Below are positions 1 to 64,000 of a DNA stretch of 64,000 bases, piece by piece. Below the pieces are notes generated by a model, which saw only the letters and a program-made list of their open reading frames with translations, ran no database searches and was not told where the DNA came from. The position numbers and the translations under genes are program-made. Within the stretch, counting starts at the first letter, position 1, and every line of letters begins with the position of its first letter. Location of the stretch: contig CAIKMJ010000052.1 of NCBI GenBank assembly GCA_903828455.1, forward strand, positions 1 through 64,000, in the 5' to 3' direction. Source of the stretch: an uncultured Acidobacteriia bacterium (lineage in GTDB: Bacteria > Acidobacteriota > Terriglobia > Bryobacterales > Bryobacteraceae).

Positions 1-381
1 GGAGGTTGTGCAGGTGGAATTCGATCCGGCGCAAATCACGTTTCGCGAGATTCTGGAAATCTTTTTCACGATTCACGATCCCACGACGCTGAACCGGCAG
101 GGAAACGACGTGGGAACGCAGTACCGGTCGGTAATTTTTTATCACTCGCCGGCACAGCAGGCGATGGCGGCGGACACGATCCGGGAGTTTGGGGCGGAAG
201 GCGTGTTCGAGGGGCCGATTGTGACGGCCGTGGAGCCGGCTTCGACGTTTTACGTCGCGGAAAATACCATCAGCGGTACTTCGAGAACAATCCTTATCAG
301 CCGTATTGCGCTTACGTGGTGGGGCCGAAGGTGGCGAAGTTCCGCAGCAGGTTTGCGGCGCGGATGAAGGCGGGCGCTTAG
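1..381 (+). pseudogene. msrA: msrA, 3' part of peptide methionine-S-sulfoxide reductase, frameshifted
   Basis: The reading frame enters from before the window (EVVQVEFDP) and carries typical MsrA core sequence: TFREILEIFFTIHDPTTLNRQ, then GNDVGTQYRSVIFY. MsrA reduces methionine-S-sulfoxide in oxidised proteins; the catalytic GCFWG motif would lie upstream of the window. After VAE the frame is lost. One base appears to be missing in the A-run at 261-265. Restoring it gives AENYHQRYFENNPYQPYC and PKVAKFRSRFAARMKAGA, ending at the TAG at 379-381, which is the expected MsrA tail. This is either a recent inactivating deletion or an assembly error. The intact conserved sequence on both sides of the lesion favours a recent event or an error. 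Confidence 0.8.
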
Positions 382-382
382 A

Positions 383-1420
383 TCAGCCGGCGGCGGGCTG
401 TTGCTGCGTCATGCAGTGGAGCGTGCCGAGGCCCCAGATGAGTTCGACGCAGTCGATGCCGATGACCTCGCGATGGGGGAAGCATTCGGCGAGGACGTTG
501 AGGGCGAGGCGATCGTTGGGATCGTTGAACGTCGGCACGAGTACGGTTTTGTTCGCGATGTAAAAGTTGGCGTAGCTGGCCGGAAGGCGCTGGCCGTCGA
601 AGACGAGCGGGGCGGGCATGGGGAGGGCGCGGGCGCGGACGGGGAAGTGGCGGACGCGGTCCCAGTTGTCGCGGAGGCGGTGGAAGTTTTCGTCGCGCGG
701 ATCGGGTTCGTCGACGAGGACGAGGGAATCGGGCGCGGTGAAGCGGGCGAGGTCGTCGACGTGGCCGTGGGTGTCGTCGCCGGCGATGCCTTCGTTGAGC
801 CAGAGGACGCGGTCGATGCCGAGATGGTCGCGGAGGGCGAGTTCGATTTCGTCGCGGCCGAGTTCGGGGTTGCGCTGCTGAACGGTGCTGAGGAGGCACT
901 CTTCGGTGGTGAGGAGGAGGCCGGCGCCGTTGACGTCGAGACTGCCGCCTTCGAGCACGATTTCGGGACGCCAGTGGGGGACGCCGGCGAAGGCGGGGAT
1001 GGCGAGGCCGGCGGCTTCATCGAGCAGATGGTTGTCGTACTTGGCCCAGCCGTTGAAGCGCCACTTGGTGGCGGCGACGTGGCCGGCGGGGTTTTTGACG
1101 AAGAGCGGGGCGAAGTCGCGGGCCCAGACGCGGTCGGTGGGCTGGCGGAAGAATTCGATGGCGTTCCAGTCGGCGCCGACTTTGTCGAGGACGTTGCGGG
1201 CGGAGTCTTCGGCGGCATCGCTGTTGATGAGAATGCGGACGCGTTCGACGCGGGCGAGTTTGCGGACGATTTCGCCGTAGACCCAGGGGATGGGTTCGAA
1301 GCGGCCGGGCCAGTCCTCTTCGTTGTGGGGCCAGGCGAGCCAGGTGGCTTCGTGGGGCTCCCATTCGGCGGGCATGCGGTAGGCGGCGGCGCGCGGGGTT
1401 CCGGGCAGGAGTTGAGACAT
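383..1420 (-). CDS. aguA: agmatine deiminase
   Basis: A 345-residue enzyme of the peptidyl-arginine-deiminase fold. It hydrolyses agmatine to N-carbamoylputrescine and ammonia. The family opening WEPHEATWLAWPHN lies near residues 20-33. The substrate-binding DRVWARDFAP is near residue 97, the His region GDDTHGHVDDLARF near 214-227, and the catalytic cysteine is in GLGTLHCMTQQ about ten residues from the end. Length is normal. The ATG at 1418-1420 follows aguB by only 7 nt, so the two form an aguB-aguA operon on the minus strand covering the two steps from agmatine to putrescine. The gene ends one base after the msrA stop on the other strand. Confidence 0.9.
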   Translation of the reverse strand: MSQLLPGTPRAAAYRMPAEWEPHEATWLAWPHNEEDWPGRFEPIPWVYGEIVRKLARVERVRILINSDAAEDSARNVLDKVGADWNAIEFFRQPTDRVWARDFAPLFVKNPAGHVAATKWRFNGWAKYDNHLLDEAAGLAIPAFAGVPHWRPEIVLEGGSLDVNGAGLLLTTEECLLSTVQQRNPELGRDEIELALRDHLGIDRVLWLNEGIAGDDTHGHVDDLARFTAPDSLVLVDEPDPRDENFHRLRDNWDRVRHFPVRARALPMPAPLVFDGQRLPASYANFYIANKTVLVPTFNDPNDRLALNVLAECFPHREVIGIDCVELIWGLGTLHCMTQQQPAAG

Positions 1421-1427
1421 GGCGGAC

Positions 1428-2309
1428 CTAATCGCGGAAGCGGCTGGTGATGCCGCTGTAGGCGTCGATGCGGCGGTCGCGGAGGAAGGGCCAGCCGCGG
1501 CGGGTTTCTTCCATGAGTTGGGGGTCGCATTCGACGACAAGGATTTCTTCCTTGTCGTGCGAGGCTTCGGCGAGGATGCGGCCGAAGGGATCGCTGACGA
1601 AGGAAGCGCCCCAGAATTCGAGACCTTTATCGGGCGTGCCTTCGAAGCCGACGCGGTTGACGGCGGCGACGAAGACGCCGTTGGCGATGGCGTGCGAGCG
1701 CTGGATGGTGCGCCAGGCGTCGTGCTGGGCGACGCCGAATTCGGCCTTTTCGGCGGGGTGCCAGCCGATGGCGGTGGGATAGAAGAGGACGCTGGCGCCG
1801 GTGAGGGCGGCGAGGCGCGCGGCTTCGGGGTACCACTGATCCCAGCAGACGAGCGTGGCGATGCGGCCGAACTTTGTATCGAAGGCGCGGAAGCCGAGAT
1901 CGCCGGGCGTGAAGTAGAACTTTTCGAAGAAGAGCGGATCGTCCGGGATGTGCATCTTGCGGTACATGCCGAGCAGGGCGCCGTCGGCGTCGATGACGAC
2001 GGCGGTGTTGTGATAGAGGCCGACGGCGCGCTTTTCAAAAAGCGAGGCGACGATGACGACGCCGAGTTCTTTGGCGAGCGGGCAGAGGCGGGCAGTGGAC
2101 GGGCCGGGGATGGATTCGGCGAGATCGAACAGGCGCGCGTCTTCTTCGCGGCAGAAGTATTGCGAACGGAAGAGCTCTTCGAGGCAGACGATCTGCGCGC
2201 CGGCGGCGGCGGCTTCACGGATTTTGCGCGCGGCGTAATCGAGATTGGCGTCGGGATCTGTGCCGCAGGCAGTCTGGACGAGGCCGATGCGAAACTTGTC
2301 GGGGATCAC
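1428..2309 (-). CDS. aguB: N-carbamoylputrescine amidase (nitrilase superfamily)
   Basis: A 293-residue carbon-nitrogen hydrolase. The nitrilase triad is visible: Glu in CLEELFRSQYF, Lys in MYRKMHIPDDP and Cys in LVCWDQWYPEAAR. The sequence around the cysteine and the PDDPLFFEKFYFTPGD segment are characteristic of N-carbamoylputrescine amidases, which release putrescine, CO2 and ammonia. It is first in a two-gene operon with aguA, which makes its substrate. The ATG at 2307-2309 starts MIPDKFRIGLVQTACG. A promoter would lie in the short gap to the divergent HAD gene at 2357. Confidence 0.9.
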   Translation of the reverse strand: MIPDKFRIGLVQTACGTDPDANLDYAARKIREAAAAGAQIVCLEELFRSQYFCREEDARLFDLAESIPGPSTARLCPLAKELGVVIVASLFEKRAVGLYHNTAVVIDADGALLGMYRKMHIPDDPLFFEKFYFTPGDLGFRAFDTKFGRIATLVCWDQWYPEAARLAALTGASVLFYPTAIGWHPAEKAEFGVAQHDAWRTIQRSHAIANGVFVAAVNRVGFEGTPDKGLEFWGASFVSDPFGRILAEASHDKEEILVVECDPQLMEETRRGWPFLRDRRIDAYSGITSRFRD

Positions 2310-2356
2310 AGGGGTATTTTAGCGGGCGCGCGGGGTTGGTTTGCATAGACTGGTGT

Positions 2357-3031
2357 TTGGCGCATTCGCTGATTCTTTTCGACATTGACGGCACGCTGCT
2401 GCGGCGCGCGGGCCCGCATCACCGGCAGGCGCTGGTGGAGGCGGTGCGCGAGGTGACGGGGCGCGATTCGACCACGGAAGGGATTCCGGTGCAGGGCATG
2501 CTGGATCCGGTGATACTGACGCGCATGATGGAGAACGCGGGGCTGGAGAGCGAGGCGATACGGGCCGCGATGCCGCGCGTGATCGAGGTGGCGCAGGAGG
2601 TTTATGGCGACGGCGTGCCGGATCTGCGGGACCGGATGTGCCCGGGGGTGGTGCCGGTGCTGGAGCAGATGACGGCGCAGGGGCGGGTGCTGGCGCTGGT
2701 GACGGGCAATCTGACGCGCATCGGGTGGCGCAAGCTGGAGCGGGCGGGGATACATCATTACTTCCGGTTCGGAGCGTTTGGCGAGATGGCGGCGACGCGC
2801 GGCGGGCTGGCGCGGCTGGCGATTGAGCGGGCGCGGCGGGAAGGGCTGACGGGGCCGGAGGACGGGGTGGCGCTGATCGGCGATGCGCCGCAGGATGTGG
2901 AGGCGGCGCGCGAGGCGGGGGCGCTGGCGATTGCGGTGCGCACGGGAATCAGTTCGGCGGGCACGCTGGAAGCGCTGGGGCCGGACATTCTGATCGACGA
3001 CCTGACGTGCCTGGATGTGGCCGCTCTGTAA
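2357..3031 (+). CDS. HAD-superfamily hydrolase, phosphoglycolate-phosphatase-like
   Basis: About 224 residues. Motif I is FDIDGTLL near the N-terminus, with the two catalytic aspartates. Motif II is the VTGN segment in LALVTGNLTRIGW. Motif IV is in LIGDAPQDVEAAREAG. The helical cap lies between motifs I and II. This matches the Gph-like HAD phosphatases, which remove phosphate from small metabolites; the substrate cannot be read from sequence. The start is uncertain. TTG at 2357 gives MAHSLILFDIDG and fits the family; TTG at 2336 adds seven residues. It is transcribed divergently from aguB and precedes the spermidine-synthase-like gene by 32 nt. Confidence 0.75.
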   Translation: MAHSLILFDIDGTLLRRAGPHHRQALVEAVREVTGRDSTTEGIPVQGMLDPVILTRMMENAGLESEAIRAAMPRVIEVAQEVYGDGVPDLRDRMCPGVVPVLEQMTAQGRVLALVTGNLTRIGWRKLERAGIHHYFRFGAFGEMAATRGGLARLAIERARREGLTGPEDGVALIGDAPQDVEAAREAGALAIAVRTGISSAGTLEALGPDILIDDLTCLDVAAL

Positions 3032-3063
3032 AGCCGGATACGGCCGTCATTTAAACTGAAGCA

Positions 3064-5436
3064 TTGCCTTCCACAACCGCGTCCAGGCCTGCGAACTGGC
3101 CTCTGCTTTACACTGCCGTCAGTCTGACGACGCTCGCCACGCTGCTGATGGAGCTGTCGCTGACGCGCATTTTTTCGGTGGTCTTCTACTACCACTTTGC
3201 GTTTCTGGCGATTTCGATCGCGCTGTTCGGACTCGGCGCGGGGGGCGTGCTGTCGTACCTGATACCGACGCGCGGGGGATCGGTGTATGCGCGGGTGGGC
3301 GTGGTCAGCCTGATCAATGCGGCGCTGGTGGTGGCGGCGCTGTTGTTTGTGCTGACGCGCGGGGCCGAGGTGGGGACGGTGGAATTCGCGATCATCTACT
3401 TCGTGACGGCGCTGCCGTTTCTGGGTTCGGGGATTATTCTCTCGCTGGTGATTGCGGAAACGATTGAGCGGGTGGACCGGATTTATTTTTTCGATCTGGC
3501 GGGCGCGGCGGGCGGATGTCTGGCGCTGGTGCTGCTGCTGAATGCGTTCGGCGGACCGAATACGGTGGTGGCGGCGGCGGTGTTGTTTGCGGCGGCGGCG
3601 GCGATCTGGTTCAGCCTGGCGGGCGTGCGGATGGGGCGGATATCGAGCGTGTTCATCGGGCTGCTGCTGTTTATGGCGGTGCTGGGGAACACGAAGTACC
3701 GGTTCCTCGAAGTCCGCTATGCCAAGGGGCAGAAGCTGCGGCAGGAGACGTTCACGAAGTGGAACAGCATCTCGCGGATCGGGATGGCGTACGATGCGCA
3801 GGCGGCGAGCGAGATGATTTACATCGATGCCGACGCTTCGACGGGCATTGCGAATTTCGATTTTGAGAAGCTGACGCCGAAGCAGACCGAGTATCTGCTG
3901 CATCAGGGGCCGGCGGTTCCCTACAATCTGCGGCCGGGCGCGAAGACGCTGGTGATCGGGCCGGGGGGCGGCTGGGATGTATCGCGCGCCATCGCGTCGG
4001 GATCGCACGATGTGACGGGGGTGGAGATCAATCCGATTATCGGCACGACGATCATGCGGGAGCGCTTTCCGCAGCTGAGCCGGGATTTGTTTCACCGGCC
4101 CGATGTGCATATCCACATTGAAGACGGACGCAGTTTTGTGCGGCGCAGCGCGGAGAAGTATCAGGTGATTCAGGCGACGCTGGTGGATACGTGGGCGTCG
4201 ACGGCGGCGGGTGCGTTTGCGCTGTCGGAGAACAACCTGTACACGACGGATGCGTTCCGCGATTATCTTTCGCATCTGACCGATGACGGGCTGCTGTGTT
4301 TCACGCGCTGGGGCTTCGATCCGCCGCGGGAGTCGCTGCGGCTGGTGTCGCTGGCGATGGCGGCGCTGAACGAGCTGGGCGAGCATGACGCGGCGCGGCA
4401 TATTCTGGCGGGGCGCTTCGGCACGCGAGCCGATCTGATTGGCTGGGGCACGCAGGACACGGTGATCATTTCACGCAAGGCGCTGAGCGAGGCCGATATG
4501 GCGCATGCGCGCGAGGCGTTTGTGGCGGCGAAGATGCAGTCGCTGTACATGCCGGGCGACGGGACGGGCAATGAGTTCGGCCAGTTGCTGCTGGCGAAGG
4601 ATGCGGCGGCGTATGAGCGCGACTACCGGTTCGACATCACGCCGGTGGATGACAACAGGCCGTTTTTCTTCTACACGGTGCAGCCGCGCGATGTGGCGGC
4701 GTACCTGCTGAACAGCGCGAAGGCGGCGGATGTGAAGGTGAATACGGCGGTGCCGCGGCTGTTTTCGGCGCTGGCGGTGAGCGCGGCGGCGGTGCTGGTG
4801 ATACTGCTGCTGCCGCCGTTTTTGCTGGGGACGAGGCTGCCGCGGGAGCGAGCGGTGCAGTCGTTCCTGCTGTATTTTGTGGCGATCGGCGCCGGATACA
4901 TTCTGGTGGAGGTGGCGCTGATCCAGAAGTTCGTGCTGTTTTTGGGACACCCGACTTACGCGCTGACGGTGGTGATTTTCTCGATGCTGGTTTCGAGCGG
5001 ACTGGGGAGCTTCGTTTCGCGGAAGGTGGTGGCGGACCGGAACCCGCGGCTGCTGGGCGTGCTGTCGTGCGCGGCGGTGGTGGTGGCGGTGCTGGCGGCG
5101 CTGCTGCAGCCGATGCTGTCGGCGGGCGTGGGGCTGCCGCTGGCGGTGAAGATGGCGGCAACGGTTGCGATGATTGCGCCGGCCGGATTTCTGATGGGGA
5201 TTCCGTTTCCGACGGGGCTGCGGTTGCTGGAGAAGCGGCATGCGCCGTCGGTGCGCTGGGCATGGTCGCTGAACGCGGCGGCGAGTGTGCTGGGTTCGGT
5301 GGGGGCGCTGGTGTTCGCGCTGTATTTCGGGCTGCTGCAGACGATGCTGGCGGGCGCGGGGCTTTATCTGGCGGCGCTGCTGCTGGTGGTGGCGAGTCCG
5401 GCGGTCAGGAGTTCTGAGGCGCGGGGGGCGGCGTAG
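3064..5436 (+). CDS. spermidine-synthase-like protein with flanking membrane domains
   Basis: 790 residues in three parts: an N-terminal block of membrane helices (to about residue 220), a soluble Rossmann SAM-binding domain (about 230-560), and a C-terminal block of helices. The SAM motif is VIGPGGGWDVSRAI followed by VEINPII. The equivalent of the polyamine-synthase active loop reads TLVDTWASTAAG rather than the usual DSTDP-type loop, so true aminopropyltransferase activity is doubtful. It lies downstream of putrescine-forming aguB/aguA but is divergent from them, so a polyamine link is only suggestive. Start codon TTG at 3064 gives MPSTTASRPANWPLLY. A second protein of the same general class is at 10285. 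Confidence 0.7.
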   Translation: MPSTTASRPANWPLLYTAVSLTTLATLLMELSLTRIFSVVFYYHFAFLAISIALFGLGAGGVLSYLIPTRGGSVYARVGVVSLINAALVVAALLFVLTRGAEVGTVEFAIIYFVTALPFLGSGIILSLVIAETIERVDRIYFFDLAGAAGGCLALVLLLNAFGGPNTVVAAAVLFAAAAAIWFSLAGVRMGRISSVFIGLLLFMAVLGNTKYRFLEVRYAKGQKLRQETFTKWNSISRIGMAYDAQAASEMIYIDADASTGIANFDFEKLTPKQTEYLLHQGPAVPYNLRPGAKTLVIGPGGGWDVSRAIASGSHDVTGVEINPIIGTTIMRERFPQLSRDLFHRPDVHIHIEDGRSFVRRSAEKYQVIQATLVDTWASTAAGAFALSENNLYTTDAFRDYLSHLTDDGLLCFTRWGFDPPRESLRLVSLAMAALNELGEHDAARHILAGRFGTRADLIGWGTQDTVIISRKALSEADMAHAREAFVAAKMQSLYMPGDGTGNEFGQLLLAKDAAAYERDYRFDITPVDDNRPFFFYTVQPRDVAAYLLNSAKAADVKVNTAVPRLFSALAVSAAAVLVILLLPPFLLGTRLPRERAVQSFLLYFVAIGAGYILVEVALIQKFVLFLGHPTYALTVVIFSMLVSSGLGSFVSRKVVADRNPRLLGVLSCAAVVVAVLAALLQPMLSAGVGLPLAVKMAATVAMIAPAGFLMGIPFPTGLRLLEKRHAPSVRWAWSLNAAASVLGSVGALVFALYFGLLQTMLAGAGLYLAALLLVVASPAVRSSEARGAA

Positions 5437-5469
5437 TTGGGCCGGCTTCCGGTTTGGGCCGCATCGTCA

Positions 5470-5886
5470 TCACGGTAACGCGACGGGCGGTGAAGCGGTG
5501 AGGACGGGCACGACTTTGCAGAGCAGTTCGGCTTTATCGGCGGGCACGATGGCGCGCGTCATGTTGCCCTGATGGTCCATGCCGGAGAGCACGAGCACGG
5601 AGCTGTGCGGTACGAAGATTTCGCAGACGCGGAGGGCATCCTGCGCGGTTCGCACCCAGACCTGCAGTTCCTGATCTTCACGCAGGTGCTTCTGCATGGC
5701 CTGAATCTGGGCGAGGACGATGGCGCCGATGTCGGGGTTCGCCGAAGAGGCGGGGCTGGTGGAAGAGGCGGGGGCGTCGGGCGTTTTCGGTTTTGACTCG
5801 GGTCCGGTGACGGCCTCCATGACGGACTTCTTAGTGGTCTCGATCGCCTGATTGGCAAGGGCTTTGCCGATGTTGCCGATGTTCAT
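5470..5886 (-). CDS. conserved hypothetical protein, 138 aa
   Basis: A soluble-looking protein, not recognised. It has an N-terminal helix (MNIGNIGKALANQAIETTKK), a Pro/Ser/Ala-rich linker around residues 30-50, and a compact C-terminal domain. That domain contains AQIQAMQKHLREDQELQVW and a beta-rich stretch around VCEIFVPHSSVLVLSG. No signal peptide or membrane segment is evident. Its upstream region holds the 27-copy minisatellite at 5936-6355, so its promoter must lie within or beyond the repeats, or in the roughly 50 nt between. Convergent with the gene ending at 5436. Confidence 0.55.
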   Translation of the reverse strand: MNIGNIGKALANQAIETTKKSVMEAVTGPESKPKTPDAPASSTSPASSANPDIGAIVLAQIQAMQKHLREDQELQVWVRTAQDALRVCEIFVPHSSVLVLSGMDHQGNMTRAIVPADKAELLCKVVPVLTASPPVALP

Positions 5887-5935
5887 TCTTTCCGATCCTA
5901 GCAGCTTCGGCGGCGCGCGACGGCGTGTGCGCGGC

Positions 5936-6355
5936 CGGATTGGTGTGGGGGCGGATCGATGCTACGCAGGATCGATGCGACGCGGGATTGGTGCGACGCA
6001 GGATTGATGCGACGCAGGATCGATGCGGGGCAGGATTGATGCGACGCGGGATTGATGCGACGCGGGATTGACGCGACGCAGGATTGATGCGACGCAGGAT
6101 TGGTGCGAGGCGGGATTGATGCGACGCAGGATTGGTGCGAGGCGGGATTGATGCGGCGCAGGATTGATGCGCGGCAGGACGGACGTGGGGCGGATCGATG
6201 CGGGACGGATCGATGCGAGGCGGATTGGTGCGAGGCGGATTGATGCGAGGCGGATTGGTGGGGGGCGGATTGGTGGGGGGCGGATTGGTGCGGGGCGGAT
6301 CGATGCGACGCGGGATTGATGCTACGCAGGATCGATGCGGGGCAGGATTGTTGCA
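5936..6355. repeat. minisatellite, about 27 copies of a 15/16-nt unit
   Basis: Head-to-tail copies of GGATTGATGCGACGCA and variants fill the gap between the genes at 5886 and 6480. Outer copies are 16 nt; a central block of about eight copies is 15 nt and uses GGC instead of GCA/GCG at the junction. Variation is mainly T/C and A/G at positions 5-7 (GATTGAT, GATCGAT, GATTGGT) and GCGACGC versus GCGGGGC. Because 16 is not a multiple of three, the array is not a maintained coding repeat. It lies upstream of the 5886 gene and downstream of the terminator at 6372. Confidence 0.95.
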
Positions 6356-6371
6356 AGCCAGAGCGGCGGGC

Positions 6372-6413
6372 AAAAAAACGGACCGGGTTCGGCGGCGCGC
6401 CGGGACCCGGTCC
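6372..6413 (-). terminator. rho-independent terminator of the DUF3034-like gene
   Basis: A perfect 9-bp stem, GGACCGGGT (6380-6388) with ACCCGGTCC (6405-6413), around a GC-rich loop. Read on the minus strand the stem is followed by G and seven T residues (complement of 6372-6378). It lies about 70 nt after the stop at 6480 and separates that gene from the minisatellite. Confidence 0.9.
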
Positions 6414-6479
6414 ATTGTTTCGAGGCGTGGAATGCTCCGCTGCGGCGCCTGCGGTTTCCGCAGCGGTCTGCGGGATCGA

Positions 6480-7382
6480 TTATTTGCCGAAGCCGTAGGA
6501 GACGGCGGCGACGAAGCGCGCGCGGGCCTGGAGGTCGATGCCGGGCTGGATTTTGCCGGCGATCTGCGCGACGCCGAGGTCGACGTTCAGCTTCGTGCCT
6601 TTGACGGGGACGATGCGGACGGCGTAGTCGACCGTAGTCGGAATGCTGGCGGCGGGCAGACCCTGGGGGTGATTGCGCTGCTGCGAGATTTCCGAGGCGA
6701 GGATGATGTTGCCGCCGGCGGGTCCTTTGAACACGAAGGCAACGGTGCCGAAGGCCGCCGGGTCCCACGCGGTGGCGTTGCCGGCGAGGCCCCAGAGCGA
6801 GGCGTTGGTATCTTTGACGCCGCCGCTCAGAATGAAGGGCAGACCTTTCACCTGCGTGACGGTTTTGCTGGCGACGAGGTAGAAATCCGCATTGTTGGTG
6901 GTCTTCGCGCTGAGGTAGCCGCCGACGTTGCGGACGCCGGCGCGTTCGATAAATCCAGCCGAGATGGCGGGCAGCCAGTTGCGCTTGCCGGCGTTTTCCG
7001 GAACGACGACGAACTTGGCGTGGACGACGTTAAAGCCGCTGCTCCAGACGGGGCTGAGCGCGTTGCCTCCCTGCGAATGGACGTCGCGGGTGTAGCCGAA
7101 TTCGAGGCGATTGAAGGCGCCTTCGGTGACCGAGAGGGTGTTGAAGTTGCCGAGGACGTTGCCACCATCGAGGATGTGCCAGGCGACGGATGGCATGCCG
7201 AGCCCCTTTCCGGTGGAAGGCGCGGTATAGGCGAAGGGATTGAGATAAACGCCGGTGACTCCTTCGAAGTTCAGACTCTGCGCATTCAGTATGGCCGCGG
7301 GCGCCAGCAGGACGGTGGCCAGCGAGATCGCGATGCGGGTGCGCAGTGAGCGCAGCTGTAGGTTATGGGTTAGGTTTTTCAT
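6480..7382 (-). CDS. outer-membrane beta-barrel-type protein, DUF3034-like
   Basis: 300 residues with a signal peptide (basic start MKNLTHNLQLRSLRTR, hydrophobic core, cleavage after AILNAQ). The mature part begins SLNFEGVTGVYLNPFAYTA, which resembles the DUF3034 family of predicted outer-membrane proteins. The rest is rich in short amphipathic strands with alternating aromatic residues and ends near VAAVSYGFGK, in keeping with a beta-barrel. Function is unknown. Expression probably depends on sigma-54: a near-perfect -24/-12 element lies 30-45 nt upstream of the ATG, and AGGG before the start can serve as ribosome site. A strong terminator follows, so the gene is probably monocistronic. Confidence 0.65.
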   Translation of the reverse strand: MKNLTHNLQLRSLRTRIAISLATVLLAPAAILNAQSLNFEGVTGVYLNPFAYTAPSTGKGLGMPSVAWHILDGGNVLGNFNTLSVTEGAFNRLEFGYTRDVHSQGGNALSPVWSSGFNVVHAKFVVVPENAGKRNWLPAISAGFIERAGVRNVGGYLSAKTTNNADFYLVASKTVTQVKGLPFILSGGVKDTNASLWGLAGNATAWDPAAFGTVAFVFKGPAGGNIILASEISQQRNHPQGLPAASIPTTVDYAVRIVPVKGTKLNVDLGVAQIAGKIQPGIDLQARARFVAAVSYGFGK

Positions 7383-7411
7383 AGTGGACCCTGAAGGGTG
7401 CCGAAGCAGGA

Positions 7412-7427
7412 AGCAAGATGCGTGCCA
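7412..7427 (-). promoter_or_regulatory. sigma-54 (RpoN) -24/-12 promoter
   Basis: Read on the minus strand the sequence is TGGCACGCATCTTGCT, a full match to the sigma-54 consensus TGGCACG-N4-TTGCW. The expected transcription start is about 12 nt downstream of the -12 GC, near 7400, leaving a leader of about 20 nt before the ATG at 7382. The upstream region (7440-7620) is free of genes and could hold an activator site; the perfect palindrome GCGATATCGC lies there. The rest of 7383-7720 holds only this promoter and the terminator at 7646-7702. Confidence 0.8.
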
Positions 7428-7645
7428 CTCGCGCGAATGTGAAAAACAGGTGAATTATGGGGGCGTTTGCCGGCTGTTTCCTCAGTAAAATGAGCGATTC
7501 TGCTCACGCCTGCGCGACAAAACACAGCGATATCGCGCGGCGTGAATTGACACTGCGGGGAGACGAAGGGGCGGCGGAAATTCGACGATTTTTGTAGTCG
7601 GTGCGGTGAGGATCAGGCGGCGGAATGGCTCACGCGCGGGAGGGC

Positions 7646-7702
7646 AAAAAACAACCGGCGATGCGAAGCCCGAGAGGATCCGTCAGGCTTTGCACCGCCG
7701 GT
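7646..7702 (-). terminator. rho-independent terminator of the patatin gene
   Basis: The arms 7654-7670 (ACCGGCGATGCGAAGCC) and 7686-7702 pair at 15 of 17 positions, and the other two are wobble-compatible. On the minus strand the hairpin is followed by GTTTTTTG. It lies just after the stop of the cNMP/patatin gene at 7721. Confidence 0.85.
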
Positions 7703-7720
7703 GGCTGGAGAGGCGGACAG

Positions 7721-9697
7721 CTAGGAGGAGCGCTTCATCCACGGGCCGAGTTTCTGGCCGATGGCGCGTTTGATGGCCGGCATGGCGCGTTCGGTTGCTT
7801 CTTCGCCGCGCTGGATGAGTTCGGCGGAGCGGTAGTATTCGACCCAGGTGAAGTCGCTCAGTTCGGGGTTGATGAGAACGTCGGCGGAGATGGCTTTGAA
7901 GTTGCCGAGTTCGTACTGCAGAATCTGCATCGAATTCATAATGATGTCGAACATATTCGGCAGTCCCTGGCTGTCTTCGAGCCAGGACATGGGATTCATT
8001 TTGTTGAGCTGGCGGATGCTCTTGGAGACGGCGTTTTCGACGCCGAGTTTGAGCGGGGGCACGACGTTGACGGCGATGCAGAGATCGGCGCCCATGCCGT
8101 TGACCACTTCGGCGGGAACCGGGTCGGTGACGCCGCCGTCGACCAGTACCCGTTCGCCGCGCTTGACCGGGGCGAAGACCATGGGGACGGAGGCGCTGGC
8201 GCGGAAGGCGGCGGAGAGGCTGCCGGTGCCGATGGCGACGCGTTCGCCGCTCTGGATGTCGGTGGCGACGGTGCGGCAGGGCATGACCAGATCTTCGAAG
8301 CGCGACCTGTTGCCGAGCAGCGGGGCAAAAATATTGACGAAACGGTTGCCGGCGAGGATGCCGGGTCTGGTGAGCGTGAGGTCGACGGCGAGGAGGGAAT
8401 TTTCCTTCTTGCCGAGGCCGAGCGCGATTTCGATCATTTGCTCGGTGCTGACGCCGGCGGCGTAGCCGACGCCGATGATGGAACCCTGCGAGCAGCCGGC
8501 CACGAGATCGATAAAGATGCCGTTGCGTTCGAGAACCTTGAGCACGCCAAGGTGAGCGATACCGAAGGCGGCGCCGCCGCCGAGGGCCACGCCAACGGTG
8601 GCGCCGAGGATTTTACGCGCGAGCCGGTGCATGGGCAGAGCGGCGGTGGCGTGCGGGGAGCGGCGGATGTAGTCGGCGCCGTCACCGGCGGAAGTGAGGG
8701 CAGCATCCTTGGGTAGTACGAAGGGTTCGCAATGGCTGATGGGGATGCGGTGGGATTTGGGATTTTCGAGGTTGATGACGTGGAAATGCTTGAGGCGGGC
8801 GGCGGGCTGATCGGCGCCGGCGGCAGGGGGAGCGGCGGGCGGCGGCGGGGCGTCGACGATTTCCACGGCGACGTCGGCGAAGCCGGGGACGGAATCCCAG
8901 AGGGCGGGATTTTCGGCCGCCAGATCGAAGATCATGAACGGGAAGCGATCGCTCAGCTTGGAGATCAGGTTGGAGGCGCGTTCGCTGTAAAAGCTGACGG
9001 GGTGTTCGCCGAAGACGGGAACCTCGACGAGGAAGACGCCGTCGCGGTGCTGCTGCATGAGGTCGTTAAACGCTTCGGGCCCATGGGTGAGGGCGTCGGA
9101 GAGGAGATCGGCAACGGTGCCTTCGGCTCTGGTGAGGCCGGGATGGACGTGGACCATGAGGACGTCGGCGCCGGTGAGATCGTGCAGGATGCCGGCGAGC
9201 GAGGTGGCGACCATGGACTTGCCTTTGAGGCCGGGTTTGCCGCCCACGGCAATGGTGAGCGTGGCGCCGCGCGTGACTTCGCCCTTGCTGGTGGCGGCGA
9301 GACGTTTACAGAGTACGCGGGTGAAGTATTCGAGGGCGCGGGGGTTCTTGAGGAAGAGGCCGTTGAAGGCGGTGCGGTCCAGCCAGACGAGGCGGACGCG
9401 GCGAGAGGCCTGAACGGTGGCGGTGCGCTTGCCGCCCTGGAGCAGAGCCATTTCGCCGAAGAAGTCGCCGCGTTTGAGGACGGCGGCGAGGCGCTGCTGC
9501 TGGCCGTCGCTGGCGAGGACTTCCAGTTCGCCGTCGAGCACGATGTAGAAGCGGTCGCCTTCATCGCCCTGACGGCAGATGACGTCACCCTTTTGTTTTG
9601 ACTCTTCAACGAACAGATCCTTGACCGCGTCGATATCGGCGCGGCTCAGGAAGCTGAAAATCGGGATGGTGGATAGTATCTCGTGCCAGTCAGCCAT
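7721..9697 (-). CDS. cyclic-nucleotide-binding, P-loop and patatin-like phospholipase fusion
   Basis: 658 residues, three modules. Residues about 10-130 are a cNMP-binding domain with the phosphate-binding cassette FFGEMALLQGGKRTATV. Residues about 145-290 resemble a ParA/MinD-type P-loop domain, starting AVGGKPGLKGKSMVATSLA, with a deviant Walker A. Residues about 360-560 are a patatin lipase: oxyanion glycines GVALGGGAAFGIAHLG, nucleophile GCSQG, and dyad aspartate in VDGGVTDPVP. The layout recalls NTE-type lysophospholipases, which are membrane-associated and gated by the cNMP domain. No clear signal peptide is seen. AAGG lies about 10 nt before the ATG, and a strong terminator follows. 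The middle module may be vestigial. Confidence 0.85.
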   Translation of the reverse strand: MADWHEILSTIPIFSFLSRADIDAVKDLFVEESKQKGDVICRQGDEGDRFYIVLDGELEVLASDGQQQRLAAVLKRGDFFGEMALLQGGKRTATVQASRRVRLVWLDRTAFNGLFLKNPRALEYFTRVLCKRLAATSKGEVTRGATLTIAVGGKPGLKGKSMVATSLAGILHDLTGADVLMVHVHPGLTRAEGTVADLLSDALTHGPEAFNDLMQQHRDGVFLVEVPVFGEHPVSFYSERASNLISKLSDRFPFMIFDLAAENPALWDSVPGFADVAVEIVDAPPPPAAPPAAGADQPAARLKHFHVINLENPKSHRIPISHCEPFVLPKDAALTSAGDGADYIRRSPHATAALPMHRLARKILGATVGVALGGGAAFGIAHLGVLKVLERNGIFIDLVAGCSQGSIIGVGYAAGVSTEQMIEIALGLGKKENSLLAVDLTLTRPGILAGNRFVNIFAPLLGNRSRFEDLVMPCRTVATDIQSGERVAIGTGSLSAAFRASASVPMVFAPVKRGERVLVDGGVTDPVPAEVVNGMGADLCIAVNVVPPLKLGVENAVSKSIRQLNKMNPMSWLEDSQGLPNMFDIIMNSMQILQYELGNFKAISADVLINPELSDFTWVEYYRSAELIQRGEEATERAMPAIKRAIGQKLGPWMKRSS

Positions 9698-9825
9698 CTA
9701 TATACCTTAGAACATCAGGCTGGAAATTCGCAGCAATTTCTGAATTGCAAAACAATGAATCGGGGCTCTTTGCAGTATTTTTCCGGCAAGGGCGCGCAGA
9801 ATGAGTTGCCCGATTTACGCAGGGA

Positions 9826-10266
9826 TTATGCGTCTTCCAGCCAGCGGCGCATCTGGTCGCGGGGAACGAGGCCGGCCTGCTGGCGCACGACCTTGCCGCC
9901 GCGCATGACGACGAAGTTGGGGATCGACTGAATGCGAAAGCGGCCGGCGAGCTGAAAGAGGGCTTCGGTATCGACTTTGAGGACGAGGGCGCGGCCGGCC
10001 ATCTCCTTTGCGAGGGCTTTGACTTCCGGGGCGGCCATGCGGCAGGGGCCGCACCATTCGGCCCAGAAATCGATGAGAACCGGGACCGGGGATTCGTTTA
10101 CCAGAGCGGCGAACTGTTCATCGCCGGCGACGTCGAGCGGTTCATCGAGAGGCGGGATAGGGGCGTGGCAGGAGCCGCATTTGCCGGTGTGGGCGAGGTG
10201 ACGGGCGGGGATGCGGTTGGTGGTGCCGCAGGCCTCGCAGGGCCGCAGGAGGGCAGCTTCAGTCAT
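9826..10266 (-). CDS. trxC: thioredoxin 2 with N-terminal zinc ribbon
   Basis: 146 residues. The N-terminal CEACGTTNRIPARH and CGSC give a four-cysteine zinc ribbon, as in TrxC. The thioredoxin domain follows with active site FWAEWCGPCRMAAPEV and the cis-proline region IQSIPNFVVM. It reduces protein disulfides in the cytoplasm and is typically linked to oxidative stress. It begins 18 nt after the stop of the spermidine-synthase-like gene at 10285, on the same strand, so the two may be cotranscribed. The 128-nt gap down to 9698 (the start of the patatin gene) carries no feature I can name. Confidence 0.9.
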   Translation of the reverse strand: MTEAALLRPCEACGTTNRIPARHLAHTGKCGSCHAPIPPLDEPLDVAGDEQFAALVNESPVPVLIDFWAEWCGPCRMAAPEVKALAKEMAGRALVLKVDTEALFQLAGRFRIQSIPNFVVMRGGKVVRQQAGLVPRDQMRRWLEDA

Positions 10267-10284
10267 GGCGGGGCATCGCTTCCA

Positions 10285-12762
10285 TTATTGTCCGCCGGAT
10301 TGTTTTGCGACGGCGGCTGCGAGGGCGGCGAGGCTGGCGGGCGAGCCGGCGAAGACGGGGCCGGGTGAGCGGCGGTAGGTGAGCATGTCGCGATAGAGAT
10401 TATCGGCGATGTTGGAATTGATGCCCCAGCCGGCGAGATAGGAGAGGCGGAGGTTGGAATCGCGATTGATTTCGGCGCCTTTGGTCCAGACGCCGAGGTC
10501 GGACTGCTGGCCGGCCCAGGTGCCGAACAGATCGGCCACCGAAGCGATGCCGATGCCGGCGAGGGATTCGCGGACGGGGGCGTAGTCGGGACGGGCGTAG
10601 CGCGCGGCGACGGCATCGAGATCGATGCGGAGAGGTTCCACCTGGCCGAGGAAGACCATGTCGTAGCCGGCGCCGTCGCGCGTGTTGGCCCAGACGGAGG
10701 CGTTGGGAAAGGCTTCGAAGAAGGTCTGGAGTTCGCTGCGAATGGTTTGTTCGTCGGTTTCGTAGAGCGGGACGTAGAGCGAGAAATAGCCGCCGGGATT
10801 GAGGTGGCGTTTGACGGCTTCGAAGTACTCGACCGAATAGAGGGCGGCGGTGCCTTTGACGAAGACGTCGAGGGGATCGGAGGCGATGATGTCGTACTTC
10901 GCGTTGGTGGTCATGAGGAAGTGGCGGGCGTCGTCGAAGACCACGTGGGTTTTGGGATTGAGATAGACGGCGTAGTCCTGCGCGGCGAAGAATTCGGTGG
11001 AAGTGGGGGGGATGACGGGTTCGATTTCGCAGACGGTGATCTTTTCGATTCCGGGATAGCGGGTGAAGGTGCCGGCGGAGACGCCCGCGCCGAAGCCGAT
11101 GCCGAGTACCGACTTCGGATTCGGATGCAGGAGGCCGGGCAGGTGGCCGACCATGCGCTGCAGTTTCATGTCGAAGATTTCCGTGGTGGCTTCGACGTGG
11201 CCGTTGACGTTGACGTACACCGCGCCGTTATTCCAGCGGGAAATTGCGACCGAAGAGTTGCGGCCTTCGACAACTTTGAGGATGGTGGAGAGGCCTTTAT
11301 CGGCGTTCATCATGCGGCCGTAGGCGATCAGTTCGCCAGGGACGGCGGGAAGCGCCCAGGCGAGCGCGGCCGAGGCGGCGAGGCTGGCCGGCAGCAGAGC
11401 GCGCCAGAGGATGGAGCGGCTGCGCATGGCGAGCGGGCCGAGGACGAAGAGGGCGCTGGCACCGGATACGACGAGCAGCAGGCGCTGGCAGTTCTGCGTG
11501 CCGATGGCGGGAATCAGCCACAGGCTGATGGCGAGGGCGCCGACGATGCCGCCGAGGGTGTTGGCGGCGTAGACGGCGCCGGTAACTTTGCCGCTGTCTT
11601 CGGCGCGCGAGCGCAGGGCGGCGGCGCAGGCGAGGGGGAAGCTGACGCCCCACAACAACGATGCCGGCAGGACGGCCCAGAGGCAGCGTTTGAGGTCGAG
11701 GGCGAACATCTGCCAGTGGCTGGAGGTGGTGATGAGGTCGTCATTCCAGTAGGGAAGGATTTGCGCGATCATGACGGCGGCCCAGATGATGCCGAGAGTC
11801 TGGAGCAGCTGGCAGAGGCCGAGCATGGGGGCCGGGCGCAGGCGGCGGATGACGGAGGAGGCGGCGGCGCCGCCGATGGCGAGGCCGATGAGGAAGACGG
11901 CGAGGATGATGGAGAAGACGTAGACGGTGCCGAGCAGGAGCATGCCGAGAAGGCGCGTCCAGACGACTTCGGCTCCGAGGGCGCAGGCGCCGGAAAGGGC
12001 GGTGGTGAGGTAGATGGTCCAGAGGGGGAGGGGGTCGCGGAGGGTGTCGTCGGCGGGGGCGGTTGCGGCTGCTTCGGGTTCGGCGGGATTCTGCGTAGCG
12101 AGGTGTTGTGTGGCGAGGTGCTGTGTGGCGAGGTGCGGTGAGGCTGAGCGGCTGAGCATCCAGCTGACGGCGGCGACGAGGAAGTTCAGGGCGGCGGCGC
12201 ACCAGGCGGCGGTGGCCATATCGAAAACACGAAGCAGATAGAAGCCGGCGACGAGGCAGCCGGCGACGGCGCCGGCGGTGTTGGCGCCGTAGAGCAGGGC
12301 CCACCAGGAGACGCCTTCGGGAGTGTTTTCAATCCAGCGCACGATGGCGGGGAGCGAGGCGCCCATCAGTATGGTGGAGGGCAGCATGGCGATGGCGGCG
12401 ACGACGCCGCGCAGCAGCATGCCGGGCAGGCCGTGTTCGGCACCGGTGACATAGACGGCGGTGATGAGCGGCATGGCGGCGGTTACGATGACGCCGAGCA
12501 GACCGATGCCGAGTTCGAGGCCCGCGTAAACCCGCAGCGGGTGCAGGTTGGCCGCGGCCTTCGAGCGCGGCAGCGCGAGGCTGCCGATGCAGAGCCCGCC
12601 CATGAAGGTGGCCAGCAGGATGCCGAGCGAGACCGAAGTGGAACCGATGGCCAGCTGCAGCACCTGGTACCAGGCGACCTCGTAGACCAGGGCGGAGCAG
12701 CCGCTGGCGCCGAACAGGAGCAAGAGCAGGAAGAGGGAGAGGGAGGATCGTTGGGCGGGCAT
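10285..12762 (-). CDS. fused multi-pass membrane/spermidine-synthase-like protein
   Basis: 825 residues. An N-terminal transporter-like membrane domain of about 12 helices (to roughly residue 500) opens LLLLLFGASGCSALVYEVAWYQ, a signature of this fused family. A C-terminal Rossmann domain follows with VLGIGFGAGVSAGTF, CEIEPVI and IIASDPLDVFVKGTAAL. The last motif keeps an acidic active loop closer to spermidine synthase than the protein at 3064. Substrate is unknown. An in-frame 15-nt repeat (12100-12145) inserts LATQHLATQHLATQ into the loop after about residue 210. The upstream region is occupied by another 15-nt repeat array. Confidence 0.75.
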   Translation of the reverse strand: MPAQRSSLSLFLLLLLFGASGCSALVYEVAWYQVLQLAIGSTSVSLGILLATFMGGLCIGSLALPRSKAAANLHPLRVYAGLELGIGLLGVIVTAAMPLITAVYVTGAEHGLPGMLLRGVVAAIAMLPSTILMGASLPAIVRWIENTPEGVSWWALLYGANTAGAVAGCLVAGFYLLRVFDMATAAWCAAALNFLVAAVSWMLSRSASPHLATQHLATQHLATQNPAEPEAAATAPADDTLRDPLPLWTIYLTTALSGACALGAEVVWTRLLGMLLLGTVYVFSIILAVFLIGLAIGGAAASSVIRRLRPAPMLGLCQLLQTLGIIWAAVMIAQILPYWNDDLITTSSHWQMFALDLKRCLWAVLPASLLWGVSFPLACAAALRSRAEDSGKVTGAVYAANTLGGIVGALAISLWLIPAIGTQNCQRLLLVVSGASALFVLGPLAMRSRSILWRALLPASLAASAALAWALPAVPGELIAYGRMMNADKGLSTILKVVEGRNSSVAISRWNNGAVYVNVNGHVEATTEIFDMKLQRMVGHLPGLLHPNPKSVLGIGFGAGVSAGTFTRYPGIEKITVCEIEPVIPPTSTEFFAAQDYAVYLNPKTHVVFDDARHFLMTTNAKYDIIASDPLDVFVKGTAALYSVEYFEAVKRHLNPGGYFSLYVPLYETDEQTIRSELQTFFEAFPNASVWANTRDGAGYDMVFLGQVEPLRIDLDAVAARYARPDYAPVRESLAGIGIASVADLFGTWAGQQSDLGVWTKGAEINRDSNLRLSYLAGWGINSNIADNLYRDMLTYRRSPGPVFAGSPASLAALAAAVAKQSGGQ

Positions 12763-12790
12763 TCCGGTACAGGGTGTAGCGTATCACTGC

Positions 12791-12880
12791 TCTCTGCTGT
12801 GCGGCTCTTTGCTGAGCGGCGCTTTGCTGTGCGGCGCTTTGCTGTGCGGCGCTTTGCTGAGCGGCGCTTTGCTGAGCGGC
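12791..12880. repeat. six copies of a 15-nt tandem repeat
   Basis: Unit GCTTTGCTGAGCGGC, with CTGTGCGGC variants. It fills most of the gap between the divergent starts at 12762 and 12960, so promoters for both genes must be embedded in or next to it. Confidence 0.9.
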
Positions 12881-12959
12881 TTCAGCGCAGTTTGCATGGC
12901 CTGGCGCAAAATTGCTGCGACCGATTGCGTTCCCGTTCATCTTCAACGAAGGAGACCGA

Positions 12960-13385
12960 ATGAAACGAACCGCATCCGCACACTGGGCCGGTGGCCTGAA
13001 AGACGGCAAGGGCACCATTTCGACGCAGAGCACTGTTCTGAGCAATACGCAGTATTCCTTCAGCACGCGCTTTGAGGAGGGGGTGGGGACGAATCCGGAA
13101 GAGCTGATCGCCGCCGCGCATGCGGGGTGTTTCACGATGGCGCTCTCGGGACAGCTGGCGAAGGCCGGGCTGACGGCGGAGAGCATCGCGACCACCGCGA
13201 CGATCACGATGGAAAAGACCGACGCTGGTTTCACGATCACGGCCTCGCATCTGGATGTGACGGCGCGCATTCCGGGGGCGGATGCGGCGGCGTTTCAGAC
13301 GGCGGCCGAGGGGGCGGAGAAGGGCTGCCCGGTGTCGCGCGTGCTGAATGCGGCGATTACGATGACGGCGAAGCTGGAAGCGTAG
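12960..13385 (+). CDS. OsmC/Ohr-family peroxiredoxin-like protein
   Basis: 141 residues, starting MKRTASAHWAGGLKDGKG at an ATG preceded by GAAGGAGA, a strong ribosome site. The two redox cysteines of the OsmC family are present: one in AAAHAGCFTMALSG and one in EGAEKGCPVSRVLN. NPEELIAAAHA is the conserved dimer and active-site helix. It matches the OsmC/YhfA-type hydroperoxide-reducing proteins. Translation could start upstream at 12912, but the ribosome site decides for 12960. Convergent with the propeller regulator ending at 13395. Confidence 0.85.
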   Translation: MKRTASAHWAGGLKDGKGTISTQSTVLSNTQYSFSTRFEEGVGTNPEELIAAAHAGCFTMALSGQLAKAGLTAESIATTATITMEKTDAGFTITASHLDVTARIPGADAAAFQTAAEGAEKGCPVSRVLNAAITMTAKLEA

Positions 13386-13394
13386 ACCGTTTCG

Positions 13395-15509
13395 TTACTT
13401 GAAATTTTCCACGAGGTTGAGATCCCAGTTGGTGCCGTCTTCCTGCGACCAGACGAGGTAGCGTCCGTCCGGTGAAAGGGAGAGGCCGACGTCGGGCTTC
13501 TTTGTCTTCACGATGGTTCGGCGGCTGCCGGTTTTGAAGTCGATATAGTCGATGGCCGAGCCGGCGGTGAGATAGACGCCGTTTTCGGTGATGGCGAAGT
13601 TGTTGCGGAACAGGGAATCGGTAAGCTGCGTTTCCGGACCGCCCGCGAGGGGCCGCTTCCAGAGCGAGCCGGTGCCGGCCTGTTTGGCGTAGTAAAGCCA
13701 TTTGCCGTCCGGCGACTCGGCTGCCGCGACTCCGCCGTTCTGCGTGAGCTGGACCGGTGTGCCGCCCTGCGCGGGTAGCTTCCAGAGTTGCTGGATGTTG
13801 GCTCCGGAATTGACCGTGTAGTAGATCCAGCGGCCGTCGCGCGACCAGGTTCCGAGGTACTCGCCGGTCCGGCCGCTGGTGAGCTGGCGGATTTTGCCGC
13901 CATCGGCGGAGACGGTGTAGAGGTGATAATCGCCGGTGGTGTTGGAATCGAAGACCACGGTGCGGCCGTCGGGCGACCAGCGCGGCGAACCGAACACGCC
14001 GGGGCGGGGCGGCGTGAGAGGCATGGCGTTGGAGCCGTCGGCATCGGAGACCCAGATCTGAATGCTGCCGGAGCGGTTGGAGTAGAAGAGCAGGCGCTTG
14101 CCGTCCGGTGAATATTGCGGAAAGACCTCGCGGCGGGTGGAGGTGATGAGGGGTTCGGGGGCGGCGTCTTTTGCGCCGGCGTTTTGGGCGGTGAGGTCGA
14201 GACGCCAGATGTCGCTGTTTTTCATGCCTTCCGAGTACACGAGGCGGTGGCGGTTTTGCGACCAGGCGAGGGAGGCCACGCGGGTGCCGAGGGTATTGAC
14301 GGGAACCGGGTCAGCGCCTCCGGTGGCGGGCACGCGGTAGGTGGTACCGGAGTAGGTGCGGTAGAGCAGTTCCTTGCCGCCGTTGAGCCAGAGCAGTTGC
14401 AGGGGGCGAAGATCCCCTCCGGGCAAGGTTCGCAAATCTCCGGCGGGGGCGTAATTGCGGTCCAGCGGCAGGAGGTAGACGGTGCCGCCCACTCCGGGAT
14501 GCGCGCGCAGGAAGGCGAGGCTGGCGCCATCGGGCGAGAAGGCTGGCCGGTCATCGCGGAGGTCGTTTTCCGGCGGATTTGTCAGGGGGCGGACTTCGCC
14601 GGTTTCGGCGGAGATCAACAGGATGCGGTCTTTTCCGTCGGCGGCGTGGTCGCCGGAGACGGCAAGCCATTTGCCGTCGGGCGACCAGCTCAGTTGCGGG
14701 GCAGTCTGGACGCTCAGCACTTCGGCTTCGTGGTAGACGACAGTGGTCAGTTTTCGCTCCGGGCCGCCGAGGGGGGAGATCAGGAGGATTTCGACGGCGG
14801 CGCCTGGCAGGAGCCGTTCGAAGGCAATGGCCGTGCCGTCGGGCGACCAGCGCGGCATATCGTCCTTAACGGGGTTGGTGGTGAGGCGAAGAGGGTTTTC
14901 CGAGCCGACGGCCTTTATATAGATGTCGAAATTGTCACCCTTGGGACCGTTCCAGGCGAAGGCGATCTGGTTGCCGTCCGGGGAAAAAGTGGGGTTGACC
15001 TCGGTGCCGGGGTAGCTGGTAAACGGTACGGGCGGAGAGGGCGGCGGGTCGGTGCGGAGATAGCGGACGGCTCCGGCGGCGGTGGCGAGGAGGGCGGCGG
15101 CGGCGAGTCCCCAGAGGGCGAACCGGGAGTGACGGCGTTGCGGCGGCGCGGCTGGGGGCTGGGCTACTACGGGAGCCGGCGCGGGGTCGGTCTGGACTGC
15201 GGCGGCGAAACGGTAGCCGACGGTGGGGATGGTTTCGATGAAGCGGGGTTGTTTGGGATCGTCGTCGAGCGCTTTGCGGATTTGGGCGACGGCGCGGGTG
15301 AGGGCGTTGTCGGAGACGGCGACGCCCTCCCAGACGACGGTGAGAAGCTCCTCTTTCGGGACGGCGCGGTGGCGGTTTTCGATGAGAAACTGCAGGAGGC
15401 GGAAGGATTTCGGCTCCAGCGGGCAGATTTCGCCGTTCGCTGTAAGGCGAAGATTCAAAACATCTAAAACGAACCGATCGAAGCGGTAGGGGGCTCCGGG
15501 TAACTCCAT
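13395..15509 (-). CDS. winged-helix (CadC/OmpR-type) DNA-binding protein with TolB-like beta-propeller
   Basis: 704 residues. Residues 1-105 are an OmpR-type winged helix: FRLLQFLIENRHRAVPKEE, then the recognition helix region VSDNALTRAVAQIRKAL, ending ETIPTVGYRFAA. A single membrane helix lies near 130-150 (LWGLAAAALLATAAGAV). The rest is a periplasmic six- or seven-bladed propeller of PD40/WD40-like repeats with recurring WSPDG and FSPDG motifs. This is a one-component membrane regulator type common in acidobacteria, with cytoplasmic DNA binding and periplasmic sensing. It is divergent from the aspartyl protease at 15590, with a nested palindrome between them that may be its operator. Confidence 0.85.
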   Translation of the reverse strand: MELPGAPYRFDRFVLDVLNLRLTANGEICPLEPKSFRLLQFLIENRHRAVPKEELLTVVWEGVAVSDNALTRAVAQIRKALDDDPKQPRFIETIPTVGYRFAAAVQTDPAPAPVVAQPPAAPPQRRHSRFALWGLAAAALLATAAGAVRYLRTDPPPSPPVPFTSYPGTEVNPTFSPDGNQIAFAWNGPKGDNFDIYIKAVGSENPLRLTTNPVKDDMPRWSPDGTAIAFERLLPGAAVEILLISPLGGPERKLTTVVYHEAEVLSVQTAPQLSWSPDGKWLAVSGDHAADGKDRILLISAETGEVRPLTNPPENDLRDDRPAFSPDGASLAFLRAHPGVGGTVYLLPLDRNYAPAGDLRTLPGGDLRPLQLLWLNGGKELLYRTYSGTTYRVPATGGADPVPVNTLGTRVASLAWSQNRHRLVYSEGMKNSDIWRLDLTAQNAGAKDAAPEPLITSTRREVFPQYSPDGKRLLFYSNRSGSIQIWVSDADGSNAMPLTPPRPGVFGSPRWSPDGRTVVFDSNTTGDYHLYTVSADGGKIRQLTSGRTGEYLGTWSRDGRWIYYTVNSGANIQQLWKLPAQGGTPVQLTQNGGVAAAESPDGKWLYYAKQAGTGSLWKRPLAGGPETQLTDSLFRNNFAITENGVYLTAGSAIDYIDFKTGSRRTIVKTKKPDVGLSLSPDGRYLVWSQEDGTNWDLNLVENFK

Positions 15510-15558
15510 CAGCGTTCCATCACCGGCGTTCAGAATAACATCCTCCGCGCATCACGAC

Positions 15559-15596
15559 TTGTCATGGCTGCTGGCCGCAATGTGGCCACATGACAA
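15559..15596. promoter_or_regulatory. nested palindrome in divergent promoter region, possible operator
   Basis: Outer arms TTGTCATG (15559-15566) and CATGACAA (15589-15596) pair perfectly; inner arms TGGCC (15572-15576) and GGCCA (15584-15588) pair too. The element lies in the 80-nt gap between two divergent genes and overlaps the ATG of the protease gene. It could be a binding site for the neighbouring winged-helix protein or a hairpin masking the start. Confidence 0.5.
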
Positions 15597-16426
15597 CACG
15601 CCACCTCATTCGTTTCGTCGTCAATTTTACGATCGGTTCACTCATGATAGTCACTGCCGCCGAGCCCTGCAACGCAAAAGCGCCGGAGCCGGCCGCGGCC
15701 GGAACGAAGCTGCGGCTGATGGGGGGACGGCCGGTGGTGGACGACGTGTATCTAAATGGTCAGGGGCCGTTCCGGTTCCTGATTGACACGGGAGCGGCGA
15801 GCAACCAGTTCGACGCGGCGCTGGCCCGGAAGCTGGGGCTTGAGGCGAGCTTCCAGCTGGAGCTGGCGACGGCCGGTGGAACGACATTTGTCAAGGGAGG
15901 CCGCGTGGGTGAGGTGAGGCTGGGAGCGGCGAAGGCTTCGAATCAGGAATTCCTTTTTACTACGCTTGACGGGGTTCACGCGCTTTCGTCGTCGATCCAG
16001 GGCGTGCTGGGCGAAGAGTTCCTGGCGAAGTTCGATTACCTGCTGGATTTCCGCAACAGGCGGGTGGAGTTTGCGGCGGAGGGCGGGACGGCACAGGGCG
16101 GGGCAGGGACGAGGGCGGCGTTCCGGATGATCGAAGGACTGCCGGCGATACAGACGAGCGAAGGCGAACTGGCGGTGGATTCGGGCACGGACACGACGGT
16201 GCTGTGCCGGGCGGGGCAGGGGGCGGCGGCGCAGATCCGCACGGCTTCGGGGTTTGCGGAGGTTGCGACGGGGAGCGTGCGGGTGCGGATTGGAGAACGC
16301 GAGGTCCGGCCGGCGCAGACGGCGTTTGCGCCGCGGGCGGCGCTGGCGGCGGACGGGCTGCTGCCGGCGAGTCTGTTCCGCAGCGTATTCTTCAGCAATT
16401 CGGGCCACTACCTCGTGCTGGAGTAG
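15590..16426 (+). CDS. secreted retropepsin-like aspartyl protease
   Basis: 278 residues with a signal-peptide-like start (basic, then VVNFTIGSLMIVTAA). The first catalytic motif is FRFLIDTGAASNQFD near residue 65. A second Asp motif, LAVDSGTDTTVL, lies near 200, so both lobes may sit in one chain as in pepsin-like bacterial proteases. Substrate is unknown. The start is supported by the signal sequence, though no ribosome site precedes it and the ATG is inside the palindrome at 15559-15596. The divergent winged-helix/propeller gene may regulate it. Confidence 0.75.
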   Translation: MTTRHLIRFVVNFTIGSLMIVTAAEPCNAKAPEPAAAGTKLRLMGGRPVVDDVYLNGQGPFRFLIDTGAASNQFDAALARKLGLEASFQLELATAGGTTFVKGGRVGEVRLGAAKASNQEFLFTTLDGVHALSSSIQGVLGEEFLAKFDYLLDFRNRRVEFAAEGGTAQGGAGTRAAFRMIEGLPAIQTSEGELAVDSGTDTTVLCRAGQGAAAQIRTASGFAEVATGSVRVRIGEREVRPAQTAFAPRAALAADGLLPASLFRSVFFSNSGHYLVLE

Positions 16427-16450
16427 CGGGCTGTGCTAATTCTGATTTGA

Positions 16451-16999
16451 GTGCGCTATTTTTTCAGCCGCAAAGATATTGTTCCGACCCGGATGCTGCT
16501 GATCGAAAGCGGTTCGCGGTCGCTGATCGAAGGGCTGCTGCCGCACTTTTACCAGCACTGGAATGTTCCGGTGGATGTGGTGACGTGCTACGCGGGCCAG
16601 CCGAAGGGGCTGCGGGAGGATTCGGTGGTCTACCGGGTGGCGGACTACACGACTCAGGAGGCGCGCGGGCGGTTCCTTGACGAGCTGCGGTCTCGCAATT
16701 ATCTGATGGCGGGAATGATCTGCTCGGGCGAGCCGATACTGACGAAGTGGAAGCTGATGCTGTTTGTGCGGCTGCCGGCGAAGTTTGTGCTGATCAACGA
16801 AAACGGCGATTATTTCTGGTTCCATCGCGATAATTTTGCCAATATCCGGATCTTTGTGCTGGAGCGGCTGGGGCTGACGGGCGCGGGGGCGATACGAACG
16901 GCGATCCGGCTGCTGCTGTTTCCGCTCAGCATTCTTTACTTACTGCTGTGGGCGCTGACGGCGCATGGGCGGCGGGCGCTGCGCGTGAAGAAGGCGTAA
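16451..16999 (+). CDS. hypothetical protein with C-terminal membrane helix, 182 aa
   Basis: Not recognised. The N-terminal alpha/beta part (TRMLLIESGSRSLIEGLLPHF, then a beta strand VDVVTCYAG) looks like a nucleotide- or sugar-binding fold seen in glycosyltransferase-like proteins. A hydrophobic segment, IRLLLFPLSILYLLLWALTA, lies near residues 155-175 and is followed by basic residues, so the protein is probably anchored to the membrane from the cytoplasm. Start GTG at 16451; it lies 24 nt after the protease and 5 nt before the quinone reductase, which suggests one transcript. Confidence 0.5.
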   Translation: MRYFFSRKDIVPTRMLLIESGSRSLIEGLLPHFYQHWNVPVDVVTCYAGQPKGLREDSVVYRVADYTTQEARGRFLDELRSRNYLMAGMICSGEPILTKWKLMLFVRLPAKFVLINENGDYFWFHRDNFANIRIFVLERLGLTGAGAIRTAIRLLLFPLSILYLLLWALTAHGRRALRVKKA

Positions 17000-17004
17000 A
17001 TCCT

Positions 17005-18009
17005 ATGAAGGCAATTCGAATCACTCAGCATGGCGGGCCGGAAGTTCTGACGCTTGCCGAGACGGCGGTTCCCGAGCCGGGCGCGGGGCAGGCGCTGATC
17101 CGCGTTCACGCCGCCGGGGTGAATTACGTGGATACGTACTTCCGCTCCGGCCTTTACAAAGCGCCGCTGCCGTTCACGCCGGGCAATGAAGCGGCGGGCG
17201 TGGTGGAGGCGGTGGGCGAGGGTGTGAGCGGGGTGAAGCCGGGCGATCGCGTGGCCTGGATTGCGACGTTCGGCGCGTATGCGGAGTATGCGTGCGTGGC
17301 GGCCGGGCAACTGGTGCCGGTGCCGGAGGGAACCGATTTCACGATTGCGGCGGCCGCGATGCTGCAGGGGATGACGGCCCACTATCTGACGCATTCCACG
17401 TTTCCGCTGAAGCCGGGCGATACGTGTCTGGTGCAGGCGGCGGCGGGGGGCGCGGGGCGGCTCATTGTGCAGATGGCGAAGATGCTGGGCGCGACGGTTT
17501 ACGGGACGGTGGGCAACGACGAGAAGGCGCGGCTGGCGAAGGCGGCGGGAGCGGACGAGACGATCGTCTACACGCGGGACGATTTTGCGGCGGAGGTGAA
17601 GCGGCTGACGGGCGGGCGCGGCGTGGACGTGGTGTACGATTCGGTGGCGGCGACGACGTTTGCCAGGGGGCTCGATATTATTCGTCCGCGCGGGATGATG
17701 GTGTTGTTCGGGCAATCGAGCGGGCCGGTGCCGCCGTTCGATCCGAATATTCTGAATCCGAAGGGCTCGCTGTTTCTGACGCGGCCGACGCTGGCGCACT
17801 ACATTGCGACGCGGGAGGAGCTGCTGTGGCGGTCGGGCGACGTGTTCGGCTGGCTGGCTTCGGGAAAGCTGGAACTGCGGATCGAGAAGACGTATCCGCT
17901 GGCCGGCGCCGCCGAGGCGCACCGGGATCTGGAAAGCCGCCGGATGGCCGGCAAGCTGCTGCTCGCGCCGCAGGCTGGCGAATTCGGGGACGGGTTCGGG
18001 CTAAAATAA
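17005..18009 (+). CDS. qor: NADPH:quinone oxidoreductase (zeta-crystallin-like)
   Basis: 334 residues of the medium-chain dehydrogenase/reductase superfamily, zinc-free quinone-reductase branch. The start MKAIRITQHGGPEVL is typical. Other marks are GVNYVDTYFRSGLY, the nucleotide-binding stretch VQAAAGGAGRLIVQMAK with its glycine turn, and GQSSGPVPPFDPNIL. Zinc ligands of alcohol dehydrogenases are absent. It reduces quinones or enones with NADPH. The gene is closely linked to the unknown gene before it (5 nt) and to 18015 after it (5 nt). Confidence 0.85.
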   Translation: MKAIRITQHGGPEVLTLAETAVPEPGAGQALIRVHAAGVNYVDTYFRSGLYKAPLPFTPGNEAAGVVEAVGEGVSGVKPGDRVAWIATFGAYAEYACVAAGQLVPVPEGTDFTIAAAAMLQGMTAHYLTHSTFPLKPGDTCLVQAAAGGAGRLIVQMAKMLGATVYGTVGNDEKARLAKAAGADETIVYTRDDFAAEVKRLTGGRGVDVVYDSVAATTFARGLDIIRPRGMMVLFGQSSGPVPPFDPNILNPKGSLFLTRPTLAHYIATREELLWRSGDVFGWLASGKLELRIEKTYPLAGAAEAHRDLESRRMAGKLLLAPQAGEFGDGFGLK

Positions 18010-18014
18010 CTGCA

Positions 18015-18401
18015 ATGGAAAATTTTCGCGAATTCGAAGCCGGTCCCGATCCGTTCGGCCGCATGTGGCAGGCCACCTTCAAGTATCTGCAGACGGCGAT
18101 TTCCATACGCCACAGCGATTCGGTGGATGTGTGCTACATCCTCGAAAGCGGCGAGGAGCGGATGGTGAAGACCGTGGTGCTGCCGCATGCCGAGATCAAG
18201 GCGTACACCGATAAGGCGGGCCGCACGCTGAGCGACACGCTGTGTTCGCGGATTGCCGCCTGCGAGATTCGCCGCGTGATTGAAACGGCCGAAGATCTGG
18301 ACAAAGAGTATCTGGTGCTGAGTCCGAAGCAGATCGCCGAATACGATGCCGCGGTGAAGAAGTGGGAAGACGAGTGGGTCAAGGCGCACCGGGCGGCGTA
18401 A
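18015..18401 (+). CDS. conserved hypothetical protein, 128 aa
   Basis: A small soluble protein, not recognised. It starts MENFREFEAGPDPFGRMW and contains a strand-rich core (ISIRHSDSVDVCYILESG) and a C-terminal helix rich in Lys, Trp and Glu. No signal or membrane segment is seen. It starts 5 nt after qor and ends 7 nt before the epimerase gene, so it is part of one run of genes. Confidence 0.55.
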   Translation: MENFREFEAGPDPFGRMWQATFKYLQTAISIRHSDSVDVCYILESGEERMVKTVVLPHAEIKAYTDKAGRTLSDTLCSRIAACEIRRVIETAEDLDKEYLVLSPKQIAEYDAAVKKWEDEWVKAHRAA

Positions 18402-18408
18402 GGGCATT

Positions 18409-19524
18409 ATGACCCGGCGCGAGAGCCTGATGCTGTCCGGCGCTGCGCTGGCGGCGCGCGCTCTCACGCGGGGCGAGCTGCGGGCGGCGGAGACGGCGGC
18501 GAGCGGGATCGATCCGCAGATCATCCGCCTCAACCTGAAGCACACGTGGACGACGGTCATGTCGTCCTCCGAATACCGCGATACGATGCATCTGCGCTTG
18601 CGGCGCGACGGCATTACGGGCATTGGCGAAGGCGCGCCGATTGTGCGGTACGAGGAGACGGCGGAATCGGCGAAGAAGACGGTGGAAGGGCTGCGGGAGT
18701 ATCTGGCGGCGGCGGATCCGGCGCAGTTTTCGAAGATCCTCAAAGAAGTATTTGCGCGGGTGCCGGGCCAGTACGCGGCGAAGTCGGCGATCGACATTGC
18801 GCTGATGGACTGGAACGCGCAGAGGCTGGGCGTGCCGCTCTACCGGTACTTCGGGCTCGATGCGAAGGATGCGCCGGTGACGACGTTTTCGATCGGGATC
18901 GACGATCCGGGTACGACGCGCGCCAAGGTGGAAGAGGCGGCGCAGTATCCGGTGCTGAAGATCAAAGTGGGGCTCGATACGGACGAGGCGACGCTGGCGG
19001 CCGTGCGCGCGGTGACGAACAAGCCGCTGCGCGTGGATGCCAACGAAGGGTGGAAGACGAAGGAAGAGGCGGTCCGCAAGATCAACTGGCTGGAGACGCA
19101 GGGGGTGGAGTTTATTGAGCAGCCGCTGCCGGCGCACATGATCGAGGAGAACCGCTGGGTGCGCGCGCGGGTGCACATGCCGATTATTTGCGACGAAGGC
19201 TGTCTGCATGCCGAGGATATTCCGAAGGTGAAGGATGCGTTCGACGGCATCAACGTGAAGCTGGATAAGGCCGGCGGCGTGATGGAGGCGTGGCGGATGA
19301 TCCAGATTGCGAAGAGCTTCGGGATGAAGACGATGCTGGGGTGCATGGTGTCGAGCTCCTGCACGGTGACGGCGGCGGCGCACCTTTCGCCGCTGGTGGA
19401 TTATGCGGATCTGGACGGGAACCTGCTGATCGCCAACGATCCGTATCGCGGCGTGACGGTGAAAGAGGGCAAGCTGATTTTGCCGGCGCGGCCCGGGCTG
19501 GGGCTGGAAATGGTGAAGGGGTAA
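18409..19524 (+). CDS. dipeptide epimerase-like enolase-superfamily enzyme, Tat-exported
   Basis: 371 residues. The N-terminus MTRRESLMLSGAALAARAL has a Tat-like twin arginine followed by a hydrophobic run. The mature domain is a muconate-lactonizing/dipeptide-epimerase type barrel. The lysine motif is LKIKVGLD. Metal ligands are Asp in LRVDANEGW, Glu in FIEQPLP and Asp in IICDEGC. The second lysine is in INVKLDKAGG, and the C-terminal barrel motif is MLGCMVSSS. This set fits L-Ala-D/L-Glu-type epimerases that recycle murein peptides or act on other dipeptides; the exact substrate is not readable. Export suggests a periplasmic role. Confidence 0.8.
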   Translation: MTRRESLMLSGAALAARALTRGELRAAETAASGIDPQIIRLNLKHTWTTVMSSSEYRDTMHLRLRRDGITGIGEGAPIVRYEETAESAKKTVEGLREYLAAADPAQFSKILKEVFARVPGQYAAKSAIDIALMDWNAQRLGVPLYRYFGLDAKDAPVTTFSIGIDDPGTTRAKVEEAAQYPVLKIKVGLDTDEATLAAVRAVTNKPLRVDANEGWKTKEEAVRKINWLETQGVEFIEQPLPAHMIEENRWVRARVHMPIICDEGCLHAEDIPKVKDAFDGINVKLDKAGGVMEAWRMIQIAKSFGMKTMLGCMVSSSCTVTAAAHLSPLVDYADLDGNLLIANDPYRGVTVKEGKLILPARPGLGLEMVKG

Positions 19525-19528
19525 CGCG

Positions 19529-19657
19529 ATGGCGGACGGCAAAGAAGAACGCGAAGAGCGGAAGAAGCGGCTGGAGCAGGAGAAGGTGACGCGTCCGGAG
19601 GACCGGAGCGGTTACGAACAGCCGTACGACTGGGAGCCGGAGCGGCAGGAATCGTAG
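19529..19657 (+). CDS. small charged protein, 42 aa
   Basis: ATG at 19529, 4 nt after the epimerase stop; AAATGGTGAAGGGG lies upstream. The product starts MADGKEEREERKKRLEQEK, a highly charged helix, and ends with an acidic tail GYEQPYDWEPERQES. No homologue is recognised. The tight spacing and balanced charge pattern favour a real small gene translated with the epimerase. Its stop codon lies inside the first unit of a 17-nt tandem repeat. Confidence 0.45.
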   Translation: MADGKEEREERKKRLEQEKVTRPEDRSGYEQPYDWEPERQES

Positions 19658-19706
19658 CACGCACAGATTCAGAGCACGCACAGATTCAAAGCACGCAAAG
19701 ATTTAA
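19656..19706. repeat. three copies of a 17-nt tandem repeat
   Basis: Unit AGCACGCACAGATTCAA, with one or a few changes per copy, starts on the stop codon of the 42-aa gene. From 19707 to 19907 I see nothing recognisable. Confidence 0.85.
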
Positions 19707-19907
19707 ACAAGCGTGACCGGGGCTGGCCCGTCATTTTCGCAATGCCCGCGGCAGGTTCCCGAGACAGTTTCCCGAGGATCATTTGGGCGGGCGATATGGA
19801 GTCGTCGCGATCCGACAACCGGCCGGCGTCACCGAACGAAGTGATCGCATCGACCGGGCGGCGCGCTGCGATGTCGGCAGTAGCGCTGGATAGCGGACGC
19901 GAACAGG

Positions 19908-20201
19908 TCAGGGCCTGGCGGAATCAATTCCTTGTGCGACAGGCGCTGAAGCAGCGCCGAGCCCTTCGGGGCATTGTCGAACCGGCGGAACCGGTTCGGC
20001 AGCTGCCGGCGCGCCGCGAAGCAGGCCCTCAGTGCTGAGGTCTTCGTCGACATCGGGCCAATAAATGCCGTAGCCGGCGCCACTCACCTTCGAGTGAGAT
20101 CGCTGCTGGGCGGTGGCCTGAAGAAGTCGCGGATACCAAACGAACGGAACGATAATGGTTCGCCCGTCCGCGAGGTCAACGGCAAGCGTGTCCCCGGTCA
20201 C
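19908..20201 (-). pseudogene. DUF2442 protein, degraded ends
   Basis: The core VDLADGRTIIVPFVWYPRLL followed by GYGIYWPDVDEDLSTEGLL is a clear DUF2442 signature. The N-terminal side (GERLRGVHVTGDTLAV) continues upstream of the GTG at 20201 without an obvious start, and a 22-nt duplication (20211-20254) lies where the start should be. The C-terminal tail after RGAPAA does not look like the family. It follows a broken DUF4160 gene on the same strand. Such pairs are common on bacterial chromosomes and sometimes proposed to be toxin-antitoxin-like. It might still be translated from GTG 20201. Confidence 0.6.
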
Positions 20202-20266
20202 GTGGACGCCGCGCAGGCGCTCGCCCGCGTTACGACACGCGCTCGCCCGCGTTAAGAGGGGAAGTA

Positions 20267-20317
20267 TTCATGCCATTTCTCCATTCATGCCATTTTTCCA
20301 TTCATGCCATTTTTTCA
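20267..20317. repeat. 17-nt tandem triplication inside DUF4160 remnant
   Basis: TTCATGCCATTTCTCCA and two near-identical copies, within the 3' end of the DUF4160 coding sequence. Confidence 0.9.
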
Positions 20318-20434
20318 GCAGAAAAGCGTTGTTGTTCACGCTCAGCCGCTGCACGTGGCGCAATTCCGCCGGTGCGAATCCGAGGTTCCTCGCCGGTAAG
20401 ACCGGGTTCAGCCGGAATTTGGCAGACTGAGCGT

Positions 20435-20473
20435 CCCGGTCGACATGCCCGGTCGACATGCCCGGTCGACATG
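20435..20473. repeat. 13-nt perfect tandem triplication inside DUF4160 remnant
   Basis: CCCGGTCGACATG occurs three times without a mismatch, shifting the reading frame of the DUF4160 gene by 26 nt. Confidence 0.95.
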
Positions 20474-20665
20474 AATGTGCGGCGGTTCGTTCGGTTCGTG
20501 GCTATAAAAATACCTGCGACACGGCCCCACCGTCAGGATGGTTGGCGCGGTTTCAGGATCTCAATTTTCAGCACGGGAGGCACGATCGGGAAGTTCAACG
20601 CTGCTTTGAATCAGCGGAAGCGCCTATCGGATTGCTGTTTGTTCCCGCTACACTGGAACTGTACG

Positions 20666-21490
20666 ATGAAATCCGCCTTCCGCCTTGTTGCCGGTTTGCT
20701 GTGTCTGGTTGCGCCGGGCCTTCTGATGCCGGGGCGGGCGGCCGACTGGAAGTCGCTTAAACCGCAGGGCTACGTCAGCGATTTCGCCGGGGTGATGGAC
20801 GCGCAGAGCCGCGCCGCGATTGAAGAATACGCGGGGCGCGTTCAGCAGGCGACCGGCGCGGAGCTGGCTTTCGTCACGGTGCAGTCGCTTGACGGCGAGC
20901 CGATTGAAGACGTGGCCAACGATATTTTCCGCGCGTTCGGGGTCGGCAAAAAGGGCGAGAACAATGGCGCGATGGTGCTGCTCGCGGTGGCCGATAAGCG
21001 TTCGCGGCTGGAGGTGGGGCCGGGGCTCGGGGGCGCGATTCCCGATGGCATGGCGGGGCTGCTGCTCGATGAGATGCGGCCGGCGCTGCGGCAGCAGCAG
21101 TACGGGGCGGCGATGGCGGCGGCGGCGGTGCGGCTCGGCGCGGCGATTGCGCAATCGAAGGGCGTGACGATTCCACCTCCGGCTGGGCGCGTGCCGGTGC
21201 GGCGCACGACGCAGGATTCGATTCCGTGGCCGCTGATTCTGGCGGGCATTTTCTTCGTGATGATGTTGCTGCGGCGCGGCGGCGGTGGCTATGGCGGCTA
21301 CGGCGGCGGTGGCGGTGGCGGCTTCTGGACCGGCATGCTGCTGGGAAGCATTCTGAATTCCGGGCGCGGCGGCTATGGCGGGCGCGGCGGCGGGGGCTTT
21401 GGCGGGTATGATTCCGGCGGCGGTGGCGGCGGGTTCGGCGGCTTCGGCGGCGGAGATTCCGGTGGGGGAGGCGCTTCGAGCGGCTGGTAA
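20666..21490 (+). CDS. TPM-domain membrane protein with glycine-rich tail
   Basis: 274 residues. A signal peptide (MKSAFRLVAGLLCLVAPGLL) is followed by the TPM domain: YVSDFAGVMDAQSRAAIEEYA, then GAELAFVTVQSLDGEPIEDVA, then AFGVGKKGENNGAMVLLAV. A membrane helix lies near 195 (WPLILAGIFFVMMLL), and then a low-complexity Gly/Ser/Tyr tail ends in GGGGASSGW. TPM proteins often sit beside LemA proteins, as here (22278), and are thought to act in envelope or protein-quality functions; phosphatase activity is reported for some members. The nucleotidyltransferase starts 2 nt after the stop. Confidence 0.85.
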   Translation: MKSAFRLVAGLLCLVAPGLLMPGRAADWKSLKPQGYVSDFAGVMDAQSRAAIEEYAGRVQQATGAELAFVTVQSLDGEPIEDVANDIFRAFGVGKKGENNGAMVLLAVADKRSRLEVGPGLGGAIPDGMAGLLLDEMRPALRQQQYGAAMAAAAVRLGAAIAQSKGVTIPPPAGRVPVRRTTQDSIPWPLILAGIFFVMMLLRRGGGGYGGYGGGGGGGFWTGMLLGSILNSGRGGYGGRGGGGFGGYDSGGGGGGFGGFGGGDSGGGGASSGW

Positions 21491-21492
21491 TT

Positions 21493-22230
21493 ATGGCAGA
21501 CATTCTGGAGCAACTGGCGGAGAAGCTGAAACAGGCGCTGGGCGCGGAGCTGGTGTCGGTGATTCTGTACGGATCGGCGGCATCGGGCGACCGGCAGGAG
21601 AAGTTTTCCGACTACAACGTGCTGTGCGTGCTGAACCGGCTGACGCCGCGCGAACTGGCGGCCACCGAAACGGTCTTCCGCTGGTGGAACGCGCAGGGCA
21701 ATCCGGCGCCGCTGCTGCTGACGGCGCAGGAAGTGGCGAGCTCGACCGATTGTTTTGCGATTGAGTTCCACGACATCAAAGAGAGCCACCGGCTTCTGTA
21801 TGGCGCGGATGTGGTGAGCGCGCTGACGGTGGAAAACACGTACTACCGGGCGCAGGTGGAGCGCGAGCTGCGCGCCAAGCTGCTGCGGGTGAGGCAGAAG
21901 GCATCGGCCATTCTTTCCGACAACGCCGCGCTGCGGCAGCTGCTGGCCGATTCGGTTTCAACCTTCTGCGTGCTGTTCCGCCATGCGCTGATCCTGCACG
22001 GCGAGAAGGCGCCGGTGAAGAAGCGCGAGATTATTGCGCGGGCAAAAGAGCGGTTCGGGCTGGATGCGGCGCCGTTCCTTTCGCTGCTCGATCTGCGCGA
22101 GCAGAAGGTGAAGGCGAAGGAGATGGAACCGGGAGCGGTGCTGGCTGCGTATCTGACAGAGATTGGTAAAGTCATCGATGCCGTCGATGCGCTGGAGAAG
22201 ACGGATGCGCGCGAGGGTGTTCGGAACTGA
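21493..22230 (+). CDS. nucleotidyltransferase-domain protein
   Basis: 245 residues. The N-terminus has the minimal nucleotidyltransferase motif: SVILYGSAASGDRQEKFSDYN, with G-S and the first acidic pair degraded to D-Y-N, so catalysis is uncertain. The C-terminal half is helical, HEPN-like. It is set between TPM (2-nt gap) and LemA, and is probably cotranscribed with both. The last codons and the TGA lie inside a 16-nt repeat, so the present C-terminus (EGVRN) was probably shaped by the duplication. Confidence 0.65.
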   Translation: MADILEQLAEKLKQALGAELVSVILYGSAASGDRQEKFSDYNVLCVLNRLTPRELAATETVFRWWNAQGNPAPLLLTAQEVASSTDCFAIEFHDIKESHRLLYGADVVSALTVENTYYRAQVERELRAKLLRVRQKASAILSDNAALRQLLADSVSTFCVLFRHALILHGEKAPVKKREIIARAKERFGLDAAPFLSLLDLREQKVKAKEMEPGAVLAAYLTEIGKVIDAVDALEKTDAREGVRN

Positions 22231-22262
22231 TGGTGCTCGGAACTGATGGTGTTCGGAACTGA
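22216..22262. repeat. three copies of a 16-nt tandem repeat
   Basis: Unit GGTGTTCGGAACTGAT overlaps the stop codon of the nucleotidyltransferase gene and runs to just before the ribosome site of lemA. Confidence 0.9.
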
Positions 22263-22277
22263 AAAGGAGATGTCGCG

Positions 22278-22844
22278 ATGAAAGCCGGAATGATTGCGTT
22301 GGTTGTGGTTGTGCTTGCCCTGGTGATGGGCGGGTGTCAGTTCGTGAGCGTGCGCAATAATCTCGCCATCGAGAAGGAAGACATCAAGGGCAAGTGGAGC
22401 CAGGTGGATGCCGATCTGCAGCGCCGGTCCGATCTGATTCCCAACATTGTGGAGACGGTGAAGGGCTACGCGAAGGAAGAGACGACGATCTTCACCAACA
22501 TCGCCAATGCGCGGGCCGCGATGGGCGGGGCGAAGTCGCCGCAGGAGAAGATTGAGGCCAACAGCCAGCTCACGAGCGCGCTGAGCCGTCTGATGGTGGT
22601 GGTGGAGAATTATCCCAACCTGAAGGCGAACGAAAATTTCCGGCAGCTGCAGTTCGAGCTGGAGGGTACGGAGAACCGCATCCTGCAGTCGCGCCGCCGG
22701 TATAACGAATCGGTGCAGAAGTACAACACGGATATTTCACTGTTTCCGGCGAACATTGTGGCTTCGATGTCGGGCTTCCAGCGGGAAGACGCCTACTTCA
22801 AGACGGAACCGGACGCGCGGAATGCGCCGAAGGTTCAGTTCTAG
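22278..22844 (+). CDS. lemA: LemA family protein
   Basis: 188 residues. It starts with a lipoprotein-like or anchored N-terminus (VVVLALVMGGCQFVSV; the Cys in GGC could be a lipobox). The helical LemA core follows: NNLAIEKEDIKGKWSQVD, then RRSDLIPNIVETVKGYA, then ESVQKYNTDISLFPANIVA. LemA proteins are membrane-attached helical bundles found next to TPM proteins. The ATG is preceded by AAAAGGAGATGTCGCG, a strong ribosome site. Function is not established. Confidence 0.9.
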   Translation: MKAGMIALVVVVLALVMGGCQFVSVRNNLAIEKEDIKGKWSQVDADLQRRSDLIPNIVETVKGYAKEETTIFTNIANARAAMGGAKSPQEKIEANSQLTSALSRLMVVVENYPNLKANENFRQLQFELEGTENRILQSRRRYNESVQKYNTDISLFPANIVASMSGFQREDAYFKTEPDARNAPKVQF

Positions 22845-22889
22845 AGCGCCCTTTTCGAGAACGCCCTTTTTCGAGAGCGCCCTTTTTCG
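22843..22889. repeat. three copies of a 15/16-nt tandem repeat
   Basis: Unit AGAGCGCCCTTTTTCG starts on the TAG of lemA and nearly reaches the end of the convergent recX gene. Confidence 0.85.
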
Positions 22890-22900
22890 AGCGTTGGGTT

Positions 22901-23467
22901 TCAGAGCGGGCCGTCCTCTTCCACATCCTCTTCCGGCGTGTCGTTCACCAGTTCGGGGCGGGCGGCTTTGCGCTTCAGCGCGGTGAGGATTGCGCCGGAG
23001 GTGAATCCGGCGCGGCGCAGGCGGCGATAGGCGGAAGCCAGTTTTCGTTCATCCTCAATCGGCCCGGCGCCTACCAGAGAAGACATGCGGCGTTCGATAT
23101 AAGCGTCGATGAGTTCGCTTTCCGGACGGCCTTCGAGCGCGTGGGCCACGGCCTGATTGGCGAGGCTGCCGGAGATGCGGCGGGCGCGCAGGTCGGTGAG
23201 CAGGCGCATGCGGCCGAAGCCGTCGTTTTCGACCCGGGCGGTGGCGAAGGATTCGGCGTAGCGTTTGTCGTCGAGATAGCCGATTTCCTGCAGGCGTTCG
23301 ATAGCGGCGTCGATGTCGGGAAGGTGAGCCGCCTTGGCGCGAAGTTTGGCGCGGAGGTCGCCGGTCGAGTAACCGCGGATGCCGAGCAGTTGCACGGCGT
23401 ATTCGAAGAGGGGATGGGCGTCCAGCTTGCGCGGGGCCGCTTTGCGGGGCTTTTTTGCGGGAGGCAC
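22901..23467 (-). CDS. recX: RecX-like regulator of RecA
   Basis: About 188 residues. Three helical RecX repeats are visible: FEYAVQLLGIRGYSTGDLRA, then RLQEIGYLDDKRYAESFA, then RRLRRAGFTSGAILTALKR. An N-terminal basic stretch (PPAKKPRKAAPRKLD) and an acidic tail (DTPEEDVEEDGPL) flank them. RecX binds RecA filaments and limits recombination. recA is not in the window. GTG at 23467 is the best-fitting start; a longer version starting at 23524 adds 19 residues without family similarity. Convergent with lemA. Confidence 0.8.
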   Translation of the reverse strand: MPPAKKPRKAAPRKLDAHPLFEYAVQLLGIRGYSTGDLRAKLRAKAAHLPDIDAAIERLQEIGYLDDKRYAESFATARVENDGFGRMRLLTDLRARRISGSLANQAVAHALEGRPESELIDAYIERRMSSLVGAGPIEDERKLASAYRRLRRAGFTSGAILTALKRKAARPELVNDTPEEDVEEDGPL

Positions 23468-23625
23468 GGTGAAAGGAAAGTGTATCGAATGGCAGTACTT
23501 CTCTCGCCGCGGGCGCTTCTGCAAAGTCGCCGGACGAAGTATACTATGAATGACTCGGGGCTGCCTGCGATGGTCCGGCGGAGAGTTCGTCGGGCGAAGA
23601 GATCATCAAAGCGAAGGATTTTGAT

Positions 23626-23937
23626 ATGAACAAAGATGGACTGGGAAACTTTTTTCTGGGATTAGGCCTCGGTGTCGGGCTCGGGCTGCTGTTTGCGCCG
23701 AAGTCCGGCGAAGAGACGCGCGATCTTCTGCTGGATAAAGCCGGCGAAGGCAAGGACTTTCTGAAGAAGCGCGCGACGGAACTGAGCGAACAGGCCGCGG
23801 GCATTGCCGATAAGGGCCGCGAAGTGCTCAACCGTCAGCGGGACACGCTCGCCGATGCGCTCGAAGCCGGCAAGCAGGCGTATCGCGATAAGGTGGAGCC
23901 GCACAGCCACCACGCCAACGGTCAGTCGATCATTTAG
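23626..23937 (+). CDS. YtxH-like small membrane protein
   Basis: 103 residues. A membrane helix with the glycine pattern FFLGLGLGVGLGLLFAPKSG, then GEETRDLLLDKAGEGKDFLK, is the YtxH signature, followed by an amphipathic helix and a short tail. Such proteins are linked to envelope stress in other bacteria; function is unclear. It is first in a row with the DUF948-like gene and the PHP phosphatase. Confidence 0.8.
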   Translation: MNKDGLGNFFLGLGLGVGLGLLFAPKSGEETRDLLLDKAGEGKDFLKKRATELSEQAAGIADKGREVLNRQRDTLADALEAGKQAYRDKVEPHSHHANGQSII

Positions 23938-24044
23938 TGGCAGGGCCGCCGCGGGCGCCGGGTGCGTCGCGGAGGGTGCGGGCGGGAGTACAGGGGCAGG
24001 GACGGGCAGCAGGCCGGGAAACGGAACGCGAGGAAAGCACTGCG

Positions 24045-24614
24045 ATGTCGGAAGAGACTTTTCGCTGGATTGTGACGGGTGGGGTGGCCATCCAGGCGCT
24101 GTGCGTTCTGGTGTTCGCCATCGCCGTGGTGCTGCTGACTCGTGTGGTGTCGCGCCTGCAGCAGCGTGTGGCCGAAGTATCGTCGAACGTGGTGCCGGTG
24201 CTGCAGAACGCGGTGCCGGTGCTGCAGAATGCGCTGCCGGTGGTGCAGTCGGTGCGCACGATGGCCGAGGAAAATGCGCCGAAGATTGCCGCCATTGCGG
24301 ATCGGGCGGTGGAGATTTCCGCCAACGCCAAAGAGATATCGGACGTGGCGAAGGATCAGGTGCAGCGCTTCGGCGTGGTGGGCCGCGAGATTGCCGATCG
24401 CGCCGTTTCCCAGGCGGCGCGCGTGGAAAACGTTGTGGACCACACGATCGATCAGGTACAGGTTGCCGGGGAAAACGTGCGCACCGCGGTGGCGCGGCCC
24501 GTGCGCGAGGCCAGCGCGATTCTGGCGGGCGTGAAGGCGGCGGTCTCTTCGTATGCAAACGGGCGGCGAATCAACATCGAGCACGTGACGCAGGACGAAG
24601 AGATGTTTATCTGA
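24045..24614 (+). CDS. DUF948-like membrane protein
   Basis: 189 residues. One N-terminal membrane helix (GVAIQALCVLVFAIAVVLLT) is followed by a long amphipathic helical region with an imperfect 21-nt repeat (VVPVLQNAVPVLQNALPVVQ). This layout fits DUF948-type proteins, which often accompany YtxH proteins as here. ATG at 24045 is chosen because AGGAAAG lies just upstream and the membrane segment follows at once. Function is unknown. Confidence 0.65.
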   Translation: MSEETFRWIVTGGVAIQALCVLVFAIAVVLLTRVVSRLQQRVAEVSSNVVPVLQNAVPVLQNALPVVQSVRTMAEENAPKIAAIADRAVEISANAKEISDVAKDQVQRFGVVGREIADRAVSQAARVENVVDHTIDQVQVAGENVRTAVARPVREASAILAGVKAAVSSYANGRRINIEHVTQDEEMFI

Positions 24615-24642
24615 CACCGCTTCGGTTGCGGCTCGAGCTGTA

Positions 24643-25404
24643 ATGGTCGATATTCACAGCCACATTGTTTTTGGCGTCGATGACGGCGCCAAGACGCTCG
24701 AAGACTCGGTGGCGATGCTGGAACTGGCGGCCGAAAGCGGCACCACGGACATTGTGGCCACGCCGCATTCGGACCTGCGATTCCGCTTCGATCTTCCTCT
24801 GATCCGCCAGCGAATTGCCGAAATGCAGGAGCGCGTGGGCGACCGGATCCGCATCCACCAGGGCTGCGACTTTCACCTTCACTTCGACAACATTCGCTCG
24901 TGCCTTGTGGACCGGGCGCCGTATACGATCAACGGGCATCGGTACCTGATGGTGGAGTTTTCCGAACGGTCGATTCCGGGCAATATTGGCGACGTGTTTC
25001 AGGACATGTTGCAGCAGGAGATCACGCCGGTGGTGACGCATCCGGAGCGCAACGGACTGCTGATGGGGGATCCGGGGCGGCTGGTGGAATGGGTGCGGAT
25101 GGGATGCCTGATGCAGGTGACGGGACAGTCGTTTACCGGCCGCTTCGGCAAGAGCGCGGAGGCCAACTGCCGGGAGCTGATGAAGCACCGGCTGGTGCAT
25201 TTTGTGGCGAGCGACGCTCACGACACCGAGTGGCGCCCGCCGGATCTGCGTGAGCCTCGCAAACACGTGGCCGCGGAATACGGCGAGGAGATGGCCGAGC
25301 GTCTGTTCGTCACCAATCCGCGCATGACACTCACGGGTGAGTATCTGGAGTGCGAGGATCCGGAAGACGCCAGAGCGAAGAAGGCCTGGTATAAGTTCTG
25401 GTAG
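24643..25404 (+). CDS. CpsB/CapC-like PHP-domain phosphatase
   Basis: 253 residues. PHP-type metal ligands: MVDIHSHIVFGVDDGA at the start, ATPHSDLRF near 45, THPERN near 130, and SDAHD near 190. This is the layout of the manganese-dependent tyrosine phosphatases of the CpsB/YwqE type, which dephosphorylate autokinases that control polysaccharide export. No kinase or capsule gene is in the window. The 34-nt repeat array lies directly downstream. Confidence 0.8.
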   Translation: MVDIHSHIVFGVDDGAKTLEDSVAMLELAAESGTTDIVATPHSDLRFRFDLPLIRQRIAEMQERVGDRIRIHQGCDFHLHFDNIRSCLVDRAPYTINGHRYLMVEFSERSIPGNIGDVFQDMLQQEITPVVTHPERNGLLMGDPGRLVEWVRMGCLMQVTGQSFTGRFGKSAEANCRELMKHRLVHFVASDAHDTEWRPPDLREPRKHVAAEYGEEMAERLFVTNPRMTLTGEYLECEDPEDARAKKAWYKFW

Positions 25405-25415
25405 GGGGCGGACCC

Positions 25416-25613
25416 GGTGGCCGGCTAGCGGCCACTTGTCCCAAGAATCGGTGGCCGGCGTGCGGCCACTTGTCCCAAAAACCGGTGGCCGGCTAGCGGG
25501 CACTTGTCCCAAAAACCGGTGGCCGGCTAGCGGGCACTTGTCCCAAAAACCGGTGGCCGGCGTGCGGCCACTTGTGCCAACAATCGGTGGCCAGGGCCAC
25601 CGGTCGCCAAACC
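25416..25613. repeat. five 34-nt direct repeats with internal inverted repeats, plus a partial sixth
   Basis: Each unit begins GGTGGCCGGC and contains the palindrome GTGGCCG-N5-CGGCCAC (GTGGCCC-type in two), then CTTGTCCCAAAAACC. Units are contiguous, with no spacers. Units start at 25416, 25450, 25484, 25518 and 25552; units 3 and 4 are identical. A partial copy forms the hairpin GGTGGCC-AG-GGCCACC near 25586. The array lies between the convergent PHP and rpmB genes, where it could serve as a bidirectional terminator or transcript-end structure. Confidence 0.95.
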
Positions 25614-25621
25614 GGAGGGAC

Positions 25622-25813
25622 TTACGCTGCTTTCTGGATTTTGCCGTTGCGGATGCAGGACGTGCAGACGCGAACCCGCTTGCCAACGCCGTTGAGCAGG
25701 GCGCGGACCGTCTGCAGATTTACGTTCCAGCGGCGGTTGGTCACGTTATGCGCGTGGCTGACCTTATGTCCAAACTGCGGACCTTTGCCGCAAACTTCAC
25801 AAACTCTTGCCAT
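25622..25813 (-). CDS. rpmB: ribosomal protein L28
   Basis: 63 residues, full length. [20 protein letters not shown] and the C-terminal [14 protein letters not shown] provide the CxxC pairs of the zinc-binding form of L28. [16 protein letters not shown] is the rRNA-binding core. AGGAG lies 8-12 nt before the ATG. A sigma-70-type promoter is proposed at 25876-25905. Confidence 0.95.
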
Positions 25814-25875
25814 TGTCGGGAGACTCCTGAGATATTCCTGAGCGAACCGGTGCGAGCACCGTGCCGCAACTATCT

Positions 25876-25905
25876 ATAGTAGCAAAATCAGATCGTTAGA
25901 CGCAA
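25876..25905 (-). promoter_or_regulatory. candidate promoter of rpmB
   Basis: On the minus strand TTGCGT and TACTAT are separated by 18 nt, with a locally AT-rich spacer, about 60 nt before the rpmB start. Confidence 0.45.
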
Positions 25906-25940
25906 AACCTCTGTGCGCGGTGTGGCGCGGGCGGCTCGCG

Positions 25941-26014
25941 GGGTTACTGCGCCGGGGTTACTGCGCCGGGCTTGCTGAGCCGGGCTTACTGAGCCGGGCT
26001 TACTGAGCCGGGGG
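25941..26014. repeat. five copies of a 15-nt tandem repeat at a gene end
   Basis: Unit GCCGGGCTTACTGAG and variants. The TAA stop of the DUF3106 gene (26000-26002) is inside the array. Confidence 0.9.
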
Positions 26015-26551
26015 GAGAAGGGCAGTGAGATTGCCCATAATCTGCTGTTCTTCCGGCGAATAACGCGAGCGGATGCTGCTGCCGTTGAGGCGCGCCTGGC
26101 GGGCTTCGGGCGGATACAAAGACAGCGCGGCGATTTCGCGGCGCACCTGAATTCGGCGCTCCATGGGCAGGGAGTTCAGTTGCTGCAGGGATTGGCGGAC
26201 TTCCTTTTGGCGCTCGGGCGGCAGCGAGCGCAGGCGCTGCAGCCACGGCGCTACCTTCGCTGCCGATTCGGGCGGCATCTTCTGGAATTCATCGAGTTTG
26301 CGCTGCAGCAACTGGCGGCGCTGCGGAGTGAGATTGGCCAGATACTGGTCGCGCTGCTCGGGCGTCATGGCGGCGAGCCGCTGCAGCGTTTGCTGGGCCA
26401 CCGGCTGCTGCACCTTCGCGGTGGCCGCGCTCACGGGAACCGCCAGGGGCCGAGCCACGAGCGGGCCGGCGGCCGCGGCGGGGCGCACGGCGGCAAGGGT
26501 GGCGAGCATCGCGAGGGCGAAATGAGCCGAAACCGGAGCAGGCGTCTTCAT
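26000..26551 (-). CDS. DUF3106-like secreted protein
   Basis: 183 residues with a signal peptide (MKTPAPVSAHFALAMLATLA, cleavage after AAAA). The mature part is a helical repeat rich in Arg, Gln and Leu (RLAAMTPEQRDQYLANLTPQ, then RRQLLQRKLDEFQKM, then SLPPERQKEVRQ), characteristic of DUF3106. The periplasmic location and Pro-x-x-Arg-Gln spacing suggest a metal- or stress-responsive helper. It is third in the sigma factor/anti-sigma operon and may belong to its regulon. The C-terminal PPAQ and the stop lie inside a repeat. Confidence 0.75.
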   Translation of the reverse strand: MKTPAPVSAHFALAMLATLAAVRPAAAAGPLVARPLAVPVSAATAKVQQPVAQQTLQRLAAMTPEQRDQYLANLTPQRRQLLQRKLDEFQKMPPESAAKVAPWLQRLRSLPPERQKEVRQSLQQLNSLPMERRIQVRREIAALSLYPPEARQARLNGSSIRSRYSPEEQQIMGNLTALLPPAQ

Positions 26552-26558
26552 GCCGGAA

Positions 26559-27074
26559 TTACATCTGCCCCCTGGCGCCGGCGGCAGCGCCGGGCGATTC
26601 GAACTGGTAGAGCAACTGAATATCGTCGAGCGTTTCTTCCACCTGATCGGCTTCGGAGGCGGAAACGGCCACCACGGTATTCGGGCTTTCGACGCTGATA
26701 TTGGCCGCCACCGTCTGCCGGGCCGGGTGATCGAGCAGGAAGCCGGCGGCGATGGCCAGGGCAGCGAGGGCCAGCGGAGCGGCCGGCTTCCAGCTGCCGA
26801 GCCGCAGCGCCTGCAGTACTTTTTCGTGCCACGGCGCGGAGGCGGCGGCATCGATCTTCGCCCACAGATTGCGGTTGAAATGGCTGCTGACCGGCGCCGG
26901 TTCCCAGGCGTCGAGCGCGCTCCAGACGGCGGCCTGATCGTTGCGAAATGCCGCGCAGGCGGCGCAGGAAGCCATGTGAAGCTCCAGCTGTTTCACCGAC
27001 GCCTCATGGAGGCGATTGGCGGTGTAGTCCAGCAGGAGATCGCGCGTCTCTTCCGACTGTAACGGACAATTCAT
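26559..27074 (-). CDS. anti-sigma factor with zinc-binding N-terminus
   Basis: 171 residues. LHEASVKQLELHMASCAACA carries the H-x3-C-x2-C motif of zinc-binding anti-sigma factors. One membrane helix lies near 95-115 (AAPLALAALAIAAGFLL), and an extracytoplasmic tail ends ESPGAAAGARGQM. It is expected to hold the upstream sigma factor inactive at the membrane. Its ATG overlaps the sigma TGA (ATGA at 27071-27074), so translation is coupled. Confidence 0.8.
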   Translation of the reverse strand: MNCPLQSEETRDLLLDYTANRLHEASVKQLELHMASCAACAAFRNDQAAVWSALDAWEPAPVSSHFNRNLWAKIDAAASAPWHEKVLQALRLGSWKPAAPLALAALAIAAGFLLDHPARQTVAANISVESPNTVVAVSASEADQVEETLDDIQLLYQFESPGAAAGARGQM

Positions 27075-27775
27075 AACGTGGCTCCTTTCATTATCTTCTC
27101 CCTCGCCATCTTCTCCCTCGCCATCTTCTCCCTCGCCATCTGCTCCCTCGCCGCGTGATCCCGTCCCGCGTGGCCCGATTCCATGTGGGCGAGCCGCGCC
27201 CGCAGCGTCTCGTAGGCGCGGAATAACAGGCTTTTTACGGCCGATTCCGAACAGCCCAGCGTGAGCGCGATCTGCGAGTACTCCATCTCCTCGTACTTGT
27301 GCATCAGGACGGCGGCCCGCTGTTTATCGGGTAACAGCGCGATGGCGGCCCGGATTTCCTGCATGCGGACTTCCCGAAGCATCTGCTGTTCGGTCGACAT
27401 GGTCCGGTCGGCGACTTCGCGGGGGCGGTTTTCGCCGTCACCGTCATCGTCCAGGCGGACGTGCCCGCGTTCCTTCTTCCGGTCGCGCAGCCAGTTGAGC
27501 GTCACGTGGGTGGCGATGCGGAACAGCCACGTGGTGAAGCGCGCGGTGGGCTCGTAGGTGCCGCGCGAACGGTAAACCCGCAGGAAGACTTCCTGGGCGA
27601 GTTCTTCGGAAATGGCCGGGTTCTGCGTCATACGATCCACAAAGTGAACCACCGGGTTCCGATGCTTCTCCAGCAGGGCGCGGAAGCTGTCCTCATCGCC
27701 ATCCCTCACCTGGAGCATGAGTTCGGCGTCCGGATCGGCTGGTTGCAGCCGGTCCGCCAGCGTTCCGGGGGTCAT
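27071..27775 (-). CDS. ECF-type RNA polymerase sigma factor
   Basis: About 234 residues. Region 2 is visible in VVHFVDRMTQNPAISEELAQ and EVFLRVYRSRGTYEP, with FTTWLFRIATHVTLNWLRDR. Region 4 is in LPDKQRAAVLMHKYEEMEYS followed by QIALTLGCSESAVKSLLFRA. The N-terminus is uncertain. ATG at 27775 (MTPGTLADRLQPAD) is preferred because the upstream in-frame stretch to 27883 is a 15-nt repeat encoding ATGREATGCGA. The C-terminal tail is also a repeat (AREQMAREKMAREK). It is cotranscribed with its anti-sigma factor and the DUF3106 gene. Confidence 0.85.
   Translation of the reverse strand: MTPGTLADRLQPADPDAELMLQVRDGDEDSFRALLEKHRNPVVHFVDRMTQNPAISEELAQEVFLRVYRSRGTYEPTARFTTWLFRIATHVTLNWLRDRKKERGHVRLDDDGDGENRPREVADRTMSTEQQMLREVRMQEIRAAIALLPDKQRAAVLMHKYEEMEYSQIALTLGCSESAVKSLLFRAYETLRARLAHMESGHAGRDHAAREQMAREKMAREKMAREKIMKGATL
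27091..27151. repeat. 15-nt in-frame repeat at the sigma factor C-terminus
   Basis: Four to five copies of CATCTTCTCCCTCGC encode the repeated MAREK at the end of the sigma factor. Confidence 0.9.
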
Positions 27776-27780
27776 GCCTA

Positions 27781-27825
27781 TCGCCCCGCATCCGGTCGCC
27801 TCGCGTCCGGTCGCCCCGCATCCGG
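27781..27825. repeat. three copies of a 15-nt repeat before the sigma start
   Basis: CGCCCCGCATCCGGT and two variants lie just upstream of the proposed ATG at 27775; the promoter or leader is probably affected. Confidence 0.85.
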
Positions 27826-27898
27826 CGCTCACAATCGTGTTAACCCTTTGCCGCATGAGAAGTTCCGGGGCGCGCGCGGGCAAATTGTAATTTGCCGT

Positions 27899-28903
27899 TT
27901 ACGTTCGTTCCGCCTCGTTCCGTAGAGATCGTGACATAAGTCGGCGGATTGCCTCAGCGGGGGGCGTGCCTTTGGCCAGAACATTGTGCATTTCAGTACA
28001 TATTGGCAGGTCGACGCCGTGCTTTGCGGCGAGTTCCAGGGCGACGGAGGTGGTGCCGACGCCTTCGGCGACCATGGGAGTGGAGCCGGTGATTTCGCTG
28101 AGGCCGAGTCCGGCGGCCAGTTTGAGGCCGACCTGGCGGTTGCGGCTGAGTTCGCCGGTGCAGGTGAGGACGAGGTCGCCCATGCCGGCGAGCCCGGCCA
28201 TGGTTTCCGGACGGCCGCCGAGGGCGACGGCAAGGCGCGTGAGTTCGGCGAGGCCGCGGGTGATCAGGGCGGCGAGGGCGTTGTGGCCGAGGGCGAGGCC
28301 GTCGCTGATGCCGGCACCGATGGCCATCACGTTTTTGAGGGCTCCGCCGATTTCGACGCCGGCCACGTCCGAGCTGGTGTAGACGCGAAAGGTGGGGCCG
28401 GAGAAGAGCGTCTGGATGGCGAGCGCCGCCGGAGAAGAAGCGGAAGCGAGGACGACGGCCGTGGGCTTGCCGGCCGCGACCTCTTTGGCGAAGGTGGGTC
28501 CGGAAAGCGCCAGGATGGGGCGGGCGTCGCCGAGGACGGCGGCCAGCACCTCCGACATGCGGAGCAGGGTGGCGCGTTCGAGGCCCTTGGTGGCGCTGAC
28601 GACGGGTGTTGCGGGCGTCAGGAGCGGGGCCATCTGCGAGGCCACGTGGCGCAGGATGTGGGAAGGCACGGCGGTGAGGACAACGTCGGCGGATTCGAGG
28701 GCGGCGCCGAGGGAGGTTTCGATGCGGACGTTGGGCGGCAGCACGGCCGCCGGCAGAAACACGTCATTGACGCGCGTGGTGGCGATGCGGGCCGCGAGGT
28801 CGGCTTCGTAGACCCACAGGCGCACGGTTTCAAAGCGTGGCGCGAGGACGCAGGCGAGGGCCGTGCCCCAGCTGCCGGCGCCGATGATGGAAAGGTTGGT
28901 CAG
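27899..28903 (-). CDS. gpsA: NAD(P)-dependent glycerol-3-phosphate dehydrogenase, CTG start
   Basis: 334 residues. The full N-terminus, including the dinucleotide motif IIGAGSWGTALACVLA, is read only if translation starts at CTG (28901-28903); the first ATG/GTG/TTG start in frame would cut this motif away. GGAGGGAGA lies about 7 nt upstream, and the CTG overlaps the plsY stop in CTGA, the analogue of an ATGA coupling. Other marks: GPTFAKEVAAGKPT, the catalytic Lys in GALKNVMAIGAGISDG, and AGMGDLVLTCTG. It makes sn-glycerol-3-phosphate for phospholipids, feeding PlsY. Confidence 0.9.
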   Translation of the reverse strand: MTNLSIIGAGSWGTALACVLAPRFETVRLWVYEADLAARIATTRVNDVFLPAAVLPPNVRIETSLGAALESADVVLTAVPSHILRHVASQMAPLLTPATPVVSATKGLERATLLRMSEVLAAVLGDARPILALSGPTFAKEVAAGKPTAVVLASASSPAALAIQTLFSGPTFRVYTSSDVAGVEIGGALKNVMAIGAGISDGLALGHNALAALITRGLAELTRLAVALGGRPETMAGLAGMGDLVLTCTGELSRNRQVGLKLAAGLGLSEITGSTPMVAEGVGTTSVALELAAKHGVDLPICTEMHNVLAKGTPPAEAIRRLMSRSLRNEAERT

Positions 28904-29505
28904 GACTTCTCCCTCCGGAATCGGAAGATTCGTTCTTCACCCGCGCGGATGCGGGCGATGTTGCCGCGATGGCGTTCGACGATGAGCACGGCGGCCCCGA
29001 GCGCTGCCGCCAGCACCGGCCATTCGGGGTGCAGGATCATCCAGCAGGCCAGCGGAAACAGGCCGGCGGCGAGGATGGAGCCGAGCGAAAGGTAACGCGT
29101 CTTCGCCACCACTACGATGAAAATCAGCACCACGGCCAGCAGCGGCAGGGGAGCGAGATAAGCGAACGCCCCGAGGCAGGTGGCCACGGCCTTGCCGCCC
29201 TTGAAGCCGAGCCAGACCGGGAAGGCGTGGCCGAGCAGGACGATGAGGGCGGCGGCGCTCATCCATGCGATGCTGCCGCCGGTGAGGCGGTCGGCCAGCC
29301 AGACGGCGGCGACGCCCTTCAGTGCGTCGAGCAGAAGGGTGAGGACACCGGCGACCGGGCCGGCGCTGCGCAGCACGTTGGTGGCGCCGATGTTGCCCGA
29401 GCCTTCCTTGCGGACGTCCGACCCGACCATGGCCTTGGCGATCAACAGGCCGAACGGGATGCTGCCGAGGAAGTAGGCGAGCAGGGCGGCGAGGGCGCCG
29501 TTCAT
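28900..29505 (-). CDS. plsY: acyl-phosphate:glycerol-3-phosphate acyltransferase PlsY
   Basis: 201 residues, polytopic inner-membrane enzyme. Signature motifs: YFLGSIPFGLLIAK, EGSGNIGATNVLRSAG and GFKGGKAVATCLGA. It transfers acyl from acyl-phosphate to the glycerol-3-phosphate made by GpsA. It overlaps thpR upstream (ATGA at 29502-29505) and gpsA downstream, so thpR-plsY-gpsA is a translationally coupled operon. Confidence 0.95.
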   Translation of the reverse strand: MNGALAALLAYFLGSIPFGLLIAKAMVGSDVRKEGSGNIGATNVLRSAGPVAGVLTLLLDALKGVAAVWLADRLTGGSIAWMSAAALIVLLGHAFPVWLGFKGGKAVATCLGAFAYLAPLPLLAVVLIFIVVVAKTRYLSLGSILAAGLFPLACWMILHPEWPVLAAALGAAVLIVERHRGNIARIRAGEERIFRFRREKS

Positions 29506-30113
29506 GCGTTTGGCTCCGCGGCGGTTGGCTCCGGTGCGCCTGGCTCGGTGGCGGGGGGCGAAAGCGGAAAGGTCGCCAGCTTCGTGTAAACGGAATTCCG
29601 CGCGCCGGGCTGGCTTCGGTAGAGATGAAATTCGGTGGCGAGGAAATGGCCGAAATCGGAATTCGTCATGGTTGCGATTTTGTCACGTAGCTGGCTGGTA
29701 TTGTCGTCCGGGATGCGTGCGAGCGTCAAATGCGGCTGGTAGGCGCGTGGCTCGCGGGCGCAGCCGAGCGCGGACAGGGCGCGGTCGGTGGCGGCGGCGA
29801 GCGTGTGCAGGGCGGGCCCGGCGTGAACGGCGGCATGGAAAATGCGCGGCCGCCGCGGATCGGGCAGGAGGCCGAAGCCGCGGAGTTCGAGGGGAAACGC
29901 GCCGGGGCGGGGGATTCGCGCGAGCGCGCCGGTGAGTTCGTTGAGGCGGCTTTCGGGCCACTCGCCGATGAATTTGGTGGTGATGTGGAGGTTCTGCGGC
30001 GGCGACCATTTGAGGCGCGCAAGGGGCTGGAGTTCGGCTTGGATGTCGGCCAGCACTGCTTCCAGATTTTTGAGGACGGGCGGGGGAACGGCGAGCCCCG
30101 TGAATAAACGCAT
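29502..30113 (-). CDS. thpR: RNA 2',3'-cyclic phosphodiesterase (LigT/ThpR)
   Basis: 203 residues of the 2H phosphoesterase family. The start MRLFTGLAVPPPVLKNLE is typical, with the two HxTx motifs HITTKFIGEW and HLTLARIPD. It opens 2',3'-cyclic phosphates at RNA ends. The C-terminal tail is a Pro/Glu/Ala low-complexity stretch encoded by a degenerate 15-nt repeat just before the plsY start. Confidence 0.85.
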   Translation of the reverse strand: MRLFTGLAVPPPVLKNLEAVLADIQAELQPLARLKWSPPQNLHITTKFIGEWPESRLNELTGALARIPRPGAFPLELRGFGLLPDPRRPRIFHAAVHAGPALHTLAAATDRALSALGCAREPRAYQPHLTLARIPDDNTSQLRDKIATMTNSDFGHFLATEFHLYRSQPGARNSVYTKLATFPLSPPATEPGAPEPTAAEPNA

Positions 30114-30137
30114 CGCTTCAGATTATTCTTTCATGTA

Positions 30138-30935
30138 ATGGCTCGCGTGCGCGTGATTCACTGGAAGGCCGCAGAGGCGGGGCCGCTGCTGGAGGTGTGC
30201 CGGGGGGCGGGCCACGAGGTGGAGTTCGACAGCGAAGTGCCGTCGCCCGAGCTGATCCGCGGGATTCGGAAGAATCAGCCCGATGCGGTGGTGATCGATC
30301 TGACGCGCGCGCCCAGCCATGGCCGCGAGGCTGCGCTCGCTCTGCGTCGCACGAAGTATTCGCGGCACATTCCGATTGTGTTCGTGGGCGGCGAAGCGGA
30401 CAAGGTTGCGGGCGTGCGCGCGCTGCTGCCGGATGCGGCGTACACGACAAGGGGACGGCTGGCGGCAAAGCTGAAGTTGGTGTGCGGGCGGCCGGTGCGG
30501 AACGCGGTGGCTCCGCCAACGGTGGCCGAGCGCTACGGGCAGCGCACCAAAGCACAGAAGCTGGGGATTCGCGAAGGCAGTTCGGTGGCGGTGTTCGACG
30601 CGCCGCGAGACTATGCGGCCGTGCTGGGCGAGATGCCGGACGGCGTGGAACTGGTGGAGAATCCGGAGGAGACGCATCCGGTAACGCTGTGGTTCGTGCG
30701 CGATCCGGAAGAGTACCGGCAGGCGCTGCGGCGCATGCGGCGTCTGGCGGCGGCGACAAAGCTGTGGATCGTGTGGCCGAAGGGCGGCGCGGGCGGCCTG
30801 ACGCAGAACGTGGTGCGGGAACTGGCGAACGAGGTGGGTCTGGTGGATTACAAGATCTGCGCCGTTGGGGAACGCTGGAGCGGGATGGTGTTTGCGCTGC
30901 GAAAAGCGGCGGTTTCGGGAAGAGCGGCGAAGTGA
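30138..30935 (+). CDS. receiver-like domain fused to DUF3052-like domain
   Basis: 265 residues. The first 110 resemble a response-regulator receiver: VRVIHWKAAEAGPLLEVC, then DAVVIDLTRAPSHGREAALA with Asp at the phospho-acceptor place, and IPIVFVGG. The second half (KAQKLGIREGSSVAVFDAPR, then LWIVWPKGGAGGL) matches the DUF3052 domain. The combination is uncommon. It could read a signal or simply keep a degenerate receiver. Mpg overlaps its stop by 4 nt. Confidence 0.7.
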   Translation: MARVRVIHWKAAEAGPLLEVCRGAGHEVEFDSEVPSPELIRGIRKNQPDAVVIDLTRAPSHGREAALALRRTKYSRHIPIVFVGGEADKVAGVRALLPDAAYTTRGRLAAKLKLVCGRPVRNAVAPPTVAERYGQRTKAQKLGIREGSSVAVFDAPRDYAAVLGEMPDGVELVENPEETHPVTLWFVRDPEEYRQALRRMRRLAAATKLWIVWPKGGAGGLTQNVVRELANEVGLVDYKICAVGERWSGMVFALRKAAVSGRAAK

Positions 30936-31498
30936 TTCTGCCGCGCGCGTTCTATGCCCGGCCGACGGTTGAGGTGGCGCGCGGGCTGCTCGGCAAGTGG
31001 ATTGTTCACGGCGAGACGGCGGGGCGGATTGTGGAAGTGGAGGCGTACCTCGGGCAGGACGATGCGGCGGCGCATTCGGCGGCGGGGATGACGGCGCGAA
31101 CGCGCGTGATCTTCGGTCCGCCGGGCCATGCTTACGTGTACCTATCCTACGGGATGCATGAATGCCTGAACATTGTGGCGGAAGCGGAGGGCGTGGCGGG
31201 CTGTGTGCTGATTCGCGCGCTGGAGCCGGTTGCGGGAGTGGCGGAGATGCGCGAGCGGCGACCGGCTGCGAAGTCGGACCGCGAACTGGCCAGCGGCCCG
31301 GGCAGGCTCACGCGCGCGCTCGGCATCACGCGGGCTCATTACGGCGCGGATCTGACGCAGGGAGTGCTGACGGTACGAGAGCCGCCGCGGCCGGACGCGT
31401 TTGCGATCGACGTCTCGCGGCGGATCGGCATCAGCAAGGCAGCCGAACTGCCGCTGCGCTTTACGATTCGGGGCAGCAGGTTCATCAGTCGCGGGTAG
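30932..31498 (+). CDS. mpg: 3-methyladenine DNA glycosylase (AAG/MPG family)
   Basis: 188 residues starting at GTG 30932, overlapping the previous stop (GTGA). Family marks: RAFYARPTVEVARGLLGKW, the catalytic Glu in GRIVEVEAYLGQDDAA, the conserved AYVYLSYGMHECLNIV, VLIRALEP, and SGPGRLTRALGI. It excises alkylated purines such as 3-methyladenine and hypoxanthine in base-excision repair. Confidence 0.9.
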   Translation: MILPRAFYARPTVEVARGLLGKWIVHGETAGRIVEVEAYLGQDDAAAHSAAGMTARTRVIFGPPGHAYVYLSYGMHECLNIVAEAEGVAGCVLIRALEPVAGVAEMRERRPAAKSDRELASGPGRLTRALGITRAHYGADLTQGVLTVREPPRPDAFAIDVSRRIGISKAAELPLRFTIRGSRFISRG

Positions 31499-31507
31499 GG
31501 GTGGGGG

Positions 31508-32107
31508 ATGATGCAAGCATGGCAGGCGATAAAGATGGCAGGCGAACTGTGGCTCATCCGGCATGGCGAGACGGCGTGGAGCCTTTCCGGGCAGCACACC
31601 GGCCGCACCGACATTGCGCTGACTGCCGCGGGTGCGCAGCAGGCCGCGGCGCTGGGGCAGCGGCTGGCCGCGGGCAAATTCGCGCTGGTGCTGAGCAGCC
31701 CGCTGAGGCGCGCGCGGCGCACCTGCGAGCTGGTGGGCCTGGGCGGGGCGATGCAGATTGAGCCGAACCTCGCTGAGTGGGACTACGGCGACTATGAAGG
31801 CCGCACGTCCGCTGAAATTCAGCAGGATCGGCCGGGCTGGACGATCTTTGCCGATGGCGTGCCGGGCGGCGAATCCCTTGCGCAGGTGGCGGGGCGCGCG
31901 GAAGCTGTGATTGCGCGCGCGGTTGAGGCGAGTGCGGGAGGCGATGTGGCGCTGTTCGGCCACGGCCACATCCTGCGGGTTCTCGCGGCCTGCTGGCTGG
32001 GGCTGCCGGCGCGGGATGGGCGCTGCTTCGCGCTGGCGCCGGCGGCGGTTTCGACGCTGGGCTACGAACACAGCGAACGCGTGATGACGCGCTGGAATCT
32101 GAGTTAA
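31508..32107 (+). CDS. histidine phosphatase family protein
   Basis: 199 residues. The phosphate pocket begins LWLIRHGETAW (RHG). Further marks are SSPLRRARRTCEL, AEWDYGDYEG and the second His in FGHGHILRVLA. Matches phosphoglycerate-mutase-like phosphatases; substrate unknown. Two start positions are possible: ATG 31508, after a G-rich run, and ATG 31535 (MAGELWLIRHGE). The 27 nt between hold two near-copies of a 16-nt unit containing ATGGCAGGCGA, so the upstream start may be a product of duplication. Confidence 0.8.
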   Translation: MMQAWQAIKMAGELWLIRHGETAWSLSGQHTGRTDIALTAAGAQQAAALGQRLAAGKFALVLSSPLRRARRTCELVGLGGAMQIEPNLAEWDYGDYEGRTSAEIQQDRPGWTIFADGVPGGESLAQVAGRAEAVIARAVEASAGGDVALFGHGHILRVLAACWLGLPARDGRCFALAPAAVSTLGYEHSERVMTRWNLS

Positions 32108-32123
32108 TTACGTCACCGCTGAA

Positions 32124-35100
32124 TTACTTCACGGGAATGTGAATCGTGGTGCTGCTGACGCCGCCGATGGAGACCGCGATGTTCTGCACGCCGCTGCCCG
32201 TGGCCGGCACCACTGCGTTGATCTGATACAGGCCCGCGTTGCCCGGCGTGAGTCCGCTGAACTGCACCGGCGCGGAAAGGCCGCCGATTGTCACGGTCGG
32301 GGTGGCGAGCGTTTTGGCCAGCGTGGCGGAGGGCGCCGGATCGCCGCTTGCGGGCTGGTTGCTAACGGGGCCGAGTCCGTTGAGGAAGAGCTGCACCACG
32401 TGCCCCTGCAAGACCGGATTCGTTGACGACACCAGCGCGTTGTTTTCATCCAGCGCGGCGGCGAACGTGTCGCTGCCCGAGGCGTACTGGAACAGCGCCG
32501 GCGAGTAGGCCGCGAGCGGCATCGTGTAGACCGCGCCCGAGGCATCCTGAATGCTCACCTTCATCTGCACCGACGAGCGGCCCTGCAGCTCCCAAGGAAT
32601 CTGCACGTTGATCTGGCCGGGGCTGACGAATGCGATGTGGCCGGGCACGCTGACCGTGGCGGCGTCGAAGCTCACGCTGACTTTGTTGATGGCCACCGGC
32701 AGATAGGGCGTTGAGTAGCTCTGCGTGAGCTCCGCCAGAGCTGCGCCGAAGATCGAAACGTAGGAGCCCGGCGCGGGCGGCGCGGAGGAATAATTCGCCG
32801 CATTCACCACGCCGTTGCCGAGGATGGTGGGCTGCAGCCGGCCCGTTGCCGTGAAGGTGGCGGCGAGGCTGCCGGCGCCGATGGAGTAAACGTTGGCGCC
32901 GGGCGTCGGCCCCAGAATGGTTTGCGCGTCGCAGAGTCCGTAGTTGTCAGTGGAGGAGCGCGCGCCTGCCAGCTTGCCGCCGCCCTGCAGAACGCTGTAC
33001 GAGACGGGATAGTTGGGGACCGGAACGCCGTAGCGATCCACCAGTTGGGCCACCACGAAACCGAATGCCGGCTGCTCACCGGCGATGCCGTTGTCGCCGT
33101 CTCCGGCGAGCGGAACGATGTTGTAGGGAATGCCGTCACCCGTTACATAGAGAAACGGGATGTGGAGGAGGGTTGCGCCGCTCGTGACGGTAACGAAGCC
33201 TTCGTAGATTCCCGGCGCGGGCGCGGTGCCGGAGAGAAGCACGTTGAAGCTGACGGTCTGGCCGGGGGCGACGGAGAGATTCGGCGTGTCGATGCTCAGG
33301 TGCGCGCCGGTCTCGGCGGTGGTGCGCACGATGGCGACGGCGAGCGTCTGAGCCGTGGCGCCGATGTTGGTGAGCTGAATCTTCTGCGTGAGAGGCAGGG
33401 CCGCGGCGGCAGGCGCGCCAAACGAAATGGTGGAAGGCGAGGCCAGCAGATTGACGGCGACCGCCGCGCCGGCATTGGCCTTGCCCGCGCCGACCGCCAG
33501 CACCGAGGCCGCGGCGCCGGCGTCGGTCACATCCTGCGTGGCGGTGTTCACGATGGCCGATTTCAGCTGCAGCGCGGTGAGGGCAGGGAAGCGCTGCCGC
33601 AGACTCTGCTTCACCAGCGCCGCCACGCCGCCAATCTGCGGCGCCGAAAAGCTGGTGCCGCTGGCGACCAGGTAGCCGTTCGGCGAATACAAGGCGCCGT
33701 TGGGATCGTAGTTCTGCGCCGCCAGAAAAATGTCCGTGCCGACCGCCGCCACGTCGGGCTTGAGCGCGTTGGAGCCCAGCACGGGCCCGCGCGAACTGAA
33801 CGCGGCGACGCGGTTTTGCGTGGCCAGCGTGTCGAACGGAAGCTGCGCGGGGCTGACGGTTGCCTGTGGCTGCGCGCCGGTGGCGAGATATCCGCGGATC
33901 GACTGGCCGTCGCTGTAGCCGACAAAGACGGCGGGAATTGCGGTGCTGCCGAGCCCGCCCGGCGTGATGAGCGTATCGTCGCCGGGGTTGTTCACGATCA
34001 GCGCACCGATGGCGCCGGCCGACTGGAGGTTCTGCACTTTAACGGAAAAGTCGCACGTGCCGCGCTGCACGATGGCGAACAGTCCGGTGAGCGAAGCCGC
34101 GGGCACGGCCGCGCACGCGAGCGGATCGCCCACGTTGGCCACATCGCCAAGCGGACCGGAGAAGGCGGCGGAAGGAACCGGTCCGTTGCCGTAGCGCGCA
34201 TGAAAGCTGCCGAGGCCGGGGACCGTGAGCGAATTGGCGAAGCTGTGCGCGTTCGTGGTGGCGGCGACGGTAATTGCGTTGGGCGCGTTGCCGGGGCTGG
34301 TGATCGAATTGAGCGTGGGGTTCAGGCTGCCGGTCTGGCCGCTGTTTCCCGCCGCGGCCACTACCGTCATGCCGCCGGCGATGGCGTTCTGGACCGCTGC
34401 TGCCTGCAGGTCGCAGGGCGAACCGGTGACGAGGCCGCATGCCGCGCCTGTATCGAGCGGCGCGACCAGGGCGGGCGAGCCGAGCGAGAGGACGGCGACA
34501 TCCATGCCGTCGGTGAAGGCGTCTTCGAGCGCCTGAATGATGGCCTGCTGGCTGGTGTAATCGTTCACGCCGGGCGAGCCGAAGACCTTGTAGCTGCCGA
34601 GAAAGGCTTTTGGCGCGACGCCCGTGATGGTTTCGGGTCCGGAGGTATTGGTGACGCCCGCGGCGGCCATGGCAACGGCGGTGCCGTGGCCCACGCGGTC
34701 GCGCGCGGAAACGTCGTCGGGCCGATCCTGCGACGGCGCTCCGCCGGCCACCAGCTGAACGTAGCTGCGCGCCACGATGATCTTGTTATTGGTGTAAGCG
34801 CAATCGGAGGGCACGCCGCAAAGGGGAAAGCCCGGGGGCGGCGTGAGCGAGGGGTCCTGAAAAGCCGGATGGGTGGACTGAATTCCGGTATCGATGATTG
34901 CGATCTTCGCGCCGGCTCCGGCGCTGCTTGTGCCGCCCAGCGCCGTCCAGGCGGCGGGCACGTTGATCAGCTGCACGGCGCGATCCAGCATGAGCTGCAC
35001 GCGCTGCAGCGGCAGCACGCCGCTCACGCCCGCCAGCGCACGCACGGCGGGCAGGTCTTCCGGAGCGGCTTCGATGAAGACGGCGTTGAGCAAGGTGCGC

Positions 35101-35321
35101 GCCTCGCCGGTTACGCGTATGCCGCGGTTGCCGAGCGTCTGCCGAAGCTGCTCCTGCGCGGCCGCGACTTTCGTGCGCGCCGATTCGAGCGCCACGCGAT
35201 TGCCGCCCGCGGTGCGCACCGGTGCTTCATCGGTGAGGACGACCGCATAGCGCCGCAGATCGCGCGACCAGCCTGGCGCCGCCAGATACAGGAACAGAAA
35301 GAGCGTGACAAAGAAACGCAT
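32124..35321 (-). CDS. secreted subtilisin-like (S8) protease with PA insert and Solibacter-type C-terminal domain
   Basis: 1065 residues. Signal peptide (FVTLFLFLYLAAPGWSRD). An I9-like propeptide runs to about residue 120. Catalytic triad: Asp144 in AIIDTGIQSTHPAF, His212 in DRVGHGTAVAMAAAG, Ser in VASGTSFSAPQIGG near 560. A PA domain is inserted between His and Ser (VQRGTCDFSVKVQNLQSAGA). Ig-like domains follow, and then a C-terminal unit starting GNGVVNAANYSSAPPAPGSY with SIFGAALAE and HIAFVSPGQINVQIPW, which is the Solibacter-type domain. Exported peptidase, probably anchored or secreted through its C-terminal domain. Confidence 0.9.
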   Translation of the reverse strand: MRFFVTLFLFLYLAAPGWSRDLRRYAVVLTDEAPVRTAGGNRVALESARTKVAAAQEQLRQTLGNRGIRVTGEARTLLNAVFIEAAPEDLPAVRALAGVSGVLPLQRVQLMLDRAVQLINVPAAWTALGGTSSAGAGAKIAIIDTGIQSTHPAFQDPSLTPPPGFPLCGVPSDCAYTNNKIIVARSYVQLVAGGAPSQDRPDDVSARDRVGHGTAVAMAAAGVTNTSGPETITGVAPKAFLGSYKVFGSPGVNDYTSQQAIIQALEDAFTDGMDVAVLSLGSPALVAPLDTGAACGLVTGSPCDLQAAAVQNAIAGGMTVVAAAGNSGQTGSLNPTLNSITSPGNAPNAITVAATTNAHSFANSLTVPGLGSFHARYGNGPVPSAAFSGPLGDVANVGDPLACAAVPAASLTGLFAIVQRGTCDFSVKVQNLQSAGAIGALIVNNPGDDTLITPGGLGSTAIPAVFVGYSDGQSIRGYLATGAQPQATVSPAQLPFDTLATQNRVAAFSSRGPVLGSNALKPDVAAVGTDIFLAAQNYDPNGALYSPNGYLVASGTSFSAPQIGGVAALVKQSLRQRFPALTALQLKSAIVNTATQDVTDAGAAASVLAVGAGKANAGAAVAVNLLASPSTISFGAPAAAALPLTQKIQLTNIGATAQTLAVAIVRTTAETGAHLSIDTPNLSVAPGQTVSFNVLLSGTAPAPGIYEGFVTVTSGATLLHIPFLYVTGDGIPYNIVPLAGDGDNGIAGEQPAFGFVVAQLVDRYGVPVPNYPVSYSVLQGGGKLAGARSSTDNYGLCDAQTILGPTPGANVYSIGAGSLAATFTATGRLQPTILGNGVVNAANYSSAPPAPGSYVSIFGAALAELTQSYSTPYLPVAINKVSVSFDAATVSVPGHIAFVSPGQINVQIPWELQGRSSVQMKVSIQDASGAVYTMPLAAYSPALFQYASGSDTFAAALDENNALVSSTNPVLQGHVVQLFLNGLGPVSNQPASGDPAPSATLAKTLATPTVTIGGLSAPVQFSGLTPGNAGLYQINAVVPATGSGVQNIAVSIGGVSSTTIHIPVK

Positions 35322-35375
35322 GTTGATTCGATTCGGCTCCGGGCGCGCCGGTTTCTCCGGCTTGTTCGCGCCGCG

Positions 35376-36386
35376 CTACTGGAAAAAGACTCTCCACAAG
35401 GTTACCGTCAGAGCGTGCGTCACCATGGAGGCCTGCACGCCGCGGCCGCGCTGCGAGGCCAGGCCGTAAAAGTAACCCGCAATGGCGGCCACGATGGCGA
35501 ATCGCCAGTTGGGGAAGCGGTGCTGAAACCCGAGGTGTGCGCCGCCGAACAGCAACGAAGTCACCAGCAGCCCGGCGCGCGAACTGCCGGTCCAGGCGGC
35601 GATCCACGGCTGCAGCAGGCCGCGGAAAAAGAATTCCTCCGAAAGCGCCACCACCCAGAGGATGCCGAAAAACGTGGCGAGCGCGAGGCCGGCGTTCAGC
35701 GGATGAGGCCGCAGCCGGGCCAGGCCGAGGCTCCACAGCGCAACGCCGGCCGCCGGCAGCAGCGCGGCGAAGTATCGCAGGCCCGTCAGCCATTGCTGCG
35801 CATCGGGCCAGAAGTTGAAGCGCGCCTCGACTGCTGCGATTCCGCCGCCGTTTTCGCCCGCGCCGCGAATGCCGAGGATGGCCCACGCGGCCGTGCGAAT
35901 CAGCATCAGATGGCCGAGGATTGAGATGGAGAGCTTCGGCAGCGGCGAGATGTAGATGCGGTCGAAAACGCCTGAGAGCAGTGTGGCGGCGAGCAGGATG
36001 AGCAGCGCCGCGTCCGTCCACGCGCAGACCGGCAGCAGCACGTACCAGAAGGCCGCCACACCGGCGATGGCTGCCAGCAGCAGCAGCGCGCGCGCATCGA
36101 AGGAACCCGCCGCGACGCTGGAGATGAGATACGGCGCAAGGGCCGACGCCAGCATCAGAGCGGCGAGACGAATTTTGCCGAGGGACGCGAGCCGGTGGCG
36201 CACCGCGTCGAAACCGGCTGAAATGTAGCAGGGAAATTCGGCGAGAAATGCGGCGCCAACCGCAAACGCGGCCGGGCCTGCCACGTTTTTAGCGCGCGCG
36301 TACAGCCACGCCGCCAGACCGAGCAGCAACCATCCAGTGCCCAAGACCGCCTGAAAGCGGCCGCCCGATTTCGGCATCGCGGTCAT
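35376..36386 (-). CDS. CPBP-family intramembrane metalloprotease
   Basis: 336 residues with about eight membrane helices. The C-terminal catalytic block carries the EExxxR motif in ALSEEFFFRGLLQPW, the second motif LLFGGAHLGFQHRF and the third His in ASMVTHALTV, as in Rce1/CPBP (Abi) proteases. Substrate unknown; some family members process prenylated proteins or give bacteriocin immunity. Start ATG 36386 (MTAMPKSGG) or 36377. A glycosyltransferase remnant lies upstream. Confidence 0.8.
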   Translation of the reverse strand: MTAMPKSGGRFQAVLGTGWLLLGLAAWLYARAKNVAGPAAFAVGAAFLAEFPCYISAGFDAVRHRLASLGKIRLAALMLASALAPYLISSVAAGSFDARALLLLAAIAGVAAFWYVLLPVCAWTDAALLILLAATLLSGVFDRIYISPLPKLSISILGHLMLIRTAAWAILGIRGAGENGGGIAAVEARFNFWPDAQQWLTGLRYFAALLPAAGVALWSLGLARLRPHPLNAGLALATFFGILWVVALSEEFFFRGLLQPWIAAWTGSSRAGLLVTSLLFGGAHLGFQHRFPNWRFAIVAAIAGYFYGLASQRGRGVQASMVTHALTVTLWRVFFQ

Positions 36387-36550
36387 GATAGCACTCGCGT
36401 CAGCGGCCGGAATCGGGAAGCGCGCGGCGAATTGCGACGCGCTGCCGCTCGTTTTGGCGAACGTCTGGTGCGCCCGGCAGCCCGGGCGGCAGCGGGCGAG
36501 CCACCCGATCGCGGAGCCTGGTGTTGGTTCGCGTCCGGGCGCGGAAAGTC

Positions 36551-36863
36551 GGCCGCCGCGGGGCGATTCGCGCGAGGCACAGAAACAGCAGTGCCGGGCA
36601 GTCGGCGTGGATGGCGACATCGGGGAGATGCCAGGCGAGGGGTTCGGCGCCCGCGAGGCTGTCCTTCACCCAGAAGCTCAGCCAGAAGTTCACCAAAAAG
36701 CTCAGCCAGAAGCTCAGGCACGTGAGCGGGCCCGTGGTGGTGAGGCGGAAAGAATCGCCGGATCCTGAAACAGCGAGTCGTCGTCGAAGTGAAAAGTGCC
36801 GCGCAGTGCGTTGGCGAAAAAGACCAACGCCAGAAGGGGAGGCAGAATGCGGAAGTTGCGCAA
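36551..36863 (-). pseudogene. remnant of a multi-pass glycosyltransferase/TPR (TMTC-like) protein
   Basis: From TTG 36863: RILPPLLALVFFANALRG, then TFHFDDDSLFQDPAI, the conserved first-loop acidic motif of TMTC-like proteins. The frame then breaks; the next frame gives FRLTTTGPLTCLSFWLSF, and then AGAEPLAWHLPDVAIHA, which is the expected continuation. A degenerate 15-nt repeat expands LSFWLSFLVNFWLSFWV. After about 36551 the similarity ends and no TPR region is present, so this is a truncated, frameshifted fragment. Confidence 0.5.
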
Positions 36864-36924
36864 AAAATCAGCTTCGCACGAAACGGCGTTTGGTGCCGAT
36901 ACAATCCGCCAGCGCGAGGCGCGG

Positions 36925-39813
36925 CTATTGCAGCATGGACAGGCTACGGCGCGGCCCGCTCTTCGCAGGGATGGAACTGGTCGCGGCCGGGGCCGGAGCG
37001 TTCGCTGGCTTGCGTTGCACATCCGGAGTGGCCGGCGTACGGGCGGCTTCGCCGGAAATCGTGGCCTTGGCCGCAATCGGGAATGTCACGACGTTGCTGA
37101 CGTTGGCCAACTGGGCGATGGTCAACTGCGTATTGGAATTTGCGGTGGCGCCGGTGCTCAGCTGGAATTCGACGAAGTAAACGCCAACCAGTCCGGGAGC
37201 GAGCGAAACGTTCACGGCATTCGCGGTTTGTCCGCCCGTCAGAATGGAATCGACGGGTGTGGCCGGCGGATTCAGTTCGCCGCCCTGGTAGATCTGACCG
37301 GTCGGCACGTCGGACGGCGCGGTCGGTCCGAGTCCGGTGGCGAACACGTACAGGAATTCGCCCGGAATTGCCGGATTGGCATCCGTCACCGGCGCGCCCT
37401 GCACGTTATCGCAGCACATGGTGGCCGGACCCAGCACGGTCAGCGTGATGGCAGAAGTCGAACTGGTCACCGAAGCGGAAACCGCGGTGCCTTCGCCCGC
37501 CGGACCCGGCGTCAGCGCGGTCAGGATGATGCGGTTGAATTCGTTGGACGACGAGGCGTAGACGTACGGGTCGGAAGCATTGATCAGGCCGATCAGGCTG
37601 CTCTGGATGCTGTTGACCGAATCGCTCGACTGCACCTTGTACGTATAAGTATTGGCGCCGATGGTGATGTTGACGACGTCGCCGGCATTCACTGTTCCCG
37701 AGATGTCGATTTCATTCACCGCGAAGCTTGAGGCGTGGTAGACGAGCCCGGGGCGCGGGTCCGTGCCCGGCAGCGCGAAGATACCCGGATTTTCCGGCAC
37801 GATGGTGGCGGCAATCGGCGAGGTGACCGTTACCGAGCCGTCCGGATGGGTGGCCCGCGCATACAGACTCACGCTCGTGCGGTCGGTGAATTCCACCGGC
37901 ATCTGGGCGTTGAACTGCGTTGGCGAGACGTACAGCAGCGGCACGCGCACGCCGTCGACATAGAGCTGGCAGTTTCCAAGCGTGGTCGGAGCGGACAGCA
38001 GCGAGAGGTTGGCGCTCGCCGTGTTGTCGCAGAGATTTTGTCCGGAGACCTGGATGAGCGTTCCCGGCGCGATCGAAGTCGGGTTCTGCAGATAAATGTT
38101 CAGATTGGCGCCGTTCGGCGTGAGCGTTTCGGTGGCGGCGGACGAGGTGGTGACTGAATAGGCGACGTTGGCGCCGTTCGGTCCGGCGACGCGGGCGGTA
38201 AGAATGACCTGGTCGGTCGTATCGTCCTTCGACGCCACCACGTCGGGGTCCGGAGCCGCGTTAATGATTTTGGCCAGATTGTCGGTGATGGTTTCAAGCG
38301 TGTCCGCGGCGACGACGGTATACGTATAGCTGCGCCCGTTGACCGCGATGGTGACCGTGTCCTTGGCGGTGATCAGTCCGCCGATCGTCACTGTGCCGAT
38401 GGCGTAAATTTCAAGGCTCGCCGCGTTCCGGACTGCCGCCAGCGGAATATTCGGAATGCCCGGCGAATAGACCAGGATGCGGCGGTTGTAGGTGTCGCTG
38501 ACGTAGAGGTTCTGGTTCGCCGCATCCCAGGCGAGGCTGACCGGCGTCTGGAAGGCATCGGTGCCATCCGGATTCTGGCCGGTGTTGTCGCTGAACTCAT
38601 CCGGTTGCCCCAGAATGATGTCGGCGCGCGCGCCGTTGGTGGTCGGAATCGTGTTGTAAATCAGAATGCGGTCGTTGCCGCCATCGGCGATAAAAAGTCG
38701 CGTTCCGTCGGAGAGTGCGTAACGCGGGAACGAGAGGGTTGCCGCGCAGCGCGCCGGGAAGGTGGCGGTACCGGCGGCATCGGTCGCGTTGCTCTGGCAG
38801 AGCACCGCCGTGGCGCTGGTCGGATTATTGTTGGCATCCACGTTGCTGTTGGCCGTGGTGTAAGAGTTGTTGTCGACGGCCGAGGTCATGTTGGGCTGGC
38901 CCACCACGACGTCCGCGGCCACGCTGCTGGTGGTGGGAATGGTGTTGTAAATCAGGACCCGGCTCTGGCCGAGATCGGTGACGAACATCCGCTTGCCGTC
39001 GGTGGTGACCGAGACGGGCGCCTGCATGTTTGCCGCTGTGGTGGTGGCGTTTACCGCCTGCGTCAGGTCGGGCTGCACGAAGCTGGTGAGGCTGGGCTGG
39101 CCTTCCACCAGGTCGGCCGGAGCGTTGTTGACTCCCACGCCGGGCACCTTGTTGTAAATGAGGATGCGGTTGTCCTGGGTATCGGCAATGTAAAGTTTGC
39201 CGCCGGCGAGCCACACGCCCGTCGGGCCGCGCAGCGAACTCGGGGTGGGCGGGACCGAAGTTCCGCCGGAGGTCAGGTCCTTCTGTCCGATGACGGTGTC
39301 GGGCGGCTGTCCGTTGAAAGTTGGCAGAGTATGCCAGATCAGCACCCGGTTGTTATCGGTATCGGCCACCACAAGGATGGTGCCGTCGGTCGCCACGCCG
39401 GTCGGGTTTCGCAGGCCTGTGGGGCTGAGCTGATAATTGGTGGACAGAAAATCGGGCTGGCCGAGAACGAGGCTCGCCACGCCGCGGCAGACGCCGCACT
39501 GGTTACCTGGAATATCGGGCAGGGCAGTGGGCGAGGGGTAGGTGGAGAGATCGGAAAACCGCAGTACCCGGTGATTGTCCGGTGTCGCGCCCAGACGGTT
39601 TGCGTCCACAACCCAGAGGGTTCCGTTGGCGAGCGCCAGTCCGCTTGGCGAGCCGATCAGTCTGTTGCTGGCGCCGAAATTGGAGATGGTGAAGTTGGAT
39701 TGGCCGATCACGAGCCGCGCCGCCTGGCCAGTGGAAAATACCGGAGCCTGCGTTTGACTGAACGCGCACACTGCCGCCAAAGCGGCCATCATGGGGAGGC
39801 GGAAATGCTTCAT
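36925..39813 (-). CDS. secreted NHL-repeat protein with Solibacter-type C-terminal domains
   Basis: 962 residues. Signal peptide MKHFRLPMMAALAAVCAFSQ. The first half is an NHL-type beta-propeller with recurring GVATDGTILVVADTDNNRVLI-like blades and a conserved VVGQPNMTS/VLGQPDF motif at each blade. The second half has Ig-like repeats with alternating TYTV and TYKV strands, and Solibacter-type C-terminal units (GTLIQVSGQNLCDN, LLYVSPTQFNAQMP). An exported protein of unknown ligand; such propellers often bind proteins or glycans. ATG 39813 is chosen for the signal peptide; a start at 40350 would add unrelated sequence. Confidence 0.75.
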   Translation of the reverse strand: MKHFRLPMMAALAAVCAFSQTQAPVFSTGQAARLVIGQSNFTISNFGASNRLIGSPSGLALANGTLWVVDANRLGATPDNHRVLRFSDLSTYPSPTALPDIPGNQCGVCRGVASLVLGQPDFLSTNYQLSPTGLRNPTGVATDGTILVVADTDNNRVLIWHTLPTFNGQPPDTVIGQKDLTSGGTSVPPTPSSLRGPTGVWLAGGKLYIADTQDNRILIYNKVPGVGVNNAPADLVEGQPSLTSFVQPDLTQAVNATTTAANMQAPVSVTTDGKRMFVTDLGQSRVLIYNTIPTTSSVAADVVVGQPNMTSAVDNNSYTTANSNVDANNNPTSATAVLCQSNATDAAGTATFPARCAATLSFPRYALSDGTRLFIADGGNDRILIYNTIPTTNGARADIILGQPDEFSDNTGQNPDGTDAFQTPVSLAWDAANQNLYVSDTYNRRILVYSPGIPNIPLAAVRNAASLEIYAIGTVTIGGLITAKDTVTIAVNGRSYTYTVVAADTLETITDNLAKIINAAPDPDVVASKDDTTDQVILTARVAGPNGANVAYSVTTSSAATETLTPNGANLNIYLQNPTSIAPGTLIQVSGQNLCDNTASANLSLLSAPTTLGNCQLYVDGVRVPLLYVSPTQFNAQMPVEFTDRTSVSLYARATHPDGSVTVTSPIAATIVPENPGIFALPGTDPRPGLVYHASSFAVNEIDISGTVNAGDVVNITIGANTYTYKVQSSDSVNSIQSSLIGLINASDPYVYASSSNEFNRIILTALTPGPAGEGTAVSASVTSSTSAITLTVLGPATMCCDNVQGAPVTDANPAIPGEFLYVFATGLGPTAPSDVPTGQIYQGGELNPPATPVDSILTGGQTANAVNVSLAPGLVGVYFVEFQLSTGATANSNTQLTIAQLANVSNVVTFPIAAKATISGEAARTPATPDVQRKPANAPAPAATSSIPAKSGPRRSLSMLQ

Positions 39814-39984
39814 CTTGAACGAGAAGTGATCGATTACTGCCGATCTGTCTTTGAAGTATAACAAGGGCCTTGGACGCGCCGCCGATTCATTTTGGTTTCG
39901 CTGCTCGGGCGATCGATTTCCCGCGCACGCCCTGGACCCTGCTATTCTCGCAGTCAGGTGAATAATACTGTTGCGTCTCTCCCC

Positions 39985-40302
39985 ATGGAAATTACGCCCG
40001 TCGAAGTTGCGGCGAGGCTGGCCGGGGGCGAACCGCTTCGCCTGATCGATGTCCGGGAGCCCGGCGAGCATCAGGTGTGCCGCATCGAGGGGGCCGAGCT
40101 GATCCCGATGCGCGTCATCGCGCAGCATCTGGAATCGCTCGAAGACCACAGTCATACGCTCGTTGTTTTCTGCCATCACGGTGTCCGCAGTCTCAACGTG
40201 GTCAGCTGGCTGCGCCGCCAGGGGGTGGAGAACTGCCAGAGCATGGCCGGCGGCATCGACCTCTGGAGCCAGGCCGTGGATCCCGCCATCGCCCGCTACT
40301 AA
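39985..40302 (+). CDS. rhodanese-like domain protein
   Basis: 105 residues, a single rhodanese domain. LRLIDVREPGEHQVCRIEGA is the CH2A motif; the active-site loop VVFCHHGVRSLNVVSWL has the nucleophile Cys followed by HHGVRS; and SMAGGIDLWSQAVDP ends the fold. Likely a sulfur carrier or thiosulfate sulfurtransferase. ATG 39985 is preferred; an in-frame extension to 39957 has no family similarity. Confidence 0.85.
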   Translation: MEITPVEVAARLAGGEPLRLIDVREPGEHQVCRIEGAELIPMRVIAQHLESLEDHSHTLVVFCHHGVRSLNVVSWLRRQGVENCQSMAGGIDLWSQAVDPAIARY

Positions 40303-40309
40303 GTTTCGC

Positions 40310-40828
40310 TTAGTGATTTTCTGAACTCGTGATGGTCCGCTGGCCGGCAAAGCCCAGCATCCTGCGGGGTGGCGCCGGTTCGTGCTCGATCGCCTGGGCT
40401 GCCATCAGCTCCCCGGCAAAGATCGACATCGTCTGGGCCAGTTTGTCCACGTCGGCGCCTTCTTCGATCATCATTTCCTGCTCCACCCAGTTGGAGAGCG
40501 GAATGTTGCGGAAGAAAATGCGTTCCTGCCGGACCAGCGACTTCTTTTTGATGAACAGCATTTTGTGCTCGCGCGTGTAATGCCGTTCTTCCACGCGGAT
40601 GTCGGCAAGGAATTCATCCATCGCCTTGCGGCGCGCCGCCTCTTCGGAATTTTGCAGTGACTGCTGCAGCGTCTCCTGGTGCACTGCCAGCGTGGCCTTG
40701 GCCGATGCCAGCGCCTCGCGCTGCTTGGAGAGCAGAACCTCCATGCGCGACTGCATAACGAAGTACACCAGCAGGCCCGTGCCTACCGCGCAAATGCCCG
40801 ACCAGGTGATCCAGAGAAGCGGGTCCAT
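40310..40828 (-). CDS. membrane-anchored coiled-coil protein, 172 aa
   Basis: Not recognised. One N-terminal membrane helix (LLWITWSGICAVGTGLLVYF) is followed by a long helix rich in Lys, Glu and Gln (SKQREALASAKATLAVHQ, then ETLQQSLQNSEEAARRK), probably a coiled coil. A soluble C-terminal part contains ERHYTREHKMLFIKKKSL. Located between rhodanese and a glycosyltransferase. Confidence 0.5.
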   Translation of the reverse strand: MDPLLWITWSGICAVGTGLLVYFVMQSRMEVLLSKQREALASAKATLAVHQETLQQSLQNSEEAARRKAMDEFLADIRVEERHYTREHKMLFIKKKSLVRQERIFFRNIPLSNWVEQEMMIEEGADVDKLAQTMSIFAGELMAAQAIEHEPAPPRRMLGFAGQRTITSSENH

Positions 40829-40852
40829 GTCTTCTCTGATTTTAGCCCGGTT

Positions 40853-41692
40853 TTAGCTGCTCCCGTCTATCTTTTGCCCAACGATTGCGCCACCGAATTT
40901 ACGCAGCTTCATAGACGCGAGTGCGCTCAGGCCGCTGCTGAGCCGCTGCGTCATGCCCGTCATGAGCCCGTGGTGCTTGGCCAGATACGACGCCGTGCCA
41001 TGCGTGCGGTCGCCTTCGAGCGCCGACTTCGACACGGGAGACCCGGCCCATTCGTGCACCGCTGTCACGTCGCCGAGCACGACGAGCTTTTTGCCGGAAC
41101 TCCGCACCTTGCCGCAAAGCTCGATCTCGCTGCCGTAGGTTCCATAGCGTTCGTCGATGTATCCGAGCGAACGCAGAAAGAAAGAGCGCATCATGATGGC
41201 CGCGCCGGAAACGCATTCCACGGCGGTTTCGCCGCTGCCCGCGACCGGCGAATACGGCGGATCGGGATTCGCCGGCGTTGGCAGCGCGCGCACCTGTTTC
41301 ACCGCGCTGCCCGCAGCATCGGTCAGCCTGGGACAGACGGCGGCCACGTCGGGATGCGCTTCCAGATAATCGGCGAGCTTCGTCACGGCGGCGGCTGAGA
41401 TCAGCACATCGTCGTGCAGCAGCAGAATAAATTCGCCGTCGCAGGCCCGTATGCCGATGTTCAGCGCCTTGGTCAGGCCGAAATTGCGCGGCAGCCGGTG
41501 GAACCGCAGAGAGGGAAATTCGCCGCCGAGCGACGCGCCGCCGTCGGTCGAGCCGTTATCCACCAGCGCAACCTGATGCTCCTCGCCGAGCGCCGCGAGG
41601 CTCTTTCTCACCGAAGCGATCCGGTTCAGCGCAACGATGACGACCGACACACGTACCGGCCGCACCTCGGGTATTTCAAGTTCAGGGGTCAA
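40853..41692 (-). CDS. family 2 glycosyltransferase
   Basis: 279 residues of the GT-A fold. VSVVIVALNRIASVRKSL begins the nucleotide-binding half, LVDNGSTDGG is the first acidic motif, and ILLLHDDVLIS has the DxD-like pair. ECVSGAAIMMRSFFLRSLGY and GSEIELCGKV follow. It adds a sugar to an unknown acceptor, probably an envelope glycan. It starts 23 nt before the end of anmK on the same strand. Confidence 0.85.
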   Translation of the reverse strand: MTPELEIPEVRPVRVSVVIVALNRIASVRKSLAALGEEHQVALVDNGSTDGGASLGGEFPSLRFHRLPRNFGLTKALNIGIRACDGEFILLLHDDVLISAAAVTKLADYLEAHPDVAAVCPRLTDAAGSAVKQVRALPTPANPDPPYSPVAGSGETAVECVSGAAIMMRSFFLRSLGYIDERYGTYGSEIELCGKVRSSGKKLVVLGDVTAVHEWAGSPVSKSALEGDRTHGTASYLAKHHGLMTGMTQRLSSGLSALASMKLRKFGGAIVGQKIDGSS

Positions 41693-41714
41693 ACCGCCAT
41701 TTTACTTGAAGCGG

Positions 41715-42809
41715 TCAGGAATCGGTGATCTTTCCCAGCACCACGCCCCGCCGCGCGCCCGTCGCCGAGGGCAGATTCCCCGTTTGCCGCCGCCATGTGC
41801 GATGCGCGAGCACGGCGAACGCGATCGCCTCCTTCGCGTCCACGTCGATGCCGAACTCCTGCGACGTGGTCACGCGGCAGTCCGGCAGCAGCGCCGCAAG
41901 TTGCGCCATCAGCTGACGGTTGTGTACGCCGCCGCCCGACGCAATCAGCTCCTGCGCGCCCGCCGCGAATCGCCGAATCCCCAGCGCGATGGTGGTTGCG
42001 GTAAACGCCGTCGCCGTGGCGATCAGATCATCCGGCGCGAGCCCCGTTGCGACCAGGCGCTCGACGAATGCCGCGCCATACTGCTCCCGCCCGGCAGACT
42101 TCGGCGGCCTGCGCCGAAAGTAGGCATCCCGCAGCAGCACTTCCAGCAGCGCCCGATCCACGTGCCCCCGCGCCGCCATCTTTCCGCCGCGGTCGCAGCG
42201 CTCGCGGCCGGCCGTGGTCCGCGCCACCAGCTGATCGATCACCATGTTGCCCGGCCCGGTGTCGAAGGCCACCACGTCTTCCGGTCGCGCTGCGCGGGGC
42301 AACGACGTGATGTTCGCGATCCCCCCGATATTCAGCGCTACCCGGTGCAGGCGTCTGCTCCGCAACAGCAGCCAGTCGACGAACGGCACCAGCGGCGCAC
42401 CCTGGCCGCCCGCCGCCACATCGCGCGTGCGGAAATCGGACACCACCGGAATCCCCAGCCGCTCGGCGATCACCGCCGCTTCGCCGATTTGCAGCGTGTT
42501 GCGCCCGCTCTCGTGATAAATGGTCTGCCCGTGGCAGCCGATCAGCTGTATCGAAGCGACCGCCACCTTCGCCCGCGCGCACGTCCGCTGCACGGCCTTC
42601 GCATACAACTCGCCCAGCTCGAAATTCAGCCGCGAAATCGCTGACGTTTCGCAGGCCGCATTCGAAACCGCAAGGATGCGCCGCCGCACGGCATCGGGCC
42701 AGGCGGTGGTGGCACAGGCAACGGTCCGCACCTGCGCGCCTTCGATGTCGATCACGGCAACGTCGATGCCGTCGAGCGACGTCCCGCTCATGATCCCCGC
42801 GACGCGCAT
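41715..42809 (-). CDS. anmK: anhydro-N-acetylmuramic acid kinase
   Basis: 364 residues. MSGTSLDGIDVAVIDIEG is the classic AnmK start, with GCHGQTIYHESGR and ALNIGGIANITSLP for the sugar site, VAFDTGPGNMVIDQLV, and LIASGGGVHNRQLMAQL. It phosphorylates and opens 1,6-anhydro-MurNAc during murein recycling; the Tat-type epimerase at 18409 could act on the peptide part of the same recycling, but that is inference. It immediately follows mutS (adjacent stop and start). Confidence 0.95.
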   Translation of the reverse strand: MRVAGIMSGTSLDGIDVAVIDIEGAQVRTVACATTAWPDAVRRRILAVSNAACETSAISRLNFELGELYAKAVQRTCARAKVAVASIQLIGCHGQTIYHESGRNTLQIGEAAVIAERLGIPVVSDFRTRDVAAGGQGAPLVPFVDWLLLRSRRLHRVALNIGGIANITSLPRAARPEDVVAFDTGPGNMVIDQLVARTTAGRERCDRGGKMAARGHVDRALLEVLLRDAYFRRRPPKSAGREQYGAAFVERLVATGLAPDDLIATATAFTATTIALGIRRFAAGAQELIASGGGVHNRQLMAQLAALLPDCRVTTSQEFGIDVDAKEAIAFAVLAHRTWRRQTGNLPSATGARRGVVLGKITDS

Positions 42810-45413
42810 CTACCCGAGCGCCTTCTGCAGATCTTCGAGGAAGCGCAGCGCCTCCACCGGCCGCATCTCATCGATCTTCAGCGCGCGGATCTTCTGTTTG
42901 ATTTCCTCTGTCTGCGGCTCGAACAGCCGGATCTGCAGCGCCGCCGGCTCACTGCGCGGAGCCAGTTGCTCCACCGCTCGATGCTCGGTCTTTTCGTGCA
43001 GCCGCAGCACCTCGCGCGCCCGCTCCACCACGCCGGCCGGCAGTCCCGCGAGGCGCGCCACCTCGATGCCGTAGCTGCGATTCGCCTTGCCGGGCTCCAC
43101 GCGTCGCAGGAAAATAATGCGGTCGCCGGCTTCCTTCACCGCCACCTGCAGGTTGCGCACGCCCTCGAGTTGCTCGGCCAGTTCCGTCAGTTCGTGATAA
43201 TGGGTCGCGAAAAGCGTCTTCGCGCGCGCTGCGGTCGCAATGTGTTCCACCACGGCCCAGGCCAGCGAAAGCCCGTCATACGTGGCGGTGCCGCGCCCGA
43301 TCTCATCTAAGATGACGAAGCTTCGCGGCGTCGCCGTATTCAGAATCACCGCCGTCTCCGTCATTTCCACCATGAACGTGGAACGCCCGCGCGCGAGGTT
43401 GTCCGACGCTCCGATGCGTGTGAAGATGCGGTCGATCACCGGCAGCAGCGCCTCGTCGGCCGGCACCCACGAACCCATCTGCGCCAGAATCGCGATCAGC
43501 GCGGCCTGCCGCAGATACGTGCTCTTGCCGCCCATGTTGGGGCCGGTGATGATCGCAATGCGGTCGCCGCCATCGTTCAGATAAAGATCGTTCGGGATGA
43601 AGCGGCCCGCCTCTTCGTTCTGCAGGCGCTCGATTACCGGATGCCGCCCCGCCGCAATCCGCATCTCGCCGCTTTCGGAAAAGCGCGGCCGGGTGTAGCG
43701 GTTCTCCGCCGCCACCTGCGCCAGCGCCGCCGCCACATCCAGTTCCGCCACGGCGGTTGCGGTCCTGCGGATCCGCTGCCCCTCGGCCGCCGTTTTCTGC
43801 CGCACTTCGGCGAAAATGCGTTTTTCGATTTCGAGAATCTTCTCTTCGGCGGCCAGCACTTTGCGCTCGTACTCTTTGAGTTCGGGAGTTGTGAAGCGCT
43901 CGGCATTCACCAGTGTCTGTTTGCGCTCGTAGTCGGCCGGCGCGTTGTGCAGGTTGGCCTTCGATATTTCGATGTAATAACCGAAAACGTTGTTGTAGCG
44001 GACCTTGAGCGACTGAATGCCGGTCCGCTGCTTCTCGCGCGTTTCGATCTGCGCAATGTACGCCTTGCCGTTCTGGCTCAGGTCGCGCAGTTCATCCAGC
44101 TCGGCATCGAAGCCGGCCCGAATGGTCGGACCGTCGCCTACCGCCACCGGAGGCGTGTCGCCGAGCGCCGCCAGAATCGCGCCGGACGCTTCCACCACCG
44201 GATCGAGCGCCGCGAAGGTCGCCGCCAGCCGCGCGGAAAGCCCGCGCGCCGCGAGGCGAGCCGCGCCCGCCAGTTTCGGCATCTGATCGAGCGAGCGGCC
44301 GAGCGCCAGCAGATCGCGCGGCCCCGCGCTGCCGATTGTCACCTTCGCCAGCAGCCGTTCGATATCCAGCACCGGCGCCAGTTCTTTGCGCAGTTCCGCG
44401 CGAAGGATCGTTTCGCGCACCAGATCGCTCACCGCATCGAGCCGCGCCTCAATCTCGCTCAGATCGAGCGACGGCCGCAGCAGACGCTGCCGCAGCAGAC
44501 GCCCGCCCATGCCCGTCGCGGTCTGATCCAGTACGCCTGCCAGCGTTGCGCCGCCATCGGAAAAGATCGGCTCCACCAGTTCGAGGTTCCGCACCGTCAC
44601 CGCGTCGAGCACCATGTTTTCGGCGCGCTCGAAGTACCGGGGCGGATCCAGATGATCCAGCGCGGCCCGCTGCGTGTCGCGCAGGTAGTGCAGGACCGCG
44701 CCCGCCGCCGCCACGGCCGCGCCGCGTCCGGCAAGGCCGCAGCCATCGAGCGACAGCAGCTTGAAATGCTCCAGCAAAATGCGGTTGGCGTAATCGGTGG
44801 TGAAGATCCACTCGTCAAGCTCGGTGAAGATCCACCGCCTCTGCTCCGGCTGCTCTTTCTGAATCAGCGGCGCTTCGGCGGCCACCAGCACCTCGCGCGC
44901 CCCGATGCTTTCCAGCATCCCGGACGCTTCGGCGGCGTCCAGTTCGGTGGCGCGAAACTCGCCCGTCGAAACATCCACGTAGGCCAGGCCCGTGCGGTTG
45001 CCGGCGCGCGCCACCGCCGCCAGATAGTTGTTCTCGTGCGATCGCAGAAGATGCGCGTCCGTCGCGGTCCCGGGCGTCACGATGCGCGTCACTTCGCGCC
45101 GCACCAGCTTCTTGCCCTGGCCGGCCTCCTCCACCTGATCGCAGATGGCCACCCGGTAGCCTTTGCCGATCAGCCGCGCAACATAGCCTTCGGCCGCGTG
45201 ATAGGGGACGCCGCACATCGGCACCGGCGTACCTTTTTCCTTGTTGCGCGCGGTCAGCGTGATCTCCAGCTCGCGCGCCGCCGTCACCGCGTCATCGAAA
45301 AACAGCTCGTAGAAATCGCCCAGCCGGAACATCAGCAGGGTGCCGGGCGCCTGCTGTTTGATCGCGTGATACTGGCGCATCAGCGGTGTGGAGGCTGCAT
45401 CGATCTGCGACAT
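42810..45413 (-). CDS. mutS: DNA mismatch repair ATPase MutS
   Basis: 867 residues, normal length. The mismatch-binding Phe-x-Glu is in LLMFRLGDFYELFFDDA. The clamp and core domains follow. The ATPase has Walker A ITGPNMGGKSTYLRQ, Walker B FVILDEIGRGTATYDG, and the C-terminal helix region. It recognises mismatches with MutL. In a genome with so many tandem repeats, an intact mutS is notable because defective mismatch repair cannot explain them here by loss of this gene. Confidence 0.95.
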   Translation of the reverse strand: MSQIDAASTPLMRQYHAIKQQAPGTLLMFRLGDFYELFFDDAVTAARELEITLTARNKEKGTPVPMCGVPYHAAEGYVARLIGKGYRVAICDQVEEAGQGKKLVRREVTRIVTPGTATDAHLLRSHENNYLAAVARAGNRTGLAYVDVSTGEFRATELDAAEASGMLESIGAREVLVAAEAPLIQKEQPEQRRWIFTELDEWIFTTDYANRILLEHFKLLSLDGCGLAGRGAAVAAAGAVLHYLRDTQRAALDHLDPPRYFERAENMVLDAVTVRNLELVEPIFSDGGATLAGVLDQTATGMGGRLLRQRLLRPSLDLSEIEARLDAVSDLVRETILRAELRKELAPVLDIERLLAKVTIGSAGPRDLLALGRSLDQMPKLAGAARLAARGLSARLAATFAALDPVVEASGAILAALGDTPPVAVGDGPTIRAGFDAELDELRDLSQNGKAYIAQIETREKQRTGIQSLKVRYNNVFGYYIEISKANLHNAPADYERKQTLVNAERFTTPELKEYERKVLAAEEKILEIEKRIFAEVRQKTAAEGQRIRRTATAVAELDVAAALAQVAAENRYTRPRFSESGEMRIAAGRHPVIERLQNEEAGRFIPNDLYLNDGGDRIAIITGPNMGGKSTYLRQAALIAILAQMGSWVPADEALLPVIDRIFTRIGASDNLARGRSTFMVEMTETAVILNTATPRSFVILDEIGRGTATYDGLSLAWAVVEHIATAARAKTLFATHYHELTELAEQLEGVRNLQVAVKEAGDRIIFLRRVEPGKANRSYGIEVARLAGLPAGVVERAREVLRLHEKTEHRAVEQLAPRSEPAALQIRLFEPQTEEIKQKIRALKIDEMRPVEALRFLEDLQKALG

Positions 45414-45506
45414 ACGAATCCCTCACTTTACACCGCGCGCCGCCCGCTTCCGCGCGCCCGCTCCAACTCCGCTAAAATGATGACTCACCGGAAACGCGCG
45501 GCCGCC

Positions 45507-46751
45507 ATGGATAAACCGACCACTTTCGGACAGCGCTTCTGGCGCCGGCCCCAAACCACCTGGCTGCGCCGCGCCTGCTTCCAGATTCACCTCTGGACCG
45601 GCGTCGCGCTGGGGCTCTACCTCATTGCCATCAGCGTCAGCGGCAGCGCCATTGTTTTTCACAACGAGATCATCACCAATTTTTCGCGCGGCCCGGCGCG
45701 CGTCACCATCGCCGGGACGCGGCTCACGCGCGACCAGCTGAAACAGGCCGCCGTGGCCGCCTGGCCCGGCTACCACGTGACTTTTCTGTGGAAGGCGAAG
45801 AATCCCGAAGATGCCGTCGAGATCTGGCTCGAACGCGGCAGCAGCACCCGCCAGCGCCAGTTCGATCCTTACAGCGGCAAGGATCTGGGCCCGTCGAAGC
45901 CGCTTCCGGTCACCGCTGTCGCCTGGTTTTACGAACTGCATGCCAACCTTCTCACCGGCCCCACCGGCCGCTTTGTCAACGGCCTGATCTCGATCGTAGT
46001 CACGCTGCTTTGCATCTCCGGCCTCGTGGTCTGGTGGCCCGGCATTGCGCGCTGGAAGCGGAGCCTGCTGATCGACTGGCGCGCCAACTGGAAGCGCCTG
46101 AACTGGGATCTCCACAACGCGGTCGGCTTCTGGGTGTTCGGCTTTGTCTTCATCTGGGGCGTGACCGGCGTCTACGTTTCGATTCCCATTCCGTTTAACG
46201 ACTTCGTCCAGCGGATTTCGCCTTCGCCCGAGCAGACGCGATCGGTCGCGCCCGCGACGGAGCAATCCGCGGCACTGCTTCGCGTGTCCGCGCCGGTTCC
46301 GGCGAAAGCGCCTCAGCTGGCTGTGAAAGCTGCTCCGCAGCTGGCGGTGAAAGCTGCTCCGCAGCTGGCGGTGAAAGCTGCTCCGCAGCTGGCTGTGAAA
46401 GCCGCTCCGCAGCTGGCTGCGAAAGCCGCTCCGCAGGCGGGCGACGAACAAAGCACCCTCGCCGCGCCCGATTCCTTCGGTCCGCCGCGCGCCCGCCGGC
46501 GCCAGCAGCGCATCCTCAGCCCGGGCGAAACCGTGCTCCGCTGGTTCTACTATCTGCACTTCGGCAACTTCGCCGGCTGGAAGGTGAAAACGCTCTGGGT
46601 GATCCTCGGCCTCTCGCCGCTGCTGCTGGTCGTCACCGGCTTCATTATGTGGTGGAACCGCGTGCTCAGCCGCGATGCCCGCGCCAGTCGCCGCCGCGCC
46701 GCCGCCAAAGCCGCCCGGCGTTCGACGGCGCCATCGACCTCCGCCGCCTGA
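45507..46751 (+). CDS. PepSY-domain multi-pass membrane protein with expanded AVKAAPQL repeat
   Basis: 414 residues. N-terminal helix HLWTGVALGLYLIAISVSGS, a PepSY region, and helices FVNGLISIVVTLLCISGLVV and NAVGFWVFGFVFIWGVTGVY, in the layout of PepSY-associated TM proteins often linked to iron or reduction. A periplasmic loop holds five tandem 24-nt units coding AVKAAPQL. The C-terminal helix is VILGLSPLLLVVTGFIMWW. Starts at MDKPTTF; ATG 45477 would add 10 residues. Confidence 0.75.
   Translation: MDKPTTFGQRFWRRPQTTWLRRACFQIHLWTGVALGLYLIAISVSGSAIVFHNEIITNFSRGPARVTIAGTRLTRDQLKQAAVAAWPGYHVTFLWKAKNPEDAVEIWLERGSSTRQRQFDPYSGKDLGPSKPLPVTAVAWFYELHANLLTGPTGRFVNGLISIVVTLLCISGLVVWWPGIARWKRSLLIDWRANWKRLNWDLHNAVGFWVFGFVFIWGVTGVYVSIPIPFNDFVQRISPSPEQTRSVAPATEQSAALLRVSAPVPAKAPQLAVKAAPQLAVKAAPQLAVKAAPQLAVKAAPQLAAKAAPQAGDEQSTLAAPDSFGPPRARRRQQRILSPGETVLRWFYYLHFGNFAGWKVKTLWVILGLSPLLLVVTGFIMWWNRVLSRDARASRRRAAAKAARRSTAPSTSAA
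46320..46436. repeat. in-frame 24-nt repeat, five units
   Basis: Near-identical GCTGTGAAAGCTGCTCCGCAG-type units coding AVKAAPQL in a periplasmic loop of the PepSY protein. Confidence 0.95.
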
Positions 46752-46772
46752 CCCGGCCGCCCCATCCATGAC

Positions 46773-47924
46773 ATGATGGAAAATTCTTCGCCCATGTCTT
46801 CCGTGCCCTCATCCCCCCTCGCCAAAGGCGTCCTGCCCTCTCAGGCGCTCGAACGAATGTTCGCCGACGGCCACATCCGCTCCCGCACTCCGCTCGCGCC
46901 CGATCAGATTCAGCCCTCGTCCATCGACCTCCGCCTCGGCACCGAAGCCTACCGCGTCCGCGCCAGTTTCCTCGCCAGCGGTTCGGCCACCATCACCTCG
47001 AAGCTCGAACTGCACCGCCTCCACACCATCGATCTCACGCGCCCCGCCGTTCTCGAAAAAGGCTGCGTCTACATCGTGCCGCTGCTCGAAGAGCTCGCCC
47101 TGCCGCCCGAAATCTCCGGCAAGGCGAATCCCAAAAGCTCCACCGGCCGGCTCGACGTCTTCACCCGCCTCATTACCGACGAAGGCCGCCAGTTCGAAAT
47201 CATCCCCGCCGGCTATCGAGGCCGCCTTTACGCCGAAGTCGTCCCCCGCACCTTCAGCGTCGTGGTCCGCCAGGGCGACCGGCTCTCGCAGTTGCGTCTT
47301 TTCCAGGGTGACTATCAACCGTCCGACACGCTCATCCGCGAACTCGAAGCCGAAGAGCACCTGGTCTATTCGCCCGACGAATCTCCCGCCACCGCCATCA
47401 TCGGCAACGGCCTCCGCCTCTCGGTCGACCTCGCCGGCATCGACGACTCGCCCATCATCGGCTATCGCGCCAAGAAGCACGCGCCGCTCGTGGACCTCTC
47501 TAAAATCCAGCACTACGATCCCGCCGATTACTGGGACCCCATCCCCCGCAGCGCCTCACGGAGCCTGATTCTCGATCCCGAAGATTTCTACATCCTTGCC
47601 TCGCGCGAACGCGTCCGCATTCCCGCCAACTACGCCGCCGAGATGGTGCCCTACGACGCCACCATCGGCGAATTCCGCATCCACTACGCCGGCTTCTTCG
47701 ATCCCGGCTTCGGCTACGGTTCCGGCGATATTACGGGCACGCGCGCCGTTCTCGAAGTCCGCTCCCACGAAGTGCCGTTCATTATGGATGACGGCCAGAT
47801 TGTGGCCAGCCTCGTGTTCGAGCGCCTGCTCGAACGTCCCCGGCTGATCTACGGGGAGGGCATCGGCTCCTCTTACCAGAGCCAGGGCCTGAAGCTGAGC
47901 AAGCACTTCAAGTCGCCTGCGTGA
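46773..47924 (+). CDS. dcd: double-length 2'-deoxycytidine-5'-triphosphate deaminase
   Basis: 383 residues with two dCTP-deaminase-like halves in one chain. The first has IQPSSIDLRLGTEAYRVRA and GKANPKSSTGRLDVF with GRLYAEVVPRTF; the second has LILDPEDFYILASRERV, IPANYAAEMVPYD and FDPGFGYGSGD. The duplicated form of Dcd occurs in several phyla. It deaminates dCTP to dUTP for thymidylate supply. ATG 46773 is the first of three clustered in-frame ATGs; the N-terminal Ser/Pro-rich stretch up to VLPSQALERMFADG is not conserved, so the true start may be later (46797). Confidence 0.85.
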   Translation: MMENSSPMSSVPSSPLAKGVLPSQALERMFADGHIRSRTPLAPDQIQPSSIDLRLGTEAYRVRASFLASGSATITSKLELHRLHTIDLTRPAVLEKGCVYIVPLLEELALPPEISGKANPKSSTGRLDVFTRLITDEGRQFEIIPAGYRGRLYAEVVPRTFSVVVRQGDRLSQLRLFQGDYQPSDTLIRELEAEEHLVYSPDESPATAIIGNGLRLSVDLAGIDDSPIIGYRAKKHAPLVDLSKIQHYDPADYWDPIPRSASRSLILDPEDFYILASRERVRIPANYAAEMVPYDATIGEFRIHYAGFFDPGFGYGSGDITGTRAVLEVRSHEVPFIMDDGQIVASLVFERLLERPRLIYGEGIGSSYQSQGLKLSKHFKSPA

Positions 47925-48010
47925 GGCGGCCGCCTTCGGGCGTCACCGCGGAAAAACAACTGCAACCTTCCGGCGCTCCGGGGAGTAAACTTAGGCAGCC
48001 GGAATACTTC

Positions 48011-49909
48011 ATGAAACTCTTCCCGAACCGTCCGATTTTCCGCGTCCTTGCCGGCACAGCGCCGCTGGTCGCCGCAGCGGTAATTGTGGCGTCCACCGCC
48101 TGGGCGCAGTCCGACCCGCCAAAGAAAGAGGAGCGGGAACGCGAAAGAAAGACCGAGCGATCGGCGCCGGCCCCGGCCGGCCAGCAGCAACGCTCGTCGC
48201 AGTCCACCCCCGCCCCTGCACCTTCGCAACCGGCCCCGGCGCCGCGACCTGCCCGGCCGGCTTACACCCAGCCCGCCAACACCCAGCCCGCCAACACGCC
48301 GCCCGCTTACACGCCGCCCGCGCCGCAAACGTCCCGGCCGTCCCAGCCCGCGTATACCCCGCCAGCCGCGCCCACGCCGCGCCCTTCGCAGCCTGCGTAC
48401 GTTCCACCCGCGCAAACTCCTCGCCCATCCGCCCCGCAGGCCGCACCCGCTGAAGCCCAGCCGGGCCGCCAGACGCCGCGCGTTACTAACACTCCGGCTA
48501 TGCGCCCGGTCTACACGGCGCCGCCCTCGGCGGCTGTCGCCTCGCGCACCCCGACCGGCGCTTCCGTACTGAATAACGAAGGCTCGCGTTCCGTTGTCCA
48601 GCAACTGAACACGTCGCGCGCCGGCATGCAGGGCATCAATGCCCGGGCGGTCCCGCAGGGAGCCGTCACGGTCCACCCCACCGGCCACGTCACCATCGCC
48701 ACCGCCAATGGTGGCAGTTACGGTCTGCGCCCCAACGGCACCGTCGCCTCCATCTCCGCGCAGGGCCGCGCCGTGAATTTCCGTCCGGATGGCCGCGTCG
48801 CCGCCATCCATACGCCCACCCTTGACGTTGTGCGCGGCGTGCACGGCGAGCGCGTTATCCGCACCGTTCGTCCGGACCACACCATTCTCGTCAGCAACGG
48901 CCCGCGCAACGGCTATCTGGAACGGACGGTTGTGGTCCGCAACCAGACCGTTATTCAGCGCACGTACGTGGTCAACGGCGTCGTCTCCACCCGCGCCTTC
49001 GTCAGCTATCCGTATCGCGGCATGGTGGTGCCCATGTACGTTCCGCGCGTCTATTACGCACCCGCGTTTTACGGCTGGGCGTTCTATCCGTGGTCCACGC
49101 CCGTTGTCTTCTCGTGGGGCTGGCGCCGCGACCCGTGGGTGGGCTTCTACGCTGGCTACTACCAGCCGTATCCTGTGTACCCTGGCCCCAATGCGTGGCT
49201 GACCGACTACTATCTGTCGCAGACGCTCGCCGCCTCCTACGCCGCGCAGAATCAGGCCCCGCCGCTGCCTGGCTACGGGCCCGATCCCAACGCGCCTGCG
49301 CCCACCGGCCCCCAGGCGGGCGAAGTCTACGCTCCGGCCGATACGCCGATTACGCCGGCCCTGCGCGACGCCATCGCCGCCGAAGTCAGCCGCCAGCTCG
49401 CCTACGAGAATGCGGTCGCTTCCGGACAGGCCCAGCCCACCGTTCAGCAGCTGCGCAACGCGCTGCAGCCCGGCCGCGTCTTCGTCGTCGCCTCCAACCT
49501 CCAGGTGCCCACCGCCGACGGGCAGACGTGCGACCTCACGCCCGCCGACGTGCTGCAGATGAACAACGCGCCCTCTGACGACGCCACCAGCGCCATCCTC
49601 ACCGTCGCCAGCAGCAAGAAGCTCGACTGTCCCGCCGGCATGGACGTCGCCGTCCAGATGACCGACCTCGCCGAAATGCAGAACAACATGCGCGCCCAGA
49701 TGGATGCCGGCCTCGAAGCGCTGCACTCCAGTCAGGGCCAGAACGGCCTGCCCGCTGCGCCGGCCGCCGCCATGGCCGCGCCGTCGCGCCCGGCGCTCGA
49801 CGTCCCGCTCCCGCCCGACCCGAATGTCACCGGCCTTCTCGACGCCCAGCAGCAGGACGCCCAGAACGCCGAACTTGCCACCGTGCAGGCCGTCGCCGCC
49901 ACCAATTAA
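48011..49909 (+). CDS. secreted Pro/Gln-rich protein, envelope type, 632 aa
   Basis: Signal peptide ending AWAQ. Residues about 30-190 are a low-complexity Pro/Ala/Gln linker with tandem TQPANTQPANTPPAYTPP. Repetitive VTVHPTGHVTIATANGGSYG and GRAVNFRPDGRVAAI strands follow. An aromatic-rich central section (YYAPAFYGWAFYPWSTPVVF) and a helical C-terminal domain (DAIAAEVSRQLAYENAV) follow. No family name can be given, but the strands are reminiscent of envelope-binding repeats. It is probably in one transcript with the next secreted gene (11-nt gap). Confidence 0.6.
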   Translation: MKLFPNRPIFRVLAGTAPLVAAAVIVASTAWAQSDPPKKEERERERKTERSAPAPAGQQQRSSQSTPAPAPSQPAPAPRPARPAYTQPANTQPANTPPAYTPPAPQTSRPSQPAYTPPAAPTPRPSQPAYVPPAQTPRPSAPQAAPAEAQPGRQTPRVTNTPAMRPVYTAPPSAAVASRTPTGASVLNNEGSRSVVQQLNTSRAGMQGINARAVPQGAVTVHPTGHVTIATANGGSYGLRPNGTVASISAQGRAVNFRPDGRVAAIHTPTLDVVRGVHGERVIRTVRPDHTILVSNGPRNGYLERTVVVRNQTVIQRTYVVNGVVSTRAFVSYPYRGMVVPMYVPRVYYAPAFYGWAFYPWSTPVVFSWGWRRDPWVGFYAGYYQPYPVYPGPNAWLTDYYLSQTLAASYAAQNQAPPLPGYGPDPNAPAPTGPQAGEVYAPADTPITPALRDAIAAEVSRQLAYENAVASGQAQPTVQQLRNALQPGRVFVVASNLQVPTADGQTCDLTPADVLQMNNAPSDDATSAILTVASSKKLDCPAGMDVAVQMTDLAEMQNNMRAQMDAGLEALHSSQGQNGLPAAPAAAMAAPSRPALDVPLPPDPNVTGLLDAQQQDAQNAELATVQAVAATN

Positions 49910-49920
49910 AATGAAACGGC

Positions 49921-50604
49921 ATGCTTGCGTTTAGATTTGCGGCGCCGTTACTGGCCTTGCTCTGCGCTTCGTCGTTGTTTGGGCAGGGCACGGCAATTGC
50001 GCAAAACAGCGCTCCGCCCGCGCTGTCGGCGTCGTCGCTTCTCGATCCCATCGACAAGATGAACCTCCCGGCCGTCATGCGCATGATGCAGGAGGTGCTC
50101 AACGCGCAGGGCAAGCTGACCTTTCAGGCCGTCGGCGTCTTCACTCCGGCGGCGCCCAGCAAGCCGGTCCGCATGGCCTCGGAAACTTCGTTCACCATTT
50201 CCGACGCCGTTGCCGACGCCGCCCGCTGCACGCTGTCGCTGCATTCGGTGGATGAATCGCGCGACGACACCGGCGCGCGCGCCACGGCCGAATCGTCCAT
50301 TGTGCTTGCGATGCGCGACGTGGAGGCGCTGGAAATCCAGTCGGTCATCGAAGGCTACCGTACGGGCACCGAGCGCAACACCAGCTGGGATGTGTTTCCG
50401 CCCACGTTCATCCTGCACGTGCTGCTGAACGCCGGCAAAACTTATCAGGATCACACGCGCTTCACCGACGACCGCGGCGTTGTCACCGAAGCCGACAGCG
50501 AAATGCGCGGCGGCTTCTGGCTCTACTTCGGCGAAGAACCCATCGCCCGCCGCATGGCCGAGGCCATGGAGCGCGCCTCCATGCTCTGCGCCGGCAAGAA
50601 ATAG
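49921..50604 (+). CDS. secreted protein of unknown function, 227 aa
   Basis: Signal peptide MLAFRFAAPLLALLCASSLFG. The mature part has strands such as VRMASETSFTISDAVADAA, RCTLSLHSVDESRDD and EALEIQSVIEGYRTGTER, and a C-terminal helix (RRMAEAMERASMLCAGKK). It looks like a small periplasmic domain; no family identified. It follows the 632-aa secreted gene by 11 nt and precedes, convergently, the YXWGXW gene. Confidence 0.5.
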   Translation: MLAFRFAAPLLALLCASSLFGQGTAIAQNSAPPALSASSLLDPIDKMNLPAVMRMMQEVLNAQGKLTFQAVGVFTPAAPSKPVRMASETSFTISDAVADAARCTLSLHSVDESRDDTGARATAESSIVLAMRDVEALEIQSVIEGYRTGTERNTSWDVFPPTFILHVLLNAGKTYQDHTRFTDDRGVVTEADSEMRGGFWLYFGEEPIARRMAEAMERASMLCAGKK

Positions 50605-50673
50605 GCGCAAAACACGAAACGCCGGACGGGCAACCCGCGCTGTTCCGCGGATCGCCGCCCGGCGTACATTCCG

Positions 50674-50748
50674 TCGCTGCCTGAAGCTTCGCTGCCTGAA
50701 GCTTCGCTGCCTCAAACGTCGCTGCCTCAAACGTCGCTGCCTCAAACC
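50674..50748. repeat. five copies of a 15-nt tandem repeat
   Basis: TCGCTGCCTGAAGCT (two copies) followed by TCGCTGCCTCAAACG (three copies), between two convergent genes. Confidence 0.95.
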
Positions 50749-50759
50749 GGCAGCCGGCT

Positions 50760-51743
50760 CTACTTCGGTTCGCGCTTTTCGTTGTGCTTCTCGTTATAGA
50801 TCTGCCGGCTGGCCTTGTTCTGTTCCTGCGTGATCTGCTTGTGCTCGGCCGGCGTCAGTTTCCCGCCGTTGGCCGCGCGGTCCGCCGCAACATTCCGGTT
50901 GATGTTCTGCTCGGTCTTTTCCGCGCGAATGGTCTCGCCGGGGGTCAGTTGCCCGCTCTTCACGCCCTGCGCGATGCGCTGCTGCTGGTTGGCGCGGCGC
51001 TCGTTGACGGTGCCCATCGCCGGATTCCCCGGATGCCCGCCGTTGGCCGACGCCAGCTGCGTGCGGTCGTGGCTCGCCATCTCGACGTGCGATGCCTGTG
51101 CGGGCGTGGCCGCCACGTGCTGTTCCGTCATCGCCGTCCGCTCGAAGGCCGTCGGCTGCGCCTGCACGCCGCCCGCTCCGTTGAAGCTCACGCGGTTCAC
51201 AACCGTGGTGTTGCGGATCACCGTCCGGTCAACATAAACGTTCCGCACCACCGTGGTGTTCACCGCCATCACCGCCGTGTTGTAGCGGAAAACATTGCCC
51301 GCCCACGCGCCTCCGATGAAGCCGACACCGGCATAACCGAACCCGTAATTCACGCCGCCGTAAAAGCCCACGTGCGGACCCCAGTAGCCTTCGTGCCAGA
51401 CATAATTGCCGCCCACGAAGCCCCAGTAGCCCGGCGTCCACAGCACGCCCACGCGCGGCGGAGCCACCCACACGCCAGGCACCCAGTAATAACCGTCCGG
51501 CCCGTACGCCCAATAGCCTGGAATCCAATGATGGCCTTCCACGGGACAAGGCGGCTGCTCGTACACGGGCAGCGCGGGCGGCGCGATATTGATCGAGATC
51601 GCAATGCCGGCCTGCGCGGCGGCCGGCGCGAGCAGCATGCCGGTTCCCAGCATGGCCGTTCCTAACAGGCCCGGTCCCAATATGCCCTGTCCCAACATGG
51701 TCAGCCCAACGAGGAGGCTCTGAACGTTTCGGTTTATTCTCAT
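50760..51743 (-). CDS. YXWGXW-repeat secreted protein
   Basis: 327 residues. N-terminus MRINRNVQSLLVGLTMLGQG leads into a signal sequence with a degenerate 15-nt repeat (LGQGILGPGLLGTAMLG). The mature part has Trp/Tyr/Gly motifs (HHWIPGYWAYGPDGYYWVPG, VLWTPGYWGFVGGNYVWHEG), the family's hallmark. A Gln/Asn-rich helical tail follows. Function in the periplasm is unknown. ATG 51743 is chosen because GGAGGG lies 9-14 nt before it. Confidence 0.75.
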   Translation of the reverse strand: MRINRNVQSLLVGLTMLGQGILGPGLLGTAMLGTGMLLAPAAAQAGIAISINIAPPALPVYEQPPCPVEGHHWIPGYWAYGPDGYYWVPGVWVAPPRVGVLWTPGYWGFVGGNYVWHEGYWGPHVGFYGGVNYGFGYAGVGFIGGAWAGNVFRYNTAVMAVNTTVVRNVYVDRTVIRNTTVVNRVSFNGAGGVQAQPTAFERTAMTEQHVAATPAQASHVEMASHDRTQLASANGGHPGNPAMGTVNERRANQQQRIAQGVKSGQLTPGETIRAEKTEQNINRNVAADRAANGGKLTPAEHKQITQEQNKASRQIYNEKHNEKREPK

Positions 51744-51942
51744 CTCTCTGGCCCTCCGGCCTTTCACTACAACTTCTCAAGCCCGCATTTCGCGCCGGAG
51801 TTGTGGCAAATCCCACGTATTTTCCATGAAAAACATTTCATCGATTTGGGTATTACATCCTGTAACGCGGCGCGCTGCGAAAGCACTAAGCAGGATATCT
51901 CACTGGCGGCGAACTATCATGTTTCTGGGATGCCTGCCCGTG

Positions 51943-52899
51943 ATGCCAGCCTTTGATATTGTCGGCGTCGGTCTCAACGCCACCGACACCATGATCGTGA
52001 TCCCCGCCGCGCCCGAATGGGGCGGCAAGGTTCCTTTCTCCCGCGAATTCTATTCGGTGGGCGGCCAGGTGGCCACCGCCATGGTGACCTGTGCGCGTCT
52101 CGGTATGCGCACCAAATACATCGGTGCCGTGGGCGACGACCTCCGCGGCAAAATTCAGATGAAGAGTCTGCGCGAATCCGGCATCGACATCGAGCACGTG
52201 CGCCAGCGCGAAAAGTGCGCCAACCAGTCGGCCTACATCGTCATCGATCAGTCGACAGGCGAGCGCACCGTCTTCTGGCATCACGCCCGCTGTCTGGAAC
52301 TCTCGCCGGAGGAGATCGCGCCCGATCAGATCCGGTCCGCCCGCATGCTCCATCTGGACGGCCACGACATTCACGCCGCCCAGCACGCGGCGGCCATTGC
52401 CAACGCCGCCGGGATCCCGGTCAGCATGGATCTCGACACCGCCTATCCCAACATCGAAACCGTTCTGCCGCTGGTCGACTATCTCGTCACCAGCACCGAA
52501 TTCCCCACCGCCTTCACCGGCATCGGGGATCTGTTCGGCGCGCTGAGCTCTCTCCAGCGCCGCTTCACCATCCGCGTTGTCGCCGCCACGCTCGGCAAAT
52601 GGGGCGTGCTGGCCTACACCGATGGCGGCTTCCATTATTCGCCCGGCTACGTGGTCAACTGCCTCGACACCACCGGCGCGGGCGACGTCTTCCACGGCGC
52701 GTTTTGTTATTCTGTGATCGAACGAATGCCCATCCGCGAAGCGCTGCGATTTTCCAACGCCATGGCCGCTTTCAACTGCACGGCCTTCGGAGCCCGCGGA
52801 GCCATTGCGTCGTTAGCCGAGGCACGCCAGGTTATGGACCGTTCCGCCCGCTGCGTCCACCCCGACGTGGCCCGGCGCACCACAACGCAGCGACCCTGA
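51943..52899 (+). CDS. PfkB-family carbohydrate/nucleoside kinase
   Basis: 318 residues. FDIVGVGLNATDTMIVIP starts the fold, VGGQVATAMVTCARLG is the first PfkB signature, and DTTGAGDVFHGAFCY has the catalytic Asp and anion hole. It phosphorylates a sugar or nucleoside not identifiable here. ATG 51943 fits the family; 51919 and 51826 would add unrelated residues. Confidence 0.8.
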   Translation: MPAFDIVGVGLNATDTMIVIPAAPEWGGKVPFSREFYSVGGQVATAMVTCARLGMRTKYIGAVGDDLRGKIQMKSLRESGIDIEHVRQREKCANQSAYIVIDQSTGERTVFWHHARCLELSPEEIAPDQIRSARMLHLDGHDIHAAQHAAAIANAAGIPVSMDLDTAYPNIETVLPLVDYLVTSTEFPTAFTGIGDLFGALSSLQRRFTIRVVAATLGKWGVLAYTDGGFHYSPGYVVNCLDTTGAGDVFHGAFCYSVIERMPIREALRFSNAMAAFNCTAFGARGAIASLAEARQVMDRSARCVHPDVARRTTTQRP

Positions 52900-52929
52900 C
52901 GCGGCCTCCATTCCCAACCCAACCCGCCC

Positions 52930-53598
52930 ATGTTCCCACTTCGCGACGATCGCCCCACCTTCACCCCGCCCATCGTCACGACTCTGCTGATCGTCGCCTG
53001 CGCGTTTGTCTTCTTTCACGAACTCACGCTCGATGAGTTCTCCCGCAACGAATTCATTGCGCAATACGGAACCATTCCGGCGCGCCTGCACGTTTCCACG
53101 CTCCTGACGGCGCTGTTCCTCCACGGCGGCTGGAGCCACATACTCGGCAACATGCTTTTCCTCTGGGCCTTCGGCCGCAGCCTCGAAGACGCGCTTGGCC
53201 ACACGCGCTTTCTCGTCTTTTACCTCGCCTGCGGACTGGCGGCCGGTATCACGCACGTCGTCTTTAACTACTTCTCTCTGATCCCCACGGTCGGCGCGAG
53301 CGGCGCCATCGCCGGCGTCATGGGCGCTTATCTCATCAAATTCCCCCGCGCCCGCATCCACACCATCGTTTTTATCTTTGTCTTCTTCACAACGACGGAC
53401 GTTCCGGCGGCCTTCATCCTGGTCTACTGGTTCGTGACGCAGCTGTTTTCCGGCTACGGTTCCATTGCGCACACGCACGTCACCGATGCCGGCGTGGCCT
53501 GGTTTGCGCACATTGGCGGCTTTGTCACCGGAATGATTCTGGTGCAGCTCATGCCCGTCCGTGCCCGCTACTTTCCCCGCGGCGACTACAATTGGTAG
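52930..53598 (+). CDS. rhomboid-family intramembrane serine protease
   Basis: 222 residues with about six membrane helices. The catalytic Ser is in VGASGAIAGVMGAYLI; the catalytic His is in WFAHIGGFVTGMIL. LFLHGGWSHILGNMLFLWAFG is the conserved loop with the WSH motif. Cleaves membrane-embedded helices; substrate unknown. Starts 31 nt after the kinase. Confidence 0.9.
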   Translation: MFPLRDDRPTFTPPIVTTLLIVACAFVFFHELTLDEFSRNEFIAQYGTIPARLHVSTLLTALFLHGGWSHILGNMLFLWAFGRSLEDALGHTRFLVFYLACGLAAGITHVVFNYFSLIPTVGASGAIAGVMGAYLIKFPRARIHTIVFIFVFFTTTDVPAAFILVYWFVTQLFSGYGSIAHTHVTDAGVAWFAHIGGFVTGMILVQLMPVRARYFPRGDYNW

Positions 53599-53622
53599 TT
53601 CCGGCGCCGCAAATCTGATCCA

Positions 53623-54342
53623 ATGCCCGAAACAACCATCGACCTGCTCGCCATAGCCGCCCACCCCGACGACGTCGAGCAGACCTGCGGCGGCACTCTT
53701 CTCCGCGCCGCCGAATCCGGCTACCGGACCGGCATCATCGACCTCACCGCCGGCGACATGGGCACGCGCGGCACGCCGGAGACCCGCATCGCCGAATCGG
53801 AAGCGGCGGCACGAATCCTGAAGGTCGCCCGCCGCGAAAACCTGCGCTGGCCCGACGCCCGCCTCGAAAACTCGCTCGCCTTCCGCACCGCGCTCGCGCA
53901 GCGCCTCCGTGAACTGCGTCCCCGCACCGTGATCCTGCCTTACTGGGAAGGGCGCCACCCGGACCACTATCGGGCCTCGGAAATCGGCTACGAAGCCTGC
54001 TTTCTCGCCGGCCTCCGCAAGCTTGATCCCCAAACCGAGCCCCACCGGCCGTTCAAGATCATCTACTCCAGCCTCTACGCCAACGTCACGCCGTCGTTCG
54101 TTGTCGACGTGAGCCCGTGGTTCGAGCGCCGCATGGAGTCCCTGTTCGCCTATGCGTCACAGTACGGGGCGAGCACCGACGGCAACAACCTGTTTCCGGC
54201 GGAGGGCGAGATACGCGATCGCCTCAGCTCCATCGCCCGCTTCTACGGCAACCTGATCGGCGTCCGCTACGGCGAGCCTTTTGTTGTCAAGGAAATGACG
54301 CGCGTCGATGACGTCGTGTCGCTCGCGGTTCGCAGTATCTGA
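53623..54342 (+). CDS. bshB1: BshB1-like N-acetylglucosaminyl malate deacetylase
   Basis: 239 residues of the PIG-L/LmbE family. LAIAAHPDDVEQTCGG has the zinc His-Pro-Asp-Asp motif. DLTAGDMGTRGTPETR and LPYWEGRHPDHYRASEIG are the features that distinguish BshB1 (bacillithiol synthesis, deacetylating GlcNAc-malate). No bshA or bshC is in the window, so the bacillithiol role is inferred from family. Confidence 0.75.
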   Translation: MPETTIDLLAIAAHPDDVEQTCGGTLLRAAESGYRTGIIDLTAGDMGTRGTPETRIAESEAAARILKVARRENLRWPDARLENSLAFRTALAQRLRELRPRTVILPYWEGRHPDHYRASEIGYEACFLAGLRKLDPQTEPHRPFKIIYSSLYANVTPSFVVDVSPWFERRMESLFAYASQYGASTDGNNLFPAEGEIRDRLSSIARFYGNLIGVRYGEPFVVKEMTRVDDVVSLAVRSI

Positions 54343-54761
54343 GGCCGCTGGCGGCATTTGAGGCCTTTTCGGGCGTCCGGGGCCTTTTGGGGCAGCCGGG
54401 CCTTTCAGGGCAGTTGACGCGCATCGGCGAGACACCCGCCCCACACATTAGAAATCGCCGTCGGATTAGCACCCGCCGCGCTGGGGCAGTAGGCGGCCTG
54501 GACGTCCTGTAAGTTGACTTTTGCCGGAAGTGGCGCGTCGGCTGTCATTCTTACTAGCTTGTTTTCAAGGGGATACGAAGGCCGCTCGGTCCCGGAAGCC
54601 CTTCATTCTCTGCACTTTGCGGCTTCTTCGGAGTGACGTAAATCTGATTGAATTACTATCGTTTCTAAGATTTGCCTGATATCGACGGACTACAATCTGT
54701 TTTAACCTACCTACGTGGCAGTACTAACGGTACCGCCAACTTCGTACGAGGAGATCTCCCA
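54343..54761 (+). promoter_or_regulatory. AT-richer gap with possible promoter for the microprotein
   Basis: 54345-54415 is a degenerate ~18-nt repeat (GGCCTTTT motif). The rest is distinctly less GC-rich than its surroundings. TACAAT at 54691-54696 is a plausible -10 box without a good -35. AGGAG at 54749-54754 precedes the ATG at 54762. No RNA gene is recognised in this gap. Confidence 0.35.
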
Positions 54762-54860
54762 ATGGTCCGCAAACTGATGTTCGTGGCGTTCATCGCAACT
54801 GTCATCGCGAATATGGCGTCAGCCTATATTCCTTACGGCTGCGACTGGTGCGTCCGGTAA
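54762..54860 (+). CDS. 32-residue putative secreted microprotein
   Basis: ATG at 54762 is preceded by ACGAGGAGATCTCCCA, an excellent ribosome site, in an AT-richer region. The peptide begins MVRKLMFVAFIATVIANMAS, a short basic N-terminus and a hydrophobic core, and then reads AYIPYGCDWCVR before the stop. ASA would be a plausible signal-peptidase site, releasing an 11-residue peptide with CxxC. A polytopic membrane gene follows in the same direction after 71 nt. It could be an exported peptide signal or a small membrane peptide; both are inference. Confidence 0.45.
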   Translation: MVRKLMFVAFIATVIANMASAYIPYGCDWCVR

Positions 54861-54931
54861 GATTCACCAAAAGCAACATATCTCTGGACGCCGCGCGGCT
54901 GTTACCCTTGAGAGGGTCGGGCACAAAGTGA

Positions 54932-55717
54932 ATGCCTAATTTTCAAGAGTGGGTGCGCGGCGTCTTATTTTTTTCCATCTTCTGCCATGCCATCCTTCTG
55001 ATGCGTCTCTGGAAGGAGGGACTGGTAAAGCCATACCCTTTTCTTTCCCTCTTCGTTGTTGCCGACCTCGCGCAGAGCCTCATCGCGCTGCCCTTTAGCC
55101 CGAGCAGTACCACTTATCGAACCATTCAGTTCGCTTCGAGCCCGGTCATCTGGCTGCTCGCCTACCTGGTTGTGGTCGAACTCTACCGCGTGATTCTGGA
55201 AGATTACCCGGGTATTTCCAGCGCGGGCCGCAAGGCGGTCACCTGGTGTTTGCTCCTCGCCGTCATCATTTCAGCCGCAACGGCCGTTCCCGGGCTGAAC
55301 AACTCTCAATCCGGCAAATACGTGTTGTTTAAGCTTTACCTCACCACGGAGCGCTCAGTCACGCTGGGCCTGCTGCTCTTTCTTGTGCTCGTGCAACTGT
55401 TTCTTGCGCGCTACCGCCTTCGCCTTTCGCGAAACCGAATCATTTATTCGGCCGGGTACGCGCTGTACTTCGGAATCGGCATGGCGGCCAGCGTGATCGC
55501 CGGCGGCCTGCTGGGCGTGCGCATGTTTGGCATGATGACGATTTCCATCGTTGTCATCGCCGATCTCATTCTCCTTGCCGGCGCCTTCCTGCTGACCCGG
55601 CAGGGAGAGTTCCTCCCGGCCTCTGAAATGGACGATAACTCCGCCCAGCGCCTCCACCTCCAGCAACAGCTGGCCGACATGAACCGCCTCCTTTCGCGTG
55701 CCGCCCGCGGTCGTTAA
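54932..55717 (+). CDS. polytopic membrane protein of unknown function, 261 aa
   Basis: Seven or eight membrane helices, for example FFSIFCHAILLMRLW, PFLSLFVVADLAQSLIALPF, VIWLLAYLVVVELYRVIL, CLLLAVIISAATAVPG and VTLGLLLFLVLVQLFLA. A short soluble C-terminal helix (AQRLHLQQQLADMNRLL) ends the protein. Not assignable to a family. Downstream of the microprotein gene and possibly in its transcript. Confidence 0.5.
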   Translation: MPNFQEWVRGVLFFSIFCHAILLMRLWKEGLVKPYPFLSLFVVADLAQSLIALPFSPSSTTYRTIQFASSPVIWLLAYLVVVELYRVILEDYPGISSAGRKAVTWCLLLAVIISAATAVPGLNNSQSGKYVLFKLYLTTERSVTLGLLLFLVLVQLFLARYRLRLSRNRIIYSAGYALYFGIGMAASVIAGGLLGVRMFGMMTISIVVIADLILLAGAFLLTRQGEFLPASEMDDNSAQRLHLQQQLADMNRLLSRAARGR

Positions 55718-55825
55718 CGCTCGTTAACTGATTGATATATAACCATTTTTCCCTTGCAAGGTCGCATCGAAAAGTTGTAACTTACAGGTGTTGGTAAACC
55801 TCATGAAATCTCGGGAGCGGAATTC

Positions 55826-56353
55826 GTGATTATCGGACTTGTAGCGGTTGCACTGCTGGTTGCTGCGGCGCTTACCCTGACCCGGTTTTCTGCCCCAGCC
55901 TCGGACGCCGGTCGTTCTTACGGGTCCGACACTGCGTTTCTCGATCAGTTCTCGGTCGCTCGTTATCGCCCCCTGCTGCGCCTCGCCACCCGCATGGACC
56001 GCGCCTGGCTGGAACAGACGCACGGCAAGGAGCTGGCCTCCGTTTACCGGAAGATTCAGCGCTCGCTGCTGCGCGAATACCTCAAGGATCTCTCGCGGGA
56101 CGTGAACCGGCTCTACGCCATTCTCAACGCCCGTTCCGCCCACGCCCGCAGCGACGAAGGCGACATCTCGCTGGCGCTCACCGAACAGCAGACCACCTTT
56201 GCCCTGCTCATCTGGGGCATTGAGGCCCGGCTTTTCGTGGATGTCCTGATGCCGCGGCCGCTCGACATCAAACCGCTGGTTTCGGCCCTCGAAGCGCTCA
56301 CCGCGCAGACGCAGGCCGTCGCCCGCCCGCAGTTCAGCTATCACGTCTGCTAG
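55826..56353 (+). CDS. hypothetical protein with N-terminal anchor, 175 aa
   Basis: GTG start at 55826, with CGGGAGCGG upstream. One N-terminal hydrophobic segment (LVAVALLVAAALTL), then a helical domain (RLATRMDRAWLEQTHGKE, LLREYLKDLSRDVNRLYA). Not recognised. The stretch 56354-56596 holds no gene I can support. Confidence 0.5.
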   Translation: MIIGLVAVALLVAAALTLTRFSAPASDAGRSYGSDTAFLDQFSVARYRPLLRLATRMDRAWLEQTHGKELASVYRKIQRSLLREYLKDLSRDVNRLYAILNARSAHARSDEGDISLALTEQQTTFALLIWGIEARLFVDVLMPRPLDIKPLVSALEALTAQTQAVARPQFSYHVC

Positions 56354-56596
56354 CCCGGGCGAGTCCGGTACGGTGCGTACCGTGCAGCCTGGCAGTACAT
56401 GGTGCTGGAAATGTTCACGCCGCTTCTCCGACTGTTGAACGGAGGGCGGCGTTTCTATTTCTGTCGTTCGCGGTGACCGATCCGGCACGCCCCATCCCAT
56501 TCCGGCATCGTCCGGCGGCGCGCTAGTCTACATGAGCTGCGTTTTCAAACAGATAGCAGACGTAATGATTGGCCCCCAACCTGCCGACAACGGTGC

Positions 56597-57271
56597 ATGG
56601 GTTCCATCAGTAACCTCTCCCCCCAATACCTCCAGACGATTCTCGCCAACGGCCTGCAGGGCGTCGGCCTGACGTCGAATCAGTCCACGCAAAACGCGGC
56701 ATCCAGCCAGTCGCTGTTCGGTGCCGCCGGTTCGGCGGACACGCGGCAACTCTCGCCGTTCGCTCAGCTCGCCGGCACGCTCCAGCAACTGCAGCAGTCG
56801 AATCCGTCCAAATACACCCAGGTGACTGCGCAGATTGCCACCAATCTCCAGAATGCCGCCCAGTCGGCACAGTCCGCCGGCAACACAGGGGCCGCCTCGG
56901 AACTGACGCAACTGGCGTCGGATTTCAAGACCGCCTCTTCGAGCGGCCAGCTTCCCAATCTCGCGGATCTCGCGCAGGCCCTCGGCGGCGGGGCCTCGGG
57001 CGTTGGCGGTCACCATCATCACCATCACCACGCGCCGGTGTCGTCCTCCGGCGATGCCGATGGGGATGGCGATTCGTCGGCTTCATCGGCGTCCGCCGCA
57101 GCCGGTGCATCGTCATCGTCGGCTTCGAGCCAGAGCCTGAGTCAGTTGCTGTCGCTGTTTCAGAGTTCTCTGACGCAGAACAGCGCGGGCGCGCAGAACA
57201 GCGCCTTCGATCCGGCTGCGATCATTCAGAGCACATTGCAGAATGCCGGCGTCACCGGCAGCGGTCTTTAA
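56597..57271 (+). CDS. low-complexity Ser/Gln/Ala protein with native poly-His tract, 224 aa
   Basis: Starts MGSISNLSPQYLQTILANGL. Most of it is Gln/Asn/Ser/Ala-rich (AQLAGTLQQLQQSNPSKY). A run of seven His near residue 139 (GVGGHHHHHHHAPVSS) is followed by an acidic DADGDGD and a Ser-rich stretch. No signal peptide is evident. Function unknown; the His run suggests metal binding. Confidence 0.5.
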   Translation: MGSISNLSPQYLQTILANGLQGVGLTSNQSTQNAASSQSLFGAAGSADTRQLSPFAQLAGTLQQLQQSNPSKYTQVTAQIATNLQNAAQSAQSAGNTGAASELTQLASDFKTASSSGQLPNLADLAQALGGGASGVGGHHHHHHHAPVSSSGDADGDGDSSASSASAAAGASSSSASSQSLSQLLSLFQSSLTQNSAGAQNSAFDPAAIIQSTLQNAGVTGSGL

Positions 57272-57283
57272 CGGCGGCCTCGC

Positions 57284-57931
57284 CTACCGGGCGAAGCGGT
57301 CGGCGAATTCGCCGAGGTCTTCCACCAGCACGTCCGGCGGAAATTCGCGGAACGTCTCCGGCTGGAATCCCCACGCCACGCCGCACGCCCCGACGCCCGC
57401 GTTGCGCGCCGTCTGGACGTCCACGTAGCTGTCGCCTACCATCCAGGTCTCGGCGTCGAGCGCATTGAGTTCGGCGCGCAGCGTGTCGATCCCGATGCGG
57501 TGCGGCTTCTTGTGCGCAAACGTGTTGCCCCCGTACACCTGACGGAACATGTGGTCCAGGCCGAGTCCACGGATGATTCTCCGGCTGATCCGCTCCGGCT
57601 TGTTGGTCAGCACCGCGAGCTTCAATCCGGCCGAATGCATCCGCTGAAGCGCTTCCGGTACGCCGGGATATAAGACCGTGTAGTCGAGCGCATGATCGCG
57701 GTAGTAGGCGAGGAAGAATTCGAGCGCCCCGGCCACCTCGTCGGGGGCCGCCTCCGGACCCATGGCCCGGCGGATCAGCACCGGGGCGCCGTTGCCCACA
57801 TAAGAAAAGATCTCCTCATGCGGCAGCGGACCGCGCCGCCATTCCGCGCGCGTTGCATTCACCGCCGTGGCCAGATCGAGCCGCGAGTCGATGAGCGTGC
57901 CATCCAGATCGAATATGAGAAGCGGAGCCAT
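57284..57931 (-). CDS. gph: phosphoglycolate phosphatase-like HAD hydrolase
   Basis: 215 residues. Motif I FDLDGTLIDSRLDLATAVN, motif II LAVLTNKPERIS, motif IV MVGDSYVDVQTARNAG. This fits Gph, which removes 2-phosphoglycolate, but other HAD substrates are possible. Upstream is the 16-nt repeat and then the Fis-type gene on the same strand. Confidence 0.8.
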   Translation of the reverse strand: MAPLLIFDLDGTLIDSRLDLATAVNATRAEWRRGPLPHEEIFSYVGNGAPVLIRRAMGPEAAPDEVAGALEFFLAYYRDHALDYTVLYPGVPEALQRMHSAGLKLAVLTNKPERISRRIIRGLGLDHMFRQVYGGNTFAHKKPHRIGIDTLRAELNALDAETWMVGDSYVDVQTARNAGVGACGVAWGFQPETFREFPPDVLVEDLGEFADRFAR

Positions 57932-57968
57932 TCCTCAAACAGGTAGAGAGAGAGTTCGATCAAGCCGC

Positions 57969-58065
57969 TGCCGTCGCCAGCATTTGCCGTCGCCAGCTTT
58001 TGCCGCCGCCGGCTTTTGGCGTCGCCAGTCTGAGCGGTCGCCAGTCTGAGCGGTCGCCCGTCTGC
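57969..58065. repeat. about six copies of a 16-nt tandem repeat
   Basis: GCCGTCGCCAGCTTTT and variants (GCGGTCGCCAGTCTGA) between gph and the Fis-type gene. Confidence 0.9.
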
Positions 58066-58077
58066 GCCCTTGTCAAC

Positions 58078-58389
58078 CTACGATGCCCTGCGCGAACGCT
58101 TCGGAGCCGCCGTGCCGCTGCCCGCTGCATTGCCAGCCGAATTGCGCGATGCCGCCGCGCGAGCCGCCGGCCGGCGACGCGGGCGCTTGCCCTCGATCGC
58201 ATAGTCCGCCATCTTGCGCTGCAGCGTATTGCGGTGGATGCCGAGCAGCTTCGCCGCTTCCGACTGATTCACCTTGGTGTTGACCAGCGCGCGCTCGATC
58301 ATCCCCTTTTCGAGGACCTCCACCGCCTGCTCGAGAAAAAATCCCGCGCTCATCAAATGGTCAATCAGTATGTCGAAAGTTTCTTTCAT
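58078..58389 (-). CDS. Fis-type helix-turn-helix protein
   Basis: 103 residues. The C-terminal Fis helix-turn-helix is QSEAAKLLGIHRNTLQRKMA. An N-terminal helix region, MKETFDILIDHLMSAGFFLE, precedes it, and a basic tail (KRPRRRPAARAAASR) follows. Likely a nucleoid- or transcription-associated factor; it lacks the AAA+ domain of NtrC-type activators. Start ATG 58389 overlaps the cvpA stop (ATGA). Confidence 0.8.
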   Translation of the reverse strand: MKETFDILIDHLMSAGFFLEQAVEVLEKGMIERALVNTKVNQSEAAKLLGIHRNTLQRKMADYAIEGKRPRRRPAARAAASRNSAGNAAGSGTAAPKRSRRAS

Positions 58390-58976
58390 TTCCCGTCTGA
58401 ATCTTTCCCGCGCAGTTGTTCCTGCGCCGCCGCCTTTACCTGCTCGTACCGCTCTCCGAAGCCCAGCTTGAAATCCATGGGCGCGATCGAAACGAAGACC
58501 CGCGACGCTTCGAGCAAATAAGGCGCAATTTCGGAGTGTACCACTGCCGGAGGTGCTTCTTTGGCTCCCCCGCTTCGCGCGCCCGCATTTTCGCCGCGCG
58601 GCCCGAACGTCATATAAGCCGTCAGCAGCGCCGTCGCAATCAGTGTGCCCCGCGCCACGCCGAACATGGCGCCCAGCAGCCGGTCCACAATGGAGAGCCC
58701 GATGGCGTGGATGAACCGTTTCACCGTCCACCCCGCCACGCCCCCGGCCGCCAGCACCGCGATCACAACCATCAGGAAGCCCACCAGATTCGCCACCCGG
58801 CCCGGCCCGGTAAACGGCGCCACCATCTCCGCCGCCGTCCCGTAAAACCACATCCCCAGCACCAGCGCCAGCACCGCGGCCGCCAGCCCGATCACCTCGC
58901 GCACGAAGCCCTTTTGCGCGCTCCGCAGCGCGCACCACGCCAGCAGTCCGATCAGTGTGTAGTCCAGCCAGTTCAC
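58386..58976 (-). CDS. cvpA: CvpA family membrane protein
   Basis: 196 residues with four membrane helices: YTLIGLLAWCALRSAQKG, VIGLAAAVLALVLGMWF, ANLVGFLMVVIAVLAAGGVA and GVARGTLIATALLTAYM. The first helix and loop are the CvpA signature. The C-terminal soluble tail (YEQVKAAAQEQLRGKD) follows. Role in envelope homeostasis; linked here to purC, as often elsewhere. Confidence 0.85.
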   Translation of the reverse strand: MNWLDYTLIGLLAWCALRSAQKGFVREVIGLAAAVLALVLGMWFYGTAAEMVAPFTGPGRVANLVGFLMVVIAVLAAGGVAGWTVKRFIHAIGLSIVDRLLGAMFGVARGTLIATALLTAYMTFGPRGENAGARSGGAKEAPPAVVHSEIAPYLLEASRVFVSIAPMDFKLGFGERYEQVKAAAQEQLRGKDSDGK

Positions 58977-58992
58977 TGCGCCAGCTTCGCCG

Positions 58993-59880
58993 CTACAGAC
59001 TGCGGCCCGTGATCAGCCGGTATGCCTCGCGGTACTTGTCCGCCGTCTTCTCAATCACCTCGGCCGGCAGATCCGGGGCCGGCGGCTGCTTGTTCCAGCT
59101 CAGCGTTTCGAGGTAGTCGCGTACAAACTGCTTATCGAACGACTTCTGCGCGCGCCCCGGCGCATACTCTTCCCGCGGCCAGTAGCGCGAGGAATCCGGC
59201 GTCAGTACCTCATCGGCCAGCAGCAGCGTGCCTTCGTGCCAGCCGAATTCGAACTTCGTATCGGCCAGGATGATGCCGCGCGTTTCGGCGTGCTTCGCCG
59301 CCGCGCTGTAGATATTCAGCGTCAGGTCGCGCAGCAGCGCCGCGGTTTCGCTGCCCACGGTCTTCGCTGCCTGCTCGAAGGAAATATTCTCGTCGTGGCC
59401 CGTTTCCGCCTTCGACGCCGGCGTGAAGATCGGCTCCGGCAACCGGCTCCCGTCCTGCAGCCCCGCCGGCAGCGGAATCCCGCAGATCGCCCCGGTCCGC
59501 TGATAGTCTTTCCAGCCCGACCCCACCACGTACCCGCGCGCCACGCACTCCACCGGCTCCATCCGGCAGCGCTTCACCAGCATCGACCGGCCTTCCAGCA
59601 CCTCGCGATGTCTGCGCAGCGGAGCAGGGAACTGCTCCACATCGGCCGTGATCAGATGATTCGGCACAATCCCGCCGAGGAAATCGAACCAGAACAGCGA
59701 CATCTGCGTCAGCACGCGTCCCTTGTCCGGAATCCCCTGCGGCAGAATGCAGTCGAACGCCGAAATCCGGTCGGTCGCCACAATCAGCAAATCGTCTCCC
59801 GAACGGTAGACGTCGCGGACCTTGCCGCTGGCGATCTTCTCGACGCCTTCGAGTTGAGTGGTTGTAATAACGGTAGCCAA
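58993..59880 (-). CDS. purC: SAICAR synthetase
   Basis: 295 residues. ASGKVRDVYRSGDDLLIVAT is the ATP-binding start, RISAFDCILPQGIPDKG and MEPVECVARGYVVGSGWK are family motifs, and ILADTKFEFGWH ends the active-site loop. It makes SAICAR from CAIR and aspartate in purine synthesis. It precedes cvpA by 16 nt. Confidence 0.95.
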   Translation of the reverse strand: MATVITTTQLEGVEKIASGKVRDVYRSGDDLLIVATDRISAFDCILPQGIPDKGRVLTQMSLFWFDFLGGIVPNHLITADVEQFPAPLRRHREVLEGRSMLVKRCRMEPVECVARGYVVGSGWKDYQRTGAICGIPLPAGLQDGSRLPEPIFTPASKAETGHDENISFEQAAKTVGSETAALLRDLTLNIYSAAAKHAETRGIILADTKFEFGWHEGTLLLADEVLTPDSSRYWPREEYAPGRAQKSFDKQFVRDYLETLSWNKQPPAPDLPAEVIEKTADKYREAYRLITGRSL

Positions 59881-59884
59881 GGCT

Positions 59885-61375
59885 CTATTTTCCCAAACTG
59901 CTCAGCATGAGCTTGCTGTGCTTCCGCCCGTAGCCGAAGTACAGCACCAGCCCGATCGCCATCCACACCACCAGCCGCAGCCAGTTGGTCCACCCCAGCC
60001 CGTAAATCATGGCGCCGCACACCGCGATCCCCAGCACCGCCACCACCGGCAGCGCCGGCACAGTGAAGCCGCGCACCAGATCCGGCCGCTTCCGCCGCAT
60101 GATCCACACCCCGGCGCACACCAGAATGAACGCGAACAGCGTCCCGATGCTCGTCATCTCGCCCACAATATCGCCGGGAATGAAGCCCGCAAATCCCGCC
60201 GTCACGAAGAAGAAAAGGATATTCGCCTTCCACGGCGTCTTGAAGCGCGGATGCACTTCGGAAAACAGCGGCGGCACCAGTCCGTCCCGGCTCATCGAGA
60301 AGAACACGCGCGACTGCCCCATCAGCATCACCAGAATCACCGACGAGAAGCCGCCCAGAATCGCCACCGTCACCAGCTTCGCCAGCCACCCGAATCCGGT
60401 CATGTACTTCGTGATGGCGAACGCCACCGAAGCTTCCTTGCCCGCCGTGCGGAAATCCTCCACCGTCGCCACTCCGCTCAGCACGTGCGAGAACAAAATG
60501 TACAGCGTGGTGCACACCACCAGCGAGCCCAGAATCCCGATCGGCATATCGCGCTTCGGGTTGATCGTTTCCTGCGCCGCCGTCGATACCGCGTCGAAGC
60601 CGATGAAGGCGAAAAACACCACGCCCGCCGCGCCCAGAATCCCCATGATGCCGCCGAACGGATGCGTCACTCCCTCCGGCGTGGTGTAGGTTGTGGCGGC
60701 CGGAATGTACGGCGTGTGATTCGCCGGATTCATGAACCCCCAGCCCACCGCAATCACCATCAGCACAATCGACACCTTTGTCACCACAATAATGTTGTTG
60801 ACGAAGGCCGATTCCTGCGTCCCGCGGATCAGCAGCGCCGAAAGCAGAAACAGGATCGCAATCGCCGGCAGATTCACCATGCCGTGTGCTCCCGTCGCGC
60901 CGCCCGCCAGCGCTTCCACCTCCCACGGCGAATGGCACCACTCGAACGGCACATGCATCCCGAAAAACTCGAGGATCTTATTGAAGTACTCGCTCCACGC
61001 AATCGCCACCGTCGCCGCGCCCACCGCATATTCCAGCGTCAGGTCCCATCCGATGATCCACGCCACCAGTTCGCCCATGGTCGCGTACGAATACGTGTAC
61101 GCGCTGCCCGCCAGCGGAATCAGCGACGCAAACTCGGCATAGCACAGCCCGGCGAAAGCGCAGCCAATGCCCGCCACCGCGAAGGCCAGCGTCACCGACG
61201 CCCCGGCGCGCTCGGCAATCGCCGCCGCCGTCCGCACAAACAGACCGGCCCCGATAATCGCTCCGATCCCCAGCGCGATCAACTGCAGCGGCCCCAGCGT
61301 GCGCCGAAGCGAATGCTCGCCGCCTTCGCTCTCGTCCATGATTTGGGTCAGTGACTTCGTCGCAAACAAGCTCAA
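59885..61375 (-). CDS. APC-family amino acid permease (cationic amino acid type)
   Basis: 496 residues, about 12-14 membrane helices. LIALGIGAIIGAGLFVRTAA is the first-helix signature. The N-terminal FATKSLTQIMDESEGGEHSL and C-terminal tail fit the cationic amino-acid transporter group. TTG start at 61375 follows family alignment. The 15-nt repeat at 61398-61472 lies upstream. Ends 4 nt before purC. Confidence 0.85.
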   Translation of the reverse strand: MSLFATKSLTQIMDESEGGEHSLRRTLGPLQLIALGIGAIIGAGLFVRTAAAIAERAGASVTLAFAVAGIGCAFAGLCYAEFASLIPLAGSAYTYSYATMGELVAWIIGWDLTLEYAVGAATVAIAWSEYFNKILEFFGMHVPFEWCHSPWEVEALAGGATGAHGMVNLPAIAILFLLSALLIRGTQESAFVNNIIVVTKVSIVLMVIAVGWGFMNPANHTPYIPAATTYTTPEGVTHPFGGIMGILGAAGVVFFAFIGFDAVSTAAQETINPKRDMPIGILGSLVVCTTLYILFSHVLSGVATVEDFRTAGKEASVAFAITKYMTGFGWLAKLVTVAILGGFSSVILVMLMGQSRVFFSMSRDGLVPPLFSEVHPRFKTPWKANILFFFVTAGFAGFIPGDIVGEMTSIGTLFAFILVCAGVWIMRRKRPDLVRGFTVPALPVVAVLGIAVCGAMIYGLGWTNWLRLVVWMAIGLVLYFGYGRKHSKLMLSSLGK

Positions 61376-61397
61376 TGGATTGCCTCCGTCTTCTTCA

Positions 61398-61472
61398 CGC
61401 TGCCTTCTCTGCTGCTGCCTGCTCTACGCTGCCTGCTCTGCGCTGCCTTCTCTACGCTGCCTTCTTCACACC
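61398..61472. repeat. about five copies of a 15-nt tandem repeat
   Basis: GCTGCCTTCTCTACG and variants, between the two permease genes. It contains the TAG of the upstream permease (61452-61454). Confidence 0.85.
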
Positions 61473-62861
61473 GCGCTGCCGCAGATAGTAAATCGGCACC
61501 CCCAGCAGCACCAGTGCCAGCCCGCGCAGACTGAACGCCGGCTTATTGATCAGCAGAAATATTTCGATCAGCCCCGCGGCAACCATATACACGGCCGGCA
61601 GGATCGGATAACCCACGGCGCGGTAGGGCCGCTCCATCTCCGGGCGCGTTCGCCGCAGCCGGAAAACCCCCGCAATCGTGAGGATATAGAAGAGCAGTAC
61701 AGCAAAGATAACATAATCCAGCAAATCGCTATATTGGCCGGAAAGCGTCAGCAGCATCGTCCAGCCGCACTGCATCCAGAGCGCGAAAACCGGCGTATGG
61801 CGCGTCGGCTCCAGCACGCCGGCGCGCCGGAAAAACAGGTTGTCGTGCGCCATGGTGTAGTACACGCGCGCTCCCGCCAGAATCATTCCGTTCGAACAGC
61901 CAAAAGTCGAAATCATGATCGCGATTGCCATCAGCTTCGTCGCCACCGGACCGAACATCACGCCCACCACCGCCGTCGCCACCCGGTCCTCCGGCGCCGT
62001 CTGTATCTGCGGCAGCGTCAGCACGGAAAGGTAAATGAAATTGCACGCCAGATACAGCACCGAGACGCCGCCCACCCCCAGTCCCAGCGAGAGCGGCAGG
62101 TTGCGGCTCGGATTGCGAATCTCTCCCGCCGTGAACGTCACGTTATTCCACGCGTCGGAAGAAAACAGCGGCCCCACCATGGCCGACCCGACCAGCACCA
62201 CCACCGGCCATCCGAACGTCGCCCCGCCCCAGAATGCTCCGGGACTGGTGAAGTTCGCCGCAATCGCCGCCGGATTCCGCCCCAGCAGAAATCCCAGCCC
62301 CACCAGCCCCAGCAGCGACGCCACCTTCGCAAACGTGAACACATTCTGCACCAGCGCGCCCGACCGCACCCCGCGCGTATTCAGCAGCGTCAGAAAGAAG
62401 ATGATCGAACAGGCCACCGCCTGCTGCGTCGTCACCCCCAGCTTCCCGGACCCCACAATGTAATTCGCCGCCGACACGCCGGGCCAGAAGACGCCCGCAT
62501 ACTTGGCAAACGCCACCGCCACTGCCGCAATCGTGCCCGTCTGGATCACCGCGAACAGCGTCCACCCGAACAGGAATCCCCACAGCCGCCCGAAGGCCTC
62601 CCGCAGATACACGTACTGCCCGCCCGCATGCGGCATCGCCGCCGCCAGTTCCGCGAAGCTCAGCGCCGCAATCAGGCTCAGCGTCGCCCCCACCGCCCAG
62701 CACAACAGCAGCAGCCCGGGCGACTTCACCTGCCGCGCCACATCCGCGCTCACAATGAAGATGCCCGACCCGATCATCGACCCCATCACCAGCGTCGTCA
62801 CCGTCGTCAGCCCCAGCCTTTTCACCAGCCCCGTCGACGCGCTGCCGTTTCCGTCATTCAT
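61452..62861 (-). CDS. APC-family amino acid permease
   Basis: 469 residues, about 12 membrane helices. First helix VTTLVMGSMIGSGIFIVSAD carries the glycine motif. YLREAFGRLWGFLFGWTLFA and NPSRNLPLSLGLGVGGVS are APC features. ATG 62861 overlaps the thiE stop (ATGA). The stop codon lies inside a 15-nt repeat, after the C-terminal tail RQRGVKKAA. Similar in class to the next permease but not a duplicate of it. Confidence 0.85.
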   Translation of the reverse strand: MNDGNGSASTGLVKRLGLTTVTTLVMGSMIGSGIFIVSADVARQVKSPGLLLLCWAVGATLSLIAALSFAELAAAMPHAGGQYVYLREAFGRLWGFLFGWTLFAVIQTGTIAAVAVAFAKYAGVFWPGVSAANYIVGSGKLGVTTQQAVACSIIFFLTLLNTRGVRSGALVQNVFTFAKVASLLGLVGLGFLLGRNPAAIAANFTSPGAFWGGATFGWPVVVLVGSAMVGPLFSSDAWNNVTFTAGEIRNPSRNLPLSLGLGVGGVSVLYLACNFIYLSVLTLPQIQTAPEDRVATAVVGVMFGPVATKLMAIAIMISTFGCSNGMILAGARVYYTMAHDNLFFRRAGVLEPTRHTPVFALWMQCGWTMLLTLSGQYSDLLDYVIFAVLLFYILTIAGVFRLRRTRPEMERPYRAVGYPILPAVYMVAAGLIEIFLLINKPAFSLRGLALVLLGVPIYYLRQRGVKKAA

Positions 62862-63511
62862 AAGTTGAGCCCCTGATCGAATTGTTCGCCCAGCCGCCGC
62901 CACTCCGTCATCCGCTGCCGCATTGCCGCCGCGCTCCACGGCACGGGATGAAGATCGGCAATCACCGCCACCGAATCGGCCCCCGCCGCCCAGCAGAGCG
63001 CCGCATTCTCCCGCGTGATTCCGCCGATCGCCACCAGCGGCCGCGACGTTATCTCCCGCACCGCCCGCAACTGCTCCAGCCCCACCGTCGGACTCGGCTG
63101 CTCCTTCGACGCGGTGGGAAACACCGGCCCGAACGCCACATAGTCCACTGGCTCGCCGGCCGCCGCCTGCATCTGCTCGGCGCTGTGCGTGGAAAACCCC
63201 ACCACCGGCAGCGGTCCCACCACAATGCGCGCATCCTCCGGCGTCAGATCCTCCTGGCCCAGATGCAGCCCGGAGCCGGTCAGCGCCGCGCAATCCGCCC
63301 GGTCGTTGATCACAAACCGCGACCCCGCCTCGCGGCACCGCGTCGCCAGCCGGTGCGCAAGGTGGAACATCTCGCGGCTCCAGAACTCCTTGTGCCGCAG
63401 TTGCAGGATGCGCGCGCCGCCTTCGAGCAGCGCTTCCGCCGCCTGAAATGGATCGGCCTCCAGCCGCCGCAGTGTCGCAATGTCGAGGATCGGATAGACG
63501 CGTGGGAGCAA
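62858..63511 (-). CDS. thiE: thiamine-phosphate synthase
   Basis: About 217 residues, TIM barrel. LPRVYPILDIATLRRLEADP opens the barrel, ILQLRHKEFWSREMF binds the thiazole and pyrimidine, FVINDRADCAALTGSGLHLG is typical, VDYVAFGPVFPTASK is the phosphate pocket, and PLVAIGGITRENA is near the end. It joins HMP-PP and thiazole phosphate to thiamine monophosphate. TTG 63511 fits the family; TTG 63571 would add 20 residues. No TPP riboswitch was found upstream. Confidence 0.85.
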   Translation of the reverse strand: MLPRVYPILDIATLRRLEADPFQAAEALLEGGARILQLRHKEFWSREMFHLAHRLATRCREAGSRFVINDRADCAALTGSGLHLGQEDLTPEDARIVVGPLPVVGFSTHSAEQMQAAAGEPVDYVAFGPVFPTASKEQPSPTVGLEQLRAVREITSRPLVAIGGITRENAALCWAAGADSVAVIADLHPVPWSAAAMRQRMTEWRRLGEQFDQGLNL

Positions 63512-63706
63512 TCCGCGATTATCCCAAATACGGCCGCCCGCAGAAACCTGTTCGTAAAGATGTTTTTCCAAGGCGAGTTTTCCGCGGGCGTCAGTTTATT
63601 TCCTCAACTCTGTCAGGAATTTACCCGCGTGCCCCCGCCGCGGCCGCCTTTCGCCGTGTTACTTGTGAGTCCGACAGGTATATCGATTCGGAAAGGAGCA
63701 CATCTC

Positions 63707-63964
63707 ATGGCCACCGCGAAAAATCTTATCGCCACCGCGAAAAATCTCATGGCCACCGCGAAAAATCTCATGGCCACCGCGAAAAATCCCATGGCCACCG
63801 CGAAAACATCCATCGGCGGCGCGCTTGGGTTCGTTTTTTCAAAATCCAAAACAACGCCCTTGAACATTCCGATCAATCGCGAGCCGGGTCCGCAGCTGGT
63901 CTCCGCCGCCCGGCCCGGGAAAATCTCCTATCCGCCCGCCCGGGACCCCCGCCGGCACTGGTAA
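63707..63964 (+). CDS. small protein with five heptad repeats, 85 aa
   Basis: GGAAAGGAGCACATCTC precedes the ATG at 63707, a strong ribosome site. Residues 1-35 are five tandem copies of MATAKNL and variants, from a 21-nt repeat. A short hydrophobic segment GGALGFVFS follows, and then a Pro/Arg-rich tail ending RDPRRHW. The repeats form an amphipathic helix with Lys every seventh residue. No family recognised; complete within the window. Confidence 0.55.
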   Translation: MATAKNLIATAKNLMATAKNLMATAKNPMATAKTSIGGALGFVFSKSKTTPLNIPINREPGPQLVSAARPGKISYPPARDPRRHW

Positions 63965-64000
63965 AGTCGGCCCGAAAATCGCCCGCCGCATGCCACTCGC

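Follow-up and report, generated by a model that had tools for sequence, protein, structure and literature searches.

The window, which is the whole 64,000-nt stretch of DNA analysed here, carries genes for a sigma-70-type factor, a LemA-family protein, a PepSY-TM protein and two amino-acid permeases, among others. Short tandem arrays lie within, at the ends of and between its genes, as listed below with the strand where one is assigned.

5953-6354: the largest array, with a 16-nt unit repeated 25.6 times in degenerate form (82% match), in the gap between two minus-strand genes
12098-12144: 3.1 copies of 15 nt, within the spermidine-synthase-domain gene 10285-12762
12795-12880: 5.7 copies of 15 nt, between two divergent genes, on the promoter side of both
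19656-19707: 3.1 copies of 17 nt, where a short reading frame with weak support (19529-19657) ends
20266-20314: 2.9 copies of 17 nt, in a gap 1 kb long
20435-20473: 3.0 perfect copies of 13 nt, sharing the 1-kb gap with the preceding array
22216-22262: 2.9 copies of 16 nt, spanning the stop codon of 21493-22230
22839-22891: 3.4 copies of 16 nt, spanning the stop codon of 22278-22844, a LemA-family gene convergent with a RecX-domain gene
25414-25592: 5.3 copies of 34 nt, 10 nt past a CpsB/CapC-type gene
25939-26012: 5.3 copies of 14 nt, spanning the stop codon of 26000-26509
27093-27152, minus strand: 4.0 copies of 15 nt, in frame, within a C-terminal extension of the sigma-70-type (ECF-like) factor
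27781-27825, minus strand: 3.0 copies of 15 nt, falling in frame within the sigma factor's N-terminus provided that the factor starts at 27856
36665-36716: 2.2 copies of 24 nt, between genes
46314-46436, plus strand: 5.1 copies of 24 nt, within the PepSY-TM gene 45507-46751
48264-48321, plus strand: 3.9 copies of 15 nt, classed as non-coding but, with a gene start at 47921, in frame within a proline-rich N-terminal region
50672-50747: 5.1 copies of 15 nt, in a convergent gap of 155 nt
54362-54413: 2.8 copies of 18 nt, 20 nt past a stop codon
57969-58064: two adjoining 16-nt arrays, at the junction between two minus-strand genes
61397-61465: 4.9 copies of 14 nt, spanning the stop codon between two amino-acid permease genes
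63702-63806: 5.0 copies of 21 nt, where a weak plus-strand call (63707-63964) begins, and upstream of the minus-strand gene 62858-63511

TRF was run on the window at a score of at least 50, with overlaps merged, or at a stricter score of at least 70, and returned 31 and 21 arrays, respectively. Twenty dinucleotide-preserving shuffles of the window gave 12 arrays in total at the lower threshold and none at the higher. All 15 sites named in the preliminary description, which had reported at least fifteen arrays, were recovered, each starting within 6 nt of the place given there, and the beginning it set for the repeats (5936) agrees with the largest array; the array observation in the window is confirmed as real. 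Its statement that 15 and 16 nt dominate also holds, since the units of the 21 high-scoring arrays are of 13 (1), 14 (2), 15 (6), 16 (4), 17 (2), 21 (2), 24 (3) and 34 nt (1). The units are unrelated, as had been claimed: in 1200 sampled pairs from 70 units of the genome sample, mean best identity was 0.583, against 0.574 when one unit of the pair was shuffled. A shared or mobile repeat family (REP, MITE) was rejected, the units having no common sequence, as was a CRISPR array, since they stand head to tail without spacers. The placement of most arrays at gene ends or across stop codons stands only in part: among the 24 window arrays at a score of at least 60, 10 lie within 50 nt of a stop codon (five arrays touch one) and 13 within 50 nt of a stop or start, but eight are inside called genes.

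Repeats add new ends to a regulator, the sigma factor. This protein, which carries array 27093-27152 and probably also 27781-27825, has 261 residues, and all 15 of its orthologues in the same genus end 0–14 residues after a match that stops at residue 225–236. The N-terminal array is absent in both orthologues with an alignable start, those of the relatives G010 and G009. In G010, 33 kb are syntenic with 26.0–63.5 kb of the window and hold no array at a score of 60; the permease array (61397-61465) has no counterpart array there, and at the junction occupied by 57969-58064 the two genes' tblastn matches stop about 24 nt from each other. For this junction (58078-57931) the tblastn ends were relied on because the gene caller started the G010 gene late, giving a 197-nt gap. 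These comparisons bear on an assembly or binning artefact, which would be favoured by a draft in 80 contigs and by the proneness of repeats to assembly error. We consider it extremely unlikely, as the flanks are syntenic with the relative, the copies contain private mutations, the genes are ordinary chromosomal ones and 46 of 47 coding arrays have a unit length divisible by three (21 of 56 non-coding or partial ones do). A plasmid search with dCTP deaminase returned 16 records, all below 60% identity.

The genome to which the window belongs, probably one of the Bryobacteraceae, is a draft of 4.4 Mb, of which 712 kb was examined, and arrays proved abundant there and scarce in the sampled relatives. 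In non-coding DNA, arrays with units of 12–17 nt occur at 3.76 per 10 kb (41 in 109 kb), about 20 times the density in stretches of nine genomes of the same genus (0.19 per 10 kb; 4 in 212 kb); twenty genomes of the family have 0.06 per 10 kb (1 in 166 kb), and a far set, made up of one genome from the same order and 34 loci whose record titles are betaproteobacterial, has none in 138 kb, the non-coding fractions of all relatives being approximate because the simple in-house gene caller was trained on the genome under study and then applied to them too. The excess over the genus is nearer fivefold when all arrays at a score of 60 are counted and only twofold by bases in arrays (1.00% versus 0.46%), the latter because the relatives carry some long-unit arrays. 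In a separate count at a score of 70, near kin had 0 arrays in 56 kb and 3 in 256 kb, other loci 1 in 125 kb, betaproteobacterial loci 5 in 578 kb and Nitrospirota loci 5 in 189 kb; the last, with units of 24–174 nt, were left out of the non-coding density comparison. Also left out were all-N stretches from the genome itself (L102, L106 and L116), the genus (L146, L157, L159, L168, L170 and L171) and the family (L182, L237, L244, L246 and L248).

Of the 106 arrays found in this genome at a score of 60, 103 could be classed by context, and the other three lie outside sequence between called genes. Density per 10 kb was 9.75 in convergent gaps, 8.03 in divergent gaps, 5.24 in same-direction gaps and 0.78 in coding sequence, bearing in mind that the caller starts some genes late and that at least two window arrays classed as non-coding (27781-27825 and 48264-48321) are probably coding. 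The 29 arrays in same-direction gaps fall, from stop to start by quarters, as 7, 6, 11 and 5. The special link to stop codons that had been suggested is therefore rejected, because array density in divergent gaps comes close to that in convergent gaps and the same-direction arrays are scattered; the pattern is mostly a general intergenic enrichment. Arrays are also concentrated in GC-rich, strongly GC-skewed stretches, as a correlation. Cumulative GC skew peaks at 40.25 kb, but a search for a dif motif found none and the skew is not simple beyond about 65 kb, so that a replication terminus is not claimed.

The 59 arrays not classed as coding have a sharp size distribution: 41 have units of 12–17 nt, with the mode at 14–16 nt, and none has a unit of 11 nt or less. 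Two units are of 20 nt, none is of 21 or 52 nt, and one of 53 nt looks like four shorter sub-units. Exact periodic runs in non-coding DNA (at least 11 matched positions) likewise peak at a period of 15 nt, with none at 6–11 nt. This lower limit applies to arrays and not to their births, because two-copy duplications shorter than 11 nt are invisible to these counts. Copy number falls with unit length (rho -0.38, p 0.006, 53 arrays), and 26 of 45 arrays, with coding ones counted, come within 2 nt of holding only whole units, where 14.8 would be expected. In composition the units resemble their flanks (base A 0.186 versus 0.188; G minus C, p 0.17; 48 oriented arrays). There is no hairpin excess among 53 units (p 0.83), and hairpin-driven slippage is rejected. 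Copies are at least 99% uniform in 12 of the 56 non-coding or partial arrays and less than 75% uniform in one; array ages are mixed. Three copies are commonest in this set (21 arrays, with 14 of two copies), and isolated exact duplications of two copies numbered only 10. End homology in these ten pairs averages 1.9 nt (0–6 extra), against 1.0 nt for simulated blunt duplication (p 0.08, a weak test). For one 15-nt coding pair (L127) the orthologue is about as long, so that no obvious insertion is seen.

These observations bear on the proposal that a local duplication process repeats whatever sequence is present. The unrelated units, flank-like composition, lack of hairpin preference, single size class and abundance here beside scarcity in the sampled relatives agree with it. 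One process may not have made all the arrays; several coding units (21, 24, 27 and 33 nt) align without gaps to relatives and are ordinary old protein repeats. The explanation we favour, to which we give about an even chance, is that short tandem duplication and expansion have risen across the whole chromosome, specifically in this lineage. A block of about 12–20 nt would first be duplicated in place, with little or no pre-existing end repeat needed, and extra copies would then arise from strand misalignment during replication or repair synthesis. Stable re-pairing may need a unit of about 12 nt or longer and slippage probably drops with distance, which together would produce the peak at 14–16 nt. 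Selection, a step visible as a pattern, would filter the output, so that arrays persist in gaps, at protein ends, or within genes if the unit is a multiple of three, and the copies would afterwards decay through mutation. Among the points against this explanation, none of the repair genes looked for is missing in a way that would account for it, simple slippage should leave many two-copy tracts, of which few are seen, and a stability threshold predicts that short units be GC-richer, for which there is a trend in that direction that is not significant (p 0.27). The weak end-homology test, the L127 pair and the merely twofold contrast by bases in arrays count against it as well.

The scarcity of two-copy tracts, together with the narrow size class, near-whole copy numbers, little end homology and near confinement of the arrays to one genome among those sampled, would suit a hypothetical dedicated enzyme that nicks in pairs or cuts with an integrase-like stagger, the breaks lying about 1.5 helical turns from each other, with fill-in and repeated cycles yielding units of about 15 nt without end homology. 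We judge such an enzyme quite unlikely, as the units have no common sequence and their size is not fixed but spreads over 12–20 nt. It is also quite doubtful that the arrays are functional, with a protein or RNA reading their constant spacing. Constant size with variable sequence and the mostly intergenic enrichment are what this would predict; against it, the units share neither sequence similarity nor a preference for hairpins, the relative has no array at a score of 60 in the single long syntenic region compared, and some arrays only lengthen protein ends.

If the rise in duplication and expansion is real, a change in replication or repair would be its likely cause. Loss of mismatch repair or of an exonuclease is rejected, since MutS1, MutL, the PolA 5'-3' exonuclease domain, RecJ and XseA are present. 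SbcD had no match in this genome (G000), and four of 19 genus genomes had below-cut-off matches only. Ku and the LigD polymerase domain also had no match here, while all 18 other genomes of the genus matched (the LigD match in G014 being a fragment below the cut-off), and loss of Ku/LigD end joining could have set off the burst through error-prone alternative repair. However, a Ku match is missing in 43 of 120 genomes drawn from the family (this one and 42 others), and 17 sampled Ku-less genomes of the family (4–80 kb each, 386 kb in total) hold six arrays at a score of 60, or 0.16 per 10 kb. End-joining loss is thus disfavoured as a sufficient cause, and very unlikely as the origin of the burst. 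End-joining fill-in is an unlikely present source of arrays, because Ku and the LigD polymerase domain are unmatched.

In unit size and copy-number range the arrays resemble VNTRs or minisatellites, which are used in strain typing and have as their hallmark a copy number that varies between strains. Prokaryotic satellites (PMC6749651) are similar in that short units are abundant in single species, but the Burkholderia satellites of 12, 14 and 16 nt derive from microsatellites of 6–8 nt and form sequence families, whereas the units here are unrelated. The repeats of Subirana and Messeguer (PMC8161180) also show species-specific abundance, one preferred size and unrelated sequences, and mostly do not encode amino-acid repeats. 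In that study, the only constant sizes reported among 1241 genomes are 20–21 or 52 nt, a spacing suggested to be functional, and characteristic short sequences are common to the repeats of one species. The peak here, at 14–16 nt, is different and the size less strict, and their search required at least four copies, where three is the commonest number here.

The Borgs (PMC9879509) likewise have many unrelated arrays in one genome and nearly none in the comparison genomes. Their units within genes are divisible by three, those between genes mostly are not, and here too genic units are divisible by three and some arrays begin at gene ends. Black Borg has 56 repeat regions in 902 kb, or 0.62 per 10 kb, and the density here is also 0.62 per 10 kb (44 in 712 kb, at least 2.9 copies and 50 nt), with imperfect copies allowed in our count. 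Borg units are described as perfect and A-rich, often with flanking partial repeats, whereas copies here are often degenerate, have flank-like composition and tend to end near whole units; moreover, Borgs are archaeal extrachromosomal elements, and these arrays lie on a bacterial chromosome. The Borg report leaves the mechanism open. A bolder reading, that the lineage acquired an activity duplicating DNA in intrinsic steps of about 15 nt, needing neither end homology nor a sequence signal, which reached Borg-like density and built in-frame protein tails, is unlikely.

A literature search found no 15-nt repeat class named in Acidobacteriota, and a class near 15 nt is new beside the constant-size ones of 20–21 and 52 nt. 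The birth of short tandem repeats is poorly understood, and this genome with its same-genus relatives offers a clean comparison: given the Borg-like density, the sharp size class and the repeat-poor relatives, whatever changed in the lineage is a candidate cause.

All 15 array sites named in the preliminary description were recovered when TRF was run on the window, as was a large array at 5953-6354, and after overlaps were merged there were 31 arrays at a score of at least 50 and 21 at a score of at least 70. Their excess over shuffled sequence held up, as 20 dinucleotide shuffles gave 12 arrays in total at the lower cut-off and none at the higher. The Pfam-matched genes around the arrays are ordinary chromosomal ones, coding for peptidyl-arginine-deiminase-type, CN-hydrolase and spermidine-synthase-domain proteins, LemA, RecX, CpsB/CapC, a sigma-70-type factor, dCTP deaminase, amino-acid permeases and MutS1, and no phage or plasmid signs were seen among the subset of window genes scanned with Pfam (38 protein queries, representing 37 distinct stretches and about 36 genes). 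Within 383-12762, peptidyl-arginine-deiminase-type and CN-hydrolase genes lie close to two long spermidine-synthase-domain proteins (one such domain match falls under the Pfam cut-off), and this region is possibly a polyamine cluster.

The arrays are far less frequent in relatives. At a score of at least 60, six same-genus genomes carry 0.13 to 0.74 arrays per 10 kb (highest in G009, G018 and G005, at 0.57, 0.71 and 0.74), four family genomes 0 to 0.25, and one same-order genome 0.12. When stretches were added to give nine same-genus genomes, 31 arrays were found in 974 kb versus 106 in 712 kb of the window's own genome (G000), a nearly fivefold lower density per base. The contrast with the genus is sharper for non-coding arrays with units of 12-17 nt than for all arrays at score 60: G000 has 41 in 109 kb of non-coding DNA, the genus 4 in 212 kb (all of 15 nt), the family 1 in 166 kb, and a far set of 34 loci with betaproteobacterial record titles plus one same-order genome has none in 138 kb. 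Counted as bases inside arrays, the contrast is weaker (1.00% in G000, 0.46% in the genus), because relatives have some long-unit arrays. The same-genus genome G010 is syntenic with the window over 26.0-63.5 kb, and its syntenic 33 kb contains no array at a score of at least 60. A small genome is not in itself the cause, since G010 is of similar size (4.2 Mb). The window also has a roughly 4 kb segment with three called genes and two arrays (47925-51918) between the dCTP deaminase gene and the next conserved gene, and these two conserved genes are adjacent in G010.

Two places where arrays could be compared with relatives are as follows.

27071-27856, minus strand: sigma factor gene with a 15-nt array near each end
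58078 to 57931: gene junction with two 16-nt arrays, occupying 96 bp

In all 15 same-genus orthologues of the sigma factor, the matching part (57-74% identity) runs only to residue 225-236 of 261, with 0-14 further residues before the orthologue ends; the window's protein continues past these ends with a tail carrying the 15-nt array. The N-terminal array is missing from G010 and G009, the two orthologues with an alignable start, the others being too divergent there for array presence to be compared. At the G010 counterpart of the second site, the tblastn matches of the two flanking genes end about 24 nt apart.

Most arrays had been described as lying at gene ends or across stop codons. This holds in the sense that they lie between genes, with 0.78 arrays per 10 kb in coding sequence versus 5.24 in same-direction, 8.03 in divergent and 9.75 in convergent gaps, but not as a feature specific to stops, because arrays within 50 nt are in excess at both stops (23% observed, 13% random) and starts (21%, 14%). 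The unit is a multiple of three in 46 of the 47 coding arrays versus 21 of the 56 others. Some coding arrays are not new: in several genes, 21-33 nt units align gap-free to relatives, and one 15-nt coding pair (L127) has a stretch of about the same length in its orthologue.

Arrays are unevenly distributed over G000 (4.40 Mb, 80 contigs; the window is on contig C52, and the short contigs C1, C13 and C43 are all N). Judging by its dCTP deaminase, G000 probably belongs to the Bryobacteraceae, as the closest named loci for this protein (73-82% identity) come from metagenome-assembled Acidobacteriia/Bryobacterales/Bryobacteraceae. At a score of at least 60, the window has 24 (3.75 per 10 kb), and the 647,804 non-N bases sampled outside it have 82 (1.27 per 10 kb). 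When 70 stretches, each some 10 kb long, are compared, array density rises with GC content (rho 0.63) and with the absolute value of GC skew (rho 0.52), and both trends persist with the window left out (0.62 and 0.46). The density of non-coding arrays within non-coding DNA is 14.2 per 10 kb at an absolute skew of at least 0.15, 9.1 at 0.08-0.15 and 1.7 below 0.08. Strong skew by itself does not bring the short-unit class, because three family-genome stretches with a skew of 0.24-0.28 (27 kb in total) hold only two arrays, whose units measure 45 and 25 nt. Compared with its syntenic counterpart in G010, the window has much stronger skew; at 40252 the cumulative skew reaches a maximum and the skew changes sign, regardless of gene strand.

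Repair functions were surveyed in 19 genus genomes, including G000, in which MutS1, MutL, the PolA exonuclease domain, RecJ and XseA are all present. Ku and the LigD polymerase domain had no match in G000, and both were matched in 18 of 18 other same-genus genomes; in G001, G006, G008 and G012 they lie a few kb or less from mutS. A Ku match is absent from 43 of 120 family-draw genomes, G000 among them. Loss of end joining is not a sufficient cause, because 17 other Ku-less family genomes (G020, G022, G025 and 14 more; 386 kb) hold only 6 arrays at score 60, or 0.16 per 10 kb.

Unit length in the 56 non-coding or partial arrays has a median of 16 (quartiles 14 and 18.25), and no unit is shorter than 12 nt. 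Runs with exact periodicity, spanning two copies or more and a minimum of 11 matched positions, were counted separately in the 109 kb of non-coding DNA, a count blind to two-copy tracts under 11 nt. Of 47 such runs, one has a period of 5, none of 6-11, 44 of 12-20 with a peak at 15, and two of 32-34. At least two window arrays classed as non-coding are probably coding and raise the 15-nt count somewhat, an effect from which the 14- and 16-nt classes (10 arrays each) are free. One shuffle per stretch gave no exact run with a period of 12 or more. Three is the commonest copy number (21/56), and 26 of 45 arrays, coding included (at least 2.7 copies, 85% match), have a length within 2 nt of integer units, where 14.8 are expected. 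Ten isolated exact two-copy duplications show 0, 0, 0, 1, 1, 1, 2, 3, 5 and 6 nt of extra periodicity, the mean for simulated blunt duplication being 1.0 nt; small as this sample is, we read it as duplication having little need for end homology. We give about even chances to the arrays having arisen from an increased frequency of short tandem duplications with subsequent slippage, filtered by selection. A dedicated duplicating enzyme and a constant-spacing function each seem improbable to us as explanations of the arrays. Under the duplication-and-slippage reading, the pairing that slippage needs could set the lower size limit and distance the upper; copy number declines as units lengthen (rho -0.38), which fits this.

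The two closest known systems, as far as the available portions of the sources describe them, are the Borg repeats (PMC9879509) and the bacterial repeats of constant size and variable sequence (PMC8161180). The main traits of each are common to the G000 arrays; however, the perfection and A-bias of Borg repeats are missing from them and, unlike either system, they form a size class of their own.

Follow-up and report, generated by a model that had tools for sequence, protein, structure and literature searches.

Enzymes of the neuropathy target esterase type (NTE, a human nerve enzyme; PNPLA6/7) are the closest described systems to the gene analysed here. The segment that links their cyclic-nucleotide-binding (cNMP) domains to the patatin lipase domain is deposited in Pfam as PF24179 (NTE_Ploop), the “NTE family P-loop like domain”, and the domain order cNMP, P-loop-like, patatin is common to NTE and the gene. 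The animal enzymes carry three cNMP domains (PMC5704489), and NTE and PNPLA7, which have a similar layout, are described as lysophospholipases in PMC5704489 and PMC9319352. The evidence on cAMP control of these animal enzymes is mixed. Cyclic AMP analogues (8-CPT-cAMP) moved PNPLA7 to lipid droplets and left its activity largely unchanged (PMC5704489); PMC9319352 states that there is no evidence of cAMP binding by the NTE domains and cites the esterase activity of NTE in vitro as unaffected by cAMP. According to PMC9025805, cAMP-raising chemicals increased both the level and the esterase activity of NTE in HeLa cells, and mouse NTE bound the PKA-C3 catalytic subunit of the fly in two-hybrid tests.

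Several other known systems resemble parts of the gene product. The CapV and CapE phospholipases of CBASS have a similar patatin core and the Pycsar cNMP effectors a similar cNMP core (PADLOC models), but the gene has a different domain set, and a cyclase was not found on its contig. The MinD, ParA, Soj, FleN and BcsQ ATPases share with it the predicted fold of the middle domain and a Walker-B-like strand; compared with the MinD/ParA ATPases, the middle of the gene product has a decayed Walker A motif, lacks the strand-2 Asp motif and is set between two other domains. The best solved match of the full-length structural model is PlpD (5fya/5fqu; E 1.2e-20, 33% identity), a secreted phospholipase whose solved chain of 314 residues, unlike the gene product, contains neither a cNMP nor a P-loop module. 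The NCBIfam model of RssA-like patatins (NF007623, 301 positions) matches the patatin part with 135 bits (E 2.6e-39), far under its cut-off of 272, and to our knowledge RssA has no cNMP or P-loop modules.

The gene, its flanking domains and its distribution

The window, that is, the whole stretch of 64,000 nucleotides that was analysed, belongs to contig C52 of an acidobacterial genome. Positions 7721-9697 of its minus strand hold a single intact ORF with an ATG start and without an internal stop, encoding 658 aa in which a cNMP domain, a MinD-like middle and a patatin domain follow one another. The frame is considered coding because of its whole-length relatives and an excess of differences at third codon positions: the whole-length frame is present in six relatives at 54-68% identity, and, against each of them, codon position 3 is the most divergent (0.52-0.62 differences per codon, compared with 0.25-0.32 at position 1 and 0.17-0.28 at position 2). 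Long antisense ORFs overlap the gene, including one of 363 aa with 38-48% identity among the relatives and the best kept one, of 197 aa (7872-8465, plus strand), with 58-68%. Since the sense frame is better kept across the latter stretch (67-77%), the antisense ORFs are taken as shadows. The 4.4-Mb genome yields one match to PF01734 at E <= 0.001, which is this gene, and the reading of the gene as one of several patatins is thereby ruled out.

A search of 61 genomes, including its own, returned six with a match at E <= 1e-60, namely the own genome and, with identities of 63-68%, five others from its genus (6/19 genomes of the genus and 0/42 others). When 149 genomes were drawn evenly from the phylum, one further whole-length match appeared, at 56% identity, in another family (genome G116); among the matches listed for this draw, most others are confined to either the patatin or the cNMP part. 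Among 250 genomes of the class, matches at E <= 1e-60 were found in the own genome and in G158 only. Given 6 of 19 genomes in the genus and few in the samples of class and phylum, the distribution is patchy. Further full-length relatives come from Omnitrophota and Desulfobacterota, so the spread covers at least three phyla. Two alignments are used below: A1, with seven window-type rows (the gene and its like), and A2, with 17 rows, comprising 4 window-type, 4 Omnitrophota and 9 Desulfobacterota proteins. Loci L037, L038 and L049 encode the same proteins as L034, L033 and L003, and A2 thus holds four of the seven window-type rows.

The N-terminal cNMP domain with its helices occupies residues ~4-135 (9293-9688, minus strand). 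The Pfam cNMP_binding model (PF00027) matches residues 34-117 above the cut-off (E 1.7e-23, 82.8 bits), Foldseek matches this part to the cyclic-nucleotide domains that occur in PKA, PKG and CRP-type proteins, and the predicted secondary structure was also used in the delineation. The phosphate-binding cassette FGEMALLQGGKRTATV (residues 80-95; 9413-9460, minus strand) has the Glu and Arg expected of cNMP-binding domains: as FGEMALLQGGKR, it carries Glu82 and Arg91, which we take to be the residues that contact the cyclic nucleotide, and both are invariant in all seven rows of A1. In A2, Glu82 is kept in 17/17 rows and Arg91 in 13/17, the four Omnitrophota rows having His. Judging from this substitution of a contact residue in 4 of 17 sequences, cyclic-nucleotide binding may not be general across the wider family.

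The C-terminal patatin phospholipase domain spans residues 367-653 (7739-8599, minus strand), with a Pfam match above the cut-off (PF01734) at residues 371-531 (E 3.6e-23, 83.2 bits) and a Foldseek match to PlpD (5fya). It has both the GxSxG and the DG[GA] motif of patatins: the nucleophile elbow GCSQG with Ser403 (8483-8497, minus strand) and the dyad Asp520 in DGG (8132-8140, minus strand), each of the two catalytic residues being invariant in 17/17 rows of A2. The oxyanion loop GGGAAFG (residues 373-379; 8561-8581, minus strand) is invariant in 7/7 rows of A1, where the Arg/Lys of the GGGx[RK]G form is absent and replaced by Phe; in A2, this position is Leu or Phe in the four Omnitrophota rows and Arg in the nine Desulfobacterota rows. 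Most patatins have Arg or Lys here. Since PNPLA2-type enzymes have hydrophobic residues at this position, the basic residue is not taken as patatin-defining. The full-length AF2 model (pLDDT 75.8, pTM 0.76) gave, in Foldseek, PlpD as the first match, followed by a lipase complex, CapE, CapV and cyclic-nucleotide domains.

When the regions of 12-18.5 kb around each of the six relatives were compared with positions 1-20000 of the window, no other ORF of at least 90 aa matched them at E <= 1e-8, so no neighbour recurs and the gene stands alone. In all four Omnitrophota loci, an acyl-CoA synthetase gene follows the cNMP-patatin gene downstream and shares its strand; three of the loci have an S33-type hydrolase, the contig of the fourth ending before that position, and two of the four have thiolase, 3-hydroxyacyl-CoA dehydrogenase and enoyl-CoA hydratase. 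These gene sets fit the recycling of fatty acids that the patatin would release, a link that rests on the distant Omnitrophota loci because the gene itself is without a conserved neighbour. The Omnitrophota loci also share other neighbours, and theirs is the cNMP cassette with His in place of Arg.

Predicted fold and decay of the middle domain

The segment of ~165 residues between the cNMP and patatin domains has no Pfam match. An AF2 model of residues 138-366, built from the 17-row alignment (pLDDT 81, pTM 0.81), shows alternating strands and helices of an alpha/beta domain, and a MinD/ParA-like pseudo-P-loop domain was delineated at residues 145-309 (8771-9265, minus strand). Foldseek matched the model to ParA (3ea0, E 1.1e-7), Soj (1wcv, 2.6e-7) and MinD (1hyq, 2.6e-6); the best 50 matches are all entries titled ParA/Soj, MinD, FleN/FlhG, BcsQ, McdA or nitrogenase and nitrogenase-like complexes, the nitrogenase-type entries presumably through their Fe-protein chains. 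These 50 have E values from 1e-7 to 1.5e-5, TM scores (query) of 0.53-0.64 and rmsd of 5.9-9.1, for which reason the likeness to ParA/MinD is regarded as a match at the level of the fold. The alignment behind the model includes MinD-like Omnitrophota rows that may have pulled it towards this fold. The Pfam family AAA_31 is matched at the position of the middle in the Omnitrophota relatives, above the cut-off in two of four (L039, 5.1e-7; L107, 6.5e-8) and below it in L069 and L046.

Sequence profiles point the same way. A profile of the 17 rows found MinD (1g3q) among PDB sequences at 3e-10 over nearly its whole length, and a profile of the window-type rows alone found nothing convincing there (best E 0.49, a ferritin), so that the strength of the 1g3q match comes from the other rows. 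In direct profile comparisons, with column shuffles and reversals as controls, the window-type middle matched a six-row ParA/MinD set with P 5.9e-8 (0/60 column shuffles as good). This set consists of five of the 12 AAA_31 loci of the own genome (six others had no pattern match and one was the same ORF) and L076, a cNMP protein whose MinD-type P-loop looks intact. The comparison is independent of the Omnitrophota and Desulfobacterota rows. The window-type middle also matched the Omnitrophota middles (P 2.7e-5, 0/60 shuffles as good), and its comparison with the Desulfobacterota middles gave no match (3/60 shuffles as good). A disordered linker was considered for this segment and is ruled out by the AF2 model, the Foldseek matches and the profile comparison.

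The earlier note had proposed three modules, cNMP, P-loop-type and patatin, in one chain, which agrees with the Pfam matches at the two ends and the predicted fold of the middle; its expectation that the middle region folds as a P-loop domain was borne out, as a prediction, by a ParA/MinD-type fold of residues ~145-310. Its description of the P-loop as deviant holds in that the module is present, and the decay goes further than was claimed, with a variable catalytic Lys, a variable loop length and no strand-2 Asp motif. The decayed Walker A motif is GKPGLKGKS (residues 153-161; 9215-9241, minus strand). Within A1, Lys158-Gly159 is invariant, Lys160 is kept in six of seven rows and is Glu in L003, the G116 protein from another family, and four of the seven rows have one extra residue in the loop. 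At the position of the P-loop Lys, the distant rows of A2, 13 in number, carry Arg, Gln, Cys or Leu. The Walker-B-like strand FPFMIFDL (residues 252-259; 8921-8944, minus strand) aligns to the Walker B strand of ParA/MinD; its Asp258 is invariant in 7/7 rows of A1, and the Desulfobacterota rows of A2 lack it. Where the ParA/MinD set has its strand-2 Asp motif, the gene product has VHVHPG. Since both the conserved KGGxGK[ST] P-loop and the strand-2 Asp of a working ATPase are lacking, the middle is not classed as a ParA/MinD ATPase, and on these motifs it is probably a decayed, non-hydrolysing relay domain.

Possible cyclic-nucleotide control and competing explanations

The computations show the domain triad, the conservation of the residues for cNMP contact and of the Ser/Asp pair, a ParA/MinD-type fold as a prediction and the decay of the P-loop; for the cell location, ligand binding, lipase substrate, relay role and membrane docking, we infer the following. 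The explanation that we favour, and hold to be reasonably probable, is that the protein is a cytoplasmic, cyclic-nucleotide-regulated (lyso)phospholipase of the patatin type, in which the MinD-like middle serves as a structural relay and not as an ATPase. In such a mechanism, cAMP or cGMP would bind the N-terminal domain, and binding would alter the packing of the MinD-like middle against the C-terminal patatin or the way in which the middle presents it. The enzyme would then dock on the membrane, or its active site would open, or both, and the patatin would hydrolyse (lyso)phospholipids, whose fatty acids would be released for turnover. The middle, as a decayed relative of ParA/MinD, would act as a structural relay and perhaps as a dimerisation or membrane-positioning module. 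Glu82, Arg91, Ser403 and Asp520 are all invariant in the seven rows of A1, and the conserved contact residues, the Ser-Asp dyad and the two cyclases of the genome make it plausible that a cyclic nucleotide controls a (lyso)phospholipase, in line with the earlier note's idea that it could gate phospholipid hydrolysis. The cyclases are of class III (PF00211) and encoded on contigs C15 and C41; contig C52 has no PF00211 match. The host can thus probably make a cyclic-nucleotide ligand. Class III cyclases were found in 12/12 related genomes searched, and since six of these are without the gene at E <= 1e-60, the presence of cyclases indicates no specific link to it.

A serious rival to catalytic gating is that the patatin is always active and that the cNMP domain and the MinD-like middle set when it docks on the membrane, so that the cyclic nucleotide governs location and not catalysis. 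The rival is serious because PNPLA7 was moved by 8-CPT-cAMP to lipid droplets with little change in activity (PMC5704489) and because the relay is MinD-like by the AF2 model, Foldseek and profile comparison. The HeLa-cell experiments speak against it, as cAMP-raising chemicals increased the esterase activity of NTE along with its level (PMC9025805). The variable P-loop Lys is a second point against it. MinD-type proteins are membrane-positioning ATPases, and MinD needs ATP for docking on the membrane. On this evidence, control of docking alone is possible and is considered less likely than the relay mechanism.

A middle that still functions as an ATPase or nucleotide switch, through which the enzyme would read both the cyclic nucleotide and ATP, is improbable. 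Lys160 and Asp258 are indeed present in the gene product (and in 6/7 and 7/7 rows of A1), and the intact-looking P-loop of L076 occurs in a cNMP protein; against this, Lys160 is Glu in L003, the loop varies in length, VHVHPG replaces the strand-2 Asp motif, and the P-loop Lys is exchanged in the 13 distant rows of A2.

Relation to NTE-type lipases

By layout, the gene product is built like NTE. The NTE_Ploop domain was matched in 10/297 genomes of the phylum, and one protein of the phylum (L018) has it between cNMP and patatin domains, the order seen in the gene. The layout of cNMP, P-loop-like and patatin domains is thus already modelled by Pfam, and the earlier note's term “unusual” has to be qualified. 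Its term “NTE-like” is appropriate for the domain order and does not extend to the sequence of the middle: a search of the gene's whole genome with PF24179 found nothing at E <= 10, and direct profile comparison of the window-type with the NTE_Ploop middle was null (35/60 shuffles as good), which together rule out that the middle is NTE_Ploop by sequence. The NTE_Ploop set (8 of the 10 loci, L121 and L124 not being caught by the pattern) matched the ParA/MinD set weakly (P 3.4e-4, 0/60 shuffles as good); against the PDB, the best match of its profile was to designed TIM barrels (E 2.3e-4), taken as chance. The gene has one cNMP stretch, compared with two in L018, and the cNMP count is a weak criterion for NTE. 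Five NTE_Ploop ORFs of 605-635 aa are short enough for a single cNMP domain. The oxyanion loop is GGGAAFG in the gene and GGGGARG, in one case SGGGARG, in the NTE_Ploop proteins compared.

In trees of patatin domains, the NTE_Ploop rows form a group of their own (100/100). The window group is nearer to RssA-like patatins (89/66) in a tree of 40 rows, which draws on the 12 of 26 other patatin loci with a domain of more than 200 aa and leaves out L041, and to the Omnitrophota patatins (77/57) in a tree of 35 rows, from which five long-branch rows had been removed; the support for both placements is weak. In the latter tree, which carries a warning of long branches, a topology with all cNMP-patatin groups on one side was not rejected (p-AU 0.173), nor was a single clade of the window group, NTE and L011 (p-AU 0.217). 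For the window group with Omnitrophota and Desulfobacterota, p-AU was 0.306, the window and Omnitrophota groups already lying on one side at 77/57. The patatin trees neither unite the gene with NTE nor separate the two. Strict orthology of this bacterial gene with NTE/PNPLA6-7 is unlikely. The domain order shared with L018, the p-AU of 0.217 for a common clade and the ParA/MinD set, which shows a match to the window-type middles (P 5.9e-8) and a weak one to the NTE_Ploop set, argue for it, whereas the absence of a match to PF24179, a defining feature of the family, the null comparison of the two middles, the single cNMP domain in place of two or three and the separate grouping of NTE_Ploop in the trees argue against it.

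Least probable is an antiphage effector of the Pycsar or CBASS kind, in which the product of a phage-triggered cyclase turns on a membrane-destroying lipase: PADLOC Pycsar models match the cNMP part (PycC 5.9e-13, TIR effector 1e-10), CBASS-type phospholipase models match the patatin part weakly (6e-4) and a class III cyclase lies ~3.6 kb from the gene in one of six relatives (G154), but the PADLOC matches are confined to single common domains, the cognate cyclase that adjoins a Pycsar effector is absent from C52 (both genomic PF00211 matches being on C15 and C41) and within 4 kb in that one relative, the gene's contig in the other five relatives has no cyclase (one such contig being just 12.4 kb), and no partner gene is conserved around the six.

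The gene product represents a known architecture in variant form, made noteworthy by its MinD-type middle and by full-length relatives in at least three phyla; no description of a bacterial cNMP, MinD-like, patatin protein was found in titles and abstracts of the open-licence literature. If it were merely another cNMP-patatin protein, the lipase would be of limited interest. The control of NTE-type lipases by their cyclic-nucleotide domains is an unsettled matter, PMC9319352 stating that there is no evidence of cAMP binding by those of NTE. With its 658 aa, one cNMP domain and conserved contact residues, the bacterial version should be more tractable in production and assays than a membrane-anchored enzyme of 1327 residues, and the MinD-like relay suggests a specific role for the middle segment, namely membrane positioning. 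We tentatively suggest, as a doubtful extension, that a sensor, a ParA/MinD-type relay and a patatin have been joined repeatedly, or once very early, and that the window, Omnitrophota, Desulfobacterota and NTE types would each have their own decayed MinD-like relay. If this is true, the “P-loop like” domain of NTE would be a decayed MinD module, and the AAA_31-bearing bacterial forms would provide a simpler model for the cyclic-nucleotide control of NTE-type lipases via membrane positioning.

Surroundings of the gene and the oxyanion loop

The gene for the cNMP-patatin protein (window 7721-9697, minus strand) is flanked on either side by a large ORF with a spermine-synthase-type domain, located at window 3064-5436 on the plus strand (domain E-value 4.2e-4, below the cut-off) and at window 10285-12762 on the minus strand (4.4e-20). 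In both ORFs, the domain is preceded by a long, hydrophobic-looking N-terminal stretch. The strand of the gene also encodes, immediately 5' of it, a protein of the Thioredoxin 2 type whose N-terminus carries a zinc ribbon (window 9826-10266); no such neighbor adjoins the gene in the regions examined around six relatives. The oxyanion-loop motif GGGAAFG (window 8561-8581) is present in all seven window-type proteins, that is, the studied protein and its six full-length relatives, and most patatins have Arg or Lys at the position occupied here by Phe.

Gene neighborhoods of the relatives

In one of the six relatives, G154, a genome of the same genus, the cNMP-patatin gene and a class III cyclase gene are about 3.6 kb apart and lie on opposite strands (L038:1592-3922, minus strand, the place of G154:C60:30556-31083); the other five show no such arrangement.

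Among more distant relatives, six of the eight Desulfobacterota loci listed (L040, L042, L043, L047, L048 and L081) carry, immediately 5' of the cNMP-patatin gene and on the same strand, a gene of about 400-430 aa (LALEPKEVLVVAN...), one copy of which (L043:4734-6005) had no match in a Pfam scan. In the Omnitrophota (L039, L046, L069 and L107), the cNMP-MinD-patatin gene and an acyl-CoA synthetase gene belong to one co-directional run, which in two of the four loci also includes beta-oxidation genes.

A sensor-MinD protein in Riflebacteria

A 987-aa protein of Riflebacteria (L076:850-3810) combines a cNMP-binding domain, a MinD/ParA-type AAA_31 domain with an apparently intact P-loop (ARAGYGKTT), and TPR repeats. 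Whereas this protein lacks the patatin domain, it shares the pairing of sensor and MinD with the window gene.
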